Source of the DNA: Sphingorhabdus sp. EL138
GTDB lineage: Bacteria > Pseudomonadota > Alphaproteobacteria > Sphingomonadales > Sphingomonadaceae
Length of the DNA: 64,000 nt
Assembly (NCBI RefSeq): GCF_945862485.1
Contig: NZ_CAMAYF010000006.1
Coordinates: 1 to 64,000 of the forward strand
Direction of reading: 5' to 3'
Positions 1-64,000 of this stretch are shown here, piece after piece; positions within the stretch are counted from its first letter, which is position 1; each line of letters begins with the position of its first letter. The notes below the pieces were generated by a model. It did not search any database. It had not been told where the DNA came from and was given only the letters and a program-made list of their open reading frames with translations. Both the position numbers and the translations under genes were made by a program.

Positions 1-2
1 CG

Positions 3-167
3 TTCGTGGAGCAATATAACCACCAGCGTTATCACGAATGCCTCAGCAACGTGACGCCTGCTGATGCTTACTTCGGCAGAGCAGCCGCCATCATCAAACA
101 ACGAGAAAGGATCAAAAAACAAACCATCGAACATCGGCGCTTGCAACACCGCAAGCTTGCCGCTTAA
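3..167 (+). CDS. IS3-family transposase OrfB, C-terminal fragment (partial at window edge)
   Basis: This is the C-terminal end of the DDE integrase-core protein of an IS3 element. About 54 residues are visible, with the typical tail FVEQYNHQRYHE followed by NVTPADAYFGR and a basic end rich in Lys, Arg and Gln finishing HRKLAA. The final catalytic Glu and the rest of the domain lie to the left of the window. The reading frame is open up to the stop at 165-167, and the right inverted repeat follows 48 bases later. Family assignment is from recognisable sequence. Whether the transposase is intact cannot be judged. Confidence 0.8.
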   Translation, partial: FVEQYNHQRYHECLSNVTPADAYFGRAAAIIKQRERIKKQTIEHRRLQHRKLAA

Positions 168-215
168 TATCAACAAACCAAATGAAACCAATGCTCCGTT
201 AATTTACGCAGACTT

Positions 216-242
216 CAGTGCCAAATGTTCTGACGACGGACA
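216..242. repeat. Right terminal inverted repeat of the IS3 element
   Basis: The sequence ends GACGACGGACA. Read on the minus strand it begins TGTCCGTCGTCAG, and it pairs with TGTTCCCCGTCAG at 20884. The 5'-TG...CA-3' ends fit the IS3 family. No target duplication can be tested, because the outer flank of this copy is outside the window. Confidence 0.65.
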
Positions 243-544
243 ATTAGTGCGCCGTTTGCGCTGTAATGGCTCCATTTCATCATCAATGCTGATATATATA
301 TATATATTTATTTATCGTTTGTCCTGCCTCATTTGTGGATTCAGCTTCACAAAGGGCCCGAATGAGATGCAGCGTCGATGTACTAACATTTCAAAACATT
401 GTCCACCGTCAGCGATCAATCGCCGACGGGGAGAGCAGGCTAAACGTTCTTCAACCTACATGAGAGAAGTGCTGCTTGAGGCCCCTCGAGCGGTAGCCGC
501 CATCAACTGAAATTCATCAAAGATCAAATGGAATGCATGCTCAT
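243..544. other. AT-rich spacer without a convincing gene
   Basis: This stretch lies between the IS end and the 3' end of the leftward operon. It contains a TA-dinucleotide run at about 291-307. A rightward open frame crosses it to 510, but its start lies inside the transposase fragment in another frame, and its residues (ending MREVLLEAPRAVAAIN) match nothing I recognise with confidence. It may be debris of another insertion sequence. I see no clear terminator for the leftward operon. Confidence 0.4.
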
Positions 545-1450
545 CTAGTCACATTTCATCTTTAGATCCATACCGTAGCCTTCTGCTTCATTGTCATGTC
601 CGAATATATCAGAGACATAATACTCTTGAGCATCGATTGCCTTGCGTGCCGCCCAACCGGGCTCCCAAAGCCAGCCTGATGGATTTGCACAATAGAATGT
701 CAGAGCTCTATCGTTCGAGTGCATTCCCAGCGTTAGAGCAACGTCGCGTGCCTCCTGTCGGATTTTGTCATGTGTGATACCAAAATCGCGCAGGTCAGTA
801 TACTCAACCATAAAATGATTTATTCGCTTTGGCATCGGGCCCATCCCGAATGCAACCGAATGATCTCGGTCATTACAATGCATAAAGATAGGTTTGGCGG
901 TCATTCCATTCGGCAATGGCAAATGATATTCGACACTACCGCGAAAACCCAGCATCGAGTAAAACTTATAAGCGGCGTCGTCATCCGTCTGCCGTAAGAT
1001 ACAATGCCCGATCCCCTGATTGCCGGTCAGAAATCTGCCATGCATGGGCCGGCCAGGGTGGAAGGGATTATGGCTATCTACCCTAGGACCATAAAAAATC
1101 TCGGTCGGGTTGCCTCCAGGATCTTCCAGTTTAAGCAAACCGAGAACTTTGCGTTCTTGTGCTTCCTCTTCGCTGCCTACACGATATTCGACACCATTCT
1201 GTTCAAGCAGAACTGCGACTTCTTCTAGTTCGGGTTGACCAGCTACTCTCCAACCTAGATAGGCTAAGTCATCATCGCCATCGGTGTGAACAACAATTCG
1301 GTGATGCCACTCATCCATCCGCAGATAGTAGCGGTCTTCTTCTTCTTCGATAACCTGCATGCCGATGATGTCTCCGGCAAACTTCCTCCATGCATCACCA
1401 TCAGATACAGATAGACCCATGTAGCCAAGTTCTATTATTTTTCCAGTCAT
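545..1450 (-). CDS. nahC: 1,2-dihydroxynaphthalene dioxygenase (extradiol, NahC type)
   Basis: This enzyme cleaves the meta bond of 1,2-dihydroxynaphthalene with Fe(II) and O2, giving 2-hydroxychromene-2-carboxylate. It is a two-domain type I extradiol dioxygenase (VOC fold) of about 301 residues, the usual NahC length. Numbered from the upstream GTG codon, the metal ligands are visible as His150 (GIGHC), His213 (NHFMVEY) and Glu264 (WLWEPGW). Stretches such as [21 protein letters not shown] and [19 protein letters not shown] closely follow NahC of Pseudomonas. The ATG at 1450 is preferred over the GTG one codon upstream because GAGGAG lies 6 bases before it. It is the last gene of the leftward operon, 27 bases after the beta subunit. 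Confidence 0.9.
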
Positions 1451-1477
1451 CACATTCTCCTCGATCTAAAACATAAA

Positions 1478-1948
1478 TTACAATGGCATCGCCATAAGGG
1501 TTCTCACGATATCGTTGTCGATTACACAAACCCGTTTCCGGATTTCAAAACCACTGTCCCTATTTTCGATCAGTTCGTCGATATAACGGCCGGCCGCGTA
1601 AGGAAAAACATCACTCTGGCTCCGAGTCTCGAAGACAACAAAGTTAGATGAAGCGTGGATAACGCCATCTGTTATTTCCGTAATGATGCATGGTGCGTTG
1701 ATGTGCCTCAATGCCATTTCGGGATAGATATTTGAATGTAGTAAAGAGGCCACGCGATCGTCCATGGCATCACGGCTCTCGAAAAAGAGAAATCCGGCGG
1801 GTAATCCAGTCAGTTCGTTTTGTTTTGAAGTAATCCGATACTCACATTGTTCGGAAAAAAGTGAGGACCATTTCTCCAGTTTCTCATCAATGTAAAACCC
1901 ATATAAGGCATTGAACCGGTCAACCCTCTGTGCCATCTGATCATTCAT
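1478..1948 (-). CDS. Aromatic-ring-hydroxylating oxygenase beta subunit (second NagH/AndAd-like copy)
   Basis: This is the small subunit of a Rieske non-heme iron oxygenase, with the SnoaL-like cone fold that stabilises the alpha hexamer. It is about 156 residues long, close to the partner at 19608, and shares the pattern of an N-terminal helix (RFNALYGFYIDEK), LF.E.C.YRI, and a C-terminal RKRVCVIDNDIV. The ATG at 1948 overlaps the stop of the alpha gene (ATGA), so translational coupling is likely; longer reading upstream would run into the alpha gene. No catalytic residues are expected in this subunit. The substrate is set by the alpha subunit and is not known. Confidence 0.85.
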   Translation of the reverse strand: MNDQMAQRVDRFNALYGFYIDEKLEKWSSLFSEQCEYRITSKQNELTGLPAGFLFFESRDAMDDRVASLLHSNIYPEMALRHINAPCIITEITDGVIHASSNFVVFETRSQSDVFPYAAGRYIDELIENRDSGFEIRKRVCVIDNDIVRTLMAMPL

Positions 1949-3189
1949 GATTTCGCCCCATCTTCCATTAGATGAAGATAGCCACGCCAAAATCCACGCA
2001 CGGCATTTTCATCAAGCCCCATAGGAATGGTCGGGTTGGTAGAATTGTCCAAGTCCATCAAAATCTGTGAGTGTCCGTCTGGTCCCTTTATACCTTCTTG
2101 GCAAATTTCTATGGCCTCGCCATCTTCGAGTGAGACGTAACCGGCCGGTCCGACCATATTGATGCTACGCATTCTTTGTCGCAACATCTCGTCACTATCC
2201 TGCTCAAACCCAAAATACGTCCAAATCAGATCGAACTCGTCATTGTTTCTGACAACCATCTGACGCGTTGCCAGCGCATTACCGATCTGTTGTAAAATTA
2301 CAGATGGAAAGATGGACTGGATACTTAGAGTTATATCGTCTCCCATGTCGGGCCAAATTTCAAGTAACCGGGAGTCTTTGAGATTGACAGCTCCCGGGTC
2401 TCGGGAAGCCTCTGTTTGGTGTTTTGCCCCACTGTCATCGTCCGACGGCTTGTGCACCTGGAATGAATTGTGAAAGCCGAACTTCTCATCGATTTCGCCG
2501 ACAGATTTCTGGCTTGGTCGCCATATACCAAAAGTAGTATAAAAAAGGTGCAGTAACCCGCCATGATAGCTGTCTCGGCTGTTTTCAGCATATAGCTTCC
2601 AATTGCCTTTGATGCGTTGGCCCACAGAACCAATGACCTTGATGGGATGGATCATGATTCTCTCGATTGCAGAACACATGGCGTTTCCAAGAAAGTCTCG
2701 CAGCTCTGTCGCGTCTTCGCGGAATGTAGCAAATACCATATCCCCTATGGTGTCGACCCGCAGCGGTGTCATCCTCTGATTCTTGATATCAAATGAATCG
2801 GGCATTCCACCTTTGCCGCCTACTCCCCTGCGATAGGGGACGCTGCGCAGCGCACCAGTGGCATCATAGGCCCACTGATGATAAACGCATACAAATGCGC
2901 CAGACTCGGCTTTCCCCCGGGAATTTCGACAGACGAGCGCGCCCTTGTGAACGCAGCGGTTTACCCAGACGTGCATGGCTCCATCTTCCCCGCGGCACAG
3001 GACTACCGGCGTTTCGCCAATGTGTGTCGATTTGTATGAATTAGCTTCAGGGACCTCTGCTGCTAGCCCTACATAAGACCAAACAGGCCCGCGAAAAATG
3101 CGTTCCTGCTCCTTTTTGAATATTTCTGGATCCGAATAAACGGAATAATCAACATTTTTAGCCGTTGATGTTGTTTTCAAGTCAGGCAT
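1945..3189 (-). CDS. Rieske oxygenase alpha subunit, salicylate 5-hydroxylase/anthranilate dioxygenase (NagG/AndAc) type
   Basis: This is the catalytic large subunit of a ring-hydroxylating oxygenase, 414 residues. The Rieske cluster ligands are Cys79, His81, Cys101 and His104 (NRCVHKG... and CVYHQW). The mononuclear iron site shows Asp206, His209 and His214 (RDSYHGGLLH), with a later acidic ligand probably in LEDGE. The PYRRGVGGKGGMP stretch is typical of NagG and AndAc. It lies between a reductase (16 bases upstream) and its own beta gene (4-base overlap). Because a second NagG-like gene sits in the gentisate segment at 18342, this copy may act on a substituted salicylate, anthranilate or a similar acid. 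That is inference. Confidence 0.85.
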   Translation of the reverse strand: MPDLKTTSTAKNVDYSVYSDPEIFKKEQERIFRGPVWSYVGLAAEVPEANSYKSTHIGETPVVLCRGEDGAMHVWVNRCVHKGALVCRNSRGKAESGAFVCVYHQWAYDATGALRSVPYRRGVGGKGGMPDSFDIKNQRMTPLRVDTIGDMVFATFREDATELRDFLGNAMCSAIERIMIHPIKVIGSVGQRIKGNWKLYAENSRDSYHGGLLHLFYTTFGIWRPSQKSVGEIDEKFGFHNSFQVHKPSDDDSGAKHQTEASRDPGAVNLKDSRLLEIWPDMGDDITLSIQSIFPSVILQQIGNALATRQMVVRNNDEFDLIWTYFGFEQDSDEMLRQRMRSINMVGPAGYVSLEDGEAIEICQEGIKGPDGHSQILMDLDNSTNPTIPMGLDENAVRGFWRGYLHLMEDGAKS

Positions 3190-3204
3190 AATAATCTTTT
3201 TCCA

Positions 3205-4233
3205 CTATAGAAAACTATCAAAATAGAGTTGGTCAGCGGGCACGTTCAAATCGAGTTGCAGCATTTTATTCACCGCTGAAATCATCGCTGGCGGACCGCA
3301 GAAATAATAATCGTAATTTAGGGGGTTAATCTGTACTTTTTTGTTTTGGCGAACAACATCATGGATAAAACCCGACTCTGTTCCTTCTGGTCTATTTAAA
3401 CCGTCGGTGTCTGAGATAGCCTCTACAACAGAGACTCGTTGCGCTAAGCTAGGATAAGCAGACACGAGTTTGTTTGCACATAGGTCCTGAGGCTCGCGGC
3501 CGCCGTAAAACAACAGCATCTTCTTTTGTGATGCAGTGGCGGATATGCTGGCTTGCCGCATGATTGAAATAAGTGGAGATATTCCGGATCCCCCACCAAT
3601 TAGAATAATGTCGCGCGGCGAATTTTCTCGAAGGTAGGACATACCATAAGGACCATCGATTTCTATTTTCTGTCCCGAGACCAGATGTTCAAAAAGGAAA
3701 GACGTCGCAGCGCCACCAGGTATGCGTTTGGCGATGAACCTCCATTCACCTTGCTCATTGGGAAGATTGGACATAGAATAGGCGCGAGAACCTTTTACGG
3801 TAGGTATATCCAATAATATATATTGCCCGACTAGAAAATCCGCTGGCAAATCGCCTTTGAATGTGAGTTCGGCCATATTGTGGGTGATTTGCGTGCATGA
3901 TACATACCGAAGCGTTTGGCGGCGCGGCGAGACTATTGGTTCATATTGCCTTTCAATTTGTACTTTTATCGTACAATCTCCATCCGGCCTGCTTTGACAG
4001 GCGAGGTGGCGACCGCGACGACGCGCTCTTTCGCTGATTCCTTTGGCCTCTGGCCAGAGGTCCTTAATCTCGCCGTTTATCAGTTCAAATTGACAGGAAC
4101 CACAACCGCCCGAATTGCAGTCATATGGCAATCCAATCCCATTTCGCAGTGCGGCACGCAGAATGGTATCTCCCTTTTCGACAGGAAATTCTACATCTGT
4201 ACCTTCTACAACAATTTTTTTTGGGTTTGTCAT
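3205..4233 (-). CDS. Ferredoxin-NAD(P)H reductase component of Rieske oxygenase (2Fe-2S/FAD)
   Basis: This flavoprotein passes electrons from NAD(P)H to the Rieske ferredoxin or oxygenase. It has about 342 residues, with an N-terminal plant-type ferredoxin domain (Cys39, Cys44, Cys47, Cys79), then an FAD domain with RAYSMSN near the middle, then an NAD domain with GGGSGISPL and the C-terminal YFCGPPAM and YFDSFL. All expected motifs are present, unlike the second reductase at 15568. The ATG at 4233 is chosen because GAGGAGG lies just upstream and the preceding gene stops at 4244. It probably serves the oxygenase directly downstream, and may also serve the naphthalene-type dioxygenase. Confidence 0.88.
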   Translation of the reverse strand: MTNPKKIVVEGTDVEFPVEKGDTILRAALRNGIGLPYDCNSGGCGSCQFELINGEIKDLWPEAKGISERARRRGRHLACQSRPDGDCTIKVQIERQYEPIVSPRRQTLRYVSCTQITHNMAELTFKGDLPADFLVGQYILLDIPTVKGSRAYSMSNLPNEQGEWRFIAKRIPGGAATSFLFEHLVSGQKIEIDGPYGMSYLRENSPRDIILIGGGSGISPLISIMRQASISATASQKKMLLFYGGREPQDLCANKLVSAYPSLAQRVSVVEAISDTDGLNRPEGTESGFIHDVVRQNKKVQINPLNYDYYFCGPPAMISAVNKMLQLDLNVPADQLYFDSFL

Positions 4234-4243
4234 TTCCTCCTCT

Positions 4244-5764
4244 TTATTGCCCGAACACACCGATCGGGCCTTCTTCCAGATTGATGATGACACTCTTGGT
4301 TTGGCTATAGTTGTTCAATGCTTCACTGGCGAACTCGCGCCCAAAGCCACTGCCTTTGTAGCCGCCAATCGGCATGCCACCGATGAAGTTATAATATCGG
4401 TTTACCCAAACAGTGCCGGTTTCAAGCGCACGTGCCATCCGGTGAGCGCGAGGAAGATCGCGCGTCCAAAGCCCGCCTCCCAATCCATAGATACTTTCAT
4501 TGGCCATGCGGATAACATCCGCTTCATCCCTCCAGCCTATAACCGTTGTGACGGGGCCGAAAATCTCTTCCTGAGCAATCCGCATCTCGTTGCGGACATC
4601 TGTAAAGATGGTTGGTTTAATAAAAAGCCCATCTGGAAGGCCGTCGACCTCTCTCTTGCCCCCGCCATAGGCCACGGTGGCTCCCTCTGTTTTGCCTATA
4701 TCTATATAATTTAGAATTTTTTCATATTGCATGCGTGAGGCCTGTGGCCCCAAAACAGTGGTATGTTCCGTTGGATCACCCGAACTGGCGCGCCCAAGCA
4801 AATCTTGGAACTTCCCAAGAAACTCATCCATCACGTCTTCATGAACAAAAACCCGACTACCCGCGAGGCATACCTCACCTTTATTAAGCACAGTGGACAT
4901 CGCAGCTCCTTCTGCGGCCGCGTCTAGATCAGCGTCATTGCACACAATGTTAGCTGATTTCCCTCCTAGCTCCATCGTTTGAGGAATGACGTTGGTCGAG
5001 GCATATTGGATCAGCTTCTGTGCGGTTGGTCTGGACCCGGTAAAAGCTACCTTGCGCGTTAATGGGTGCGCCACTAGCGCTTCTCCCACATTCGGACCAT
5101 ATCCGGTCACGAGATTTAGCACACCTGCTGGTAGTAAGTCTGCCATCTCCTTGAAGAACTCTATGACGGAGAGGCATACCGCTTCGGCCGGTTTCAGAAC
5201 TACCGTGTTGCCTGCAGCGAGTGCTGGTGCAATCTTAGACGCCATCATTATTAGCGGGACATTCCAGGGTATAATCTGTACACACACGCCGAGTGGCTCA
5301 CGTAGGACTATTCCAAGACCGTTAGGAGCCTCAATCGTTTGCCCATGCAGAAACCATGGAGCACCTGAGAACATCTCGAATTGTTCGACCGCCATTGGAA
5401 TATCGAAATTCATAGCCTCCATGAATGGCTTACCATTGTCCAACGTGTCCATCATTGCGTAATCTTCAGCACGAGCTTTCAGGCGGCGACCCATTTCATA
5501 GATTATCTCCTGACGCTGAGATCGAGACGTTCGTGACCATGCAGGAAAGGCTTTCGCAGCAGCTTCGACAGCGCGCTTTGCGTCAGCGGCATTGGCGGAC
5601 TGAATCTTAGCAAGGCAATCCCCAGTTGAGGGGTTGATCATGTCAATGGTTTCACCGCTGCTACTTTGCTCCCAAGCACCATCGATGAAAAGTCCATATT
5701 CTTTCTGAAATAGCTTTTCAGCAAGTTTAAGGTGCTTTTGGCGGACATCTTCTACGTTTGACAT
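4244..5764 (-). CDS. Aldehyde dehydrogenase, probable salicylaldehyde dehydrogenase
   Basis: This is an NAD(P)-dependent aldehyde dehydrogenase of 506 residues. The catalytic set is complete: Asn168 (IIPWNVP), Glu265 (MELGGKS) and Cys299 (NKGEVCLAG), with the Rossmann signal FTGS near 241. A strong GAGGAG lies 8 bases or so before the ATG. The overall type resembles class 1/2 or betaine-aldehyde-like dehydrogenases rather than a close copy of NahF. Its position in an operon with NahC, and the lack of any other aldehyde dehydrogenase in the island, make oxidation of salicylaldehyde to salicylate the likely role. The family is sure; the substrate is inferred from context. Confidence 0.85.
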   Translation of the reverse strand: MSNVEDVRQKHLKLAEKLFQKEYGLFIDGAWEQSSSGETIDMINPSTGDCLAKIQSANAADAKRAVEAAAKAFPAWSRTSRSQRQEIIYEMGRRLKARAEDYAMMDTLDNGKPFMEAMNFDIPMAVEQFEMFSGAPWFLHGQTIEAPNGLGIVLREPLGVCVQIIPWNVPLIMMASKIAPALAAGNTVVLKPAEAVCLSVIEFFKEMADLLPAGVLNLVTGYGPNVGEALVAHPLTRKVAFTGSRPTAQKLIQYASTNVIPQTMELGGKSANIVCNDADLDAAAEGAAMSTVLNKGEVCLAGSRVFVHEDVMDEFLGKFQDLLGRASSGDPTEHTTVLGPQASRMQYEKILNYIDIGKTEGATVAYGGGKREVDGLPDGLFIKPTIFTDVRNEMRIAQEEIFGPVTTVIGWRDEADVIRMANESIYGLGGGLWTRDLPRAHRMARALETGTVWVNRYYNFIGGMPIGGYKGSGFGREFASEALNNYSQTKSVIINLEEGPIGVFGQ

Positions 5765-5800
5765 TTTGCACTCTCCTCTAGTGTAATTTCACGGCAATAA

Positions 5801-6106
5801 TCAGATTTGATCAATGTACACAAAGCCATCTTTTATCGTGGCTTCGTAGGTTTTTAGCGGTATCTCACAGGGGAATGCCTCTGGCTCACCAGTTTTGACA
5901 TCGAAAGCCCCCGAATGAAGCGGGCACTCGATAAGGCCGTCTTCAAAAAAACCGTCTGTGAGCCGTGCGACATTGTGTGTGCATATATTGCTCGTTACAT
6001 AAATTTTATCGTCGAGATTAAATACAGCAAGTGGAGGCATTCCCTCTTGGTCGATTGGTAGCATGTCACCACATTGTATATCTGTAATCGCACACAATCT
6101 GATCAT
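5801..6106 (-). CDS. Rieske-type [2Fe-2S] ferredoxin of ring-hydroxylating dioxygenase
   Basis: This small electron carrier has 101 residues, typical of NahAb and NagAb ferredoxins. Rieske ligands are Cys42 and His44 (CTH) and Cys61 and His64 (CPLH). It is the only free Rieske ferredoxin in the island, so it probably feeds all three Rieske oxygenases: the naphthalene-type one at 11819 and both NagG-like ones. It is the first gene of the leftward operon, divergent from the LysR gene, with 192 bases between them. The Shine-Dalgarno is weak (a GGAAAAA-like run). Confidence 0.9.
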   Translation of the reverse strand: MIRLCAITDIQCGDMLPIDQEGMPPLAVFNLDDKIYVTSNICTHNVARLTDGFFEDGLIECPLHSGAFDVKTGEPEAFPCEIPLKTYEATIKDGFVYIDQI

Positions 6107-6136
6107 TCCATTTTTCCACTTTTTTCATATCATCGG

Positions 6137-6158
6137 GTTGTAAATTTTTGCTTACAAC
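6137..6158. promoter_or_regulatory. Inverted repeat in the divergent promoter region, candidate LysR operator
   Basis: GTTGTAA and TTACAAC form a perfect 7-base inverted repeat with an 8-base spacer, 31 bases before the start of the ferredoxin gene. LysR-type regulators usually bind interrupted palindromes in the divergent region, so this is a good candidate site. The half-site TTGTAAAT recurs at 7552-7559 upstream of the receptor-led operon. The assignment is inference. Confidence 0.45.
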
Positions 6159-6250
6159 ATTTGCACAGTTTAATTCGGTGGTCATCCGTCTCAGCAGACA
6201 ATCTAACTAGATGAGCTTAGGCAAAAGAATCTTACAATCAATCGCACCTT

Positions 6251-6267
6251 GTGATAGATATCATCAC
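6251..6267. promoter_or_regulatory. Second candidate LysR-type operator (GTGAT-N7-ATCAC)
   Basis: A palindrome with 5-base arms spans 6251-6267, about 32 bases before the LysR start codon. It contains a T-N11-A arrangement, the usual LysR signature. Its closeness to the regulator start suggests autorepression. The sequence pattern is seen; the binding is inferred. Confidence 0.4.
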
Positions 6268-6298
6268 TGAGAATGATAATAGGCGATGAAGGCAGGTT

Positions 6299-7198
6299 AT
6301 GGAAAATATAGACCTGAATCTCTTACGTATCTTCAATGAACTGATCCGCACGGGAAAGGTGGTTGATGCGGCGGAGAATCTCGGAATGACACAGCCCGCT
6401 GTCAGCAATGCGTTGAATAGACTCCGCAAACACTTTGATGACGAGTTATTTGTCAGAACAAAAAGTGGGATGAAACCGACGGCAATGGCAATGAGGCTCT
6501 CTGAACCAATCAGCTATGGACTAGATACAATTGGTCAAGCGATACACAGTCCGGCTAATTTTGATCCGACAATCAGCAAGCGGCATTTTGTGATCGCGGT
6601 TGCTGATATCGGAGATATGTATTTCATGCCTAACTTGATCTCACATGCTAGTAAGCATGCGCCTGGCATCTCCTACGAAACGGTACGTAATAACTCGCCG
6701 GACCTGCTTGAAATGATGGAAAACGGGCATGTGGATTTGGCCCTTGGATATCTTCCTCAACTTACAGCCAATTTCTACACCACTCGGTTATTCTTACAAA
6801 ATTGGGTCCTGACCGCTGCGAAAAATCATCCAATATTTCACGTTCGAGACGTAAATTTGGAAGCGCTTAATGGCTATTCATGGTTAGGTGTGAGAGCGCA
6901 TAGGAGCGGTCTTAGTTCTCTGAACGAAAGCCTCGTTGGAAAGGGGTTGGTCAGAAAAATCGATGCCTGGATTCCCAACTACGCCACTGTCGGCCCTTTG
7001 TTGGAGGCCAGCGGACTAATAGCGTGTCTTCCCGAACGACTTGCGCAAATTATCAACGCTTCGTACGAACTCAGTTCGTGTCCACTTCCGTTTTCGCTTG
7101 AACCACATGCTATAAACGCGAACTGGCACGCCCGCGTCCACAGCGACCCTGCAATAAAATGGCTACGCAAAACGGTGAACCTTCTCTTCTCTAACTGA
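6299..7198 (+). CDS. LysR-family transcriptional regulator (NahR/NagR-like)
   Basis: This is a 299-residue LysR-type regulator. The N-terminal winged helix-turn-helix is plain: NLLRIFNELIRTGKVVDAAENLGMTQPAVSNALNRLR at about residues 7-43, followed by the LFVRTKSGM wing. The rest is a periplasmic-binding-protein-like effector domain. The DLNLLRIF...TQPAVSNAL style is that of the NahR/NodD/LinR branch. It lies between the two divergent catabolic operons and is the only regulator in the island, so it probably activates both in response to salicylate or a related intermediate. Effector identity is inferred by analogy with NahR and NagR. Confidence 0.85.
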   Translation: MENIDLNLLRIFNELIRTGKVVDAAENLGMTQPAVSNALNRLRKHFDDELFVRTKSGMKPTAMAMRLSEPISYGLDTIGQAIHSPANFDPTISKRHFVIAVADIGDMYFMPNLISHASKHAPGISYETVRNNSPDLLEMMENGHVDLALGYLPQLTANFYTTRLFLQNWVLTAAKNHPIFHVRDVNLEALNGYSWLGVRAHRSGLSSLNESLVGKGLVRKIDAWIPNYATVGPLLEASGLIACLPERLAQIINASYELSSCPLPFSLEPHAINANWHARVHSDPAIKWLRKTVNLLFSN

Positions 7199-7706
7199 GC
7201 AGAGCAGTTGAAACAGATGGTTCTCCAGTACCGACCTAGCAGTTGATCGGAAAAGGCATCTCTGCAGATACATTGAAAACACTGTGCTTTGGCAATCAAT
7301 AAAATCAGGATAATTTTCGACAAAAGCCAATTTTGTGGAATATTCATCGACCAAATTTACTCAGTTCGTCACATTACCAAGATAAAATGACATGGTAACT
7401 CGTGCCTGTAAATATGTAGGGACTCGTGAGACATCTTCTGCAGATTCCTGAAGCAGGAAGGAGATGTATCGATGACCAAGAAGGACCAGCGCGACGTACA
7501 GCGCAAAGTGCATTATTACCAGTGGTGATATTCAATATGCAATTTGGCGTATTGTAAATAGTTATCTGCAGGTCACTATCTGCTTCATAGTATGCGGGGC
7601 CGAAGGTGTGTCCGAAGGTGCCGGTTCGACCTCTGACGAAGCGCGTACGATATGGTTCAAACGTGGTCTTTAGTATCGCAATTATAATGAAGTGGGAGGA
7701 AGTTTT
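7199..7706. other. Intergenic region upstream of the receptor-led operon, with transposase debris
   Basis: About 500 bases without an intact gene separate the LysR gene from the TonB-dependent receptor. The middle part holds the apparent start of a transposase (7472-7528). The half-site TTGTAAAT, matching the inverted repeat at 6137, is at 7552-7559. A CCGAAGGTG sequence occurs twice near 7602-7622. The promoter of the rightward operon should lie between about 7530 and 7690, but I cannot name a convincing -35/-10 pair. Confidence 0.5.
7472..7528 (+). pseudogene. 5' remnant of an integrase-type transposase gene
   Basis: An ATG preceded by AGGAAGGAG opens a short frame MTKKDQRDVQRK, then VHYYQW and a stop. 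The first twelve residues look like the usual start of IS481-like integrase-core transposases that continue with a helix-turn-helix. Similarity ends after the twelfth residue, so only the 5' end of the element remains. If correct, the element or a deletion around it reshaped the promoter region of the operon. The match is from memory of family starts and is short, hence the modest confidence. Confidence 0.4.
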
Positions 7707-10127
7707 ATGTCGAATAATTTAAAGGCCTGCCGATCTTATTCCAAAATGTTGGCCGCCGGTGTCCGCTGCACACTGACGTCTGTTCTGGCGCTTTCAGTTG
7801 CAACCAATGCTTACGCACAGGACACTGCTATCAATGATGCTCAGGATGCCGAGGAAGTTTCTACGACCGAGCAATCCGATGGTCTTGGTGTAATTGTCGT
7901 CACCGCGCGTAAGCGCAATGAGGATCTTCAGGATACACCGATTTCCATCACCGCATTCAGCGGCGAAGATCTTGCTGATCGACAAGTTAATAATGTGGGT
8001 GATCTTGGCCGATTTGCACCCAATGTGAGCTTGGAGCCGGTCGCTAATATATCCGGGAGCAGTGCCTCAATCACCACGTTTATTCGCGGCGTTGGGCAAA
8101 CGGACTTCAATATCACGGTCGATCCGGGTGTTGGTTTATACTATGATGGGGTGTATATTGCTCGGACGGCTGGCGCGCTGCTCGATTTGGGTGATGTTCA
8201 AAGCGTACAGATTTTGCGTGGACCTCAAGGTACGCTTTTCGGCAAAAATACGATTGGCGGAGCGGTCATCGTAAATTCCAACCCTCCGTCTGATATTTTT
8301 GAACTTGAAGGCGAACTGGCTACGGGGCGCTTTAACCGATTTGACGCTCGTGGAATGATTAACGTTCCGCTCTCCGATAGGGTAGCTGTGCGAGCAACGG
8401 TCGGACTTAATACGCGCGATGGGTATCAGCGCAGACTTTCTGATGGCGGACGTCACGGGAATTCTGACTCACTCGGTGGCCGTATTGCGATAAAAGCAGA
8501 ATTGACAGACACGCTTACGGCTCAGCTGTCGTTTGATGCTAATCGGCGGCGCGAGCAATCTTCGGCTAATACCTTGCTTGAAGTGAATGAAGGTATAGCG
8601 CCAGGGGTTGGCGGCTTTCAGAGCTTCTTCTGGAACAAGGTTCTTCAGGGCGGGCAGTGCGGCGCGGTGGGCGCACCGGCACCCGATCTGCCAAATTGCT
8701 ACACCGACCAGTGGCTTACGAACGATATTGACGAAACATGGGCAGCCAATCGCAACGTTTCCGACTTTGATCTCTGGGGCACAAATTTGACGGTTGATTG
8801 GGAGTTGGGGCCAGTCACAGTTAAATCTATTACGGGCTACCGCGAAATGGAATCTAGTTTTTCTTTCGATTTCGACGGCTCGCCAATTCCACTCGGAGAA
8901 AGCTTCAACAATATCAGCCAAGAGCAGTTCTCGCAGGAGTTCCAGTTTACCGGTTCATTGTTTGATGATGTAGTAAAGTATACAGCGGGTCTCTATTATC
9001 TGAAGGAAACAGGATTTGACGATAACATCCTGAACTTTGCCTTTGCCGATTTCGTCAGTGGCGGCGACATCGACAACGACAGTTATGCGGCCTATCTGCA
9101 ATTCACCGTCGATGTCACCGATCGCCTCTCGATCACTCCCGGCCTGCGCTACACCAACGAAACAAAGCGTTTTGATCCGAGTCGCCAGATCATTTCTGAT
9201 GATCGAACAGGAGGTGATTTGTTGTTGCTTAGCCAATGCTTCGTATCGAGCACACCAACCATTCCTCCACAGCCCGGGTGTGTGGTTGATCCAACATTTA
9301 ACCCTGGAGGAAATCATATCCTGCCAGCGTTTGAGGTATCGACCACGGCGAAGGAATGGACGCCTGCTGTAACGATTGACTACCAGATAACCGACGAGAT
9401 ATTGGGTTACGCTTCCTACTCAAAGGGGTTCAAGAGCGGCGGCTTCACCCAGCGAATTTTCCCTCCGGAACCAGCCGCCAGTACATTTGCACCCGAATTT
9501 GTTGAAAGTTATGAGCTAGGCCTCAAGGCGGAGTTACTGGATCGCCGGCTGCGCTTGAATGGAGCAGTGTTTCAGTCTGATTATACTGACATTCAGATTG
9601 TCGTGAATGAAGGGATCGCACCTAAAGTCCGCAATGCTGGTGTAGCCAGAATTCGTGGGTTTGAGCTTGAGGCGCAGGCGTTGCTCGCAGATGGTATTCG
9701 TTTCGAAGGCGGTGTCGGGTATCTTGATGCCTATTATCGTAATGTTTCGCCCACAGCAACTCCGGTCACGGTCGATAGCCGTTTTCCTAACGTTCCTAAA
9801 TGGACTGCCTCAGCTGCTCTGAATGCTGATGTTATTGAAACAGATTTAGGCAAGCTTACTCTGCGCGGGGACTGGACCTACAAGGGTTCCCACTTCAAAG
9901 ATGCGATCAACACGCCATTGTTGTTGCAAAAAGGATATAGCGTCTTCGGGGCCAGTGCCACGTTTGAAGGTATTGACGAGCATTGGCGGTTGACGGCAGG
10001 TGTTACTAATCTGGGCGATAAGCGCTATTTGCTTGGTGGATATTCTGATTTAACTCAATCCTCAGCAACTACCGGAACATTCTCTCGGCCTCGCGAATGG
10101 TTCTTGCGAGTTGGTTTCCGGTACTGA
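7707..10127 (+). CDS. TonB-dependent outer membrane receptor
   Basis: This outer membrane beta-barrel receptor has about 806 residues. The N terminus is a signal peptide with the likely cut after AYA (near residue 38). A TonB box-like stretch (VIVVTARKR) follows, then a plug domain with ITTFIRGVGQTD and LRGPQGTLFGKNTIGGAV, and a long barrel ending in LRVGFRY with a terminal aromatic residue. The ATG at 7707 is chosen because GGGAGGA lies 6 bases before it. It is the first gene of the rightward catabolic operon, so it may import an aromatic substrate or an iron source for the Rieske and extradiol enzymes. The substrate is unknown. Confidence 0.9.
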   Translation: MSNNLKACRSYSKMLAAGVRCTLTSVLALSVATNAYAQDTAINDAQDAEEVSTTEQSDGLGVIVVTARKRNEDLQDTPISITAFSGEDLADRQVNNVGDLGRFAPNVSLEPVANISGSSASITTFIRGVGQTDFNITVDPGVGLYYDGVYIARTAGALLDLGDVQSVQILRGPQGTLFGKNTIGGAVIVNSNPPSDIFELEGELATGRFNRFDARGMINVPLSDRVAVRATVGLNTRDGYQRRLSDGGRHGNSDSLGGRIAIKAELTDTLTAQLSFDANRRREQSSANTLLEVNEGIAPGVGGFQSFFWNKVLQGGQCGAVGAPAPDLPNCYTDQWLTNDIDETWAANRNVSDFDLWGTNLTVDWELGPVTVKSITGYREMESSFSFDFDGSPIPLGESFNNISQEQFSQEFQFTGSLFDDVVKYTAGLYYLKETGFDDNILNFAFADFVSGGDIDNDSYAAYLQFTVDVTDRLSITPGLRYTNETKRFDPSRQIISDDRTGGDLLLLSQCFVSSTPTIPPQPGCVVDPTFNPGGNHILPAFEVSTTAKEWTPAVTIDYQITDEILGYASYSKGFKSGGFTQRIFPPEPAASTFAPEFVESYELGLKAELLDRRLRLNGAVFQSDYTDIQIVVNEGIAPKVRNAGVARIRGFELEAQALLADGIRFEGGVGYLDAYYRNVSPTATPVTVDSRFPNVPKWTASAALNADVIETDLGKLTLRGDWTYKGSHFKDAINTPLLLQKGYSVFGASATFEGIDEHWRLTAGVTNLGDKRYLLGGYSDLTQSSATTGTFSRPREWFLRVGFRY

Positions 10128-10215
10128 TCTCAAAGAGGAGACTTGTCGTTAGCGGCAAATCTAGACGTCGAAGGTGTATCTAACTGTCACATGTTTCATA
10201 GAAAGCCCCAAACAA

Positions 10216-11202
10216 ATGACCCGCCCCAAACTAACAGTCGCTGATATCCATGGTGCATGGGCGATCGTGCCTACGCCCTCAAAACCTAACGCAAGCGATT
10301 GGAAGGCTTCAGATACGGTTGATCTCGACGAGACAAAGCGGGTTGTCGAACAATTGATTGAGGCTGGCGTCAATGGAATTCTGTCGCTCGGTTCGCTTGG
10401 CGAAGCGGCAACGCTGACCTGGGATGAAAAGCGGGATTTCATGGAGGCTCTCGTAAAAGCTGCGCGCGGCCGCGTTCCCGTGTTCGGAGGGACTAGTTCC
10501 CTTTCGACACGAGAAACGATTTGGCAAACACGTGAAGCGGAAAAAATCGGTGTGGATGGCGTTATGATCGGCCCCCCAATGTGGTGTGCTCCAGATGTTC
10601 CAACAGCAGTCCAGTTTTACCGTGACGTCGCTGAGGCTTGCCCTGCGATGGCCATCTGCGTTTACGCCAATCCCGAAGCCTTCAAATTCGATTTTCCTCG
10701 CCCCTTCTGGGCCCATGTTTCTGAAATCCCTCAGGTTGTTACCGCGAAATATCTCGGAATTGGTGCACTGGTGCCTGATCTGAAGCTATCACAGAAGAAA
10801 ATTCGTTTTTTGCCTATCGACATTGATTATTATGCTGCTGCTCGCATTGATCCGGAGTTTTGCACTGCATTCTGGACCAGTGGTGCAGTTTGCGGACCGA
10901 CGCCTGTCATCAAATTACGTGATGAGGTTGCCAAGGCTAAAGAAACCGGTGTTTGGGGCGAAGCGCAAAAGATCACTGGTGACATTGGCTATACCTACCA
11001 GACCCTTTTCCCCAACGGTTCGTTCAAGGACTTTTCTTCTTATAATATAGGACTCGAAAAGGCGCGTATGGATGCTGCTGGCTGGATGAAGGCGGGGCCT
11101 TGTCGTCCGCCATACACGATCATCCCCGAGGCATATCTCGAAGGGGCGCGAGAGTCAGGCCGTCGCTGGAGTGAACTACACCGGCGTCTTGAGGATGTAT
11201 GA
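10216..11202 (+). CDS. nahE: trans-o-hydroxybenzylidenepyruvate hydratase-aldolase (NahE type)
   Basis: This enzyme splits trans-o-hydroxybenzylidenepyruvate into salicylaldehyde and pyruvate by a class I (Schiff base) aldolase mechanism. It has 328 residues from the ATG at 10216, like NahE. The expected lysine is Lys178 ([10 protein letters not shown]), with Tyr150 ([10 protein letters not shown]) also conserved. Long stretches such as [18 protein letters not shown] and [15 protein letters not shown] follow NahE closely. The ATG at 10216 fits the family N terminus; an upstream GTG at 10174 would add 14 unusual residues. Its stop overlaps the start of nahD, so the two are probably translationally coupled. 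Confidence 0.92.
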
Positions 11203-11822
11203 AAGTGTCCAACAACCATATCATTGACTTCTATTTTGATTTCATGAGTCCATTTTCCTACTTGGCGCATCTACGACTTCCCAATTTGGCTCGTCAGTTT
11301 GAATGCAAGCTCGATTACCACCCTATAGATCTTCCCGCTGCAAAGCTGGCGGCGGGCAACACTGGGCCACCCAACGTGAAGATACCAATTAAGTTGCAAT
11401 ATCTAACGTCAGACCTTGACCGTTGGGCAGCTCGGTATGGCGCTCCGATTAAGTTCCCTCCGTCGCTGGACTCCAGAATGGTAAACTGCGGAACATTCTT
11501 TGCAGATAAAAGGTCTCAAACTGAGGACTATGTGCAGAAGACGTGGAGGCGGATCTGGGGCAATGGCGAGGATATGTCCGATCTGGCAGTATTGTCGCAG
11601 ATCGCTGGCGACATGGGCTGGAGACCTGATGAGTTTTTGGATTTTGTGTGTTCCGATAACGTGCTGGAACAATATGACCAATCTAACGCCAATGCGCAAC
11701 AGGTGGGCGTGTTTGGCGCTCCGACAATGATTCTTGATGGTCAGATGTGGTGGGGAAATGACCGTTTAGACTTTTTGCGGGATTTTCTCAAAAACAAACA
11801 AAACCGAGGATTTGAAAAATGA
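11199..11822 (+). CDS. nahD: 2-hydroxychromene-2-carboxylate isomerase (NahD type)
   Basis: This glutathione-dependent isomerase converts 2-hydroxychromene-2-carboxylate to trans-o-hydroxybenzylidenepyruvate. It has 207 residues with the DsbA/kappa-GST fold. The start [14 protein letters not shown] carries Ser17, the glutathione-contacting serine of the family, and the end has [21 protein letters not shown], which is typical of NahD. Both ends overlap neighbours by 4 bases (ATGA with nahE upstream and with the dioxygenase alpha gene downstream). The substrate flow NahC, NahD, NahE is thus encoded in the island, with NahC in the opposite operon. Confidence 0.92.
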
Positions 11823-13150
11823 GAGATTTGATCGACGTCCAGCGTGGCAAACAAAGTGCACGTATGTTTCACGACCCTGAGATTTACGAACGAGAAATGG
11901 AAGCTATTTTTGGTCGTTGTTGGCTGTTTTTAACGCATGAGTCAGCTATCCCGAATTTTGGAGATTTTGTAACTACTCGTATGGGGCAAGACGAAGTGAT
12001 CGTTGTGCGCCAAAAGGATGGCTCCATAAAAGCATTTCTCAATGTCTGCAGACACCGCGGCGCACGCATTTGTCCGGTTGAAGCCGGTAACAAGCGCTCG
12101 TTTGTTTGCAATTACCACGGTTGGTCTTATGCGGTTGACGGTTCTTTATCCGCAGTGCCGTTCGAAAAAGAGCTTTATCAAGGCAAACTAGATCGAGAGA
12201 CGCACGGCCTGAAAGAAGTTGCTCAAGTTTCAATTTATCATGGTTTCGTCTTCGGTAATTTCGATGCAGGTGCAATTAGCTTGGAGGATTATCTAGGTGA
12301 CGCTCGATGGTATCTTGATATCTGGATGGAGGCGAGTGGAGGCGTTGAACTAGTCGGTCCACCTAGTCGGTCTGTTGTCCATTGTAACTGGAAAGCGCCA
12401 TGCGAGAATTTCGTCGGTGATGCCTATCATGTTGGCTGGACGCACGCATCGTCTTTGGCAGTCAGTGGATCAATGCTGGCACCGATGTCCGGAAATGCGG
12501 CCCTTCCGCCAGCAGGTGCAGGGATTCAAGTCGCCTCTCGCTATGGGCACGGACACGGGATTTTGTATGACGTTCATCCCGGTGGCCATGATGCTAAACT
12601 CGGCGAGGAAATGTTGGCTTGGCAGGCTACAAAACGCGTTGCGATGGAAGAGAAATACGGCGCTATTCGCACACGTTATTATGGTTCACATATAAACGGC
12701 GCAATTTTCCCTAATGTTTCATATCTTTGGGGCACGAATCTTTTTAAAACCTGGCAGCCGGTTGCACCGAATGAAACAGAATGCTGGACTTGGGCGATTG
12801 TCGAAAAAGATATGCCGGACGAATTGAAACGTAAGATCGTAAATGGAATGCACCGAACATTCGGTGTGGCTGGATACTGGGAAGCTGATGATAATGACAA
12901 TATGGAATCAGCATCGCTTTTGACCACAGGATTTCAAACACGCAAACTGCAATTGAATGCACAAATGGGAATAGGAAAAGATATTGTCGATTCTGAACTG
13001 CCAGGTGTCTTAGGTCAGGCCGCAATCGGTGAAACCGCGTATCGCGGTTATTATCGGTTTTATGACGAAGTTATGAGGTCCGCCTCTTGGGGGGATATGG
13101 ATCCGAGCGATGATAGCTGGAAAGAACAGCTTGTTAGTGCTGATGTCTAA
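11819..13150 (+). CDS. nahAc: Naphthalene-type aromatic dioxygenase alpha subunit (NahAc-like)
   Basis: This is the catalytic subunit of a ring-hydroxylating dioxygenase, 443 residues. It is predicted to make the cis-1,2-dihydrodiol of naphthalene or a related bicyclic ring. Rieske ligands are Cys77, His79, Cys97 and His100. The mononuclear iron site is His204 and His209 with bridging Asp201 (FVGDAYHVGWTHA), and the third ligand lies in the DDNDNMES stretch, as in naphthalene dioxygenase. VPFEKELY and GGVELVGPP are also naphthalene-dioxygenase-like. The start overlaps nahD (ATGA). The electron-transfer partners are elsewhere in the island: ferredoxin at 5801, reductases at 3205 and 15568. Confidence 0.9.
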   Translation: MRDLIDVQRGKQSARMFHDPEIYEREMEAIFGRCWLFLTHESAIPNFGDFVTTRMGQDEVIVVRQKDGSIKAFLNVCRHRGARICPVEAGNKRSFVCNYHGWSYAVDGSLSAVPFEKELYQGKLDRETHGLKEVAQVSIYHGFVFGNFDAGAISLEDYLGDARWYLDIWMEASGGVELVGPPSRSVVHCNWKAPCENFVGDAYHVGWTHASSLAVSGSMLAPMSGNAALPPAGAGIQVASRYGHGHGILYDVHPGGHDAKLGEEMLAWQATKRVAMEEKYGAIRTRYYGSHINGAIFPNVSYLWGTNLFKTWQPVAPNETECWTWAIVEKDMPDELKRKIVNGMHRTFGVAGYWEADDNDNMESASLLTTGFQTRKLQLNAQMGIGKDIVDSELPGVLGQAAIGETAYRGYYRFYDEVMRSASWGDMDPSDDSWKEQLVSADV

Positions 13151-13194
13151 GCAAAATGACATCGATAACTGTGGCATTATTAAGGTGAATTGAA

Positions 13195-13770
13195 ATGAAT
13201 AGCGTATCAAGGTCTGCAAATGTGATGGGAGCTGACATCTGGGATGGGGATCCCGAGATTATCTGGGATACGGATATTACTGGTGAGGTAAATGCGTTCT
13301 TTCTTAGAGAAGCGCGCTTGCTGGACATGCGGCGGTTGCGTGAATGGCTTGCCCAAATGATCGACAAAAATATACGCTATGTAATCGTTAGTCGGCAACT
13401 TCGTTACAAGAATGATAAGCGGTATGACCTGCCCGATGAAGTTTTCATTTATGATGACGACTATGAATGTCTCAATGCTAGAGTGGAGCAATTTCATTCT
13501 GAGCTGAATTGGAGGGTCAACCCGGAAGAAAATTATCAGCACATGGTTGCAAACACAGAGATCGCTCAAAAACCGGGAAGCGTAAATCTTTTCGTACGAT
13601 CCAACTGGTTTGTCCAACGTGCCCGACGTCAATACGAGATCGACCGTTTTGTTTATTGTCGGCACGACGAGTTAGCGAGAGATAGCGAAGGCAAGTTCAA
13701 GGTTGTTGCACGCCATATCGATTATGACGAACGATGTGTTAGAGGCCGTAATATGACGATGTTCTTGTAA
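13195..13770 (+). CDS. nahAd: Naphthalene-type aromatic dioxygenase beta subunit (NahAd-like)
   Basis: This is the small subunit pairing with the alpha subunit 44 bases upstream. It has 191 residues, the usual length for NahAd and BphA2. Typical marks are the N-terminal FLREARLLDMRRLREWL, the central MVANTEI region, NLFVRSNWFVQRARRQ, and the C-terminal ARHIDYDERCVRGRNMTMFL. A good AAGGTGA lies 6 bases before the ATG. It is longer and unlike the two NagH-type beta subunits at 1478 and 19608, which matches the different class of its alpha subunit. Confidence 0.9.
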   Translation: MNSVSRSANVMGADIWDGDPEIIWDTDITGEVNAFFLREARLLDMRRLREWLAQMIDKNIRYVIVSRQLRYKNDKRYDLPDEVFIYDDDYECLNARVEQFHSELNWRVNPEENYQHMVANTEIAQKPGSVNLFVRSNWFVQRARRQYEIDRFVYCRHDELARDSEGKFKVVARHIDYDERCVRGRNMTMFL

Positions 13771-13800
13771 TATAATCAATAAATTGGATCGGAGAAGATA

Positions 13801-14622
13801 ATGGGTTGGCTCAAAGATGATGTCGCATTGATCACTGGTGGCGGGTCAGGATTGGGCCTTGCTTTGGTTCATCGTTTTATCAATGAAGGCGCTAGCGTCG
13901 TTGTTTTGGAGAGGGACGCAAATCGTGCCGACAGCCTAAAGCGCGAATTTGGCGACAAAATTGAAACTGTCGTTGGCGATGTTACATCTTATGAAGATAA
14001 TGTGAAAGCGGTGGAAACGGCTGTTGAGCGCTTTGGCCGACTTGATACTTTCGTCGCAAATGCAGGCGTCTTCGATTTTTTCAAGCCACTTTCTGAATTT
14101 GAAGGGCCTGAAATTTCCGCAGCCTTTGACGAGCTTCTCTCGATCAATGTAAAAGGCGGACTCCTTGGTGCTCGTGCGGCGTTGGATGCACTCATCAAAT
14201 CTAAAGGTAGCATGATCTTCACCGTGTCCAATGCCGGTTTTTATACCGGCGGTGGCGGGCCGCTCTACACCGCCTCAAAACATGGACTTGTTGGTGTCGT
14301 CCGACAGTTGGCACACGAACTCGGGCCGAAGATCAGGGTTAACGGCGTTGCGCCTGGTGGTATGCGTACAAGCCTTTCCGGCCTCAAGGCTACGAACACT
14401 GCAGACGAAAGCCTGGAAACTATGGAAGGTTTTGAGGAGTTGATTATCGGAATTACCCCGCTTCGCATGTCGCCAACACCGGATCAATATTGCGGTCCTT
14501 ATGTTCTTCTCGCTTCACGCGAGAACGCAGCTCCGATGACGGGTGTAGTCATTAACACTGATGGCGGCCTTGGTGTGCGAGGGATCATGAATGTATGCGG
14601 TGGAGAAGACTTGTCTGCATAA
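13801..14622 (+). CDS. nahB: cis-dihydrodiol dehydrogenase (NahB/BphB type)
   Basis: This short-chain dehydrogenase oxidises the cis-dihydrodiol to the 1,2-diol with NAD+, supplying 1,2-dihydroxynaphthalene to NahC. It has 273 residues. The cofactor motif TGGGSGLG is at about 12-19, the structural NAG at 87-89, and the catalytic residues are Asn116, Ser143, Tyr156 and Lys160 (YTASK). The arrangement VSNAGFYTGGGGPLYTASKHG is the one seen in BphB and NahB. A GGAGA lies 6 bases before the ATG. It directly follows the dioxygenase genes, as in other upper pathways. Confidence 0.9.
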   Translation: MGWLKDDVALITGGGSGLGLALVHRFINEGASVVVLERDANRADSLKREFGDKIETVVGDVTSYEDNVKAVETAVERFGRLDTFVANAGVFDFFKPLSEFEGPEISAAFDELLSINVKGGLLGARAALDALIKSKGSMIFTVSNAGFYTGGGGPLYTASKHGLVGVVRQLAHELGPKIRVNGVAPGGMRTSLSGLKATNTADESLETMEGFEELIIGITPLRMSPTPDQYCGPYVLLASRENAAPMTGVVINTDGGLGVRGIMNVCGGEDLSA

Positions 14623-14652
14623 ATTATTAGAAGGTCCAATAAGGAAGCGCAC

Positions 14653-15519
14653 GTGAAAATATGCAGGTTTAACGGTAACAGGATTGGCGTGATCCAAGGC
14701 GATATCGTCCGGGATGTTTCGGAGGCACTGACTTTTTTGCCAAATTTAGTCTGGCCAGTTCCTCTCGGCGACCTCTTGATTGAACATTTGCCCGGCCTGC
14801 TGCCAACCTTACAAAGGTTGGCCAAGTCAGCTACTGCTCTACCGCTTTCCGAAGTTGTCCTAAACTCGCCAGTTGCCAATCCGAGCAAAATCATCAACGC
14901 TCCGATTAACTATCAGAAGCATATTGCCGAAACTAAAGCGGACCAAGACATTTCCCATGGACGGGATATGACAAAGACTATTTCGGACTGGGGCCTGTTT
15001 CTCAAAGCTAATAGCTCTCTTGTTGGTGCCGGAGATGAGGTTGTTCTGCGCTACCCTGAGCGGCGCATTGATCACGAGATAGAACTGGCCGTAATCATCG
15101 GGAAAAAATGCCATCAGATTGCCCGCGAAAATGCGCTGGATGTGGTCGCCGGTTATGCGATCGGACTTGATATTACGATCCGCGGTCCGGAGCTTCAGAG
15201 TTTTCGCAAATCTGCCGATACCTTTGCTGTTTGCGGGCCATGGATTGTAACCGCGGACGAATTGGACGACCCCTCCGATCTTGATTTTGAACTCCAGGTG
15301 AACGGTGAGTTGCGTCAGTCAGCTAACACCGCACAGCTTATCTACGATGTGCCGAAGCTTATTGAATACGCCTCTTCCATGTATACTCTATATGCGGGCG
15401 ATATTATCTTTACCGGCACACCTGAAGGTGTTGGCTCGCTCCAACCAGGCGATATTATGGATTGTTCGTTTGATCGAATTGGTTCGATGCAAGTGCAGGT
15501 AGCGTCCAGTTATGTGTAA
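14653..15519 (+). CDS. Fumarylacetoacetate hydrolase (FAH) superfamily protein, function unassigned
   Basis: This is a 288-residue member of the FAH superfamily. It has an N-terminal cap region of about 75 residues and a C-terminal hydrolase domain with metal-binding acids in IDHEIELAVIIG, GYAIGLDITIRG, and the family marker TGTPEGVG near the end. It starts with GTG at 14653, with AAGGAAG 6 bases upstream. It is distinct from the fumarylpyruvate hydrolase at 17646, which covers the known step of the gentisate route. It could hydrolyse or decarboxylate a ring-cleavage product of another substrate, or isomerise one. I cannot assign a reaction. Confidence 0.85.
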   Translation: MKICRFNGNRIGVIQGDIVRDVSEALTFLPNLVWPVPLGDLLIEHLPGLLPTLQRLAKSATALPLSEVVLNSPVANPSKIINAPINYQKHIAETKADQDISHGRDMTKTISDWGLFLKANSSLVGAGDEVVLRYPERRIDHEIELAVIIGKKCHQIARENALDVVAGYAIGLDITIRGPELQSFRKSADTFAVCGPWIVTADELDDPSDLDFELQVNGELRQSANTAQLIYDVPKLIEYASSMYTLYAGDIIFTGTPEGVGSLQPGDIMDCSFDRIGSMQVQVASSYV

Positions 15520-15567
15520 GGTTGATATCGCCATATACATATTAAATGGTGTCAGTAGTAGCCTGCG

Positions 15568-16548
15568 ATGATCGTGCGCTTGGAGCCCTTTGGAACGCTT
15601 ATTGATTGTGCGCTAGATAGCAACCTTCTTGACACCTTGATTAAACATGATGTCCCGATTTCTTATAGCTGTCGTAATGGCAATTGCAATATGTGCGCCT
15701 TAGAACAAGTGGCGTTCGATGATGGCCGTTCTTGCTTGACTGGCTCTGCAATCTCTATGCCAGTTTCGGCAAAGCGCCTTGCATGTCAGATACAAGTCCA
15801 GGAAAATATCGCGGTTCATTTGCCACAAGAGCGACCGGTACAGACACCGGCTCACCTTAAGTTGCGAGCTAAGGTGGAGTGCGTTGGAGCCATCCACCCT
15901 TCGATTATGAGGCTAGTGTGTACCCTTGATCGTCCGGTGAATTTCCTGCCAGGGCAACATTTCTCGGTTAGTTTTTCAAAGAACGTCAAGCGTAAATATT
16001 CTGCCGCCAACTTGTCGGGAGAAGCGAGTCTTGTATTCTACATAGAACGCCATGAAGAGGGTGTCGCCACCGGTCTCTTGGAGGATGAATTGGCGGCTGG
16101 AGATACGCTTGTAATCGAAGGGCCATATGGAAACAGTTATTTAATTCCCGACGATTCTACGCCGGTCCTGCTAGCCAGTGTGGGAGTAGGTTTTGGGGCA
16201 TTAGTTTCTGCGATGGAAAGTCTTAAAACTACAAATCCGACCCGGAGGGTTATCGCGATCGTAGATGTACCGGAAGGATTAGAAGAAATGATCCAAACAT
16301 TACTACTGCCGGCCCGAAATAAGCTCATGAATGCAGATGTGAAATTTATATCGCTGTATAAATCTATTGGTAGAACTTCAAAACCCCAAAATGTTTCGGA
16401 GGCAATTCGCGAGATGCCTCAGAATTTCTGTGGATGGTCAGCCAATGTATTTGGTAGATTTGTCGCAATGATGCCAATCCGCAATAGATTGATTGATCAG
16501 GGCGTAGACCCGCAACTTATCTATCTCGAACCTTACACTCCATCCTGA
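15568..16548 (+). CDS. NahAa-like ferredoxin reductase with degenerate NAD-binding domain
   Basis: The protein has 326 residues. The N-terminal plant-type ferredoxin domain is intact (Cys35, Cys40, Cys43, Cys73), and the FAD domain keeps RKYSAANLS, similar to the NahAa/NagAa type. The NAD domain is unusual. Where GGGTGLAP is expected there is SVGVGFGALVS, and where the C-terminal Y.CGPP is expected there is NVFGRFVAMMP. The final LIYLEPYTPS still resembles the family end. It may bind NADH poorly, or may have changed its donor; the complete reductase at 3205 could replace it. It lies in the operon between the FAH gene and gentisate dioxygenase. Confidence 0.8.
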   Translation: MIVRLEPFGTLIDCALDSNLLDTLIKHDVPISYSCRNGNCNMCALEQVAFDDGRSCLTGSAISMPVSAKRLACQIQVQENIAVHLPQERPVQTPAHLKLRAKVECVGAIHPSIMRLVCTLDRPVNFLPGQHFSVSFSKNVKRKYSAANLSGEASLVFYIERHEEGVATGLLEDELAAGDTLVIEGPYGNSYLIPDDSTPVLLASVGVGFGALVSAMESLKTTNPTRRVIAIVDVPEGLEEMIQTLLLPARNKLMNADVKFISLYKSIGRTSKPQNVSEAIREMPQNFCGWSANVFGRFVAMMPIRNRLIDQGVDPQLIYLEPYTPS

Positions 16549-16569
16549 CATAACATTGAGAGCATCATT

Positions 16570-17613
16570 ATGTCTATTAGTATAACGCCGACTGGCGACA
16601 ACATACGCAAAGAATTCTATCAAAGAATTGATCCAGAAAATCTTACACCTCTTTGGGAAGTACTGGCCTCACTGGTTCCAGAATCCCCGACGACTTCAGC
16701 CAAGGCACACCTATGGGAATTTTCAACTATTCGCGATTATCTCATGGAAGCCGGCGAGCTTATTACTGCCGAGGAGGCAGAGCGCCGCGTCCTCATTCTT
16801 GAAAATCCGGGACTGCGTGGCCAGTCACAGATCACACAAAGTCTTTATGCTGGCCTACAGCTAATATTGCCTGGCGAAATCGCGCCTGCACACCGTCATA
16901 CGCAATCGGCCTTGAGGCTCGTGGTTTCTGGAGAAGGTGCCTATACGGCCGTCGACGGAGAAAGAACGATCATGCGGCGTGGCGATTTTATAATCACGCC
17001 TGCTTGGACCTATCATGATCATGGCAATGATGGTGATGAGCCAGTTATATGGCTTGATGGTTTGGATATCCCGATTGTTGAAATGCTCGCTGCAGGATTT
17101 CGAGAAGGAGCCCCAGAAAAGGCACAGATTCCAACGCGCCTAATTGGAGATTCGCTGGCGCGTTTCGGGACGAATATGCTGCCGGTAGATTTCGAGGTTG
17201 AGCCAAGCGATCCAACGCGTGTGTTTGTCTACCCATATGAAGAAGCGCGTCGCTCGCTTGAAAAAATAGCTTGTGGCGAATCTGATGTGCATCACGGATT
17301 TAAGTTTCGCTACATCAATCCGGCGACTGGTAGATCACCTATGCCAACCATCGGTGCATTTCTGCAAATGCTGCCCAGTGGATTTGTAACACGTCCCTAC
17401 CGGTCGACGGATTCCACCATATTCCTATGCCTGGAAGGGAGTGGCCGCGCGACAATAGAAGGAAAGGATTATGAATTTGGCGAAAATGACGTTTTTGTGA
17501 TTCCTTCATGGAATACTTTCAAGCTTCACGCGGAGACCGAGACGGTTCTCTTTAGCTACTCTGACCGACCCGTCCAAAAAGCACTCGGATTGTGGCGTGA
17601 ACAACGTCTCTAA
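16570..17613 (+). CDS. Gentisate 1,2-dioxygenase
   Basis: This is a bicupin Fe(II) dioxygenase that opens gentisate (2,5-dihydroxybenzoate) between C1 and C2 to maleylpyruvate. It has 347 residues, the usual length. The iron ligands in the first cupin are His108, His110 (PAHRHTQSALR) and His149 (TYHDHGN). The second cupin lies at about residues 240-340 (FLCLEGSGRATIEG). Its presence with salicylate 5-hydroxylase, maleylpyruvate isomerase and fumarylpyruvate hydrolase genes shows the gentisate route rather than the catechol route. Salicylate 1,2-dioxygenase is a close relative and cannot be fully excluded. Confidence 0.9.
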   Translation: MSISITPTGDNIRKEFYQRIDPENLTPLWEVLASLVPESPTTSAKAHLWEFSTIRDYLMEAGELITAEEAERRVLILENPGLRGQSQITQSLYAGLQLILPGEIAPAHRHTQSALRLVVSGEGAYTAVDGERTIMRRGDFIITPAWTYHDHGNDGDEPVIWLDGLDIPIVEMLAAGFREGAPEKAQIPTRLIGDSLARFGTNMLPVDFEVEPSDPTRVFVYPYEEARRSLEKIACGESDVHHGFKFRYINPATGRSPMPTIGAFLQMLPSGFVTRPYRSTDSTIFLCLEGSGRATIEGKDYEFGENDVFVIPSWNTFKLHAETETVLFSYSDRPVQKALGLWREQRL

Positions 17614-17645
17614 TGCTCTAGAATATAAAAAAGGACGTTGACGAT

Positions 17646-18326
17646 ATGTCTCTACTATTCGATTTACCTGCTACACCGACTTTATCAATCGATGGAAAAA
17701 CTGAGCGATTTCCGGTGCGACGGATTTATTGCGTCGGACGAAACTACGCTGCTCACGCCAGAGAAATGGGGCGGGATGACAAGGAGCCCCCTTTCTTTTT
17801 TATGAAACCCGCCGACGCAGCGGTTGACGCTAATGTTGCGGTGAGCATTCCCTACCCGCCCATGACCAACAATTTCCATTATGAGGTAGAGTTGGTGGCG
17901 GCGATAGGCGCGACGCTGGACAATGCATCTGTTGAAGCAGCACTTGACGGGGTTTTCGGATATGCTGTTGGACTCGACATGACTCGGCGAGATCTGCAGT
18001 TGGAGGCAAGAGAGAAAGGTCGCCCTTGGGAATTGGGTAAATCATTTTCGAAATCGGCACCGATCGGCTCGATAAAGCCGTCCCATTCGCATCCTGACTC
18101 GCAAATTAGGCTCGAAGTCAATGGCGAAGTAAGACAGAAATCAACCACTGGCCTGATGCTGTGGAATGTGGCTGAAGCACTTTCGTTTTTATCGAAATAT
18201 GAAGTGTTACTTCCTGGCGATATCTTGATGACGGGCACGCCGGAGGGCGTGGGCGCGGTCAACCCAGGCGAAGTCATGCACGCGTCAATCGAAGGACTGG
18301 CTGCTATTGAAGTTGAAGTTAAATAA
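17646..18326 (+). CDS. nagK: Fumarylpyruvate hydrolase (NagK type)
   Basis: This enzyme hydrolyses fumarylpyruvate to fumarate and pyruvate, the last step of the gentisate route. It has 226 residues and consists only of the catalytic FAH domain, as NagK does. The start FPVRRIYCVGRNYAAHAREMG and EPPFFFMKPADA are typical of NagK. The metal ligands are Glu80 and Glu82 (YEVELVAAIG) and an Asp in GYAVGLDMTRRD. The marker TGTPEGVG is near the end. An AAAGGA precedes the ATG. It lies 32 bases after gentisate dioxygenase and 15 bases before the NagG-like gene. Confidence 0.9.
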   Translation: MSLLFDLPATPTLSIDGKTERFPVRRIYCVGRNYAAHAREMGRDDKEPPFFFMKPADAAVDANVAVSIPYPPMTNNFHYEVELVAAIGATLDNASVEAALDGVFGYAVGLDMTRRDLQLEAREKGRPWELGKSFSKSAPIGSIKPSHSHPDSQIRLEVNGEVRQKSTTGLMLWNVAEALSFLSKYEVLLPGDILMTGTPEGVGAVNPGEVMHASIEGLAAIEVEVK

Positions 18327-18341
18327 GAAGGATATGGTGAG

Positions 18342-19604
18342 ATGAATTTGAAGAATTCAGATATCTCTAGCATTATTGATTGGAAGCCTGATGAAATGGG
18401 CCGAATTCCGCTGTCGGCATATGTTGACGAAGATATTTACAAGTTAGAACTAGAACGAATTTTCTACAAAAAGCATTGGGGCTATCTGGGGCTGGACGCC
18501 GAAATTCCGAACGTTGGCGATTTCAAGCGGACTGTCATCGGTGAGCGCTCCGTCATTGTGGTGCGCAACAAAGAGGGAGGCGTTTCGGCGTTTGAGAATC
18601 TTTGTGCACACCGGCGGGTCCAATTCTGCCGGGAGCGGGATGGAAATCGTCAGGAGTTTGTCTGCCCGTATCATCAGTGGATGTATGATCTGGAAGGTAA
18701 TTTGCGAGGGTTGCCTTATCGGCGCGGCCTTCGAGTAGACGGTGAATTGCGTGGCGGGATGCCTGCGGATTTCAATATGTCCGAAAATGGCCTGACAAAG
18801 TTAAAGGTAGAATCTCGAAACGGAGTAATTTTCGGGTCATTTGACCACGATATAGAATCATTCGAAGATTATCTCGGTGAGATGATGTTGGGGTATTTCG
18901 ATAGGATATTTAATGGCCGAAAGCTTACTATCCTTGGTTATAATCGTCAGCGAATTCCGGGGAACTGGAAGCTTATGATGGAGAACATCAAAGATCCCTA
19001 CCACGCTGGACTGCTTCACACTTGGTTTGTTACCTTTGGCCTTTGGCGCGCAGACAGCCCGATGTCCCTCAAAATGGATCCCTACAAACGCCATGCTGTC
19101 ATGGCCGGGACCCGTAGTACAGCCAATGTCGAAGCCAGTCTGGTGTCAGGTGTACAAAGTTTCAAAGAAGACATGGTCTTGAAAGATCCAAGCCAAATCG
19201 ACATCGTCCCCGAGGACTGGTGGAACGGACCAACAGCAACAATGATGACCCTATTCCCTGCACTCATCATTCAGCAGCAGGTAAATAGCCTGTCAACCCG
19301 TCATATTCAACCACGCGGTCCGAACTCATTTGATTTCGTATGGACGCATTTCGGCTTTGAGGATGACGATAAAGAAATGACTGCCCGTCGACTCAAGCAA
19401 GCAAATCTTTTCGGACCGTCGGGGTATGTTTCGGCTGATGATGGGGAAGTGCTCGAGTTTTCACAAATGGGTTTTCATACAAATCCATCGAGTACGTCTA
19501 TGGCGAAAATGGGCGGTAACGATACACAGGATGGCGATTGCATTGCAACTGAAACTCTAATCCGGGGTATGTATAAATACTGGCGCGAAGTTATGGAGGT
19601 GTGA
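18342..19604 (+). CDS. nagG: Salicylate 5-hydroxylase large subunit (NagG-like Rieske oxygenase)
   Basis: This 420-residue Rieske oxygenase alpha subunit is predicted to hydroxylate salicylate at C5, giving gentisate. The Rieske ligands are Cys88, His90, Cys108 and His111, with an Arg-Arg after His90 where most relatives have Arg-Gly. The iron site is Asp218, His221 and His226 (IKDPYHAGLLH). The pattern LPYRRGL...GGMP matches NagG and AndAc. It sits between nagK and nagH within the gentisate genes, which supports the salicylate role; anthranilate-type activity is an alternative. Electrons must come from the ferredoxin at 5801 and one of the two reductases. Confidence 0.85.
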   Translation: MNLKNSDISSIIDWKPDEMGRIPLSAYVDEDIYKLELERIFYKKHWGYLGLDAEIPNVGDFKRTVIGERSVIVVRNKEGGVSAFENLCAHRRVQFCRERDGNRQEFVCPYHQWMYDLEGNLRGLPYRRGLRVDGELRGGMPADFNMSENGLTKLKVESRNGVIFGSFDHDIESFEDYLGEMMLGYFDRIFNGRKLTILGYNRQRIPGNWKLMMENIKDPYHAGLLHTWFVTFGLWRADSPMSLKMDPYKRHAVMAGTRSTANVEASLVSGVQSFKEDMVLKDPSQIDIVPEDWWNGPTATMMTLFPALIIQQQVNSLSTRHIQPRGPNSFDFVWTHFGFEDDDKEMTARRLKQANLFGPSGYVSADDGEVLEFSQMGFHTNPSSTSMAKMGGNDTQDGDCIATETLIRGMYKYWREVMEV

Positions 19605-19607
19605 GTT

Positions 19608-20078
19608 ATGAGCCTATTTGATATCAATGAAATTTGCAGGCTCTATTCGAAATATGAGGATTGCATCGATTCGGAAGAGTTTGATAATTGGGTCCATCTG
19701 TTCACCGATGATGCCAACTATAAAGTCATCCCGCGCGAAAATTATGAAAAGGAACTTCCACTAGCTACGCTAGACCTTTCCAGCAAAGGCATGATGCTTG
19801 ACCGAATTCACGGGGTTAGGGAGACAATTTATCACGATCCTTATTATCAACGGCATGTGACAAGTCTTCCCGTTATAAGGCAAGAAGACGACAGCAGCGT
19901 TTTTTGTGAAGCAAATTATGCAGTTTTTCGAACTAAATTGAGCGAACCATCAACTGTATTCAATGTGGGACGATATTTTGATCATATCGTTAAAGAGGGA
20001 GGTGCCTTAAAATTTAAAAGCCGAACCTGTGTCTACGATAGTGAGATGATTCCAAATGCGATCATCTATCCGATCTGA
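19608..20078 (+). CDS. nagH: Salicylate 5-hydroxylase small subunit (NagH-like)
   Basis: This is the beta subunit of the NagG-like oxygenase, 156 residues with the SnoaL-like fold. Marks are the N-terminal EICRLYSKYEDCIDSEEFDNW, LF.DDA.YKV.PRENYE, NVGRYFDHIV, and KSRTCVYDSEMIPN near the end. Its ATG follows the nagG stop by 3 bases, and its GGAGG lies inside the end of nagG, so the pair is probably translationally coupled. It is the same class as the beta subunit at 1478, but the two are clearly diverged. Confidence 0.85.
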   Translation: MSLFDINEICRLYSKYEDCIDSEEFDNWVHLFTDDANYKVIPRENYEKELPLATLDLSSKGMMLDRIHGVRETIYHDPYYQRHVTSLPVIRQEDDSSVFCEANYAVFRTKLSEPSTVFNVGRYFDHIVKEGGALKFKSRTCVYDSEMIPNAIIYPI

Positions 20079-20095
20079 TTGAGGAGACAGTGACA

Positions 20096-20740
20096 GTGAA
20101 GAAGCTTTATGAATTTTTTAGGAGTTCGGCATCCTATCGATTGCGCATTGCACTCAATTTGAAAAATATTAGCTATGAACAGGTTTCAATTGATTTCGCC
20201 ACTAAGGAGCAACTTTCGGACGATTTCACAAATATCAACCCATCAAAACTAGTCCCAGTGCTAGAAGAAGACGATGGATGGCGGCTTAGTCAATCGCTCG
20301 CAATCATTGAGTATCTGGACGAAACACACTTGAATTTTCCTTTGCTGCCGCGAGACGACCCTCGAGCCCGGGGCTATGTTCGTCAATGTGCCTTGATTAT
20401 CGCTTGTGATATTCATCCACTCAACAACCTTCGGATATTGAAATACTTGACTGGTGATCTAGATGTAGATGAGGATGCCAAAACTGCATGGATTAGTCAT
20501 TGGATTTCAGAAGGTTTCACGGCGCTCGAAACGCTAATAAACGAACAGCAACATGCTTTTCAATTTTGTTTTGGTGATACACCTACCTTAGCAGATTGTT
20601 GCTTGATTCCACAGGTTTTCAATGCGCGTCGGTTCAACGTTAATCTCTCCGCTTTTCCGCAGATTAATCGAATAAATAGCGCCTGCCTAGAACTTGACGA
20701 ATTCAAAAGGGCGCACCCAGACATGGTGAGCCAGACGTAG
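20096..20740 (+). CDS. nagL: Maleylpyruvate isomerase, zeta-class glutathione transferase (NagL-like)
   Basis: This glutathione-dependent enzyme isomerises maleylpyruvate to fumarylpyruvate. It has 214 residues with an N-terminal thioredoxin-like domain and an all-helical C-terminal domain. The zeta-class signature SSASYRLRIALNL is at about residues 9-21, followed by NPSKLVPVLEEDDG and the glutathione-contact motif QSLAIIEYLDE. The GTG at 20096 is preferred over the in-frame GTG at 20090, because GAGGAGA at 20081-20087 is then 8 bases away. It is the last gene of the rightward operon. Maleylacetoacetate isomerase is the close alternative; the neighbours favour maleylpyruvate. Confidence 0.88.
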   Translation: MKKLYEFFRSSASYRLRIALNLKNISYEQVSIDFATKEQLSDDFTNINPSKLVPVLEEDDGWRLSQSLAIIEYLDETHLNFPLLPRDDPRARGYVRQCALIIACDIHPLNNLRILKYLTGDLDVDEDAKTAWISHWISEGFTALETLINEQQHAFQFCFGDTPTLADCCLIPQVFNARRFNVNLSAFPQINRINSACLELDEFKRAHPDMVSQT

Positions 20741-20883
20741 GATGATTGAGGGCAAGCTTTAACTCCAAATCATAACTGGACTTGCACCCGTTTTTTCAAA
20801 TTGTTTGAGGGTATTTCTATCGTTAATTCGCTATTGCAGAAAGTTTGGGATGAGAATGTTGTTCGTGATTTGGTAGTTGGAAC

Positions 20884-21217
20884 TGTTCCCCGTCAGCACC
20901 AATGGCACAGATTTGATGTTGTGATTTTAGAAGTGTTTTGGTCTCATCATAGTGACGAAGGAACGAAGATGAGACCAAAACACTCTGGCCATTCAAAGAC
21001 CTCTGCCGAACGTGTCATGAAGGACATTCGGCGCGCAACCCTGCGGCACTTTTCTGCCGAAGACAAGATCAGGATCGTGCTTGAGGGCTTGCGCGGTGAT
21101 GACAGCATATCGGAGCTGTGCCGCAAGGAAGGCATCGCGCAGAGCCTGTATTACTTATGGTCCAAGGAGTTCATGGAAGCTGGTAAGCGGCGTCTGGCGG
21201 GTGATACTGCCCGTGCA
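20884..21217 (+). mobile_element. Truncated IS3-family element (left end and start of orfA)
   Basis: The left inverted repeat starts at 20884 (TGTTCCCCGTCAGCACC) and matches the complement of the IS end at 216-242. OrfA begins at 20969 and loses family similarity after GDTARA, near 21217, so the rest of orfA, all of orfB and the right end are missing. The element reads in the same direction as the copy at the left edge. It separates the catabolic operon from tRNA-Ser and the core genome. The break at about 21217 marks the likely junction between accessory and core DNA. Confidence 0.75.
20932..20984. repeat. 17-base perfect inverted repeat over the orfA start
   Basis: AGTGTTTTGGTCTCATC at 20932-20948 and its exact complement at 20968-20984 flank a 19-base loop that contains the ribosome-binding region of orfA; the ATG (20969-20971) is within the right arm. 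In RNA this would form a strong hairpin that hides the start codon. Such a structure could limit transposase translation when an outside promoter reads into the element. That role is inference; the repeat itself is seen directly. Confidence 0.7.
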
Positions 21218-21247
21218 GGGAACTGTGGGTCCCATCAACCAGATTAG
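20969..21247 (+). pseudogene. IS3-family transposase OrfA, truncated
   Basis: The helix-turn-helix protein of an IS3 element binds its ends and combines with OrfB by frameshift. Here residues 1-83 follow the family, with KDIRRATLRHFSAEDKIRIV, LEGLRGDDSISELCRKEGIAQSLYYLWS and KEFMEAGKRRLAGDTARA. After this the frame reads about nine foreign residues and stops at 21245-21247. The leucine-zipper part and the frameshift site are missing, so it is not functional. The ATG at 20969 is the family start. Confidence 0.8.
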
Positions 21248-21390
21248 GGGGGTGCCACCCCGGTGGGGTCTCGGTTAGCTAAGTTTTTGAAGGGGTGGGG
21301 GGGTGTTGAACCAAGCGCTGCACCTATCGGGTAACGGTTATGGTAACTTATGCATCGATCAGATAAAATTCCCAGAATAACTAGAAAAAC

Positions 21391-21480
21391 TGGCGGAGAC
21401 GGTGGGATTCGAACCCACGATAGAGTCACCCCTATACACACTTTCCAGGCGTGCGCCTTCGACCACTCGGCCACGTCTCC
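21391..21480 (-). tRNA. tRNA-Ser (anticodon GGA)
   Basis: The minus strand reads GGAGACGTGGCCGAGTGG at the 5' end, CTGGAAA in the anticodon loop (GGA), a long variable arm as in class II tRNAs, GGTTCGAATCC in the T arm, and CGTCTCCGCCA at the 3' end. The acceptor stem pairs fully and the CCA is encoded. Its 3' end points toward the accessory island, the usual arrangement when a tRNA gene has served as an integration site, but no integrase or repeat of the tRNA end is visible here. The 170 bases between it and the IS remnant hold only G-rich runs near 21250 and 21290. Confidence 0.95.
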
Positions 21481-21559
21481 GCATTCCCCGTAGGGACGCA
21501 CGCCCCTAGCCGCTCCTTTGCGCTTTCGCAAGGCACAGTGATTTGCCATAACGCTTCAG

Positions 21560-22480
21560 ATGAAAAGATATCTGCCTTTCGTCGCCTACGCCGCTTTATG
21601 CGCAGCCTTCCCGCTTTTGGCGCAGGAAGCCGAAATCTATCCCGCGCCGTCGGAGATCGTCGCTGCGGCCAAGGCGGACGAATGGGTAGCCATTAAATCG
21701 TCTGATTTAATGATTATGGACCTCGCGCCTGATTCGACCGGCAAGCCGCGCCGCGTGGTCATCCAGTTGATGCCTGCACCCTTCAGCCAAGGCTGGGTCG
21801 GCAATATCCGCAAGCTGGCGGCGGCGCGGTGGTGGGACGGCACGAGCATTAACCGTGTGCAGGACAATTATGTCGCGCAATGGGGCGATGCGACTGAGAA
21901 GAAGGCTTTACCCGAAGGGTTGGCGATGGTGCCGGAGAGCGACTATGTCACCGTGTTGCAACCAGCATCAGTCAAGGAAGCGAATTGGGGTCGCCGCGAC
22001 AGCTATGTTGACGCAGCGACAATCATCTACAAAGGTTGGCCGATTGGCCTCAATCAGGACAAAACTGCCGCACCGGTCCACTGCTACGCCATGGTCGGCG
22101 TTGGCCGGAATCTCTCGCCCGATACCGGCAGCGGCGCGGAACTCTATACCGTCATAGGTCACGCACCGCGACACCTTGATCGCAATATCGCGCTGGTTGG
22201 CCGCGTGATTGAAGGCATTGAACATATTTCGAGCCTGCCGCGCGGGACGGGTGCGCTTGGCTTTTACGAAAAAGAAGAGGACCGCGTACCCATCCTATCG
22301 GTGCGGCTCGGCAATGAGGTTCCGGACGCGCCGACCTTTGAATATCTGAATACCGATAGCGCAAGTTTTGCGGCTTATGCCGATGCCCGTGCCAACCGGC
22401 GCGACCCGTTTTTCAATGTGCCGGCGGGCGGCGCGGACATTTGCAATATTCCCGTGCCCATTCGTCGCCAGGCGAAATGA
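21560..22480 (+). CDS. Cyclophilin-type peptidyl-prolyl isomerase, exported
   Basis: The protein has 306 residues with a signal peptide (MKRYLPFVAYAALCAAFPLLAQ, cut near 21). The central part resembles a cyclophilin domain: RWWDGTSINRVQDNYVAQWGD corresponds to the FHRVI..F..QGGD region, and HCYAMVGVGRN and ALVGRVIEGIEHI fit later strands. It is longer than plain cyclophilins, with extra N- and C-terminal parts typical of sphingomonad versions. It probably helps fold periplasmic proteins. Some active-site residues differ, so activity is uncertain. It is the first core gene after tRNA-Ser. Confidence 0.8.
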   Translation: MKRYLPFVAYAALCAAFPLLAQEAEIYPAPSEIVAAAKADEWVAIKSSDLMIMDLAPDSTGKPRRVVIQLMPAPFSQGWVGNIRKLAAARWWDGTSINRVQDNYVAQWGDATEKKALPEGLAMVPESDYVTVLQPASVKEANWGRRDSYVDAATIIYKGWPIGLNQDKTAAPVHCYAMVGVGRNLSPDTGSGAELYTVIGHAPRHLDRNIALVGRVIEGIEHISSLPRGTGALGFYEKEEDRVPILSVRLGNEVPDAPTFEYLNTDSASFAAYADARANRRDPFFNVPAGGADICNIPVPIRRQAK

Positions 22481-22546
22481 GGGCGTGGCTTATTCCGCCA
22501 TCAACCCCGACATGGACCGCCGGCGCATAGGCCAGACGGACGCGCG

Positions 22547-23365
22547 TCAACGCAGTGCGGAAGCCCCGGCGGCAGGCGCTTGGGCAGGTGCCGGCATAGT
22601 TACTGGCAAAATCACAGGGCGGATCAAGGCTATTTGTTCCAAACGATCAAGCGCCCTGCGGGCATCAGCATAGCGTTTCGCGCGGACCAACCATGACTGC
22701 GCGGCAGGGGCACCCGGCATCGCGGCAACCTCCGACATAGCTGCGGACAGATTGCCCGCCTCAACAAGGGCTTGTGCGCGGACCAGGCGTTGTTCCGGGG
22801 TGCGTGTCGACCCATCATCCAGGCGCAGTACGAAAAGCTGAAATAGCTCCCCTTTTAAGGTTTCCCAGGCGCCATTATCGCGATGACCGGAGACCAATAT
22901 GGGTGCTAGTAGGCTCAACTCTGTCTGCAGTTTGTCGATGGTGACGGGCGCTTGCGCTGCAGAAATAATATTCGCAACCGCCTGCGGCTGCGCTGCGCCA
23001 AAACGAAGCCGGAGCTGTTCGGCCAGATATCCCAAGGGTGCGCCGTTATCGAGCGTCCGGCGCACGGCAAATGTCAGCAACAGCCCTTCACCACGCACCG
23101 CGTCGCCCGATATCGCGGGGTCCGTTACATAAACCGGAACCACTTGCCCCTCGACCTGCGTCGTTGTGCCAGCCGAAGGCAAAGGCGCAGCGATATTTTC
23201 TGCTTTTGCCACGTCTTGAGCCGATGGTGCGAGAATACCAACGCTATCCGCCAACCACCATGTCGCCGCCACACCGCCGCTAAAGGCGACCAGAAGAAGA
23301 AGCATGAAATGCTTGAATTTCATCCTGCCAGCCGAAGCGGACTGTGCCGTTGGATAATCGCTCAT
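22547..23365 (-). CDS. Mitofilin/COG4223-like inner membrane protein
   Basis: The protein has 272 residues with a short cytoplasmic N terminus, one membrane segment at about residues 18-40 (FMLLLLVAFSGGVAATWWLA) and a mostly helical periplasmic part with many Ala and Leu. It shows no enzyme motif. Alphaproteobacterial relatives of mitochondrial Mic60 lie just after hemD, and this gene does too: its ATG overlaps the hemD stop (ATGA). On that basis it is probably a membrane-shaping or heme-linked protein. Sequence similarity alone is weak, so the name rests partly on context. Pro-Ala-rich ends are present. Confidence 0.6.
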   Translation of the reverse strand: MSDYPTAQSASAGRMKFKHFMLLLLVAFSGGVAATWWLADSVGILAPSAQDVAKAENIAAPLPSAGTTTQVEGQVVPVYVTDPAISGDAVRGEGLLLTFAVRRTLDNGAPLGYLAEQLRLRFGAAQPQAVANIISAAQAPVTIDKLQTELSLLAPILVSGHRDNGAWETLKGELFQLFVLRLDDGSTRTPEQRLVRAQALVEAGNLSAAMSEVAAMPGAPAAQSWLVRAKRYADARRALDRLEQIALIRPVILPVTMPAPAQAPAAGASALR

Positions 23366-24087
23366 ATCAGTCCTTCAATAGGCGCGCCGCGTTCGTCTTG
23401 GCAATGCGTGGGTGTAAACTGTCCTTGGATGGCTTTCAACAATGCAGCATCATTAGGCGCGTCTGCTATGATCAACGCCCCCCAACTCTCCCCGGCCGCC
23501 TCGGCAATTCCGCTTGAAAATGTTGCGAGCGTCACGTTGGCGCGCGGTACGCCGATGGTAGCACACAGCTCTCCAAAATGCCGGGCAGCGCGCGTCGAAT
23601 GCAGGATTACGACATCGCTTTCGGTTACCTGACGCACAAAGTCGGCTGGAGCGCTGACCGTAGCGCTTCGGTAGACGATTTCAATATCGATATGGACGCC
23701 ATCGATACGCGGAATGGAGCTATGATCCTCGCCTGCCAGCCATAACAGGCGTTGGTGGCCGTCGGCGACTGCAATCCGCATCAGCGCCTCAACGCCCTCA
23801 GATCCGACTTTAGCGACGGGTATGGACAATATGTGCAGTGCGCTGGCAGTGGCACTGCCCACGGCATAAATTGGCTTGCCATGGTCTTGTGTCAGGTATC
23901 CGACTGCAGCGCGCGCAGCATTACCGCTGGTCAGCAATATCGCGTCATAACCATCAGCCGAGGCGCGCTGCACAGGCAGATGCTCAATGGCAAATAACGG
24001 CATGAGAATGGGCTCATGCCCGGCCGCGCGCAAGCGATGCGCAGTTGCATCAGCACCAGGTTGCGGACGGATAATCAAAAGTTTCAC
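23362..24087 (-). CDS. hemD: Uroporphyrinogen-III synthase
   Basis: This enzyme closes and inverts hydroxymethylbilane to uroporphyrinogen III in heme and siroheme synthesis. It has 241 residues in the two-lobed HemD fold, with IIRPQPGADATAHRLRAAGHEP at the start, DAILLTSGNAARA and VILHSTRAARHF at the two conserved loops. HemD proteins are poorly conserved, so the neighbour hemC is strong support: the two overlap by 4 bases (ATGA). The mitofilin-like gene overlaps its end in the same way, giving a three-gene leftward operon. Confidence 0.88.
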   Translation of the reverse strand: MKLLIIRPQPGADATAHRLRAAGHEPILMPLFAIEHLPVQRASADGYDAILLTSGNAARAAVGYLTQDHGKPIYAVGSATASALHILSIPVAKVGSEGVEALMRIAVADGHQRLLWLAGEDHSSIPRIDGVHIDIEIVYRSATVSAPADFVRQVTESDVVILHSTRAARHFGELCATIGVPRANVTLATFSSGIAEAAGESWGALIIADAPNDAALLKAIQGQFTPTHCQDERGAPIEGLI

Positions 24088-25019
24088 GAGGCGAAAATGC
24101 CGCGCAGATCAGCGCTCGCTTTACCCAGCAATTCTTGCGCAAGCTGCGCGGGGCCCTCGCCACCCATTGCATATAGACATTCGCCCGACTGCAATTCGCT
24201 GCCGTCGGCTGTGAAGATTTCGGCACGCAGCCTGATCTGCGTCCCTTCAACCCGCGCCAGTGCCGCAACTGGCGAATGGCAATTACCCCCGACAGCGGCG
24301 AGAAACGCACGTTCGGCATGAACGGCAGCAAATGTATCAGCGTCGTTGATAGCCTCTAAAAAAGGGAACAGGTCGTCACGGCTGGCCAATCGGTCGATGC
24401 CCACGGCGCCTTGGGACGCGGCTGGCAAAAACGCGTCGAGCGACAATTCAGCCCCCACATCGGCCATACCCAAACGGTCAAGCCCTGCAGCGGCAAGCAA
24501 AGTGGCATCTGCGTCGCCTGTATCAATATGCGCAAGCCGGGTCGCGACATTGCCGCGTAGGGGCACAATCTGCAAATCCGGCCGCGCCCGTTGCAGCTGC
24601 GCCGCGCGCCGGGGGCTCGACGTGCCGACACGTGCGCCTTGCTTCAAATCACCCAGCGACGCGGCCCCAATCAACCGATCATGGACGTCCGCGCGTGGCA
24701 ACATCGCAGAAATGACAAAAATGTCGGGACGCCATGTTTCGACGTCTTTCATCGAATGGACGGCAATATCAATCTGGTCATCGATCAGCGCGCGTTCCAA
24801 TTCCTTGGTCCAAAGCGCTTTCCCGCCAATATCCGCCAATGGCCGGTCCTGAATTTTGTCACCCGTCGCCAGCATCGGAACAAGCTTCACCGCGTCATCC
24901 GGCAGGTTATGCAACAGTTTCACAGCCGCCATGGCCATCTCGGCTTGGGCTAAAGCCAGCGGAGAACGGCGGGTTCCGATGCGTAAAGGACGCTCGGCTG
25001 TGAATATTGGACATGTCAT
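24084..25019 (-). CDS. hemC: Hydroxymethylbilane synthase (porphobilinogen deaminase)
   Basis: This enzyme joins four porphobilinogen units on a dipyrromethane cofactor. It has 311 residues. The cofactor-binding cysteine is Cys247 (GGNCHSP). Other marks are RIGTRRSPLALAQ at 13-25, DIAVHSMKD at 84-92 with the catalytic Asp, GTSSPRRAAQL at 132-142 and PLRGNV. It is the first gene of the hemC-hemD-mitofilin operon. Only 42 bases separate it from the divergent tsaD start, so the two promoters must overlap. Confidence 0.95.
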   Translation of the reverse strand: MTCPIFTAERPLRIGTRRSPLALAQAEMAMAAVKLLHNLPDDAVKLVPMLATGDKIQDRPLADIGGKALWTKELERALIDDQIDIAVHSMKDVETWRPDIFVISAMLPRADVHDRLIGAASLGDLKQGARVGTSSPRRAAQLQRARPDLQIVPLRGNVATRLAHIDTGDADATLLAAAGLDRLGMADVGAELSLDAFLPAASQGAVGIDRLASRDDLFPFLEAINDADTFAAVHAERAFLAAVGGNCHSPVAALARVEGTQIRLRAEIFTADGSELQSGECLYAMGGEGPAQLAQELLGKASADLRGIFAS

Positions 25020-25061
25020 GCGGCTTGTTCATAGCGGCGCGTCCACCTATGGGAAAGCACA

Positions 25062-26096
25062 ATGGCAATCATCCTGGGTCTTGAATCAAGCTGCGACGAA
25101 ACGGCAGCGGCAATCGTGCGGTCCGACCGGACAATCTTAAGCCATGCCTTGGCTGGACAAGAGGACCATCACCGCGCCTTTGGCGGCGTCGTTCCCGAAA
25201 TTGCGGCGCGCGCACATGCAGAATTGATGACACCTTTGGTGGAAACCGCGTTGGCCGATGCAGGACTTACCTTAAACGACGTTGATGCGATTGCCGCGAC
25301 GGCAGGGCCAGGGCTGATTGGCGGCGTGATGGTCGGGCTAGTCACGGCAAAGGCGCTTGCCATGGCATCGGGCAAGCCACTGATTGCCGTCAACCATCTT
25401 GAAGGCCACGCTTTGTCGCCGCGCCTCATCGATTCGGATCTAGAATTTCCCTATTTGCTGTTGCTTGTGTCGGGCGGGCATTGCCAGTTACTGCGCGTCA
25501 ACGGCGTTGGCGATTACAACCGTCTGGCGACCACCATCGATGATGCAGTGGGCGAAGCGTTTGACAAGACCTCGAAAATCTTGGGCCTCGGCTTTCCCGG
25601 AGGGCCAGCGGTCGAACGCGCCGCCGCCATAGGCAACGCCCACAACGTGCCCTTGCCAAGGCCGTTAAAGGGCGCAGATGAACCGCATTTCTCCTTTGCT
25701 GGTCTCAAGAGCGCCGTCCTGCGCGCACATGAAACGGGCCAGTATAAGGTCGAGGACATCGCCGCGTCGTTCCAATTGGCGGTGATCGACTGCCTCTATG
25801 ACCGCATAAGCTACACGCTGGATCGCATAGATGCGCCCGCCGCCTTGGTCGTAGCTGGCGGCGTTGCGGCCAATGTGCCGATCCGTGAGATGCTGGAAAA
25901 GCTCGCTGCGCAATGTGGAATGCGCTTTGTCGCCCCGCCCTTGTGGCTGTGCACCGACAATGGCGCCATGATTGCTTGGGCCGGCGCAGAGCGCTTTGGC
26001 ATGGGCCTAACGGACGGGCTGGACTTTGTCGCCCGGCCCCGTTGGCCGCTTGACCCCCATGCCGCGCCCGCGCGCGGCGCAGGCGTTAAAGCATGA
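25062..26096 (+). CDS. tsaD: tRNA N6-threonylcarbamoyladenosine transferase TsaD
   Basis: This enzyme transfers the threonylcarbamoyl group to A37 of tRNAs that read ANN codons, working with TsaB and TsaE. It has 344 residues with the ASKHA fold. [16 protein letters not shown] opens the protein, [12 protein letters not shown] follows, and the metal-binding NHLEGH is near residue 110. The phosphate-binding loops LVSGGHCQL and [12 protein letters not shown] are also present. It is followed by gpsA with a 4-base overlap (ATGA), a common alphaproteobacterial pair. Confidence 0.95.
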
Positions 26097-27088
26097 GCGC
26101 AGCCAGATATCCAGTCGGCATCATTGGTGGCGGCGCGTGGGGCACAGCGCTTGCGACAGTCATGGCGCAAATCCATGATGATGTCTTGCTATGGGCCCGC
26201 GAAGAAGATGTTGTGCGCAGCGTGAACGCCCAACATGAAAACACCCTCTTTTTGCCCGGAACAGCTTTATCGCTTAAAATTGAAGCGACCACAGACCTTG
26301 CGCGCATGGCTGCATGCGAAGCACTCATGATTGTTACCCCGGCGCAACATGTGCGCGCGATTTTATCCGCACTTCCGGACACACAGGCACCGCTGATCCT
26401 ATGTGCCAAGGGGATTGAGGCCAACACGCAAATGCTGGTGTCCGACATCGCGGCGCAGGTGCGGCCGCATAATCCGCTCGCGGTACTTTCCGGCCCGACA
26501 TTTGCACATGAGGTCGCGGCTGGAAAGCCAACCGCCGTGACGCTTGCGACCGCAAACCGAACGCTTGGTACGGAACTGATGCGCAGTATCGCTACCCCGT
26601 CTTTTCGTCCCTATTGGTCCGATGATGTCGTTGGCGCGGAAATTGGCGGCGCGGTTAAAAATGTGCTCGCAATTGCCTGTGGCGTTGTCGATGGCGCGGG
26701 CCTTGGCCTGAATGCGCGTGCCGCGTTAATCGCCCGCGGCTTTGCCGAAATGCAGCGTTATGGCCTCGCGCGCGGCGCGAAAATCGAAACGCTGGCTGGG
26801 CTATCGGGGCTCGGCGACCTGGTGCTGACGTGCAGTTCGGAAAACTCGCGAAACTTCTCCTTGGGCCGAGGTCTTGGGCAGGGAAACACGGCAGAAAATC
26901 TGCTCGCCGACCGCAAGACCATTGCCGAAGGTGCCTATACTGCACCAGTGCTTTTGAAGTCGGCCAGATCTCTGTCCATCGAAATGCCAATCGTTTCAGC
27001 TGTTTGCGCGCTACTCGCTGGCACGGCCACAGTGGAGGCCGTCGTGACCGACTTATTGGCCCGTCCACTCAAGTCCGAAAGCTGGTAA
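26093..27088 (+). CDS. gpsA: NAD(P)-dependent glycerol-3-phosphate dehydrogenase
   Basis: This enzyme reduces dihydroxyacetone phosphate to sn-glycerol-3-phosphate for phospholipid synthesis. It has 331 residues. The Rossmann motif [10 protein letters not shown] is at about 11-20, followed by [26 protein letters not shown] and the catalytic region [21 protein letters not shown] with the conserved Lys. [14 protein letters not shown] completes the family pattern. Its start overlaps the tsaD stop by 4 bases. It ends shortly before the flippase gene. Confidence 0.95.
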
Positions 27089-27129
27089 ATGCGGCCTGAA
27101 TCCGCTACTTGATGCACAAAGGACCGCAT

Positions 27130-28626
27130 TTGACCACAGCCAGAACCGATGAAGAAGACATCCAAGCGCTCGCCAAAGGCGGCCGCACCAATGTCTTTGG
27201 ATTCGTGCTGCGGCTGGCGGCGCGTATCCCGTTCCTTTTCATCGCAGGGCGGCTATATGGTCCCGAGGCGCTTGGCCGTTTTGCTTATGCGATTTTGATC
27301 GTTGAATTTGCAGCCCAGCTTGGATCGCTTGGCTTGCGCCGGGGTCTTGCGGAGCTCTTGTCTAAGGAAGATCAGCCACACGCCCATATCATCGCGGATT
27401 GCTTGCTTGCCGCGCTGGTCGCTTCGGCGCTAGGCGCTGCATTTCTGATCGCGTTGCCGCAATTCATGTTTCCCAATAGCGGTATCAACGGGCTGGATCG
27501 ATTTTTGCCACTGGCGATTTTTGCGATTGTAGCGACCGACATTGCGTTGTCTGCACTCGCCTATAAATTTGACATAGTGTCTACCGTTCGGGCACGCGCC
27601 GTTGTTGAACCTTGGACGATCAGCATCGCTGCGGGTGCATTTTATTTCTATTCCGCTCGCGATGGTCTGATCCTGGCTTATGTAGCCTCTTTGGCCGCCG
27701 CACTTGTTGTCGCCCTTTGGCCTTTATGGCGTAGCTATGGCCTTCCGCGCGGCTGGCGGCCAAGCCCGATGCGTTCGTTTGGCATTGCCCGGCGCAGCCT
27801 GCCGCTTGCTGCTGCAGACGCAGCCGAATGGGGCAGCCGGCGGCTTGACCTTGCCATATTGGGCTTGTTCGCTTCGCCTGCGATTGTCGGAATTTATTAT
27901 ATCGCGCAACAAGTCGCGAGCTTGCCGCAGAAGTTGAAAACCAGTTTCGATCCAATTTTAGGGCCCGTCATTACCCGCAATTTGCAAACGAAAAACTATG
28001 CGGAAATCGCCAAGCAAGTGGGTCAAGTCGGCTTCTGGATCATTGCGGCGCAGGCGGGAATTGCATTGGCGCTTGGTATTCCCGGCGAAGCCGTAATGGG
28101 TCTGGTGGGCCCTGAATTTGCCGGCGGCGCTATAGCGCTTGCCTTTTTGCTCGCAGCAGAAGTTGCCGCCGCCACCGCTGTCGTGAGCGAATCCGCCTTA
28201 GTTTACGTGGCACGCCACCGAAATCTTTTGATCTCGCTGGGCATGCTTATCGTGCAGGCATTGGTGAGTGTTGGCCTCATCATACTGGTCGACGATTTGC
28301 CCATTCAGCCAGAACAACTCGGCCTGTATCAAGCGGCAGCGGTGGCGTGCGGCCTGATGATCTCACTGGGTATCGGGTCGCTTATCAAATCCCGGTTTCT
28401 GTCGCATTTGCTTGGGCGGAGAGTTATTGTCTGGCGCTGGACATTAGTTTTGGCCGTCGCGGCCGCAGCGCTGCTTGGGTTCCTGATCGTCAGCCTACCC
28501 GCCCGATTTGAATGGGTCGAACTTACAATCGGCATTCCCGCAATTCTAGGTCTTTATGGCTGGATCATCTGGAGCTGGGGCTTTGGTCCCGAAGACCGAG
28601 TCCTATTCCGCAAGAAACGCGATTAA
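27130..28626 (+). CDS. Polysaccharide/lipid-linked oligosaccharide flippase (Wzx/MurJ-like)
   Basis: This multi-pass inner membrane protein has about 500 residues and some 12-14 hydrophobic segments. The start ALAKGGRTNVFGFVLRLAARIPFLFIAGRLYGPEALGRFAYA matches the MOP-superfamily oligosaccharide flippases of sphingomonads. It probably moves a lipid-linked sugar unit across the inner membrane. The TTG at 27130 is preferred because AAAGGA lies 6 bases before it; an ATG at 27112 without a ribosome site is the alternative. It starts 41 bases after gpsA and converges on the adenosine kinase gene, overlapping it by 4 bases. Confidence 0.8.
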   Translation: MTTARTDEEDIQALAKGGRTNVFGFVLRLAARIPFLFIAGRLYGPEALGRFAYAILIVEFAAQLGSLGLRRGLAELLSKEDQPHAHIIADCLLAALVASALGAAFLIALPQFMFPNSGINGLDRFLPLAIFAIVATDIALSALAYKFDIVSTVRARAVVEPWTISIAAGAFYFYSARDGLILAYVASLAAALVVALWPLWRSYGLPRGWRPSPMRSFGIARRSLPLAAADAAEWGSRRLDLAILGLFASPAIVGIYYIAQQVASLPQKLKTSFDPILGPVITRNLQTKNYAEIAKQVGQVGFWIIAAQAGIALALGIPGEAVMGLVGPEFAGGAIALAFLLAAEVAAATAVVSESALVYVARHRNLLISLGMLIVQALVSVGLIILVDDLPIQPEQLGLYQAAAVACGLMISLGIGSLIKSRFLSHLLGRRVIVWRWTLVLAVAAAALLGFLIVSLPARFEWVELTIGIPAILGLYGWIIWSWGFGPEDRVLFRKKRD

Positions 28627-29618
28627 CCTAAACGCTTGGCAACCAAATCAGCGATGTCTGCTTCTGGCCGCGCGCCATAATGCGAGATAATCTCCGCGGC
28701 GCACACCGCGCCCATTGTCAGGCATTCCGCCATCGGGCGCCCTTGCGCAAGGCCGGCAAACACACCGGACGCAAACAGGTCGCCCGCGCCTGTGGTATCG
28801 ACCAGCTGCGCCACGGGTTCAGCCTTCACTTCCGTACGCACGCCATTTTCGACGGCAATCGCGCCATTTTCGCCGCGTGTGCAGACGAGCAATGGAACCT
28901 TGGCCGCAATAGCCGCAACCGAGGCTTCGAAATCGTCGCTGTTATTCAGTGCGCAGATTTCAACTTCGTTGGAGAATAAAATATCAATCCGACCAGCGTC
29001 CATTTCGGCAAGGAAGTCGGGTCCGTGCCGCGAAATCACAAAAGCGTCTGATAAGGTCAATGCCACTTTGCGGCCAGCCGCGCGCGCGACATCAATGGCG
29101 GTCCGCATGGCGGCACGGGGTTCTTCCGGGTCCCACAAATAGCCTTCAAGATACAGGATCGCGGCGCTTTCGATCAGCGATTTGTCGATGACTGATGCAG
29201 GCAAATATTGGGATGCACCCAAAAAAGTGTTCATTGTGCGCTGCGCATCCGGCGTGACCAATATGTAGCAACGCGCGGTCGATGGCGCACCGTCACGCGC
29301 AGGAACGTCAAAATGAATGCCGCCTGCGCGAATGTCATGTGCGAAAACGTCACCAAGCTGATCGGTTGCAACTTGCCCGATAAACGCCGTCTTGTGCCCA
29401 AGTCGCGCAAGGCCCGCCAAGGTGTTCGCCGCCGAGCCGCCGCTGATTTCGCGCGCAGGCCCCATATGCGCATACAAGCCTTGCGCACGCTCCTCATCGA
29501 TAAGCTGCATGCTGCCCTTTGTCAGGCCTTCGCTGGCGATAAAAGCATCGTTGGTATCAGCGATAATATCCACAATGGCATTGCCAATTGCGAGGACGTC
29601 GAAGCAGGTATCAGTCAT
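28623..29618 (-). CDS. Adenosine kinase-like PfkB-family sugar kinase
   Basis: This ribokinase-family enzyme has 331 residues and probably phosphorylates adenosine to AMP. AIGNAIVDIIA is near the start, ISGGSAANTLAGLARLG is the first family signature (about 59-75), and VDTTGAGDLFASG near 283-295 is the second with the catalytic Asp. Gaps and N-terminal style follow bacterial adenosine kinases rather than fructokinases, but the nucleoside substrate is inferred. It is transcribed alone, convergent with the flippase gene. Confidence 0.85.
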   Translation of the reverse strand: MTDTCFDVLAIGNAIVDIIADTNDAFIASEGLTKGSMQLIDEERAQGLYAHMGPAREISGGSAANTLAGLARLGHKTAFIGQVATDQLGDVFAHDIRAGGIHFDVPARDGAPSTARCYILVTPDAQRTMNTFLGASQYLPASVIDKSLIESAAILYLEGYLWDPEEPRAAMRTAIDVARAAGRKVALTLSDAFVISRHGPDFLAEMDAGRIDILFSNEVEICALNNSDDFEASVAAIAAKVPLLVCTRGENGAIAVENGVRTEVKAEPVAQLVDTTGAGDLFASGVFAGLAQGRPMAECLTMGAVCAAEIISHYGARPEADIADLVAKRLG

Positions 29619-29691
29619 ATAGTTTCCTAGTCTAAGCCACGCGCGCCCTAGTTGGGTTGGACATTTCCGGCAAGCGCTTTAGAACGGCGGC

Positions 29692-30345
29692 ATGATTCAG
29701 GCGCTGATGCTTTCCTTCCAAAGCCTGTCCGACAGGCGCGTCGCTGTTGTGATGGTCAAAGTGATCGTTTTGACCATAGTCACCCTTATTGTTTCGGGCA
29801 TCGGCCTTTGGTTTGCCCTGCAAGCCTTATTCGGCTGGCTGAGCGTAAATGACACAGGTTTTTGGTCAGGCTTGCTATCCGCCGCGATTCTTGGCTTGTC
29901 GGGCATTTTGCTATTTCGCGCGGTTGCAGTCGCAATCACTTGGGTTTTTGCCGACGACATCATCGATGCTGTTGAGGATCGGTTTTATCCTCGCCACGCC
30001 GCGTTCGGCAAACGGCCAAGCCTCGGCGCAGGTGTCCATATGGCGGTAAAGTCTATAGCGCGTGTGGTCGGCTATAATCTGCTCGCGTTGTCTGTTTACA
30101 TTCTATTGCTGTTTACTGGTGTCGGCACCGCGATTGCGTTCCTACTGATCAACGCCCTGCTTTTGGGCAGAGATATGGAGGACATGCTTATCGCGCGTCA
30201 TGGCGCTAAGGGGGCGATGAACAAGCTGTCACGCGTCATGCTGGGGCTATTTGGCACTGCGGGCATGATGGTGCCGCTCGTCAACCTATTCGTGCCTGTT
30301 TTGGCGACGGCGATGGCCGTTCATTTGGTGCATTCGGAAAAATAG
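29692..30345 (+). CDS. EI24/CysZ-like integral membrane protein
   Basis: The protein has 217 residues and about four to six hydrophobic segments (around 20-48, 58-85, 125-150 and 180-212). The EI24 family includes the sulfate transporter CysZ. The N-terminal ALMLSFQSLSDRRV and central NALLLGRDMEDMLIARH are typical of the alphaproteobacterial branch. No direct evidence links it to sulfate here. It is followed 3 bases later by a lipoprotein gene. Confidence 0.8.
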   Translation: MIQALMLSFQSLSDRRVAVVMVKVIVLTIVTLIVSGIGLWFALQALFGWLSVNDTGFWSGLLSAAILGLSGILLFRAVAVAITWVFADDIIDAVEDRFYPRHAAFGKRPSLGAGVHMAVKSIARVVGYNLLALSVYILLLFTGVGTAIAFLLINALLLGRDMEDMLIARHGAKGAMNKLSRVMLGLFGTAGMMVPLVNLFVPVLATAMAVHLVHSEK

Positions 30346-30348
30346 CGC

Positions 30349-30747
30349 GTGACCAAAAATATACTCCCGCTCACCGTCACCGCACTGTTGCTGGCAGGCT
30401 GCGTCTCGGCGCCTGAGGCGCGTGCGCCAGCGCGTCAGCCCGCACCCGTGGAGCGCACTGCGGCATCTTTTCCGTCGCGCCCTGCTCCCGCACCAATACG
30501 CGGACTTGACGGCGTGATTGGCAAGGACGCCAATGCCATAAAACGCTTGTTCGGCGAACCACGACTGGACGTAGTCGAAGTTTATGGTCGCAAGCTGCAG
30601 TTCGTCGGCAAGCCTTGCATCCTCGATGCGTTTCTCTATCCCGAACGCAAAGGCGGACGCGAAGTCGTCACTTATGTCGATGCACGCAGAAGTGACGGAG
30701 CAGCCGTAGACCGCGCCGCTTGCATTGAGGCCCTGCAACGCCGCTAA
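30349..30747 (+). CDS. Small lipoprotein, function unknown
   Basis: The protein has 132 residues starting at GTG (30349). A lipoprotein signal with LLLAGC (lipidated Cys near residue 18) is followed by a Pro/Ala/Arg-rich linker, then a compact domain containing GVIGKDANAIKRLFGEPRLDVVEVYGRKLQFVGKPCILDAFLYP. The pattern G..A..L...FG.P..D resembles SmpA/BamE-like lipoproteins in shape only. Two further Cys residues may form a disulfide. It probably shares a transcript with the EI24 gene. Confidence 0.7.
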   Translation: MTKNILPLTVTALLLAGCVSAPEARAPARQPAPVERTAASFPSRPAPAPIRGLDGVIGKDANAIKRLFGEPRLDVVEVYGRKLQFVGKPCILDAFLYPERKGGREVVTYVDARRSDGAAVDRAACIEALQRR

Positions 30748-30785
30748 GTCATCAACAATTCTTTCGCCCCGCGCCCGGGCGGACC

Positions 30786-31913
30786 CTAAGTAGCGGCATC
30801 CCACTCGGCCCGGACCGATGGGTCTCTCTCTGCAGGCAAATATTCCATACGCCGCCGTGCCAATGCCTCAGGCGACAGCCGCCCCAACGCCCAAATCGCA
30901 GCACCACGAACCAAAGGTTCAGGATCAGCCAGCAACCCTTCAATCTGCGCAATAAGTCCCACATCAGTGCCATTGCCAGCCGCGATTAAGACATTGCGTA
31001 TAAACCGATCCCGTCCAATCCGCTTAATCGGCGAGCCAGAAAAGAGCTTACGGAACGCGGCATCATCCAATGTCAATAAATCGGCAATTTGCGGCGCAAC
31101 CAATTCTGCGCGTGGTAAAAACGCCTTATGCGCCGCCGCCGTTTCAGCAAATTTGTTCCACGGACAGACCGCCAGGCAGTCATCACAGCCATAGATATGA
31201 TTGCCCATCAATGGCCGAAGCGCGGGATCAATCGGTCCCTTATGTTCGATGGTCAAATAAGAGATACAGCGACGAGCATCGAGCCGATAGGGCGCGGGAA
31301 AGGCGTTGGTCGGGCAAATGTCTTGGCACAAACGGCATGAGCCGCAATGGTCGTCTTCGGGCAATGCCGGACCAAGCTCGGCGGTGGTGTAGATCGCACC
31401 CAAAAACAACCAACTGCCATGTTCTCGGCTGACGATATTGCTATGCTTGCCCTGCCAACCGAGCCCGGCGGATTGCGCCAAGGCTTTTTCCATCACGGGC
31501 GCAGTATCTACGAAAACCTTGACGCCTGCGCCCGCTTCATGCGCCAGCCACCCCGCTAGCCGCTTGAGCGCCCCCTTCACGACATCATGATAATCGCGTC
31601 CTTGGGCATAGACTGAAATGCGTGCGCGCGTGTCTTGATCGGCAAGGACCATGGGGTCCTGCGGCGGGGCGTAGCTCATCCCCAACATGATGACGGATTT
31701 GACCTCAGGCCATAAAACATTCGGATTGGCGCGTTCATCGGTGCGGCTTTCCATCCAGAGCATATCGCCATGCAGGCCTTCGCGCAGCCATTGTCGAAGC
31801 CGCACGCCTGCCGATGGCGCGAGACGACCAGGCGCGATGCCAAAGGCGACAAAGCCTTCGCTTTTGGCCCGGTCTTGCAAAGCATCACTTAAATTTGACT
31901 CGTCTCTCTTCAC
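30786..31913 (-). CDS. queG: Epoxyqueuosine reductase
   Basis: This cobalamin- and iron-sulfur-dependent enzyme reduces epoxyqueuosine to queuosine in tRNA anticodons, the last step of the pathway. It has 375 residues. The two [4Fe-4S] motifs are [13 protein letters not shown] and, later, [29 protein letters not shown] and LGMSYAPP are family marks. The C terminus carries HEAT-like repeats ([27 protein letters not shown]). It stands alone on the minus strand, divergent from the P450 gene. Confidence 0.92.
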
Positions 31914-32146
31914 CTGCCGACCTTATTCAAACCCTCCTACACTCGTAGGGACATCATAATCTATGCAATAGAGGCAAAGCGACTATTAAAGCAATTCGAT
32001 GGCTTTCATGCGGCGGGGCGCTTGGGCCGCCACTTCCCATAGGCAGTATTTCTCATGTCTTGAGACCAAGTGGGTACGCAAGCTGTACTTCGAAGTTCGT
32101 GGTTAATGTCGGCCAACCACGGATTAAGTTGTGGTTCGAAACTGGA

Positions 32147-32198
32147 TTGACATTTTTGTAAGTAGTGGCACTTTCCACGGCGAGAGGAGTCGAGAAAA
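32147..32198 (+). promoter_or_regulatory. Candidate -35 box and leader of the P450 gene
   Basis: A consensus TTGACA at 32147-32152 lies 46 bases before the P450 start. No good -10 hexamer is seen at the usual 17-base distance (around 32170). GAGAGGAG at about 32183-32190 is a strong ribosome-binding site. The remaining part of the 285-base divergent gap from 31914 shows no further recognisable site. Confidence 0.35.
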
Positions 32199-33479
32199 AT
32201 GGCCACTGCCCCGATATTTGAGAGCAATTCGCTGCCCTATGAAGTGAACCAGGCGCCGCACCGCTGGGATGTAACCAAAGCCGATATTTATCTTGAGGAT
32301 CGTTGGCATCCCATTTTCAAGGAAATGCGGGAAAAGGCCCCGATTAACAAAATCGAAGGCTCAGATTTCGGCAGCTATTGGAATGTCACCACGCTGAAAG
32401 CAATCCAGCATGTTGAAGCATTGCCAGATCTTTATTCGTCCTCATTCGAACATGGCGGCATCACGCTGATCGACGACAACGCTCTCGCCGAACCCATTCC
32501 GGAAGACGAAAGAGTCGTCATGCCCATGTTCATCGCGATGGACCGGCCAAAGCATACCGAGGAACGCCGCGTCATAGCGCCGGCGTTTACGCCAGGCGAA
32601 ATGGACCGCATGTCCGGCGACATCCGGCAGCGTACATCCGAGTTACTAGATTCGCTACCCGTTGGCCAAACATTTGACTGGGTTGATCTGGTCTCGATTG
32701 AACTCACGACCCAAATGCTTGCCTTGTTGTTCGATTTTCCTTGGGAAGACCGACGCAAGCTGACTGAATGGTCCGATTGGGCGGGCGACGTCGAACTGTT
32801 CCGCTCCGAAGAAACCCGCAAAGCGCGGCTCGCCAAAATGTTCGAAATGGGCGCCTATTTTCAGAATCTTTGGAACGAGCGCAAAAATAAAGGCGAGGCG
32901 CCTGACCTTATCAGCCGGATGATCCATTCGCCGATGAAGGACATGGCCCCGTTGGAATATATGGGTAACCTCATCTTGCTCATCGTTGGCGGTAATGACA
33001 CGACCCGCAATTCCATGTCGGGCTATGTTTATGGCCTACACAGCTTCCAAGATGAACGGGAGAAGCTGGAAAAAAACCCAGCCTTCATCACTAACGCCGT
33101 CAGCGAGATTATCCGCTGGCAGACGCCGCTGGCGCATATGCGGCGGACCGCGACGCAGGACCATGAGCTATTTGGTGCCCCTATCAAGGCGGGCGACAAG
33201 ATCGGCATGTGGTATCTGTCCGCCAATCGCGACGAGAGCGTGTTTGAAAATCCGGACAAGCTAATCGTTGACCGCGAAAATGCCCGGCGGCATTTGGCAT
33301 TCGGCTATGGCATCCATCGCTGCGTCGGTGCGCGGCTTGCCGAGCTGCAAATCCGCATTCTGCTTGAAGAAATGGCAGCGCGCCGCCTGCGGCCCAACGT
33401 CGTTTCTGAACCAGAGCGCGTCGCCGGTTGTTTTGTCCATGGCTATCGTAAGATGGATGTGGAACTGTCGCGTTATTGA
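32199..33479 (+). CDS. Cytochrome P450, CYP153-like (terminal alkane/aliphatic hydroxylase)
   Basis: This soluble bacterial P450 has 426 residues. The heme-binding loop HLAFGYGIHRCVGARLAELQ carries the iron-ligating Cys375. The I-helix VGGNDTTRNSMSG (about 262-274) is the form found in CYP153, and the ExxR motif is EIIR. CYP153 enzymes hydroxylate medium-chain alkanes, fatty acids or cyclic hydrocarbons at the terminal carbon. They usually lie beside genes for a ferredoxin and a ferredoxin reductase; none is here, so redox partners must come from elsewhere. The family is confident and the substrate is inferred. Confidence 0.85.
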   Translation: MATAPIFESNSLPYEVNQAPHRWDVTKADIYLEDRWHPIFKEMREKAPINKIEGSDFGSYWNVTTLKAIQHVEALPDLYSSSFEHGGITLIDDNALAEPIPEDERVVMPMFIAMDRPKHTEERRVIAPAFTPGEMDRMSGDIRQRTSELLDSLPVGQTFDWVDLVSIELTTQMLALLFDFPWEDRRKLTEWSDWAGDVELFRSEETRKARLAKMFEMGAYFQNLWNERKNKGEAPDLISRMIHSPMKDMAPLEYMGNLILLIVGGNDTTRNSMSGYVYGLHSFQDEREKLEKNPAFITNAVSEIIRWQTPLAHMRRTATQDHELFGAPIKAGDKIGMWYLSANRDESVFENPDKLIVDRENARRHLAFGYGIHRCVGARLAELQIRILLEEMAARRLRPNVVSEPERVAGCFVHGYRKMDVELSRY

Positions 33480-33539
33480 TATGAAACTTTTTGGGCCATG
33501 GCAGCGTATGTGCTGTCAGGGCTTTCAAAGGAACATGTC

Positions 33540-34022
33540 ATGCAACTGAACAAACGCCAATTTCTGTCCTTCTGCAGTGCAGGCGCGGCTGCATTCGTCT
33601 TGGGCTGTGGCCGGGACGCCACCGCCAAGACGCGCTTTGCCGTCACCTACAGCGATGCCGAGTGGAAGAAACGCCTATCGCCAGCGGCTTACCGCATATT
33701 GCGCCAAGAAGACACTGAGCGCCCCTATAGCAGCCGCCTTAACAGTGAAAAGCGTAAGGGCGTTTATGTCTGTGCTGGCTGCAATAAGCGGTTGTTTTCG
33801 TCGGTCACAAAGTTCGAAAGCGGCACTGGTTGGCCGAGCTTTTTCACGCCATTGGCAGGTGGGATTGGCACAAAAACCGACTATAAAATCGGTTTACCTC
33901 GGACAGAAGTGCACTGCGCGCAATGTGGCGGTCATCTTGGGCATGTCTTTGATGATGGGCCGAAGCCCACTGGCAAGCGCTATTGCATGAACGGCGCCGC
34001 CATGAAGTTCGTGCCCGGCTGA
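33540..34022 (+). CDS. msrB: Peptide methionine (R)-S-oxide reductase MsrB, exported
   Basis: This enzyme repairs R-methionine sulfoxide in proteins. It has 160 residues from the ATG at 33540, which has AAAGGA 7-8 bases upstream. The N terminus is a signal with a lipobox-like FVLGC (Cys23), so it is probably a periplasmic lipoprotein. Zinc ligands are Cys78, Cys81, Cys126 and Cys129, and the catalytic cysteine is Cys149 in RYCMNGAAMKF. SGTGWPSF and GHLGHVFDDGP are intact. No second resolving Cys near residue 95 is evident, so recycling may use a different thiol. Confidence 0.88.
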   Translation: MQLNKRQFLSFCSAGAAAFVLGCGRDATAKTRFAVTYSDAEWKKRLSPAAYRILRQEDTERPYSSRLNSEKRKGVYVCAGCNKRLFSSVTKFESGTGWPSFFTPLAGGIGTKTDYKIGLPRTEVHCAQCGGHLGHVFDDGPKPTGKRYCMNGAAMKFVPG

Positions 34023-34049
34023 TCCTGTCGGGCGGGATCGCGATGCCCG

Positions 34050-34715
34050 TTATTTGGGACCTTCAATGCCCGAAAAGTCCAGTTCAGCAGGCTTTTTTGC
34101 GGTGTCCGCTTTGCCATGATTTTCGATGATGGCGGCAATTTCCGACGCACGGCCGTCCTGCTTGGCATATTCGCGGGCAGAATATCCGGCGCGGCTGTCG
34201 GTTTTATCCGGGTTAGCACCTGCCTTTAACAAGGCCCGCACGGCATCTGTATTGCGGAGTTGGACGGCCAGAATAAGCGCCGTTTCACCTGCGCGATTGC
34301 TTTGGTCGACCTGCGCTTTTCTGCGGGTAAGCAGATCTATACCCTCCACATAGCCCAATTGCGTGGCGAGCATTAAAGGGGTTGTGCCTTTTTTGTCGGC
34401 CAAGTTCGGATTAGCACCCTTTTGCAGCAAATATCCGAGCCATGTCGCGTCACGGCGCTGAATCACGATATGCAAAGCGGTTTCACCAGACGTAATATCG
34501 CGGGTGTTGATGATGACCGAGCCTGGTTCTGCCAGAAACTTTTCGGCATCCTCACCTTTGCGATCTTTCACCGCTTTCAGGAAATTATAGCTGTCCGAAA
34601 ACTGCGCGATCGCAGCAGGCGCAACAACACCGCTGGTTACTGGCAAGATGAGTCCAGCCGCTGCGGCCAGAAAAAATGTCTTTTTCAACAGAATCTGTCC
34701 CATTTTTATGTCCAT
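34050..34715 (-). CDS. Exported ankyrin-repeat protein
   Basis: The protein has about 221 residues with a signal peptide (FFLAAAAGLILPVTSGVVAPAAIAQ). Four ankyrin repeats follow from about residue 75 to 200; the clearest are GETALHIVIQRRDATWLGYLLQKGANPN, GTTPLMLATQ and GETALILAVQLRNTDAVRALLKAGANPD. Ankyrin repeats bind other proteins, so it may be a periplasmic scaffold. The start at 34715 has AAGGA close by; an ATG four codons later (34703) is possible. It is divergent from the SCO gene. Confidence 0.8.
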   Translation of the reverse strand: MDIKMGQILLKKTFFLAAAAGLILPVTSGVVAPAAIAQFSDSYNFLKAVKDRKGEDAEKFLAEPGSVIINTRDITSGETALHIVIQRRDATWLGYLLQKGANPNLADKKGTTPLMLATQLGYVEGIDLLTRRKAQVDQSNRAGETALILAVQLRNTDAVRALLKAGANPDKTDSRAGYSAREYAKQDGRASEIAAIIENHGKADTAKKPAELDFSGIEGPK

Positions 34716-34744
34716 TATCCTTGATAACTGCGCTTTAGCAGACC

Positions 34745-35380
34745 ATGTCTGCCCTCGCTATGAACAAAACATCACTTTTTGCCTTATCCGCCCTTCTGCT
34801 CCTATCTGCATGCGATTCTGGCCCCGCGCAACTGCCGCTCAGCGAAGCGCCGCTGGCAGGAGCCACGATAGGTGGCGATTTTCTGCTGACGGATCAGGAT
34901 GACCAAAAGCGCAGTTTTAAGGAATTCGACGGTAAATATCGCATCGTCTATTTCGGTTATACTTATTGCCCCGACATCTGCACGCCCGATATGCAGAACC
35001 TCATGGCCGGCCTGAAATCTTTTGAGAAAAAATACCCTGATCTGGCAACCAAGGTCCAGCCGATTTTCATCACCGTCGATCCCGCGCGTGATACGCCTGC
35101 GGTGCTAAAGCAATTTGTCAGCGCCTTTCATCCGCGCGCTATTGGTCTGACCGGCACGGATACCGAAATTGCCGAAGCCGCCAAAAAATTCGCGATATAC
35201 TCCAGCCGGGTCGACGGCAGCGCACCGGAAAACTACCTGATGAGCCACAGTCAGACGCCCTATTTGATGGGGCCAAAGGGTAAACCATTGGCAATAATGC
35301 CAGCCGATATCCCCAATACCGACGCCAATGAAGGCGCGCCTGATCTGGTAGAGGCGGAACTGGCCAAATGGGTCCGTTGA
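34745..35380 (+). CDS. SCO1/SenC-family copper chaperone lipoprotein
   Basis: This thioredoxin-like membrane-anchored protein delivers copper to the CuA site of cytochrome oxidase or acts in redox control. It has 211 residues. The lipobox LLLLSAC ends at Cys23, and the copper ligands are Cys75 and Cys79 (CPDIC) with His168 (YLMSHS). GYTYCPDICTPDM and FITVDPARDTP are typical. A second ATG five codons in is a possible start. It is followed 1 base later by the YcgN-like gene. Confidence 0.9.
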   Translation: MSALAMNKTSLFALSALLLLSACDSGPAQLPLSEAPLAGATIGGDFLLTDQDDQKRSFKEFDGKYRIVYFGYTYCPDICTPDMQNLMAGLKSFEKKYPDLATKVQPIFITVDPARDTPAVLKQFVSAFHPRAIGLTGTDTEIAEAAKKFAIYSSRVDGSAPENYLMSHSQTPYLMGPKGKPLAIMPADIPNTDANEGAPDLVEAELAKWVR

Positions 35381-35381
35381 T

Positions 35382-35816
35382 GTGACCAATGTCCCTTTTT
35401 GGGAGGCGCCGATCGACAGCCTCGATCGCGCCCAATGGGAAGCCTTGTGCGACGGGTGCGGCAAATGTTGCCTCAACAAGGTCGAGGACGAAGATACCGG
35501 CCGCATCTACCCCACAAATGTCGCCTGCAAATTGCTTGACCTGCAAACCTGCCAATGTTCCGATTATCGCAGGCGAAGGGCCATTGTGCCGGAATGTCTC
35601 CGGCTCACGCCCAACAAAATCGATGATTATGTTTGGTTGCCGTCAACATGCGCTTATGTGCTCCGTGCGGCAGATAAGCCTCTACCAGAATGGCATTATT
35701 TGGTCAGCGGAGACCGCCAGACGATACATGATGCTGGCATGTCTGTGCAAAATAGGGCTATATCCGAACTGCATGCTGGACCGCTTGAAAACCATATTGT
35801 CGAAAAGCCTCTCTGA
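35382..35816 (+). CDS. YcgN-family cysteine cluster protein
   Basis: This 144-residue protein belongs to the UPF0260/YcgN family, with many Cys residues in a zinc- or iron-binding pattern: CDGCGKCCLNKVED, VACKLLDLQTCQCSDYRRR and VPECLRLTP, then a conserved WLPSTCAY. The exact function is unknown. It starts with GTG (35382) directly after the SCO gene, and its end overlaps the next gene by 44 bases in another frame, which suggests one transcript. Confidence 0.85.
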   Translation: MTNVPFWEAPIDSLDRAQWEALCDGCGKCCLNKVEDEDTGRIYPTNVACKLLDLQTCQCSDYRRRRAIVPECLRLTPNKIDDYVWLPSTCAYVLRAADKPLPEWHYLVSGDRQTIHDAGMSVQNRAISELHAGPLENHIVEKPL

Positions 35817-36507
35817 CCCCATTGTGGTAATCGAAGGCGAGCGCTTACCTGTGCGCATCCACCGGAACATCCGCGCAAAGCGCATTTCCATGCGTGCCGA
35901 TGCCATCAAACGCGAAATCCGGATTACGATGCCGCATTACACCCCCACCAATATCGCGCTCGATTTTGTCGACAAGAAACGGGAATGGATTGCCACCCGG
36001 CTGAATAGCGTGGCGGAGGCCGCCCCCATCGCCCCAGGCAGCGAAATTGCGGTCGAGGGCGAGGGCTATGTCATCGAATGGCGGGAGGAATGGCCGCGCA
36101 GCGTTCATTGTGGTGAGGGTAGATTGCGCCTTGGTGGTCCGGCAGCGTCGGTAGAAGCACGCATCCTGCGTTGGTTGAAAGCCGAAGCCCGCGCCACATT
36201 TACCAAGGAAATCGAGCATTATTGCGCCAAAGCAAATGCCCCCGTCCCGCGCCTGTCGCTTGGCGACCCGCGGAGCCGTTGGGGCAGTTGCTCAAGCCAT
36301 GGCACTATTTCCCTGAGCTGGCGGCTAATCATGGCCCCCGTCTATGTCCGCCGCTCCGTCATCGCGCATGAGGTCGCGCACATCCGCCATATGAACCATA
36401 GCGTCGATTTTTATGCGTGGCTTGACACGCTATACGAAGGCAACCGACAGGCGGCGAATCAATGGCTCAAAATGCATGGGACTGGGTTGCAGCGCGTCGG
36501 CAGATAG
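35773..36507 (+). CDS. YgjP-type M48-like zinc metallopeptidase
   Basis: The protein has 244 residues. The zinc-binding HEVAH is in VIAHEVAHIRHMNH near residue 200, with GDPRSRWGSCSSHGTISLSWRLIMAP before it, as in the YgjP/SprT-like family. The N-terminal part RIHRNIRAKRISMRADA is the usual beta-rich domain. The ATG at 35773 is taken because the family begins about here; the open frame upstream is an overlap with the YcgN gene. The substrate is unknown. The overlap of 44 bases suggests coupling. Confidence 0.85.
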   Translation: MLDRLKTILSKSLSDPIVVIEGERLPVRIHRNIRAKRISMRADAIKREIRITMPHYTPTNIALDFVDKKREWIATRLNSVAEAAPIAPGSEIAVEGEGYVIEWREEWPRSVHCGEGRLRLGGPAASVEARILRWLKAEARATFTKEIEHYCAKANAPVPRLSLGDPRSRWGSCSSHGTISLSWRLIMAPVYVRRSVIAHEVAHIRHMNHSVDFYAWLDTLYEGNRQAANQWLKMHGTGLQRVGR

Positions 36508-36564
36508 GAAGAACGCGAAAGCAGCGCCAGCTACCCAGCGCCGCCTTTCCATCGGTTTATAAAT

Positions 36565-37260
36565 TCAACCCTTAATACCGCTTCCCAACGCGCCATATTT
36601 CTTTTCAAAACCGGCAATGTCCCCTGCCGCAAGCAACTTGGCTTGGTCGATCCAATTGTCCCGTGTGATCCGACCGGCAAAGGCGCCCAGCTTCGTATCT
36701 ATGTCCGCCACGTCGGCGGCGGTCCAGCTGGCGACCTGCGCAAAGCTGGTTATACCTAGGCCCTTGAGCAGATTGTTGACCTTGGGGCCCAAGCCCTTGA
36801 TCAGCTCAAGATTTTCGGGGATTGATGGCGCTGGAGCTGGCTTTGCTGCCTTTGCCTTGGGTGCAGCTTGCGGTTTTGCTTTTTCGGCTTTGGCCTTGGG
36901 TGCCTTCTCTGCCTTTGCTGTTTCTACCTTTTCAGCTTTAGCTTTTGGCGCTTTTGGCGCTTTTGCCGCCTTTACCTTTTCAGGGACAGGCTTGGCCGCA
37001 GCTTTTGGCGTAGCGGTTTTGGGTGTGGCTGCCTTTTTCGTTGCAGCGGTCTTCGCCGGAGCTTTGGGTTTCTTCGACACTTGTGCCGTGGCTTTAGCAA
37101 CAGGCGCGGCTGGCGGTGCAGAAACAGCCGCAGGCGGCGACATTATGTCTTTAGGCGCGCTGTCCGTTTTCTTCTTCGCGCCGCCCAGCGGCAGCAGCAA
37201 CCACAATAAGATAGCAACGACAACAACCGCACCGATGATGACTGGCAAATAATTGGACAT
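36565..37260 (-). CDS. Membrane-anchored protein with Lys/Ala/Pro-rich linker and helix-hairpin-helix domain
   Basis: The protein has about 231 residues. A membrane segment lies at about 3-24 (YLPVIIGAVVVVAILLWLLL). From about 30 to 150 it is low-complexity, built of Lys, Ala, Pro and Thr with recurring KAPKAKAEK units. The C-terminal domain (about 155-231) starts PENLELIKGLGPKVNNLLKGLGITSFAQVASW, a helix-hairpin-helix of the type found in DNA-binding or ribosomal-associated proteins. The ATG at 37260 has GGGGGA upstream. The positively charged linker could bind DNA or RNA near the membrane; that is inference. Confidence 0.8.
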   Translation of the reverse strand: MSNYLPVIIGAVVVVAILLWLLLPLGGAKKKTDSAPKDIMSPPAAVSAPPAAPVAKATAQVSKKPKAPAKTAATKKAATPKTATPKAAAKPVPEKVKAAKAPKAPKAKAEKVETAKAEKAPKAKAEKAKPQAAPKAKAAKPAPAPSIPENLELIKGLGPKVNNLLKGLGITSFAQVASWTAADVADIDTKLGAFAGRITRDNWIDQAKLLAAGDIAGFEKKYGALGSGIKG

Positions 37261-37355
37261 TGTATTTCTCCCCCGAAAGCCCAAAAAACAAGACGTTCAA
37301 TTACGCCAAAATATGGCCGCGCGAAACTATGAATTCGCCGTATGAAAATTGGACG

Positions 37356-38636
37356 TTAATCCGTGCCGGATGCCGCTTCGCGCGCCACTTCGCGCCAACC
37401 GATGTCTCTGCGACAAAAACCGCCCGGGAAATCGATGCTGTCCACAGCGGCATAGGCAGTGGCTTGCGCATTCGTAACCGTATCGCCGGTGGCGGTAACA
37501 TTGAGCACGCGCCCACCGCTAGCGACCAATTGGCCGCCGACTTCAGCCGTGCCCGCATGGAATATCTTGGCGTCCTTCACATCCGAAAGGTTAATCAGAC
37601 CGCCTTTTTCCGGCAAAGCAGGATAGCCGTTTGCGGCCATCACAATTGTTAACGCCGCTTGGCGCGAAAACGCAGGAGCCTCGGCTTGCGCCAGCGTGCC
37701 TGTTGCAACCGCCAGCATCAACGCCGCCAGATCGCCTTCAAAACGCGTCATCAATACCTGACATTCGGGGTCACCAAAGCGAGCATTATATTCAATAAGC
37801 TTTGGCCCCTCCTCGGTGAGCATCAGTCCTGCAAACAGGACGCCGGAATAAGGCATGTTGTTGGCCGCCATATAAGCCACGGTCGGGCGAATGATGCGTT
37901 CCATGACTTGGGCCTGCAGTGCATCGGTCAGCACAAAGGCGGGCGAATATGCGCCCATTCCGCCGGTATTGGGCCCCGTATCGCCATCGCCCACGCGCTT
38001 ATGATCCTGCGCGGAGCCAAAGGCGACAACATCACGGCCATCGGTCAACGCGAAAAAGCTCGCTTCTTCGCCGGTCATAAATTCTTCGATTACGACAGAT
38101 GCGCCCGCGTCCCCAAAACCGCCGCCAAACATATCATCGATAGCGGCCTCCGCCTCAACGCGCGTTTCGGCAATGATGACGCCTTTGCCCGCGGCTAGGC
38201 CATCGGCCTTGATAACATAAGGGGCGTCGAACGCGTCGAGCCCAGCGATCGCCGATGCCTTGCTGTCATGCCGCGCATAGCCAGCGGTCGGAATGCCGGC
38301 GGCGGCGCACATATCTTTGGTAAAGCCTTTCGATCCTTCCAACTGCGCGGCTTTTTGGTTGGGGCCAAAGACCGGAATACCGGCATCGCGCAAGCTGTCG
38401 CCTAAGCCGCTGACCAATGGTGCTTCGGGTCCGACCACGACCAGTCCGATATCATGGCCCGCGCAAAAGGTGATGACCGCCACATGATCAGCAAAATTGA
38501 GATCCACCAACTCCGCGTCTTGCGCAATCCCGGGATTGCCCGGCGCCGCAAAGAGTGTATCGCAATTTGGCGATTGCGCGAGCTTCCACGCCAGCGCATG
38601 TTCGCGACCGCCCGAACCGATGAGCAAGATATTCAT
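37356..38636 (-). CDS. purD: Phosphoribosylamine-glycine ligase
   Basis: This enzyme makes GAR from phosphoribosylamine, glycine and ATP in purine synthesis. It has 426 residues with an ATP-grasp fold. The start [19 protein letters not shown] fixes the ATG at 38636. [26 protein letters not shown], the ATP loop [11 protein letters not shown] and [12 protein letters not shown] are all present. The C terminus carries the usual [11 protein letters not shown] domain. Its start codon overlaps the start codon of the divergent xseA by 2 bases. Confidence 0.95.
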
Positions 38637-40044
38637 GTCCGCAAATGACCCCTTTGAAACTGGCGACCCGCAAGTCGCTCGCCTGTTAGCCGAGGAGCGG
38701 CCCGGCGACAATGCCCAGGCGATGAGCGTGTCGGAACTGTCGATTGCCCTGAAACGCACCGTTGAGGATCGTTTCGGCCATGTCCGCGTGCGCGGGGAGA
38801 TTTCTGGGTTCAAGCGCGCGGCATCGGGGCATATCTATTTCTCCTTGAAAGATGATAATGCTCGGCTCGAAGCCGTGATGTGGAAAGGCGGCGCGGCTCG
38901 CCTGCCCTTCGCGCCGGAGGACGGGCTTGAGGTCGTCGCCACGGGTAAGCTCACCACTTATGCGGGGCGTTCCAATTATCAAATCGTCGTCGATAGCCTT
39001 GAAGTAGCGGGCGAAGGCGCGATGATGCTGTTGTTTGAAAAACTGAAGGCACGTCTCGCGGCAGAGGGGCTGTTTGCGCCGGAACGTAAGAAGAAACTGC
39101 CGGCGCTGCCCCGCACCATTGGGGTTGTTACGTCGCCTACGGGTGCAGTCATCCGCGACATTTTGCACCGGCTGGCCGACCGTTTCCCCACCCATGTCAT
39201 CGTCTGGCCCGTATTGGTGCAAGGCGAAGGATCGGCGGCACAGATTGCGCGGGCCGTAAACGGGTTTTCTGCCATGCCCCAAAATGGTCCGGCCACGCGC
39301 CCCGACCTTGTAATTGTCGCGCGCGGTGGCGGGTCCATTGAGGATCTATGGGCCTTTAACGATGAAGCCGTCGTCCGCGCGGTCGCCGATTGTACGATAC
39401 CGATTATCTCAGCAGTCGGGCATGAAACCGATACCACCTTGTGCGACTTTGCGGCGGATTTGCGGGCGCCAACACCGACCGCTGCCGCCGAAATCGCGGT
39501 TCCGGTACGCAACGACCTGTTGCAGCGCGTCGGACAATTGGGCCTGCGCATGGCGAATAGTGTGCGTAAGCATGTGGACCTAGCGGCGGAACGGCTTGAG
39601 GCGCAACGCCGTCTGATGCCGCGCCTGTCCGACCTTGCCGCGCCGCACCAGTTACGCACCGATGATCTGGCCGAACGCCTGCGCCAATCGCTACGCACAC
39701 GCGTCGGCAAGGCGGAAATTGCCTATTCGGGGCCCGCGATGATGTTGCACCCGCGCCTTTTAACCCGCCGTATCGAGCAAGGGCAGCAACGGTTGGATGC
39801 ACTTACCCGTCTTGCGGGTAGCCTGCATCCCGAAGCCCCGCTGAAGCGCGGTTTTGCCCGCGTGACGGATGCGGATGGCAAAACGATTATGTCGCGGGCC
39901 GCAGCGATAAAGGCGGGCGATGTGACCCTGCGGTTCGTTGATGGCGAAGTCGGCAGTGTTGTCGTTGGCGCTGCGCCACCGCGCTCAGTGACGCCCAAAC
40001 CCAACACACCAACGGTTAATCAAGGCAATCTGTTCGACGGCTGA
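38635..40044 (+). CDS. xseA: Exodeoxyribonuclease VII large subunit
   Basis: XseA forms, with several XseB subunits, an exonuclease that degrades single-stranded DNA to oligonucleotides. It has 469 residues. The N-terminal OB-fold (about 28-125: [26 protein letters not shown]) is followed by the catalytic domain with [29 protein letters not shown] and [17 protein letters not shown]. The ATG at 38635 matches the family N terminus. No xseB is adjacent. The gene is followed 44 bases later by the DUF2093 gene. Confidence 0.95.
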
Positions 40045-40088
40045 CGCGACGCATTGCCCATTGCGCGTCAATGCGCCATAATGTGTTC

Positions 40089-40292
40089 ATGCTGATGTCT
40101 TCGAAAAACAAAGTCGCCCGCCTGCATTATTTGGCCAATAGCTTCCGTATACTCACCGCAGGCGACCATGTCGTATGCGCGGTCACTGGACAGGCCATTG
40201 CGTTGGATGAGCTGCGTTACTGGAGCGTTGTCAAGCAGGAGCCTTATGTAAGCGCAGAGGCATCCACCCGCGCGGCATTGGCCAAAGGCTGA
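40089..40292 (+). CDS. DUF2093 small protein
   Basis: This 67-residue protein belongs to the DUF2093 family, common after xseA in Alphaproteobacteria. The family core is clear: AKLHYLANSFR-like start (here ARLHYLANSFRIL), GDHVVCAVTGQAIALDELRYWSV. The function is unknown. The ATG at 40089 is used; others at 40071 and 40095 are possible, and none has a strong ribosome site. It probably shares the xseA transcript and is followed 4 bases later by the M23 peptidase gene. Confidence 0.75.
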   Translation: MLMSSKNKVARLHYLANSFRILTAGDHVVCAVTGQAIALDELRYWSVVKQEPYVSAEASTRAALAKG

Positions 40293-40296
40293 ATAC

Positions 40297-41163
40297 TTGC
40301 AGCGTACCAACTGGTTTTTGCGCGCGTTCATCACGACTTTCCTCAGTCTCGTCTGTGTTGCCTATCCGGTTTCTGGCCAACCGCAGGTCCCACCCCATAT
40401 TAGCCAAGCCGAGTTCTGGATGTCCGGCGCTGCTGTTCAAGGCGGCTTAATCATCGGCCGCGCGCCCGAGGGAACGCACAGCCTTTTTTTGGAAGACACG
40501 CCGATAGAACTTAGTCCCGACGGCTTCTTCCTGATCGGTTTTGATCGTGACGCCCCGATGCAGGCCAATTTGGTCGCGATGCGCGTCGATGGCAGCAAGA
40601 TGCAACACAACATCGCCGTCGCCCCGGGCAATTGGCGCATCGAAAATGTTGCCGCGAACATCACTGGCGGCGCGAAAAGCTCCGCCGAATTTCAGGCACG
40701 GCGTAGCACAGAGCTTGCGCAAATTGAGGCCGCACGCGCCGTCCGCAGTGATAGTGCAGGCTGGCGGCAAACATTCATCCGCCCCGTGCCGGGTCGCATA
40801 TCGGGGCTATTTGGCGCGCAGCGAATCTATAACGGCACGCCGGGCAGCTACCATAATGGCATGGACATCGCTGCGCCTTCGGGCCGGGATTACGTCGCCC
40901 CAGCCGACGGTGTCGTCACCCTGGCCGCCAATGATGCCTTCACTTTAGAAGGGCATTTGTTGATGATTGACCATGGCATGGGGTTGAACAGTGCTTTTTT
41001 GCATGCGTCCGAATTGCTGGTCAAAGAAGGCGATATTGTGCGGCAAGGCCAAGTTATTGGCCGGGTCGGTGCCACAGGCAGAGCCAGTGGGCCGCATTTA
41101 CACTGGGGTATGAAATGGAACAGTGCCCGGATTGATCCAAAGCTTTTGTTGCCAGCTGATTGA
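40297..41163 (+). CDS. M23-family metallopeptidase (LytM domain), exported
   Basis: The protein has 288 residues with a signal peptide (LRAFITTFLSLVCVAYPVSGQ). The C-terminal M23 domain has the zinc motif HNGMDIAAP (His and Asp ligands, about 188-196) and GPHLHWGMKW near 264-273. It is likely an endopeptidase of peptidoglycan or an activator of amidases. It starts with TTG (40297) after an AAAGG. The middle region (about 35-150) is unassigned but probably an N-terminal Ig-like domain. Confidence 0.88.
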   Translation: MQRTNWFLRAFITTFLSLVCVAYPVSGQPQVPPHISQAEFWMSGAAVQGGLIIGRAPEGTHSLFLEDTPIELSPDGFFLIGFDRDAPMQANLVAMRVDGSKMQHNIAVAPGNWRIENVAANITGGAKSSAEFQARRSTELAQIEAARAVRSDSAGWRQTFIRPVPGRISGLFGAQRIYNGTPGSYHNGMDIAAPSGRDYVAPADGVVTLAANDAFTLEGHLLMIDHGMGLNSAFLHASELLVKEGDIVRQGQVIGRVGATGRASGPHLHWGMKWNSARIDPKLLLPAD

Positions 41164-41193
41164 AGCGGCATGAACGATGGATCCGGAAACCGA

Positions 41194-41223
41194 AGAAAAC
41201 ACCCCGGCGGTTAGGCCGGGGTG
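41194..41223 (-). terminator. Intrinsic terminator downstream of phyR
   Basis: On the minus strand, CACCCCGGC and GCCGGGGTG (41200-41223) form a 9-base stem with a 6-base loop, followed by TTTTCTT (to 41193). On the plus strand no T-run follows, so it acts leftward. It lies about 120 bases past the phyR stop, within the 182-base gap between phyR and the convergent M23 gene. Confidence 0.7.
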
Positions 41224-41345
41224 CTAGGGTGCTGGTCTATAAGGGGAGGGCGACCAGCTGGCCAATATTTGCTTTTTCCCATATGTTGTCCTGGAAATAT
41301 CGTTTCCAAAAGCAAACTGCGGTTGCCAGACATTGTTCCCAAAAA

Positions 41346-42098
41346 TCATGCAGCTTTTGAATTTATGTCGACATCCCGGTGCATCAACAACGCCTGGCCA
41401 ATGGTGGCGATGACGGTCTCCGGTTCAAAAGGCTTGGTGATCAGATAGGTCGGTTCAGGGCGTTCGCCGGTAAGCAGGCGTTCCGGAAAGGCGGTAATGA
41501 AAATCACAGGCACCGTTTGTTCAGCCAATATGTCTTTCACCGCATCGATCCCGCTCGATCCGTCGGCAAGACTAATGTCCGCCAACACCAATTCCGGCCG
41601 TTCATCCCGCGCCTTTGCGACAGCTTCTGCCCGGGTGCGAACAATCGCAATTGTTTCATGGCCAAGGCTTTCCACAATCTGCTTGATATGCAGCGCGATA
41701 ATCGATTCATCTTCAATGATGAGCACGCGCGCTGACAGCGCATCTTGGATCGCGCTGCGTGCCGCCTGAACATGTTGGCGTACATCCTCTTGGCCCACGC
41801 CCAAAATGATGGCCGCATCTTCGACCGTAAAGCCTTCAACCGTGGCCAGCAGCAAACTCTGCCGGCGCTGCACGGGGAATTGGGCGATCACACCACTGCG
41901 ACCGCGCGATTCCAATGGCGCCATCATTTCGCTGTTCCAGATCCGGTGAAATGTTCTGAACAGTTCAGTTTTTGCTGGAGCGGTTTCATCCCATTCTTCG
42001 GGCGCTGCCAATAACGCCTCCAATGTTTCGCGCACGGCCGCGTCACCCAATGACTGTGACCCAGTCAATGCCCGTGCGTCTTGCTTGTCTATTCTCAT
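41346..42098 (-). CDS. phyR: PhyR, anti-anti-sigma response regulator of the general stress response
   Basis: PhyR binds the anti-sigma factor NepR when phosphorylated, freeing EcfG. It has 250 residues: a sigma-factor-like N-terminal domain (about 7-118, with HRIWNSEM and QRRQSLLLATVEGFTVEDAA) and a C-terminal receiver (about 124-245) with VLIIEDE, phosphoacceptor Asp174 (LADISLADG) and Lys222. The FITAFPERLLTG loop is that of PhyR. The ATG at 42098 has AAGGAGA 7 bases upstream; the frame is open further up but unlike the family. No nepR or ecfG gene is next to it. A candidate EcfG promoter lies upstream. Confidence 0.92.
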   Translation of the reverse strand: MRIDKQDARALTGSQSLGDAAVRETLEALLAAPEEWDETAPAKTELFRTFHRIWNSEMMAPLESRGRSGVIAQFPVQRRQSLLLATVEGFTVEDAAIILGVGQEDVRQHVQAARSAIQDALSARVLIIEDESIIALHIKQIVESLGHETIAIVRTRAEAVAKARDERPELVLADISLADGSSGIDAVKDILAEQTVPVIFITAFPERLLTGERPEPTYLITKPFEPETVIATIGQALLMHRDVDINSKAA

Positions 42099-42130
42099 GT
42101 AGCGTCTCCTTATGTGCACTGGACAAAGCT

Positions 42131-42155
42131 AACGCCTGAAGCGCGGCTTGGTTCA
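42131..42155 (-). promoter_or_regulatory. Candidate EcfG-type promoter of phyR
   Basis: The minus strand reads TGAAC, then 16 bases, then CGTT. The EcfG consensus is GGAAC-N16/17-CGTT, so it differs in one base. It ends 33 bases before the phyR start, as expected for autoregulation of the stress response. Spacing and sequence are seen; function is inferred. Confidence 0.5.
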
Positions 42156-42231
42156 ACCAGCGTGGAGCCGAAAAGTTACAGGCCGCATTAGCGCCCGTTC
42201 AGAAGAGGCTATTGACCACCTGCTGTGCGCC

Positions 42232-42262
42232 TACAAAAAAGGCCGGGGATGACCCGGCCTTT
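42232..42262 (-). terminator. Intrinsic terminator of the cytochrome c gene
   Basis: AAAGGCCGGG (42238-42247) and CCCGGCCTTT (42253-42262) form a 10-base stem with a 5-base loop. On the minus strand a T-run follows, giving a strong terminator 24 bases past the cytochrome c stop. It insulates the downstream phyR gene, which must have its own promoter. A short T-run on the plus strand may also allow rightward function. Confidence 0.8.
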
Positions 42263-42285
42263 GTGTTGTCTCGTAGAGTGAAAAA

Positions 42286-42777
42286 TTAATTAGGTGTTTC
42301 GAGATATGCGATCAGGTCTGCACGCTTTTGCGCATCTGGCAGACCCGCGTAGATCATCTTCGTCTGCGGAATGACGCGCTGTGGCTTTTCCAGAAACTGG
42401 AACAATTTTTCCTTGGTCCAAACAAAGCCGGCGCCCGCATTTGCCGCAGAATATGTATATCCCGGTACTGTTCCAGCCGTGCGTCCAATAATGTTATTCA
42501 AGGATGGACCAATTTTGTTCACGCCAGCGTCGGTCACATGGCACATACGGCATTGCGCGAATACCAGCTTGCCATTGACGGCATTGCCCGCGAAATTGGC
42601 CAATGTGGAACCATCAAGCGTGCTCATGTCAGTTGCAGCTGGGGGACCCGCAGGAGCAACTGGGGCCGATGCTTCTGCCTGCGCTGATGTATCAGCGTCG
42701 CCATCCGAACCACCTGAGCATGCGGCAAGCATTGCAGATAAAGCCAGCAGACCAGCTATTGCTTTTGTGTTGACCAT
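42286..42777 (-). CDS. Class I c-type cytochrome lipoprotein
   Basis: The protein has 163 residues. A lipoprotein signal ends at Cys20 (SAMLAAC), followed by an Asp/Ala/Pro-rich linker and a cytochrome c domain from about 60. Heme attachment is Cys76-x-x-Cys79-His80 (CRMCH) and the distal ligand is probably Met141 (QTKMIYAG). KIGPSLNNIIGR and GYTYSAANAG are typical of cytochrome c2-like electron carriers. It is likely a membrane-anchored periplasmic carrier feeding an oxidase such as the one encoded at the window's right end. It is a single gene with its own terminator. Confidence 0.9.
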   Translation of the reverse strand: MVNTKAIAGLLALSAMLAACSGGSDGDADTSAQAEASAPVAPAGPPAATDMSTLDGSTLANFAGNAVNGKLVFAQCRMCHVTDAGVNKIGPSLNNIIGRTAGTVPGYTYSAANAGAGFVWTKEKLFQFLEKPQRVIPQTKMIYAGLPDAQKRADLIAYLETPN

Positions 42778-42885
42778 AGATTCTCCTGTCGCCTCTTTAT
42801 TGGCCAGTTAGCCGATGTCTTACATACTCAACAAGTTTGAAAGTTTAGCCCACAACAACTCCCATGGAAAGGCCATTATGCAGAA

Positions 42886-44169
42886 CTATCCGGTCTTTTC
42901 CGTATGCGCATTTTCCTCGTCACTTTCCTTTAAAACCTTGTGCCTGAGGCGGTTTACAAAGAGGTAAATCAGCAACACCACTGGCAAGGTCACAGCGCCA
43001 ACAAGTATCTCGCTGCTTGACCCGCCTTTGGTCGCGGCCACGCCCTTGGTCATATAAGCAATGAGACCAACGAGATAATAAGCAGCCGCAATAACCGACA
43101 ACCCCTCCACCAAGGTTTGTAGACGCAACTGAAGCTGCGTTGAGCGCTCCATCGACCGCATTAGAACAAGGTTCTGCGCCTTTATCCGGCTGTCAATACG
43201 CACATCCAGCGTGTGCATGACGCCAGAGATGCGCTCGGCAATATCGCTAAGGCGTTTCCGGAATACAGAACAGGTCCGCGATGCCGGCACCAGCCGTCGC
43301 TCCGTAAAGTCGGTAAGGCTTTGGAAGTTCAATATCGGCTGGACATCCAGCGCGGAAAGCCTGTCCGCCGCGACTTCGGCATAAGCTGCCGTCGCACTGA
43401 GCCGGAAACCGGTTGCCGAACGAATGAGTTCAAGCTCGGACGAAATGGCAGCGAGATCATTGAGCAAGACTTCATCATCTTCATCCGCCGAAGCAACACG
43501 GCGGGCATGGTCCGACAAGCGATGCTCCAACTGGTCAAGCTGGGGGCCATATTGCTGCACCACCGGGAAACCCAGCAAGGCAAGATTTCGGTAATTACCC
43601 AGTTCCTGAACCCGCTGAATGATGCGACCACGCTCGCCCTCGCCTACATCACCTGCAGTGATAAGCAGTCGGCCATATCCGTCGCCATGAATGCTGAAAT
43701 CGGACCAAAGCCGCATGCCAGCATTGATATCGCAACAGACCATTTCATCGGTCGAAATGCCGATTGCGGACAATTCAGCATCAATATTTTCTATGCTGGG
43801 CACAACACGTATTTGCGTCGCGCGCACAACGCCCCCCGGCCAATTCTCCAACCATTGAATATAATTATGCCGAACAGGTTCAGGGGTTTCTGGCGGAAAA
43901 ATCAGCGTTAACGTGCTGGCTTCGGTGTGCCGTTCCCATAGAAAATGAATACCGCCAAGCGTATGCCCCGAACCATGCCGCGGCGCGAGGGCCCAGTCAT
44001 CAAAATCAGGCCGCGCGTTTATGAGCCAACGATCCTCCGCATTGCGTTCATCAGGTTCGATGAGGCGAACAACCTGATAAATTTCGCTATGCGCAGCAAC
44101 GGGGGCAAAACGACGCAACCGCATTTCATCAACAGCCCAGCGGCGCAGCGGATGCTCAGTAAAGCTCAT
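42886..44169 (-). CDS. DUF3422 inner membrane protein
   Basis: The protein has 427 residues: a large soluble N-terminal region (1-345) and two membrane segments near the C terminus (about 350-372 and 385-408). The start FTEHPLRRWAVDEMRLRRFAPV and the stretch WLINARPDFDDWALAPRHGSGHTLGGIHFLWERHTE fit the DUF3422 family found in Proteobacteria. The function is unknown. It is transcribed alone, 108 bases upstream of the cytochrome c gene, without a visible operon partner. Confidence 0.85.
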   Translation of the reverse strand: MSFTEHPLRRWAVDEMRLRRFAPVAAHSEIYQVVRLIEPDERNAEDRWLINARPDFDDWALAPRHGSGHTLGGIHFLWERHTEASTLTLIFPPETPEPVRHNYIQWLENWPGGVVRATQIRVVPSIENIDAELSAIGISTDEMVCCDINAGMRLWSDFSIHGDGYGRLLITAGDVGEGERGRIIQRVQELGNYRNLALLGFPVVQQYGPQLDQLEHRLSDHARRVASADEDDEVLLNDLAAISSELELIRSATGFRLSATAAYAEVAADRLSALDVQPILNFQSLTDFTERRLVPASRTCSVFRKRLSDIAERISGVMHTLDVRIDSRIKAQNLVLMRSMERSTQLQLRLQTLVEGLSVIAAAYYLVGLIAYMTKGVAATKGGSSSEILVGAVTLPVVLLIYLFVNRLRHKVLKESDEENAHTEKTG

Positions 44170-44271
44170 AGGCGGATACTCTCACAAATTTAGCGAAAGT
44201 CCATAGGCTTGAACCATTATGTAAAATAAGAAACTGGCGTGGCCGCCAGGCTCTGCTTGGCGCTGGCGATT

Positions 44272-45648
44272 TTATCGCATGCCCGATAAAGCAAGGCGTG
44301 CGGCCGCCACTGTCCGCGCGACATCGTCAGCGCTTGTATTCCAGCCGCAAACACTGATCCGCATCACGCGCTCGTCGTTCCAAATGCCGCCGCTAAAAAA
44401 GGCTTCGCCGCTGGCATTGATAGACGCGATAACGGCGTCGCTAATATTTGCGCCATCTTTCGAATCGAAGCGCACCAAGCCCTGGTTCATTGTCGGACGC
44501 GCGATGCCTGTGGCACCCTCAAGCGCCGAGATACCATCATAAATTGCCGCCGCATGATCGCAGCACCGTTCAATCATCCCCGCAAGGCCGTCACGGCCAA
44601 GCTCCATCAAAGCCGCCAATGCGGGAATGGCCCGGGCGCGGCGCGACCATTCTGGCGTAAAGTCCATAGGGTCGCGCACAGGCCCGCCATTGGTCAGATA
44701 GGCAGCGGTCATACGCATCGCGGCACTATGCGCACGGGCGTGACGCGTGATGGCCATTCCACAGTCATAAGGCGTGTTCAGCCATTTATGCCCGTCGGTG
44801 GCCCAACTGTCGGCGCGCTCCACTCCGGCAACCAAAGCGGACAGGCGTGGACTGGCATTCGCCCAAAGTCCAAAAGCACCGTCTACATGCACCCATGCTC
44901 CGGCGGCATGGGCAATCGGACACAATGTCGCAAAATCGTCGCACGCGCCAATGTTGAGATCACCTGCGTTGAGAATGACGATCGTCGGTGCATCGGGCGC
45001 TTCGGCAAGCGCGGCGCGCAGCACGTCCGGTGCCACGAGACCAGGCCCGCCTCCACCCAAAGGCATGATACAATCGCTACCTAAACCCAAAAGGCGCAAT
45101 GCTCTGGTCACCGAAGCATGATGATGAGCATTGGCGAGCACGCGGATCTCAGGCGCGCCATGAAGCCCCTTTGCCTCCACGTCCCAACCCTTTTGCTCCA
45201 GAACAGCATGACGCGCGGCAGCAAGCGCCGTCGCGTGCGCCATCTGGCACCCTGTGACAAAGGCATAGCTGGCATCCGCCGGTAAACGCAAAGCGTCGAG
45301 CAGGAAACGGCCGGCAGCCTCTTCGAGAACCGCACCAGCAGGGCTGGTGGAGGCGAGTACCGCATTCTGGTCCCATGCAGAGCACATAATGTCCGCGGCC
45401 AGCGCCGAGGGGAGTGCCCCGCCTTTCACCCATGCAAAAAAGCGTCCACCCGCGTTGCCCGTAAGCCCCGGTTCGGCTGCTGCCGCAATCGCGCGCACCA
45501 CATCATTGGCCGGCATTCCGCATTCGGGAAATTGCGCAGGCAAAGGCGCGCGTATCTCGTCCGCTGTGCCGCGCGAGGCAACGGGCCGTGTGCCGAGTGA
45601 ATTGAGAAAACGGCGGGTCTCTGCAAAAGCGATATCAAGAATGTCCAT
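44272..45648 (-). CDS. PLP-dependent group II decarboxylase (aromatic-L-amino-acid decarboxylase family)
   Basis: This pyridoxal-phosphate enzyme has 458 residues and resembles aromatic amino acid and glutamate-type decarboxylases. The cofactor lysine is near residue 288 in ATDGHKWLNTPYDCG. HVDGAFGLWA contains the Asp that contacts the pyridine nitrogen, and TGCQMAHATALAAARH is the phosphate-binding region. Substrate identity cannot be read from the sequence. The ATG at 45648 is preferred to the GTG one codon before. It stands alone, with 281 bases before the divergent DUF1800 gene that hold no other convincing gene. Confidence 0.85.
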   Translation of the reverse strand: MDILDIAFAETRRFLNSLGTRPVASRGTADEIRAPLPAQFPECGMPANDVVRAIAAAAEPGLTGNAGGRFFAWVKGGALPSALAADIMCSAWDQNAVLASTSPAGAVLEEAAGRFLLDALRLPADASYAFVTGCQMAHATALAAARHAVLEQKGWDVEAKGLHGAPEIRVLANAHHHASVTRALRLLGLGSDCIMPLGGGGPGLVAPDVLRAALAEAPDAPTIVILNAGDLNIGACDDFATLCPIAHAAGAWVHVDGAFGLWANASPRLSALVAGVERADSWATDGHKWLNTPYDCGMAITRHARAHSAAMRMTAAYLTNGGPVRDPMDFTPEWSRRARAIPALAALMELGRDGLAGMIERCCDHAAAIYDGISALEGATGIARPTMNQGLVRFDSKDGANISDAVIASINASGEAFFSGGIWNDERVMRISVCGWNTSADDVARTVAAARLALSGMR

Positions 45649-45929
45649 CACGCGTCGGTAAAAGCTTTGTCAAAACGTGTCTATGTTGATGTCATTCGCA
45701 ATGTGAACCGCCCAGTCATTGCGCGGGTTTTCAGGCTACGAGCGACAGCCAATGCGGTGTGTCTTCAAGCAACAACCGCCATAGTTGCCCGTCCGAATGG
45801 AAACGAGCAGGCCGATAAATGGTTGAACCCTAGCAGGTCGTTTCGTCCATCCATTCGGTGGGCATATCAGTTGCGTATCACACCATCTGCAGATAAGGTG
45901 CGCCGAACACTCTATGTTCCGGAGAGAGC

Positions 45930-47369
45930 ATGATGACAAATGCTGCTATAGCTCTGAATCGCTTTGGCCTCGGTGCAAGACCGTCTGCCAGCGCGCCAGC
46001 CAGCCCAACGAACTGGTTAAAATCCCAGATCGAAAAATATGACCCCGCACTTTCGGCCTCTGCCAGCCAGCCAAGCCGGGCCAGCATTGCGGCAAGCTTT
46101 CGCGATTATCAGCTCGACCCCAAAGATCCTCAAGTCGCCGGAAAAGATGCCGCCGCGACAATGCCCGTCGACAGTATGACACAAATTGATCCTGCCAAAA
46201 TTGAGAAAGTGGTCAACACGTTACGCCTTCAATATGTTGCCGCAGTAGATTCCCGAATTGACGCCGCGATTACCAGCGACACAGACTTTGCAGAGCGGTT
46301 GGTGCATTTTTGGTCGAACCATTTTGCAGTATCGATAGACAAGCTTCCAGTGCTTGCTCTGGCGGGTGATTATGAATTTACTGCTATCCGGCCAAACATC
46401 ATGCGGACGTTTTCAGATTTGCTGTTCGCTGCCGTCACCCATCCCGCGATGCTGCTCTATCTGGATCAGGCGCAATCAATTGGCCCCAATAGCCCATTGG
46501 CGGCTCAGGTCGCGGCGCGACGCAACAGAAAATTAGGCCTGAACGAAAATCTGGCGCGGGAGATTTTGGAGCTGCACACGCTCGGTGCACGCACCGTGTA
46601 CGATCAAAATGATGTCACCGAATTTGCGCGCGCCCTGACGGGTTTTACAGTTGGCGGGATGGCGAAGGGGCCAGTCCAGCGTTTTTTGGCCCAGAATGGC
46701 AAGGATGGCGATAGCCAGTTTTTCGCAGCCATTCATGAACCGGGCGATCGCAATGTCATCGGCCGGCGTTACCGCCAGCAAGGTGAAGCGCAAGCGCGGG
46801 CCATTTTGGCCGACATTGCCACACACCCCGCAACGGCAAAGCATATTGCGACAAAACTCGCGCAACATTTTGCTGCTGACGTTCCGCAATCATCATTGGT
46901 TGCACGGCTCGAAAAAAGCTTCCTGGAAAGCGGTGGCGATTTGCCTAAGCTTTATCGCACGTTGATTGATTCGCCAGAAATGTGGCTACCCAAGCAAGTC
47001 AAATTCAAATCGCCGTGGGACTGGGTAATCTCCTCGCTCCGCGCGTTGAATGTCCGAGAACTTCCTAACAATAGGCAAAGCGCAAACATGCTGGCGCAAA
47101 TGGGGCAACCCATCTGGAAGCCGGGTTCGCCTGCAGGATTTAGCGACATGACTGAAAACTGGGCTGGGGGTGCAGCGCTTATGCGACGTGTCGAGATTGC
47201 AAGCCGGATCGCCGAACGCAGCGCTAACCGCGTGGATGCCCGCACATTAGCGCCGCGCATCCTCTCCACGCAACTAAGCGCCATGACAGCCGAAAGCATC
47301 GCACGCGCCGAAAGTCCGTCCCAAGGGCTCGCGCTGTTGTTGTTGTCACCTGAATTTTTGCGGAGATAG
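45930..47369 (+). CDS. DUF1800 family protein
   Basis: The protein has about 479 residues. The start IALNRFGLGARPS and later RLVHFWSNHFAVS, NRKLGLNENLAREILELHTLGA, DVTEFARALTGFTVGG and HIATKLAQHFAADVP are the DUF1800 signatures. These proteins always seem to pair with DUF1501 proteins, as here. They are thought to be secreted or periplasmic, but the biochemical role is unknown. There is no clear signal peptide at this start. The ATG at 45930 follows GGAGAGAG at suitable distance. It is followed 4 bases later by DUF1501. Confidence 0.88.
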   Translation: MMTNAAIALNRFGLGARPSASAPASPTNWLKSQIEKYDPALSASASQPSRASIAASFRDYQLDPKDPQVAGKDAAATMPVDSMTQIDPAKIEKVVNTLRLQYVAAVDSRIDAAITSDTDFAERLVHFWSNHFAVSIDKLPVLALAGDYEFTAIRPNIMRTFSDLLFAAVTHPAMLLYLDQAQSIGPNSPLAAQVAARRNRKLGLNENLAREILELHTLGARTVYDQNDVTEFARALTGFTVGGMAKGPVQRFLAQNGKDGDSQFFAAIHEPGDRNVIGRRYRQQGEAQARAILADIATHPATAKHIATKLAQHFAADVPQSSLVARLEKSFLESGGDLPKLYRTLIDSPEMWLPKQVKFKSPWDWVISSLRALNVRELPNNRQSANMLAQMGQPIWKPGSPAGFSDMTENWAGGAALMRRVEIASRIAERSANRVDARTLAPRILSTQLSAMTAESIARAESPSQGLALLLLSPEFLRR

Positions 47370-47373
47370 GGCC

Positions 47374-48495
47374 ATGCTGAACCGACGCTATTTTGTGACT
47401 TCCGGTGTTTTGGGTTTGGGTGTTGCCGCTTTCCCAGGGGTCGGTTGGGCTGCGCCCGGCACGGACAAGAAATTCGTCTTCATCATCCAGCGCGGCGCGG
47501 CCGATGGATTGGCGACGTTGGCGCCGACAGGAGATCCAGACTTTCTGCGTGCGCGGGGAGATTTGGCAGCGGATGCAGCAGCGGGTTTGCAACTCGACAC
47601 TATGTTCACGCTGCATCCTGCGATGGGCGAAAGTGCGAAGCTATTTGCGCTGAAACAGGCCAGTTTCAGCCACGCACTTGCGTCGGGTTATCGTGAAAGA
47701 TCGCATTTTGACGCGCAGAACATTTTGGAGTCCGGCGGGGAGCGCCCATATGGTCGGGACGACGGTTGGCTTGGGCGGCTTTTGACGCTGTTGCCCCGTG
47801 AAGGTGCCAAAGGTCTGGCGGTCGCACCCGCAGTGCCGCTTGCGTTGCGTGGACCGATCGCGGCAAACAGTTACGCACCCTCACGTATGCAAGACGCCAA
47901 TTCAGACCTCATGGCACGTTTGACCAATCTATATGCAGAAGATGCACAACTTTCAGCTTTATGGAGCGGCGCACAGGCTGCCGAAGCCATGGCCGGCCCG
48001 CCTGCTGATCAGGCGCTGAGGGGCGGAAAAGCACTAGGTCAGATGACGGCGGGGCTTATGAATGGCCCCAATGGCGCCCGCGTCGTGATGCTGGAAGCAA
48101 ATGGCTGGGACACGCATTTTCAGCAAAAAGGGCGGTTAAATGCTGCGCTTGGTCAACTCGATGCGCTTGTGGGTTCACTCCGTGATACCCTTGCTAGTGA
48201 GTGGAGCAATACTCTGGTTATGGTCGCTACTGAATTTGGCAGGACCGTTGCTTTCAACGGTACAGGCGGCACTGACCATGGGACGGCCTCGGCGGCTATG
48301 CTGTTTGGTGGTTCTTTGACAAATGGCGGAAAGATCGTAGCTGATTGGCCAGGACTGAAGGCGTCACAATTGTATGAGGGTCGCGATCTTAAGCCTACGA
48401 CGCGGTTTGAACAATTTGCAAGCGATGCGCTGGCGCGACACTTCAGCTTAGACCCTGTAAGGACTAAGGGGGTATTATTTCCCGACTTTGCCTAG
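47374..48495 (+). CDS. DUF1501 family protein, exported
   Basis: This 373-residue protein is a sulfatase/alkaline-phosphatase-fold relative. The N terminus NRRYFVTSGVLGLGVAAFPGVGWA resembles a twin-arginine signal. VFIIQRGAADGLATLAP, ALASGYRERSHFDAQNILESGG, NGWDTHFQQKGRLNAALGQLDALV, and TEFGRTVAFNGTGGTDHGTASAAMLFGG are family marks, the last with likely metal-binding residues. It follows the DUF1800 gene by 4 bases. The pair is widespread in Sphingomonadales and Planctomycetes, and its role is unknown. Confidence 0.88.
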   Translation: MLNRRYFVTSGVLGLGVAAFPGVGWAAPGTDKKFVFIIQRGAADGLATLAPTGDPDFLRARGDLAADAAAGLQLDTMFTLHPAMGESAKLFALKQASFSHALASGYRERSHFDAQNILESGGERPYGRDDGWLGRLLTLLPREGAKGLAVAPAVPLALRGPIAANSYAPSRMQDANSDLMARLTNLYAEDAQLSALWSGAQAAEAMAGPPADQALRGGKALGQMTAGLMNGPNGARVVMLEANGWDTHFQQKGRLNAALGQLDALVGSLRDTLASEWSNTLVMVATEFGRTVAFNGTGGTDHGTASAAMLFGGSLTNGGKIVADWPGLKASQLYEGRDLKPTTRFEQFASDALARHFSLDPVRTKGVLFPDFA

Positions 48496-48701
48496 GGTCG
48501 CGATAGTAAAAATTTCAAGTACGTAGGAAAACTGGTTCAATACGTCATAGGACATGTCCGCTCATAGGCACGAGGTCATTGATGACGCTGAGTCCGCAGC
48601 CATTGGTACCGCAGCCGAGCCCGTCGGCACGGCTCCAGGCTCTCTGAAACGCGCAGCTTCAGGGGTTAAAGATGTCCGTTGGGCTTTAAATAGAATATGC
48701 T

Positions 48702-48775
48702 TGGAGGCCCGAGCCGGAATCGAACCGGCGTGCAAGGATTTGCAGTCCTCTGCGTCACCACTCCGCCATCGGGCC
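48702..48775 (-). tRNA. tRNA-Cys (anticodon GCA)
   Basis: The minus strand reads GGCCCGATGGCGGAGTGG at the 5' end, ACTGCAAAT around the anticodon (GCA), GGTTCGATTCC in the T arm and TCGGGCCTCCA at the 3' end. The acceptor stem (GGCCCGA with TCGGGCC) pairs fully and the CCA is encoded. It lies alone in the 552-base stretch between the DUF1501 gene and the methyltransferase-like gene. I see no other gene or clear terminator in that stretch. Confidence 0.95.
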
Positions 48776-49047
48776 CCTGAACAATAACTTGCCTGAACAG
48801 CAATGCCATTATGTGGTGAAGGCGGGCGTTTAGCGGCTTGACCAATTCAATGCAACCGGCAATCTGACGCCTTGTGCCCCAGCCGCCACAAGCTGCGGAA
48901 AAGTTGCTATTTGCAACCTGAAATAGGCTGTTTGTCTGAATCCCGCTTGGCGTAACGGGCAAGGCTGGCTAGAACCAGACTCAAAGGCTGTATTGTGTTT
49001 GCAACACAGCCGTGCCACATGGCCAGCAAGTTAATGGAAATATTCCG

Positions 49048-49632
49048 ATGGAATCAGTGAATTTTGAAGAAATGCGGCGGTCCATGGTGGACAGCCAGCT
49101 GCGCACAAGCGGCGTAACCGACTTATGGGTGCTGGCGGCGATGGGCAGCATCCCGCGTGAGGATTTTGCACCGCTCACCCACCGATCCACAGCCTATATG
49201 GACCGGTCAATTGCGCTGGACGATGGATCTGTCCTCAACCCCGGCGTGTCTACCGCTTTGCTGCTACAGGCGGCGGATGTGCGTCCAGACGATCATGTTT
49301 TGTTGGTTGGCAAGCAGGATGGTTATGTAGCCGCGATACTGCGTACACGGGTCAACGCTCTCGTTTCTGTAACGGCGGACAATGTTGCAGCAGCGCAATC
49401 TGCGGCTCCATATTCTCTGATCATCATTGACGGCGCGGCCGAAGAGCTACCCGCCGCATTGGTTAGTCTCGCAGCCGAAGGTGCGCGATTGGTGACCGGT
49501 ATCGTCGAAGGTTTGGTAACGCGCTTGGCCAAGGGCTATGTTCACAAGGGGAAAATTGCGTTGAAATCATTTGAGGATAGCGAGATTGCCCCGCTGCCGG
49601 CTTTTGCTCGCAAACCGGAGTTCGTGTTTTGA
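49048..49632 (+). CDS. Protein-L-isoaspartate O-methyltransferase-like protein, SAM motif degenerate
   Basis: The protein has 194 residues and resembles PCMT (FEEMRRSMVDSQLRTSGVTD, IPREDFAP, YMDRSIAL). In true enzymes the SAM-binding loop is near LEIGTGSGYVAA; here it reads LLVGKQDGYVAAIL, so the glycine-rich loop is altered. The later VEGLVTRLAKG is not typical either. It may have lost methyltransferase activity and gained a role with its neighbour. The ATG at 49048 matches the family start. It overlaps tolC by 4 bases, an arrangement common in sphingomonads. Confidence 0.75.
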   Translation: MESVNFEEMRRSMVDSQLRTSGVTDLWVLAAMGSIPREDFAPLTHRSTAYMDRSIALDDGSVLNPGVSTALLLQAADVRPDDHVLLVGKQDGYVAAILRTRVNALVSVTADNVAAAQSAAPYSLIIIDGAAEELPAALVSLAAEGARLVTGIVEGLVTRLAKGYVHKGKIALKSFEDSEIAPLPAFARKPEFVF

Positions 49633-51095
49633 GCGCGCGTCGTCTGATCATGGCTGCCTTACTGGCGTCCACCGGATTGGCTGCGCCGGCCAACGCCGAC
49701 ACTTTGCGTGACGCCTTGGTGTCAGCATATGAAACCAACCCCAATCTAACCGCAGCACGTCAGGGACAGCGCGCAACCAACGAAGGTGTTCCTTTGGCCA
49801 AGGCCAATGGCCGCCCGGACATCACGGTGCAGCCAAACTATGTTGAAAATGTCCTGCAGGACAGCGGCGGATCCGTGGTTCAGGCCCGTGGCATCAACAT
49901 TAACGGTACAATTTCCGCGCCCTTATATGCGGGCGGGGGCATTAAAAATGCGGTGCGCGCGGCGGAAAACCGGGTTGAGGCCGGCTTTGCCAATTTGCGT
50001 GGCACCGAAAGCGCCATCTTCTCGGCGGTGGTCGGCGCGTATATGGATGTTATTCGTGATGAATCGATTGTCGATTTGAACCGCGCTCAGGTTGGCGTGC
50101 TGTCGGTAAATCTGGATGCCACGCGTGACCGGTTTGAGATAGGTGACCTGACCCGCACCGATGTTGCGCAATCCGAAGCGCGGCTGGCGCTGGCAACCAG
50201 CAATCTGGAAACAGCGCGCGCCAATCTGATCCGTTCGAAAGAGATTTATATCCAATTGGTCGGGCGTGAACCCGGGCAATTGCAGGCGCCGCCACCGCTG
50301 CCCAATTTGCCATTAACGCCTGACAGCGCGGTAACCGTGGCGCTGGACAGTAATCCGGATTTGATCGCGGCGCGCGAAAGCCGTGAGGCCGCCCGTTTTG
50401 ACCGCCGCGCTGCAAATGCATCGCGTCTGCCCACAATAAGCGTCTTTACATCCCCATCTTACTCCAATGCCTTAAATTCGATCTCATCGAATATTCCTGG
50501 CTTCGTGGCGGACAACAGCGCGCTAAACGCCCAAGCGGGCGTGCGTGCGACTTTGCCCTTGTATCAAGGTGGGCAGCCCGCCGCGCAAATTCGTCAAGCG
50601 CAGGCCCGGCTTGGCCAGGCGCAGGAACTGGAAATCGCCGCGGAGCGTGAAGTGATTGCCCAGACCCGCGCATCTTACGCGAGCTGGCGGGCAGCGTTGG
50701 ATGTCATCGCCGCCTCCGAACGCGCAGTGTCCGCAAACGAGTTATCGCTTGAAGGCACCCGCGCCGAAAATGGCGTTGGTAACCGCACCATATTGGACAT
50801 ACTGAACGCTGAGCAAGAATTGCTGAACAGCAAGGTTCAACTGGTCGCCGCGCGCCGCAACGCCTATGTCGCCGGTTTCACTTTGTTGGCCGCGATGGGC
50901 AAAGCCGAAGCGCGCGATTTGGGCCTTGAAGGCGGTACATTATACGATCCCGTCGCTGACTATCAAAAGGTTGATGGCGCTTGGAGCGACTGGTCATCAC
51001 AGCCGGATCCAGTTACCCAATCGACCCGGACCGTTGACACGGCTGCGCAAAAGGCAGAGATAGAGCCAATTGTTACCGACGGTAGAATCCGGTAA
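49629..51095 (+). CDS. tolC: TolC-family outer membrane channel protein
   Basis: This outer membrane efflux or type I secretion channel has 488 residues. A signal peptide (LIMAALLASTGLAAPANA) is followed by the two structural repeats of outer membrane efflux proteins: LRDALVSAYETNPNLTAARQGQRA and a second near 260 starting LTPDSAVTVALDSNPDLIAARE. It begins with TTG, overlapping the stop of the gene before (TTGA). The C-terminal extension from about 440 is not part of the barrel. Its pump partners are not in the window. Confidence 0.9.
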   Translation: MSARRLIMAALLASTGLAAPANADTLRDALVSAYETNPNLTAARQGQRATNEGVPLAKANGRPDITVQPNYVENVLQDSGGSVVQARGININGTISAPLYAGGGIKNAVRAAENRVEAGFANLRGTESAIFSAVVGAYMDVIRDESIVDLNRAQVGVLSVNLDATRDRFEIGDLTRTDVAQSEARLALATSNLETARANLIRSKEIYIQLVGREPGQLQAPPPLPNLPLTPDSAVTVALDSNPDLIAARESREAARFDRRAANASRLPTISVFTSPSYSNALNSISSNIPGFVADNSALNAQAGVRATLPLYQGGQPAAQIRQAQARLGQAQELEIAAEREVIAQTRASYASWRAALDVIAASERAVSANELSLEGTRAENGVGNRTILDILNAEQELLNSKVQLVAARRNAYVAGFTLLAAMGKAEARDLGLEGGTLYDPVADYQKVDGAWSDWSSQPDPVTQSTRTVDTAAQKAEIEPIVTDGRIR

Positions 51096-51115
51096 TCTAA
51101 GCAAGGGCTGAGAAT

Positions 51116-51532
51116 ATGGCTGACGGCCGGAACGAACCTTCGATGGATGAAATTTTGGCCTCGATCAAACGCATCATCGCCGATGATGACCGCAATCGTC
51201 CGGTCGCCAAGTCCGCGCCAAAGTCCGCTGCGGCGGATGCCGGGCAAGATGAAGTCCTTGAACTAACCGACACCGATAATAATCCGAGCAGCAGCGAAGT
51301 TTTGCTGGATACCAATAAAGCGCAGAGCCTGCGCCACAGCTTTTCTGCGTTGCAAACCCTTGCTGAACCTGGTGCAGCACCGCAAATTGTCCGGTCAGGC
51401 GAAACGTCGCTTGAGGCGATGACGCGCGATCTGTTGCGGCCGATGCTGAAAGATTGGCTCGACACCCATTTGCCAGCCATCGTCGAAGCGATGGTCGAAC
51501 GCGAAATCACCCGCATCACCAAAAAAAGGTAA
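51116..51532 (+). CDS. DUF2497/PopZ-like protein
   Basis: The protein has 138 residues with the PopZ/DUF2497 pattern: a conserved N-terminal helix (EPSMDEILASIKRIIADDD), an acidic, Ser/Ala-rich disordered middle, and a C-terminal helical region (LEAMTRDLLRPMLKDWLDTHLPAIVEAMVEREITRI). In Caulobacter, PopZ organises the cell pole and the chromosome origin by this architecture. Such a role here is inferred. In many sphingomonads it lies right before valS; here an amidohydrolase and a permease separate them. Confidence 0.85.
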   Translation: MADGRNEPSMDEILASIKRIIADDDRNRPVAKSAPKSAAADAGQDEVLELTDTDNNPSSSEVLLDTNKAQSLRHSFSALQTLAEPGAAPQIVRSGETSLEAMTRDLLRPMLKDWLDTHLPAIVEAMVEREITRITKKR

Positions 51533-51540
51533 CGAACGCC

Positions 51541-52845
51541 ATGCGCTTTTGGAGCCGTGATGTGGGTTTCGCGCCCGTACTGACATCATTGGCGGCGCTT
51601 GTAATGAGCATGGCAACGCCACTGCAGGCGTCCGACCTATATGTTGCCACGGGGAAGCTCATTGACGTCCAAGCTGGCATTGTACGCACCAATCAATGCA
51701 TCAGCATCACCAATGACAGGATAACCGCTGTCACACCCTGCGGCGCGACGCCAACGGGCGCGAAACGGCTGGATTGGACGGCGTTCACCGTTCTGCCCGG
51801 CATGATTGACCTGCACACCCATTTGGCGGACGCCGGACAGAGCGCGGACCTCGCGCTGCCCATCAAAACATCACCTGCGGCGACGGCATTGATCGGCGCG
51901 CACAATGCCCGGCTGACGTTAGAGTCTGGTTTCACGACAGTCCGCGATGTCGGCACCTATCGGGGACTAACTGATATCGCCTTGCGTGATGCCATCAACG
52001 CTGGACATATGCCCGGGCCACGCATGTTCGTTGCCGGTGCCTATATCACCCTGCCCAAGGGTGGCGGCGAATTGAACGGCGTTGTGCCCAATGAAGAATT
52101 GCCGGCTGACATGCGGCTTGGCATTGCCAGCACGCCCGAAGAAGCCGCAGCGAAGACAGCATTTCTTATCGAGCAAGGCGCTGACTTTATTAAAACCATC
52201 GCTACCGGCGCGGTGCTTGCCATCGGCACCGAGCCTGGCGAGCCGGAGCTGAGCGAAGTGCAACTGCGCGCGGTCGTGCAAACCGCAAAGGCAAAGGGCA
52301 AATTCGTCACCGCACATGCCCATGGCGCGATTGGCATTAAAAACGCGATCCGCGCAGGCGTCCGTTCCATCGAACATGCCAGCCTGATTGACGATGAAGC
52401 ACTGGCTATGGTGAAAGCCAGCGGCACCTGGCTGGTGATGGATATTTATAATGGCGATTATATTGACGACATCGGGACGCGCGAGAAATGGCCTGAGGAA
52501 TATCTCCGTAAAAACCGCGAGACCACCGATGTACAGCGGGCCCGCTTTACCCAGGCCGTCAAAATGGGCGTCAATATTGCGTATGGCACCGACAGCGGCG
52601 TCTATCCGCACGGCCAAAATGGTCGGCAATTTGCCTATATGGTCCGTTACGGCATGACCCCGATGCAGGCCATTCAAAGCGCCACAATCCGCGCAGCAGA
52701 ATTATTGGGTAAGGACAAGGAGCTAGGCAGCATCGCACCCGGGCGCTTTGCCGATCTTGTGGCGGTGGATGGCGACCCGCTTGCCGATATCCATATATTG
52801 GAAAATGTTGCCCATGTGATGAAGGGTGGAAACACCGTGCGCTAA
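51541..52845 (+). CDS. Amidohydrolase-family metal-dependent hydrolase, exported
   Basis: The protein has 434 residues with a signal peptide (cut near QA.SDLYVATGKL). The amidohydrolase metal motifs are present: DLHTHLAD near 97-103, KTIATGA with the bridging Lys, AHAHG, EHASLID, and GTDSGVYPHG with the final Asp. This resembles imidazolonepropionase and Xaa-Pro-dipeptidase-like members of COG1228. The substrate cannot be inferred. The ATG at 51541 is 8 bases after the DUF2497 stop, and the signal sequence begins there. Confidence 0.88.
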   Translation: MRFWSRDVGFAPVLTSLAALVMSMATPLQASDLYVATGKLIDVQAGIVRTNQCISITNDRITAVTPCGATPTGAKRLDWTAFTVLPGMIDLHTHLADAGQSADLALPIKTSPAATALIGAHNARLTLESGFTTVRDVGTYRGLTDIALRDAINAGHMPGPRMFVAGAYITLPKGGGELNGVVPNEELPADMRLGIASTPEEAAAKTAFLIEQGADFIKTIATGAVLAIGTEPGEPELSEVQLRAVVQTAKAKGKFVTAHAHGAIGIKNAIRAGVRSIEHASLIDDEALAMVKASGTWLVMDIYNGDYIDDIGTREKWPEEYLRKNRETTDVQRARFTQAVKMGVNIAYGTDSGVYPHGQNGRQFAYMVRYGMTPMQAIQSATIRAAELLGKDKELGSIAPGRFADLVAVDGDPLADIHILENVAHVMKGGNTVR

Positions 52846-52988
52846 ATGTCCGGCGCACGCGGGGCTAAACTTCTTGCTTGCCTGCTGTGCGCTGACTAGC
52901 GTGATGCCCATGACGTCTTTCGAAAATGAGTGACCGGCGAGATAGGCAATGGCCTGCGCTGGTGCGACGAATAGGTTGGGGGGGAAAT

Positions 52989-54371
52989 ATGACGGACATT
53001 GCACATAATGTGGCAACCGAAACCAATGGCGGCGTGGAGCTGTCGCGCAGCTTGAAGTCCCGCCATGTTTCGATGATCGCCATTGGCGGCATCATTGGTG
53101 CGGGGCTGTTCGTCGGCTCCTCCACCACAATCAGCCAGGCCGGACCCGCCGCCGTCTTCTCCTTTGCCATTGCAGGATTCATCATTTTACTGGTCATGCG
53201 CATGATCTCCGAAATGGCAATAGCCGTTGACGGTGTGCAAACCTTCCCGGACTTTGCACGCGCTGGGCTGGGCCATTTGGCGGGCTTTATGTCCGGCTGG
53301 CTTTATTGGTATTTCTGGGTCGTGGTTGTCGCGATTGAGGCGATTGCTGGCGCGCAAATATTACATGGCTGGTTTCCTGCCGTGCCCGAACTTGGCATCG
53401 GCATTGCTCTGATGGCGATTTTGACCGCGGTAAACCTAATGTCGGCGCGCGCTTATGGTGAGTTTGAATTCTGGTTTTCGTCGATCAAAGTCGCCGCGAT
53501 CATTGTGTTCATTCTAATCTGCGCCGCATGGGCCTTTGGCCTAACCTCCGGTAGCGGCGCGACCTTTGGCAATTTGACGGCGCATGACGGCTTTGTTCCC
53601 AATGGCTGGGGCGTTGTGCTGGCGGCAGCCACCTCGACCATATTCAGCCTTGTTGGCGCCGAAATCGCGACCATCGCAGCTGCCGAATCCGAAGAGCCTT
53701 CCAAGGTCATCGGCCGCATGACCGTGTCGGTCACGATGCGTATCCTTATCTTCTATGTGCTGTCCATCTTCCTCATCGTATCCATAGTGCCCTGGACCGA
53801 GATCGTACCCAAGGTGTCGCCCTTTGCCACCACGCTTGCCTATATGGGCTTACCGGCGGGTCAATTGATTATGGAGGCTGTGGTTTTGGTCGCCGTGCTA
53901 TCATGTCTGAACTCCGGCCTATATGTCACCTCACGCGCTTTGTTCGGCCTCGCAAAGCATAAGGACGCGCCGCAGTGGCTGGTGCAGGTCAACAATCGCA
54001 AAGTGCCGGCGCGTGCCATCTTGATCGCCAGCCTATTTAGCTATGTCGCGCTCGCCGCCGACGCGGTATCACGCGATGTGGTGTTCAGCTTCCTGATCAA
54101 TAGCTGCGGCGTGACCATGCTTCTTCTGTATCTTATGACATCTGGCGCACAGCTGAAGCTGCGCCGTAAATATGAGGCGGAGGCCACAGAACGGCTACAA
54201 ATCAAAATGTGGTTTCACCCCTTTGGCACTTATATCGCGATGGCGGCGATGTTGGTCATCTTGGTCGCAAAGGGCCTAGATCCAGCCGCGTCGCAGGAAT
54301 TGTGGTTGAGCCTGCTCGTCGCAGGCGGCTTTGCTGCGGCCTTCTTTATTTTCAGGCGTCGGGTGGCGTAA
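52989..54371 (+). CDS. Amino acid permease (APC superfamily, AAT type)
   Basis: This 460-residue integral membrane transporter has about 12 hydrophobic segments. The family signature near the first segment is SMIAIGGIIGAGLFVGSSTTISQAGP, and FSLVGAEIATIAAAESEEPSK is the conserved loop between segments 6 and 7. GabP-, CycA- and ProY-like permeases are closest in style. It imports an amino acid, substrate unknown. The ATG at 52989 has GGGGGGGAAAT directly upstream; the longer frame above would start in a low-quality site. Confidence 0.88.
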   Translation: MTDIAHNVATETNGGVELSRSLKSRHVSMIAIGGIIGAGLFVGSSTTISQAGPAAVFSFAIAGFIILLVMRMISEMAIAVDGVQTFPDFARAGLGHLAGFMSGWLYWYFWVVVVAIEAIAGAQILHGWFPAVPELGIGIALMAILTAVNLMSARAYGEFEFWFSSIKVAAIIVFILICAAWAFGLTSGSGATFGNLTAHDGFVPNGWGVVLAAATSTIFSLVGAEIATIAAAESEEPSKVIGRMTVSVTMRILIFYVLSIFLIVSIVPWTEIVPKVSPFATTLAYMGLPAGQLIMEAVVLVAVLSCLNSGLYVTSRALFGLAKHKDAPQWLVQVNNRKVPARAILIASLFSYVALAADAVSRDVVFSFLINSCGVTMLLLYLMTSGAQLKLRRKYEAEATERLQIKMWFHPFGTYIAMAAMLVILVAKGLDPAASQELWLSLLVAGGFAAAFFIFRRRVA

Positions 54372-54455
54372 CCGCACCCGTCATCTTGAACTTGTTTTGG
54401 TAGGACGCGCCGTGAGGGTTTCCCTTTCTGGCTAGGCTCGTTATGGCACACAGCC

Positions 54456-57161
54456 ATGACTATCGATAAGACTTTCGACCCCGCCGCGATTGAGGCGAAA
54501 TGGTATGCGCATTGGGAATCCACGGGCGCATTTCGTCCTGATCGCCCCCATGCCGAGCCGTATACAATCGTCAACCCGCCGCCCAATGTGACGGGCAGCC
54601 TGCACATCGGCCATGCGCTCGACAACACCTTGCAGGATATCCTCATTCGCCACGCGCGTTTGCAGGGCAAGGATGCGTTATGGGTCGTCGGCACAGACCA
54701 TGCGGGCATTGCGACACAGATGGTCGTCGAACGTCAGCTCAATGCCCAAGGGCAAAAGCGCACCGATTTCACCCGCGACGAATTTGTCGCCAAGGTGTGG
54801 GAATGGAAGGCGGAAAGTGGCGGCGAGATTACTGGCCAGTTGCGCCGTCTTGGCTGTTCCATGGATTGGGAAAATGAACGCTTCACCATGGATGAAGGCT
54901 TTTCAAAGGCTGTCATCAAGGTGTTTGTCGATCTTTACAACCAGGGACTGCTCTACCGCGACAAGCGCCTCGTCAATTGGGACCCCGGCCTGAAAACCGC
55001 GATTTCGGATCTTGAGGTCGAAACCCGCGAGATCAATGGCAAATTTTGGCATTTCAAATATCCGTTGGAGGATGGCAGCGGCTTCATAAGCGTTGCCACC
55101 ACGCGCCCGGAAACGATGCTGGCCGATATGGCCGTCGCGGTGAACCTGTCGGATGAACGTTATGCGCATCTGGTGGGCAAAAATGTCCGCTTGCCCATCA
55201 CGGGCCGTTTGATTCCCATTGTCACGGACGAACATGCCGACCCCGAATTGGGTTCCGGCGCCGTGAAAATCACACCGGGACATGATTTCAACGACTTTGA
55301 AGTTGGCAAGCGCGCCGGTTTCAAGGCAAGCGATATGTTCAACATGCTCGACGGCGAAGGCCGCGTTGTGCAGACCGCCGATGGACGTATTCCAGCCGAA
55401 TATATCGGACAATATCGCTTTGGGATTGAAGGCGAACCAACCAACGCCCGCAAGATGGTGGTCGAGGCGATGGACGCTTTGGGGCTGCTCGAAAAGGTCG
55501 AAGACCGCGTCATCCAAACCCCCTTTGGCGACCGGTCAGGTCAAGTGATTGAGCCTTGGTTGACCGACCAATGGTATGTCGACGCCGAAACACTTGCCAA
55601 GCCAGCCATCGAAGCCGCGCGCAAAGGCAAGGCCAATGGCGGTTTCGACATCGTGCCGAAGTCTTGGGAAAAAACCTATTTCAACTGGATGGAGAATATC
55701 CAGCCATGGTGCGTCTCCCGCCAGCTGTGGTGGGGGCACCAGATACCAGCGTGGTTTGCCGCCGACGGCACATGCTATGTCGCCGAAACCGAAGAGGCCG
55801 CGCAGGCGCTTGCAGGCGCGGGCGTCGAACTGACGCGCGACCCCGACGTCCTCGACACATGGTTCTCGTCTGCGCTTTGGCCGTTTGGCACTTTGGGTTG
55901 GCCGGACGATGCGGGCGCGGATTCTCAAACCATGCTCAACCGCCATTATCCCAATGATGTGCTGATTTCAGGTTTTGACATATTGTTTTTCTGGGATGCG
56001 CGGATGGCGATGCAGGGCATTCACTTCATGAAAGAAGTGCCTTGGAAAACGCTCTATCTGCACGGCCTTGTCCGCGCGGCGGATGGCAGCAAAATGTCGA
56101 AGTCAAAGGGCAATACGGTCGACCCGTTGGGCCTGATTGACCAATATGGCGCGGATGCCCTGCGCTTCTTCATGGCGGCTATGGAAAGCCAAGGCCGCGA
56201 CATTAAAATGGATGAAAGTCGTGTCGCCGGTTACCGCAATTTCGCGACGAAGCTGTGGAACGCAGCCCGTTTTGCGCAATCCAACGGCATCGGCGGATCG
56301 CACAGCGTGCATGCGCCAAAGGCCGAATTGGCAGTCAACCGCTGGATCATTGGCGAAGTTGTCAGCACCGTCCAAAAGCTGAACAAAGCGTTTGCCGAAT
56401 TCCGTTTCGACGGCATGGCCGATGTGCTGTACCACATGGTGTTCGACCAGTTTTGTGACTGGTATCTCGAACTGATCAAGCCAGCTTTCGTAGACGGCGA
56501 AAAAGGCGAGATGGATGCGGAATCCAAAATCGTCGCTGGCTGGGCGCTCGACCAGATTTTGGTGATGCTCCACCCCTTCATGCCGTTCATTACCGAAGAA
56601 TTATGGCACGCTTTGTCCGACCCCGCGACACCGCGCGGCTATGACATCATTCACGCCCAATGGCCGGAACCAAATGCCACTGTTGATGCAGGGGCGGTTG
56701 CCGAAATCTATTGGGTCATCGACACGATCAGCAAAACCCGTTCCTTCAAGGCGGAGTTGAATATCGCGCCAGGCACACGCCTGACCGCGAATATTGCCGG
56801 CCCACAGACCGCCACGATTGCCATAATCGAGCGTCAGGGGGCAGCCTTGTCACGGCTCGGTCGCATCGACGATTTTGTCTTTGCGCCCGTTGCAACAAAC
56901 AATGTCGCACAAATCATTGTGGGCGACGACACCATCGTTTTCGCGCTTGATGGTATCATCGACCTCGACGCCGAGCGCAGCCGGATCAGCAAAGCCATTG
57001 AGGCAGCCACCAAAGAGCGTGATGCGCTAGCGGGGCGTTTGGCCAATGCGGCGTTTGTGGAAAAGGCCAAGCCCGAAGCCGTGGAAAAGGCGCGTGCGGA
57101 CCATGCCGAGAAAGCTGCCGAGGCCGAGCGGCTGACTGCGGCGTTAAAGCGGTTGGGATGA
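54456..57161 (+). CDS. valS: Valine-tRNA ligase
   Basis: This class I aminoacyl-tRNA synthetase has 901 residues. The ATP-binding motif HIGHALDN is at about 50-57 and SKMSKSKGN is near 545-553. The editing domain follows [13 protein letters not shown] and [19 protein letters not shown]. The C-terminal coiled coil is rich in Glu and Ala (about 830-900). An essential gene and a reliable core-genome marker. It is followed closely by the MATE gene, with only 80 bases between their apparent starts and stops. Confidence 0.97.
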
Positions 57162-57240
57162 CTGCCATCCAAACCACTAACCAAAAAGGTATTTCAGCAT
57201 AGCTACGCCCGCCCATCAACGCGACCTGACCATTGGTCCA

Positions 57241-58608
57241 GTGGCCAAGACCTTGTTCCTGTTCGCGCTGCCGTCGCTTGGCGTGAACATTCTCCAGTCG
57301 CTGAACCATTCGGTTAATTCGGTGTGGATCGGTCAATTTTTGGGTGAGGAGGCGCTGGCTGCGTCGGCCAATGCAGGGCTCATCATGTTTTTGATGTTAT
57401 CCACTTTGTTCGGCTTCACCATGGCGACGACCATTTTGATTGGCCAGAATATGGGCCGCCGCGACGTCGAATCTGTCCGCCGTATCATGGGTACCGCATT
57501 CGGCATTTTCCTTGCAGCTGGCCTTGTCACTGCGGCGGCTGGCTGGATCTTTGCGCCCCACATGCTGCGCCTGATGGCAACACCGGAAACAGTCTATCCG
57601 CTCGCACTTGCATATTTACGCGTCATCTTTCTGTCGATGCCAGCCTCATTCGTCATGGTGCTTGTTGCGTCATCCCTGCGCGGTGTGGGGGATTCGGTGA
57701 CGCCATTTTGGAACACGGTGCTGAACGTGGTGCTCGACATCATCTTAAACCCGATTTTCATCTTGGGCTTTGGCCCCATACCCGCAATGGGTATCGCTGG
57801 ATCGGCACTGGCGACCATCCTTGCCGGCCTGATTAGCTTGGGCCTGCTGCTGCGCAAGGTCTATGCGCTTGACCTGACCATCCGCCTGCGCGGGCATGAG
57901 TTGAAATGGCTTCAGCCAGATGCGCGGTTCTTGAAACCGATTGCGCGCATGGGCCTGCCGATGGGCCTGTCGATGATCATCATGTCGGGCTCTGCTGTGG
58001 TGATGATTGGCCTCGTCAATCGGGAGGGCGTAAATACAACTGCGGCATTTGGCGTGATGAACCAGCTTTGGAGCTATGTGCAGATGCCAGCGGTCGCCGT
58101 GGGCAGCGCCGTCAGCGCGATGGTCGCGCAGAATATCGGCGCCAATAAATGGGACCGCGTTGGCCGCGTCGTGTGGTCGGGGATTGGGATTAACCTGCTA
58201 TTGGCAGGGGTGTTGATCTTACTCATGACCTTGTTTGCTACGCCATTGCTTGGCCTGTTCCTGCCAAGCGGCAGCCCCGCCATCGATATCGCTATTCACA
58301 TCAACCATATCATTGGGTGGACCTTCGTCCTGATGGGCGTGTCGGTTGTTGTGACCTTTGCCGTGCGTGCAAATGGCGCCGTGCTTGCGCCGCTCCTTAT
58401 TCTGATATTCAGCGCCGTTTTGGTGCGTTTCAGCTTCGGCTTCGGCCTATACGACCGTTTTGGCGCGGATGCCATTTGGGGGTCATTTGTCGCGACCGCG
58501 ATTGCATCCTGCATCCTGTCGATTGCCTATTATCTGCATGGCGGCTGGAAAAAGGCCAAGGCGATGCCATCTATGGGGGCGGGCCCCATGCAACTGGGGT
58601 CTGAATAA
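57241..58608 (+). CDS. MATE-family efflux transporter (NorM-like)
   Basis: This inner membrane multidrug/toxin antiporter has about 455 residues in 12 hydrophobic segments. SLNHSVNSVWIGQFLGEEALAASANAG and TILIGQNMGRRD are MATE signatures. The GTG at 57241 is the first conventional start, but the 14 codons before it (TPAHQRDLTIGP, in frame) look like the normal MATE N terminus, and AAAAGG lies 9 bases before an in-frame ATA at 57199. So either translation begins at ATA or an ATG has been lost. The substrate is unknown. Confidence 0.85.
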   Translation: MAKTLFLFALPSLGVNILQSLNHSVNSVWIGQFLGEEALAASANAGLIMFLMLSTLFGFTMATTILIGQNMGRRDVESVRRIMGTAFGIFLAAGLVTAAAGWIFAPHMLRLMATPETVYPLALAYLRVIFLSMPASFVMVLVASSLRGVGDSVTPFWNTVLNVVLDIILNPIFILGFGPIPAMGIAGSALATILAGLISLGLLLRKVYALDLTIRLRGHELKWLQPDARFLKPIARMGLPMGLSMIIMSGSAVVMIGLVNREGVNTTAAFGVMNQLWSYVQMPAVAVGSAVSAMVAQNIGANKWDRVGRVVWSGIGINLLLAGVLILLMTLFATPLLGLFLPSGSPAIDIAIHINHIIGWTFVLMGVSVVVTFAVRANGAVLAPLLILIFSAVLVRFSFGFGLYDRFGADAIWGSFVATAIASCILSIAYYLHGGWKKAKAMPSMGAGPMQLGSE

Positions 58609-58692
58609 TCCGCTGTCCTATATAGAGTGCATTGTGCCATTAAGCTTTACATGAAACGCAACGCCACCCTGTCGCCAGAATTTACGAGGCCT

Positions 58693-60753
58693 ATGCATAT
58701 CGCGTTGCGTCTGTGCCTGTTCCTGCTGGCGCTGTTTGTCGCGGCGGGCATGGCGCATGCGCAAGTGCCACCCCAATATGTGCGTGCGTCGATGGAAACC
58801 GAGACACAAAGCCCCGCGCCCGGGGATATTGTGACCGTCGCGATTGTCATGGACCCGAAACCCGGTTGGCATGATTATTGGGTGAACCCGGGTGATGCCG
58901 GAACCCCGCTTAAGTTGTCATGGATATTGCCCGCGGGTGTCAGCGCTGGGCCCATCCGTGCGCCCGTGCCCGAAACCCTTATCGTCAGCGGTTTCATGAA
59001 CCATATTTACAAGGCAAAGCATGCCTTTCTGGTGGATCTTAAAATTCCGCAAAGCGCCATTGTTGGGCAAAATTTGGACATCAAGGTCAACGCGCGCTGG
59101 TCGGCCTGCTCCGATCTGGTCTGCGTGCCCGAAAGCGCAACATTGTCAGCACCCATGACCATTGGTTCCGGAACCATGGCCAAGCCCGACCGCGCGCGTT
59201 TTGATGTGTGGCGCAGCGCATTGCCCGTGCCGCTGGACCGCAAGGCGCTCTACGCCATTGAAGGCAACCGCATTGATATCGCTATCCCCTATCCACGCAG
59301 CGCCGACGCAAGTCGCGTTTGGTTTTTTGCGCAGAGCGAAAATCTGTTCCGCTACGCCGCCCCGCAAACGGCGCGACGAAGCGGCGATTGGTTGATCGTC
59401 AGTGGCGAAGTGAAAGAGCCCTTTGCTGGCGAGATTGAGGGCCTATTGCGTTTCAACGATGCGCAGGGGCTTGAGGTGCGCGCTACGCCCGGTACTATCC
59501 CAACAGGCGGGGCAGCCATATCCATTCTGGATAAAGGTGCAGCAGCTGAGGGGCAAGAACCCGCACTTGGCTTTGGCTGGGTACTCGCTTTCTCGGTGCT
59601 TGGCGGCTTGCTCCTGAACCTGATGCCTTGCGTATTCCCGATATTGGGATTGAAAGCGTTGAGCCTTGCCAAAATGGGCGGTGATGAAGGCGAAGCGCGG
59701 CGTGATGCCGTTGCCTACACCGTCGGCATCATCCTGAGCTGCCTTGTGCTGGGTGGTATCATGCTGGCCTTGCGCGCCGCGGGCGAAGAGGTGGGCTGGG
59801 CCTTCCAGTTACAAGATCCCGCAATTGTGTTGCTGCTGTTGTTGCTCATGGTTGCGGTTACGGCCAATCTGGCTGGCGTGTTTGACGTCGGCGGTATCGG
59901 TGCAGGCGAAAAACTGACGCGCCAGGGCGGCATGTCCGGGTCATTTTGGACAGGCGTGCTGGCGGCGGTGGTCGCAACACCCTGTACAGGGCCATTCATG
60001 GCGGCCGCCATGGGCGCGGCTTTGTTGTTGCCCGCAAGCCTGGCACTGCTGATTTTTGCAGGCCTTGGCCTTGGCCTTGCTCTACCCTTTCTTGCCATTG
60101 CGTTCATCCCACTTTTGCGCAAACGCATGCCCCGCCCCGGTCCATGGATGGTCCGCTTCCGTCAGTGGATGGCGGTCCCCATGGCGCTCACATCCTTAGC
60201 GTTGTTGTGGCTGCTATATCAGCTGGCGGGTTTTAGCGGCGTGCTCATTGGTGGTACGGCGGCGTTAATCATATTGTCGCGGCTGTTTGAGCTTGGCCGG
60301 AAACAGAAAAGCGGCGCGCCGCGCAAGATTGTGGTTGGGGCCATATTGGGTATCACCGTCGCTGCTTTACTCATCATGGACAGTGCCGCCATGGAGGCGC
60401 CCGCGCCGCAGCCGATGAAAGAAGGTAGCGTAGCGTTTGATGAAGAGCGTTTGGCCAGTTTGCGCGCGGAGGGTAAGCCCGTATTTCTCTACTTCACCGC
60501 CGACTGGTGTGTGACGTGCAAAGTGAATGAGAAGGCTGCGATCGACCGCACGGAAACCAGCACAGCCTTTGCCAAAGCAGGTATACGGACGATGGTGGGC
60601 GATTACACGCGCAGAGACCCCGATATCACGCGCTTTTTGGCCAAGCATGGCCGTTCAGGCGTGCCCTTATATCTCTATTATCCGCCCAATGCCGATGCGC
60701 GGGTGTTGCCGCAAATCTTGACTGTGGCCGACCTGACAGCGTTGTCGGAATAA
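58693..60753 (+). CDS. Thiol:disulfide interchange protein DsbD (ScsB-like)
   Basis: The protein has about 686 residues. A signal peptide (MHIALRLCLFLLALFVAAGMAHA) leads an N-terminal periplasmic domain with the cysteine pair in WSACSDLVCVPE (near 137-142). A membrane core follows with LMPCVFPILGLKAL and VVATPCTGPFMAAAMG. The C-terminal thioredoxin-like domain carries WCVTCK near residue 605. It moves reducing electrons from cytoplasmic thioredoxin to the periplasm. The ATG at 58693 is used because the signal peptide begins there; 58651 is the alternative. Confidence 0.88.
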   Translation: MHIALRLCLFLLALFVAAGMAHAQVPPQYVRASMETETQSPAPGDIVTVAIVMDPKPGWHDYWVNPGDAGTPLKLSWILPAGVSAGPIRAPVPETLIVSGFMNHIYKAKHAFLVDLKIPQSAIVGQNLDIKVNARWSACSDLVCVPESATLSAPMTIGSGTMAKPDRARFDVWRSALPVPLDRKALYAIEGNRIDIAIPYPRSADASRVWFFAQSENLFRYAAPQTARRSGDWLIVSGEVKEPFAGEIEGLLRFNDAQGLEVRATPGTIPTGGAAISILDKGAAAEGQEPALGFGWVLAFSVLGGLLLNLMPCVFPILGLKALSLAKMGGDEGEARRDAVAYTVGIILSCLVLGGIMLALRAAGEEVGWAFQLQDPAIVLLLLLLMVAVTANLAGVFDVGGIGAGEKLTRQGGMSGSFWTGVLAAVVATPCTGPFMAAAMGAALLLPASLALLIFAGLGLGLALPFLAIAFIPLLRKRMPRPGPWMVRFRQWMAVPMALTSLALLWLLYQLAGFSGVLIGGTAALIILSRLFELGRKQKSGAPRKIVVGAILGITVAALLIMDSAAMEAPAPQPMKEGSVAFDEERLASLRAEGKPVFLYFTADWCVTCKVNEKAAIDRTETSTAFAKAGIRTMVGDYTRRDPDITRFLAKHGRSGVPLYLYYPPNADARVLPQILTVADLTALSE

Positions 60754-60893
60754 AAACCCGGCCAAATTTGCCCCGCGCCGATGGGCTTTCGCGTCACACA
60801 GTGCAACAAAAGCAGGGGTTGTGCTGCTAAAGCCTTTATCTGCCGACAAATTGTCTGTATTGGCGTTGCCGAACATCACAAGGAGTATCGACT

Positions 60894-61439
60894 ATCGCCA
60901 CCCCGCCTACCCGGCGCGCTATGACCCCACCTGTAAAAAGTGGACCGCGCTACAATAATCTAATAACCGTTGAAAAAGTGCGGGTCATTGATGATGACGG
61001 CGAGAATCTGGGTGTCATGTACACCCGCGAGGCGATAGCACAGGCTGCGGAAGTTGGGCTCGATCTGGTGGAAGTTTCCCCGAACGCTGATCCCCCCGTG
61101 TGCAAATTTCTGGATATCGGCAAGTTCAAATATGAGGCCCAGAAAAAGGCCAATTTAGCACGCAAGAGCCAGAAAACCCAGGAAATCAAAGAAATCAAGA
61201 TGCGTCCGAACATCGATGACCATGACTATATGGTCAAGATGAAGAAGGTAGCCGAATTCATCGAAGAAGGTGACAAGGTCAAGATCACACTGCGTTTCCG
61301 TGGCCGCGAATTGGCGCACCAACAATTAGGTATGATACTGCTTCAACGTGTTCAGGCGGATACGACCGAGACCGCAAAAATCGAAGCGCATCCCCGCATG
61401 GAAGGTCGCCAGATGCTGATGGTGCTGTCGCCCAAATAA
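60894..61439 (+). CDS. infC: Translation initiation factor IF-3, probable ATC start
   Basis: IF-3 prevents early joining of ribosomal subunits and checks the start codon. From the ATC at 60894 the protein is 181 residues, beginning [21 protein letters not shown]. The N-domain has [19 protein letters not shown] and the C-domain [27 protein letters not shown] at 60880-60885 lies 8 bases before the ATC, whereas the first ATG (60921) has no ribosome site nearby. In E. coli, infC uses AUU and is autoregulated by IF-3's discrimination against such codons, so a similar control is likely here. Confidence 0.85.
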
Positions 61440-61446
61440 GGCGCAG

Positions 61447-62202
61447 TCACCAGATGGCTTGCCGAATCAGTTCGGCACCGATGATGACCATCAAGAGATT
61501 GATAATGACGTTGAATCGCGCGGGCGAAACGCGTTTGACCAGTCGCACGCCCGCTAATGTGCTCAATATAGCAAGCGGTAGGAATATCGCCGTCAACGTC
61601 ATATTCTGCACGTTGAACTGCCCCAAAGCGGCATAAGCGGGCACTTTGAGCCAATTGATGATGGCAAAGAATATCGACGATGTGCCGATGAACACCAGAT
61701 GCGGGAAATTGCGCGACAGGGCCCAAATCTGAAAGGGTGGCCCGCCGGCATGGGCAATCTGGCTCGTGAAACCAGCCACGCCCCCCATGATGGTGCCTAT
61801 CCATTCAGGCGCAGGGCCTGCCAGCTTCACTGGTCGGCCTAATAGAGGCAGAAGGCGGTAGGTACCGAAAGCCAGCGCAATGACGCCTACAAACCCGCGC
61901 ACGGCGTCTGCAGGAATGACCGAGGCCAGATACCAGCCCATGAAAATGCCGACCACTGCGCCGGGTAAGGTGAGCAGCAAGGTGCGCGCGTCATAACTGT
62001 CCCGGAATGCCCAGACACTGACGGCATCTTGAACCATCAGGATCGGCAACAACATCCCCGCAGCGGCCACGGGATCCATAACCAACGCCAGCAAAGGGAT
62101 GGCGGCCGCCCCCAGCCCTGCAAAGCCGCCCTTGGCAAGACCCACCAGGATGACGGCAGCGCCAGCGACAATGTAAAACAGGAGATCCGTCGGCAGGTTC
62201 AA
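61447..62202 (-). CDS. TauE/SafE-family sulfite exporter-like protein
   Basis: This integral membrane protein has 251 residues with about eight hydrophobic segments. AGAAVILVGLAKGGFAGLGAAAIPLLALVMDP is the TauE/SafE signature region, and AGFTSQIAHAGGPPFQIWAL is the second conserved motif. Members export sulfite, sulfoacetate or organic anions; the substrate here is unknown. It starts with TTG at 62202, overlapping the SURF1 stop by 4 bases (TTGA). The frame is open further upstream, but that part reads against the SURF1 gene. Confidence 0.85.
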   Translation of the reverse strand: MNLPTDLLFYIVAGAAVILVGLAKGGFAGLGAAAIPLLALVMDPVAAAGMLLPILMVQDAVSVWAFRDSYDARTLLLTLPGAVVGIFMGWYLASVIPADAVRGFVGVIALAFGTYRLLPLLGRPVKLAGPAPEWIGTIMGGVAGFTSQIAHAGGPPFQIWALSRNFPHLVFIGTSSIFFAIINWLKVPAYAALGQFNVQNMTLTAIFLPLAILSTLAGVRLVKRVSPARFNVIINLLMVIIGAELIRQAIW

Positions 62203-62780
62203 GACGCTTTGGTGCGCTTTCGAAGCGCGAGAATGTAGATGATGGTCGCAGCGGCGGCAAAAATGAACCACTGGATGGCGTAAAGCAGATGGTTGTTGGG
62301 GATCTGACTTGGCGACGGCTCCGCCAATATCTCCACGCCGTCGGCCGCATCTGTTGAAACAAGCTTTATGAGCTGCGCGCTGTCTGGTGCGATGATACCC
62401 TGAACTGCACCACCGCCCCATTTTGGTGATTGTGGCCGTTCGGACCAGCCAAAAGCCACTTTGGCATCGGGGCCATCGGCTTCGCCGATCTGGCAAAACG
62501 CAACATGGGCAAAGCCTGCTTTGCCGGCAGCATTGGAACCCGAGACTGTTTCAATCTTCACCACGCGCCCGCATAACAGGCTAGAACGGCGAAACAGCGG
62601 CAGTGCCGCAGGATCGGGAACTTTTGGCCAAACCACGGCTGGCAAGCCCACCGCCGATTCATAACGCGACAGCAAGGCGTCTTTCTGTTCCTTGCGTTGT
62701 AACTGCCAGATACCAAGGCCGATCATCGTGGCCACGGCAAGGGCAACCAATAAGGTCGGAATAACGGGAAGGCGGTTCAT
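62199..62780 (-). CDS. SURF1-family cytochrome oxidase assembly protein
   Basis: SURF1 helps insert heme a into cytochrome oxidase subunit I. The protein has 193 residues, somewhat shorter than the usual 230-250. It has one membrane segment at each end (about 8-26 and 165-185), with GIWQLQRKEQKDAL after the first and PNNHLLYAIQWFIFA before the second, which are the family marks. The middle region is shortened. It lies in the order cox3, DUF983, SURF1, and its start overlaps the DUF983 stop by 4 bases. Confidence 0.88.
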   Translation of the reverse strand: MNRLPVIPTLLVALAVATMIGLGIWQLQRKEQKDALLSRYESAVGLPAVVWPKVPDPAALPLFRRSSLLCGRVVKIETVSGSNAAGKAGFAHVAFCQIGEADGPDAKVAFGWSERPQSPKWGGGAVQGIIAPDSAQLIKLVSTDAADGVEILAEPSPSQIPNNHLLYAIQWFIFAAAATIIYILALRKRTKAS

Positions 62781-63163
62781 AGAAGATCACTCTTTCCAGC
62801 TTCTCGCGCGCGGTTGTGATGCTCCGCAGCCAAAAGCGCGGCTTTTGCCATACGCAAGGTTATAATGGTAAGCGCCGCGGTAAACGGCACCCAAATGATG
62901 ACATGCACCCAAAAGGGCGGTCGAAAGGCGGAATCGACGAACAACGCGAGTATGATTATCAGTGCGCCAATGACTAAGGTGAGCAAAGCAGCCGGACCAT
63001 CGCCGACATTATAGCTGCTGAAATCAAGGTCGCAGTTCGCGCATGTGTCGGCAAATTGACCAAGCCCGGCAAACAGCGTTTTATGCCCACATTGGGGGCA
63101 GAGACCAAAAAGGGCAGCCTTAGCAATGCTGGGCTGCCCTTCTATGGATTGTGCTGGTTTCAT
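62777..63163 (-). CDS. DUF983 membrane protein
   Basis: The protein has 128 residues. The N-terminal zinc-ribbon-like part CPQCGHKTLF...CANCDLDF (two Cys-x-x-Cys pairs) precedes two membrane segments at about 58-75 and 80-105. DUF983 proteins often lie between cox3 and surf1 in Alphaproteobacteria and are presumed to help oxidase assembly. Metal binding by the four Cys is likely. It starts directly after the cox3 stop and overlaps SURF1 by 4 bases. Confidence 0.88.
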   Translation of the reverse strand: MKPAQSIEGQPSIAKAALFGLCPQCGHKTLFAGLGQFADTCANCDLDFSSYNVGDGPAALLTLVIGALIIILALFVDSAFRPPFWVHVIIWVPFTAALTIITLRMAKAALLAAEHHNRAREAGKSDLL

Positions 63164-64000
63164 TTACGCGTGCACTGGTGCGCCCCAGCCACCCCAGATG
63201 TAAATCGCGATGAAGAGGAAGAGCCAGACGACATCGACGAAATGCCAATACCAAGCAGCAGCCTCAAAACCGAAATGCTGCTTCGGTGTAAAATGGCCTT
63301 TGTAGGTGCGTGCAAGGCACACAATCAAAAAGATCGTTCCCACAATGACGTGGAAGCCATGGAAGCCAGTCGCCATGTAAAAGGCAGTCCCATAATTCAA
63401 TCCGCCAAAGGGAAAAGGTGCGACGGCATATTCATAAGCCTGAATCGCGCTGAACAGCAGGCCGAGCAAGATAGTCAGCCACAGACCCTTTTTCAGACCT
63501 TCACGGTCGCCATGGATCAGCGCATGGTGCGCCCAAGTCACGGTGGTGCCCGAACACAATAGGATCAATGTGTTGAGTAAAGGAAGCTTCATCGAATCAA
63601 GGACTTCGAGGCCCTTTGGCGGCCATTGCATCAACGCCGCAGCACCCTCTTGGCCGATCAAATTGGTGACCGTAAACGCATGGGTTTCGGGGTCTATGAC
63701 GATTTCCAACGGTACCGGAAACAACGAATAATCAAACCATGCCCAGAACCAGCCAACGAAGAACATGACTTCAGATGCAATGAACATGATCATGCCGTAG
63801 CGCAGGTGCAATTGCACCACAGGCGTATGGTCGCCCGATTGCGCCTCATTTACGACATCCGCCCACCAGGCATAGAATGTATAGATGACGGCGATCAAGC
63901 CAGCGCCAAAAACCAGGCTGCCATATGCAAACTGTTCGGGATGCATCCACATCACCAACCCAAAAAACATCGTCAGGGCCGAAAACGAACCGAATAGCGG
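63164..64000 (-). CDS. ctaE: Cytochrome c oxidase subunit III (5' end beyond window)
   Basis: Subunit III of the aa3-type oxidase. At least 278 residues are visible. Hydrophobic segments alternate with GMIMFIASEVMFFVGWFWAWFDYSLFP, WAHHALIHGD, EYAVAPFPFGGLNYGTAFYMATGFHGFHVIVGTIFL and the end WYWHFVDVVWLFLFIAIYIWGGWG, all family marks. The frame stays open to the right edge with PLFGSFSALT before the first internal Met, matching the family, so the true start lies outside. It heads the operon cox3, DUF983, SURF1, TauE. Confidence 0.92.
   Translation of the reverse strand, partial: PLFGSFSALTMFFGLVMWMHPEQFAYGSLVFGAGLIAVIYTFYAWWADVVNEAQSGDHTPVVQLHLRYGMIMFIASEVMFFVGWFWAWFDYSLFPVPLEIVIDPETHAFTVTNLIGQEGAAALMQWPPKGLEVLDSMKLPLLNTLILLCSGTTVTWAHHALIHGDREGLKKGLWLTILLGLLFSAIQAYEYAVAPFPFGGLNYGTAFYMATGFHGFHVIVGTIFLIVCLARTYKGHFTPKQHFGFEAAAWYWHFVDVVWLFLFIAIYIWGGWGAPVHA

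What the first reader, a model, noticed from the sequence alone, without database searches (positions are those of the whole stretch)
545..20740. Complete naphthalene-to-fumarate/pyruvate pathway (nah upper, nag gentisate lower) in a sphingomonad island
Every enzyme from naphthalene dioxygenase through dihydrodiol dehydrogenase, NahC, NahD, NahE, aldehyde dehydrogenase, salicylate 5-hydroxylase, gentisate dioxygenase, maleylpyruvate isomerase and fumarylpyruvate hydrolase has a candidate gene. From family knowledge, sphingomonads usually degrade aromatics through scattered bph/xyl/ahd genes and catechol, while the gentisate (nag) route is known from betaproteobacteria such as Ralstonia U2. A compact nag-type route here would be an unusual combination.
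Basis: partly seen in the sequence, partly recalled or inferred. Interest (0 to 1): 0.82.

Follow-up and report, generated by a model that had tools for sequence, protein, structure and literature searches.

The report
Naphthalene-to-gentisate gene island in sphingomonad
A small-genome sphingomonad carries, on one acquired DNA island, what looks like a full set of genes for breaking naphthalene down through salicylate and gentisate; it is a real and uncommon pathway variant whose relatives occur in a few other bacteria, rather than a new kind of system.

Summary
Confirmed: 20 intact genes at 545-20740 cover every step from naphthalene to pyruvate plus fumarate. 11819 falls in the naphthalene dioxygenase clade, 18342/19608 match salicylate 5-hydroxylase NagGH, and 16570 passes the gentisate dioxygenase cut-off. 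Two searches found no catechol-cleaving enzyme in the genome.

Corrections. (1) It is not a transplanted nag operon of the betaproteobacterial type: order and several genes differ, and the nearest whole clusters lie in Sphingobium algorifonticola, Sphingopyxis sp. GW247-27LB and, in part, Nevskiales. (2) A sphingomonad with a nag operon is already on record (Sphingobium sp. JS3065 plasmid). (3) The finding does not mention a second oxygenase (1945/1478) of a clade with characterised catechol-forming salicylate 1-hydroxylases, a maleylpyruvate-hydrolase-like gene (14653), and a NagAa-like protein (15568) whose NAD-binding motifs are lost in the three sphingomonad clusters.

The island (GC ~48%, host ~57%) lies between pieces of one IS3-family type (ISSsp2-like) near tRNA-Ser; none of 44 other genus genomes searched gave a dioxygenase match at E <= 1e-60. 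Verdict: real, rare, new variant of a known pathway; activity untested.

The parts
3..243 (+). 3' end (about 240 bp) of an IS3-family element, ISSsp2-like; includes the C-terminus of the transposase; runs off the contig start
   Evidence: 81% to ISSsp2 on pCAR3 (L112:2774-3012) and 82% to an IS on pTK1; ORF tail read
545..1453 (-). NahC-type extradiol dioxygenase (1,2-dihydroxynaphthalene or 2,3-dihydroxybiphenyl)
   Evidence: 64% to NahC of NAH7, 67% to pNL1 BphC, 79% to L009; PDB 2wl3 460 bits and 2ei2 457 bits; TIGR03213 368.1 bits, cut-off 366.45
1478..1990 (-). beta subunit of the second oxygenase (listed ORF start overlaps the alpha gene)
   Evidence: Ring_hydroxyl_B; 42% to L009, 34% to pNL1
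1945..3189 (-). alpha subunit of the second Rieske oxygenase, AhdA1c/A1d clade (characterised relatives: salicylate 1-hydroxylase)
   Evidence: 53% to pNL1 156111-157391; grouped with it 100/99
3205..4293 (-). ferredoxin reductase with Fer2, FAD and NAD domains
   Evidence: three Pfam domains; GGGSG and CGPP motifs in the alignment
4244..5764 (-). aldehyde dehydrogenase, presumed salicylaldehyde dehydrogenase (NahF role)
   Evidence: Aldedh; 62% to a pNL1 enzyme, 31% to the nah/nag-operon enzymes, 76% to L009 and L011
5801..6106 (-). Rieske ferredoxin (NahAb/NagAb role)
   Evidence: Pfam Rieske; 42-46% to nah, nag and pNL1 ferredoxins; 62-68% upstream of L009 and L016
6299..7198 (+). LysR-type regulator, NahR/NagR-like
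   Evidence: 40-41% to NagR/NahR; 49-50% in L133/L134
7692..10127 (+). TonB-dependent outer-membrane receptor (uptake, presumed)
   Evidence: Pfam; 69% in L009/L016, 58% in pNL1
10174..11202 (+). NahE trans-o-hydroxybenzylidenepyruvate hydratase-aldolase
   Evidence: PDB 9frt 487 bits, 6dao 483 bits; 63% to NAH7; Lys at NAH7 position 183 and Tyr at 155 kept (roles recalled)
11199..11822 (+). NahD 2-hydroxychromene-2-carboxylate isomerase
   Evidence: PDB 2imd 168 bits; 43% to NAH7
11819..13150 (+). naphthalene dioxygenase alpha subunit (NahAc role)
   Evidence: PDB 1eg9 527 bits; tree; 17 of 18 inspected positions as in NdoB
13195..13770 (+). naphthalene dioxygenase beta subunit
   Evidence: Ring_hydroxyl_B; 31-36% to nah/nag, 55% to L009
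13801..14622 (+). NahB-type cis-dihydrodiol dehydrogenase
   Evidence: NF004849 375 bits, cut-off 330; 43-45% to nah/nag, 75% to L009
14653..15519 (+). FAA-fold hydrolase, maleylpyruvate hydrolase candidate
   Evidence: PDB 6jvv/6jvw maleylpyruvate hydrolase 219 bits, next best 140 bits; relatives at >=50% in 7 of 76 loci
15568..16548 (+). NagAa-like protein with the [2Fe-2S] cysteines but without the usual NAD-binding motifs
   Evidence: alignments and domain identities; only Fer2 and FAD domains reported by Pfam
16570..17613 (+). gentisate 1,2-dioxygenase
   Evidence: TIGR02272 514 bits, cut-off 442; PDB 2d40 417 bits; 63% to gtdA of Paraburkholderia plasmid NZ_CP051517
17646..18326 (+). fumarylpyruvate hydrolase (NagK role)
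   Evidence: 48% to NagK of JS3065/BN5; PDB 6j5y 255 bits and 4maq 'putative fumarylpyruvate hydrolase' 216 bits
18342..19604 (+). salicylate 5-hydroxylase large subunit (NagG ortholog)
   Evidence: PDB 7c8z salicylate 5-hydroxylase 637 bits, next best 292 bits; 63-65% to NagG; tree
19608..20078 (+). salicylate 5-hydroxylase small subunit (NagH ortholog)
   Evidence: 52-54% to NagH
20090..20740 (+). glutathione-dependent maleylpyruvate isomerase (NagL role)
   Evidence: TIGR01262 280 bits, cut-off 171; PDB 2v6k/2jl4 maleylpyruvate isomerase 197 bits
20880..21216 (+). 5' end (about 337 bp) of the same IS3-family type, same orientation, cut off inside orfA
   Evidence: 83% to ISSsp2, L112:1498-1831
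21391..21480 (-). tRNA-Ser(GGA), first host-type feature beyond the island
   Evidence: tRNA and downstream DNA shared with genus relatives

Best explanation
An acquired catabolic island for naphthalene. A ferredoxin (5801) and reductase (3205) feed naphthalene dioxygenase (11819/13195); NahB, NahC, NahD, NahE and an aldehyde dehydrogenase give salicylate; salicylate 5-hydroxylase (18342/19608) gives gentisate; gentisate dioxygenase (16570) gives maleylpyruvate. This goes to fumarate plus pyruvate through 20090 and 17646, with a possible bypass through the maleylpyruvate-hydrolase-like 14653. A NahR-like LysR protein probably switches it on, and the TonB receptor probably serves uptake. Gene identity and order are shown; substrates, electron-transfer partners, induction and growth are inferred.
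For: Each step has an intact gene with family evidence. 11819 groups with NDOs and matches NdoB at 17 of 18 inspected sites. 18342 matches the solved salicylate 5-hydroxylase with 637 bits against 292 for the next entry and is split from the salicylate 1-hydroxylase clade. Whole-cluster synteny in L009 and L016; 16 of the 20 genes on one contig in three Nevskiales genomes. No catechol 2,3-dioxygenase other than weak similarity of the window's own NahC (27%, E 1e-8) and no intradiol dioxygenase. GC, IS ends, and no NahAc match at E <= 1e-60 in 44 other genus genomes support acquisition.
Against: No activity data. NahC could equally be a 2,3-dihydroxybiphenyl dioxygenase by sequence, and NDO-type enzymes accept other arenes. 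The 1945/1478 oxygenase could send salicylate to catechol. The aldehyde dehydrogenase is only 31% to the nah/nag enzymes. NCBIfam has no model that 18342 passes: its best is anthranilate dioxygenase AndAc at 374 bits, cut-off 750. Genome is 96.6% complete, and other types of catechol-cleaving enzyme were not searched for.
Confidence: 0.86

Rival explanations
1. The cluster's main substrate is another arene (methylnaphthalene, phenanthrene, naphthalenesulfonate, a nitroarene or a biphenyl-like compound), and the second oxygenase 1945/1478 handles a substituted salicylate or anthranilate formed from it.
For: The second oxygenase is kept in all three sphingomonad clusters at 70-71%; NDO-type alpha subunits act on many arenes (family knowledge); JS3065 carries a nag-type operon with a changed alpha subunit (Val at 352); AhdA1c and AhdA1d of strain PNB also act on anthranilate (passages).
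Against: 11819 keeps the NdoB residues at 17 of 18 inspected sites including Phe352; NahD and NahE belong to the two-ring upper pathway (family knowledge); salicylate 5-hydroxylase plus gentisate dioxygenase fit plain salicylate.
Confidence: 0.3
2. Salicylate is split between two routes: to gentisate by 18342/19608 and to catechol by the AhdA1d-like 1945/1478.
For: AhdA1c and AhdA1d of Sphingobium sp. PNB convert salicylate to catechol (PMC4048848, passages); 1945 groups with pNL1's homolog.
Against: No catechol-cleaving enzyme found by the two searches made; a flavoprotein NahG search was also empty but had no positive control. 1945 is only 53% to the pNL1 protein.
Confidence: 0.15
3. It is simply a betaproteobacterial nag operon moved into a sphingomonad, as on the JS3065 plasmid.
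For: NagG 63-65% and NagH 52-54% identical; LysR 40-41% to NagR. The best plasmid matches for both 18342 (67%) and 16570 (63%) lie on one Paraburkholderia aromaticivorans plasmid, NZ_CP051517, about 28 kb apart.
Against: Different gene order and strands; ALDH 31%, GDO 34-36%, NahAc 49-52% to the nah/nag operons compared, against 71-75% for NahAc in L009, L016, L011 and L017; extra TonB receptor, FAA hydrolase and second oxygenase.
Confidence: 0.02
4. The island is an assembly or binning error and does not belong to this genome.
For: Left edge is a contig end; GC ~48% against ~57%.
Against: Contig C6 runs without a break from the island through an IS remnant into tRNA-Ser, hemC, tsaD and valS; the DNA from the tRNA on matches genus relatives. 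A chimeric join at the IS piece cannot be excluded without reads.
Confidence: 0.05

Closest known systems
Cluster in Sphingobium algorifonticola TLA-22 (L009) and Sphingopyxis sp. GW247-27LB (L016)
   Same: All 20 genes present (18 in the loci, LysR and ferredoxin just upstream); 42-79% identity to the window except 15568 (26-27%); same order within the two blocks
   Different: Here the LysR-to-NahC block is inverted relative to the rest; GC ~48% against 58%; ISSsp2-like ends flank it here (their flanks were not searched for IS)
Nevskiales cluster (Hydrocarboniphaga effusa AP103, Solimonas aquatica, Sinimarinibacterium flocculans)
   Same: E, D, Ac, Ad, B, FAA hydrolase, reductase, ALDH, ferredoxin, LysR, red2, I, K, G, H, L on one contig
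   Different: No NahC-type enzyme matched in the stretches read; in L027 a class III extradiol dioxygenase sits between E and D. No second oxygenase or TonB receptor matched there; red2 keeps its NAD motifs
nag operon of the Ralstonia sp. U2 type, as in Paraburkholderia BN5 pBN2 and Sphingobium JS3065 pNIN2
   Same: Same pathway logic, NagGH orthologs
   Different: Order, most sequences, GDO and ALDH lineages, extra genes; the U2 operon itself was not compared
PAH cluster of Sagittula sp. MA-2 and other Roseobacteraceae (PMC11705938, passages)
   Same: NahD, NahE, NahF, gentisate dioxygenase, HbzF, NagK, NagL in one cluster of alphaproteobacteria
   Different: Rhodococcus BphA-like dioxygenase; the term salicylate 5-hydroxylase does not occur in its text
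Sphingomonad bph/xyl/ahd set on pNL1
   Same: ALDH (62%), TonB receptor (58%), BphC (67%) and AhdA1d-like oxygenase (53%) are related
   Different: The pNL1 stretch read holds catechol 2,3-dioxygenase and meta-cleavage genes

Membership tests
Naphthalene 1,2-dioxygenase (nah/nag type, alpha subunit) | Closest solved relative is NDO, and groups with NDOs rather than with BphA1f | tested here: met
   527 bits to 1eg9; clade of 12 rows with NAH7 NdoB, 99/99
Naphthalene 1,2-dioxygenase (nah/nag type, alpha subunit) | Rieske and iron ligands and pocket residues as in NdoB | tested here: met
   17 of 18 inspected columns identical; roles recalled
Naphthalene 1,2-dioxygenase (nah/nag type, alpha subunit) | Oxidises naphthalene to the cis-dihydrodiol | not testable with these tools
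   needs enzyme assay
Salicylate 5-hydroxylase (NagGH) | Alpha subunit in the NagG clade and separate from salicylate 1-hydroxylases | tested here: met
   637 vs 292 bits; 12-row NagG clade 98/94; nearest to NagG within it at 89/96, not a starred fork
Salicylate 5-hydroxylase (NagGH) | Adjacent small subunit NagH and available ferredoxin/reductase | tested here: met
   19608 52-54% to NagH; 5801 and 3205 present
Salicylate 5-hydroxylase (NagGH) | Makes gentisate from salicylate | not testable with these tools
   needs assay
U2-type nag operon | Order R-Aa-G-H-Ab-Ac-Ad-B-F-C-E-D-J-I-K-L (after the operons read; U2 itself and some gene names recalled) | tested here: not met
   Island is two divergent blocks in another order
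Salicylate 1-hydroxylase (AhdA1c/d type), for 1945/1478 | Groups with AhdA1d | tested here: met
   100/99 with pNL1 156111-157391, 53%; equating that gene with AhdA1d is by gene order and recall
Salicylate 1-hydroxylase (AhdA1c/d type), for 1945/1478 | Makes catechol from salicylate | not testable with these tools
   needs assay
Maleylpyruvate hydrolase, for 14653 | Best solved relative is maleylpyruvate hydrolase | tested here: met
   219 vs 140 bits; activity not tested
NahAa/NagAa reductase, for 15568 | NAD(P)-binding motifs in the C-terminal domain | tested here: not met
   GGGTGLAP and CGAP replaced; 22 of 130 identical to NagAa in this domain
Composite transposon | Two complete copies of one IS flanking the region | tested here: inconclusive
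   Only the 3' end of one copy and the 5' end of another are present; left copy runs off the contig

The most novel reading that the evidence does not exclude
A third lineage of naphthalene-gentisate superclusters exists, exchanged between sphingomonads and Nevskiales and assembled independently of the beta nag operon; in its sphingomonad branch the NagAa-type reductase beside gentisate dioxygenase has shed its NAD-binding function and become a NahT/XylT-like ferredoxin that keeps the dioxygenase iron reduced, while one other reductase (3205) serves three oxygenases, and maleylpyruvate has two exits (isomerase plus hydrolase, and direct hydrolysis).
Probability: 0.2. Interest if true: 0.55.

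Novelty: new variant of a known kind. Interest (0 to 1): 0.42.

Why it matters
Sphingomonads are well-known degraders of polycyclic aromatics and are usually described as working through scattered bph/xyl/ahd genes and catechol (background knowledge). A complete, compact gentisate-type cluster on an acquired island in a 2.18 Mb assembly gives a marker set for a route that surveys keyed to pNL1-type genes could miss, a gene set shared between two classes of Proteobacteria, and a natural test of how a reductase gene decays or is reused when several oxygenases share electron carriers.

Tried and rejected
Rejected: transplanted beta nag operon (order and identities); catechol as the main lower route; site-specific integration into tRNA-Ser as cause (no integrase among the 20 island genes, and the tRNA lies about 175 bp beyond a truncated IS).

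Led nowhere: the empty-site comparison. The gene next to tRNA-Ser in relative L103 matches host contig C51, which is 3,628 bases long and ends inside that gene, so the left junction cannot be read. The neighbour also differs between relatives L102, L103 and L106. Operator search: a recalled NahR-like pattern matched in NAH7 and JS3065 but not in the window's LysR-ferredoxin gap nor in L133, L134, L011 or L027; the gap before the TonB gene was only read by eye and has no match among plasmids.

Own errors, corrected: three of six family NagG rows (L094, L097, L098) came from the wrong strand; the tree was rebuilt, which alone is used for clade claims. In one search the L027 reductase row was out of frame; redone. 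In one search the window trio lay outside a group of NagG plus family rows, it is beside NagG at 89/96, so only the wider NagG clade is relied on. One search also warns of long branches (XylX, A1c, A1d and others).

Full report
WHAT IS THERE. Twenty intact ORFs fill 545-20740. Minus strand, from 6106 down: Rieske ferredoxin, aldehyde dehydrogenase, reductase, a Rieske oxygenase alpha/beta pair, extradiol dioxygenase. Plus strand, from 6299: LysR regulator, TonB receptor, NahE, NahD, naphthalene dioxygenase alpha and beta, dihydrodiol dehydrogenase, FAA-fold hydrolase, reductase-like protein, gentisate dioxygenase, FAA-fold hydrolase, salicylate 5-hydroxylase large and small subunits, GST-type isomerase. 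Family assignments come from Pfam and NCBIfam and PDB sequence searches.

IS EACH STEP THE RIGHT ENZYME? The alpha subunit 11819 scores 527 bits with NDO 1eg9, is identical to NdoB of NAH7 at 17 of 18 inspected positions and lies in a 12-row clade with nah/nag enzymes, apart from the sphingomonad A1f clade. NahE scores 487 and 483 bits with solved hydratase-aldolases; NahD 168 bits with 2imd. NahC is a type I extradiol enzyme about equally close to 1,2-dihydroxynaphthalene dioxygenase and to a PDB entry labelled catechol 2,3-dioxygenase (457 and 460 bits), and just passes the biphenyl-diol model: its substrate is not resolved by sequence. 18342 scores 637 bits with solved salicylate 5-hydroxylase against 292 for the next entry; NCBIfam offers only AndAc, far below its cut-off (374 of 750). 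16570 passes TIGR02272 (514, cut-off 442). 20090 passes the maleylacetoacetate isomerase model and its best PDB hits are maleylpyruvate isomerases. 17646 is 48% to NagK. The aldehyde dehydrogenase is 62% to a pNL1 enzyme but 31% to the nah/nag ones, so its NahF role rests on context and on 75-76% relatives in the related clusters.

WHAT THE FINDING DID NOT MENTION. (a) 1945/1478 is a second oxygenase. In the tree it groups with pNL1 156111-157391 (100/99), which I equate with AhdA1d by gene order and recall. AhdA1c and AhdA1d of Sphingobium sp. PNB turn salicylate into catechol, and anthranilate into 2-aminophenol (PMC4048848, passages). Yet a search with pNL1's catechol 2,3-dioxygenase found only a weak match to the window's own NahC, and the intradiol family was not found (that search rang in 4 of 14 controls). 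A NahG search was empty too, without a positive control. So a catechol branch would be a dead end as far as can be seen. (b) 14653 is closest to maleylpyruvate hydrolase 6jvv (219 bits, next 140; the name HbzF for it is recalled), and relatives at >=50% identity lie in 7 of 76 relative loci. (c) 15568 looks like NagAa but lacks the NAD motifs; so do the copies in L009 and L016, while three Nevskiales copies keep GxGTGLAP and GSP. Identity between the window and L009 copies is 34/90 in the ferredoxin domain, 25/104 in the FAD domain and 28/126 in the NAD domain, below every other gene pair (42-79%). The four cluster cysteines are kept in both. Against a special role for the ferredoxin part: compared with NagAa, the window's ferredoxin domain (26/92) is no better kept than its FAD domain (30/104); only the NAD domain is clearly worse (22/130). 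It sits directly before gentisate dioxygenase; NAH7 has a small [2Fe-2S] protein gene before its catechol 2,3-dioxygenase, and Sagittula MA-2 lists a ferredoxin next to its gentisate dioxygenase. A reactivating role is my inference.

RELATIVES. One scan of the genome contigs collection with 11819 gave 167 related stretches, of which the best 80 were kept as 76 loci. I printed gene order for 13 of them and counted over all 76. At >=65% identity 11 of 76 carry this alpha subunit; only L009 and L016 also carry NagG (>=55%), gentisate dioxygenase (>=50%), NahC (>=70%) and the second oxygenase (>=60%) within the fetched stretch. For five Nevskiales-type loci (L011-L014, L027) the gentisate dioxygenase lies just past the locus edge; in three of them that I fetched further (L011, L012, L027), contig lengths agree and K, G, H and L follow; for the other two I saw red2, I, K and part of G. 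Three of these species are placed in Nevskiales. In L027 a class III extradiol dioxygenase lies between E and D. In Panacagrimonas (L010) the gentisate genes are on another contig, and in the genome of L018 no gentisate dioxygenase was found at E <= 1e-30. Sphingobium sp. JS3065 holds a beta-type nag operon on conjugative plasmid pNIN2, and Blastomonas sp. RAC04 a NagG-like pair near gentisate genes on a plasmid. Among plasmids the best match of both 18342 (67%) and 16570 (63%) is one Paraburkholderia aromaticivorans plasmid, so these two genes have betaproteobacterial kin too. In the host's family 7 of 249 genomes, host included, have a NagG match at E <= 1e-120; in its genus 1 of 45, the host itself, has the NDO alpha at E <= 1e-60 (34 of the 45 are at least 90% complete and at most 5% contaminated).

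THE ISLAND. GC is 45-51% per 2 kb up to 22 kb and 53-61% beyond; third-position GC is 0.40-0.53 in all 20 genes against 0.61-0.67 in hemC, tsaD and valS. The seven relative loci with FAA hydrolase and ALDH (L009, L016, L011-L014, L027) have GC 0.58-0.65; two MAG loci with more distant alpha subunits (L019 59%, L020 57%) have GC 0.40 and 0.42. The source of this low-GC copy is not identified. Bases 3-243 match the 3' end and 20880-21216 the 5' end of one IS3-family type, ISSsp2 of pCAR3 (81% and 83%), in the same orientation: what a region between two direct copies would leave, the right copy being truncated. Then comes tRNA-Ser, with downstream DNA matching genus relatives. In a near-identity search of plasmids, 12 records were hit, and the best place of each is one of these IS pieces; 4 further places were not listed. 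The order differs from L009/L016 by inversion of the whole LysR-to-NahC block (545-7198). The host is a sphingomonad by valine tRNA ligase: full-length 70% to Sphingomonadaceae bacterium 3R27E2-A and Croceicoccus pelagius and 64% to Erythrobacter sanguineus, against 51-54% for Hyphomonas, Henriciella and Hoeflea; Sphingobium, Sphingopyxis and Novosphingobium match in pieces, the main ones at 66-80%.

LITERATURE. Papers were seen only as search listings or passages. Starkeya sp. N1B, another alphaproteobacterium, has nagG and gentisate genes on separate contigs (PMC6559018, passages). Sphingobium sp. C100 is reported to have one gentisate dioxygenase gene (PMC3907727, passages). PMC13193623 (passages) gives nagGH and nagI for Achromobacter KK8. 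The Sphingomonas RW5 gentisate dioxygenase paper and a U2 paper are not held; RW5 I saw in reference lists and in values quoted by PMC4585797 (passages). Searches: naphthalene + gentisate + salicylate 5-hydroxylase + Sphingomonadaceae gave 0 papers; Hydrocarboniphaga + gentisate + naphthalene 0; Sphingorhabdus + naphthalene + gentisate 1, by title on a hexachlorocyclohexane degrader; sphingomonad + gentisate + naphthalene 28, 25 listed, passages read of three (PMC3907727, PMC11705938, PMC13193623); broader searches gave 24 and 61 papers, 20 listed each. The name Sphingobium algorifonticola occurs in one paper, on taxonomy (listing). I saw no paper describing this cluster, in this open-licence library and in the papers opened only.

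VERDICT. The pathway call is right, and the island is real and rare. It is a new variant of the naphthalene-salicylate-gentisate pathway: no new chemistry is required. The most interesting loose ends are the altered reductase, the second oxygenase and the sharing between two classes.

Noticed in passing
window 15568-16548; L009:13793-14818; L016:13793-14818: NagAa-like protein directly before gentisate dioxygenase lacks the NAD-binding motifs in the three sphingomonad clusters but not in three Nevskiales ones
   Followed up: partly
window 545-7198 and 7199-7691: The LysR-to-NahC block is inverted relative to L009/L016; the 493-base gap before the TonB gene is one edge of that inversion and has no plasmid match
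   Followed up: partly
L027:8528-9355: Nevskiales cluster has a class III extradiol dioxygenase where the sphingomonad clusters use a type I NahC
   Followed up: partly
window 1-21300: Island GC (~48%) is lower than the host and than the seven relative loci with GC 0.58-0.65; only two distant MAG loci (L019, L020) of the 13 printed are lower, at 0.40-0.42; source unknown
   Followed up: no
G000 contigs C4, C5, C17, C20, C21: Six further Rieske oxygenase alpha-like genes outside the window matched the NDO query in a 2.18 Mb assembly
   Followed up: no
window 32199-33479: Cytochrome P450 with 337 bits to the solanimycin-biosynthesis P450 model, far below its cut-off of 850
   Followed up: no
L085 (Sphingobium sp. 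JS3065 pNIN2): Beta-type nag operon beside IS1071 and IS21 elements on a conjugative sphingomonad plasmid; no dihydrodiol dehydrogenase is listed between NagAd and the aldehyde dehydrogenase in an incomplete gene table, though a 44% match to the window's NahB lies in that gap
   Followed up: no
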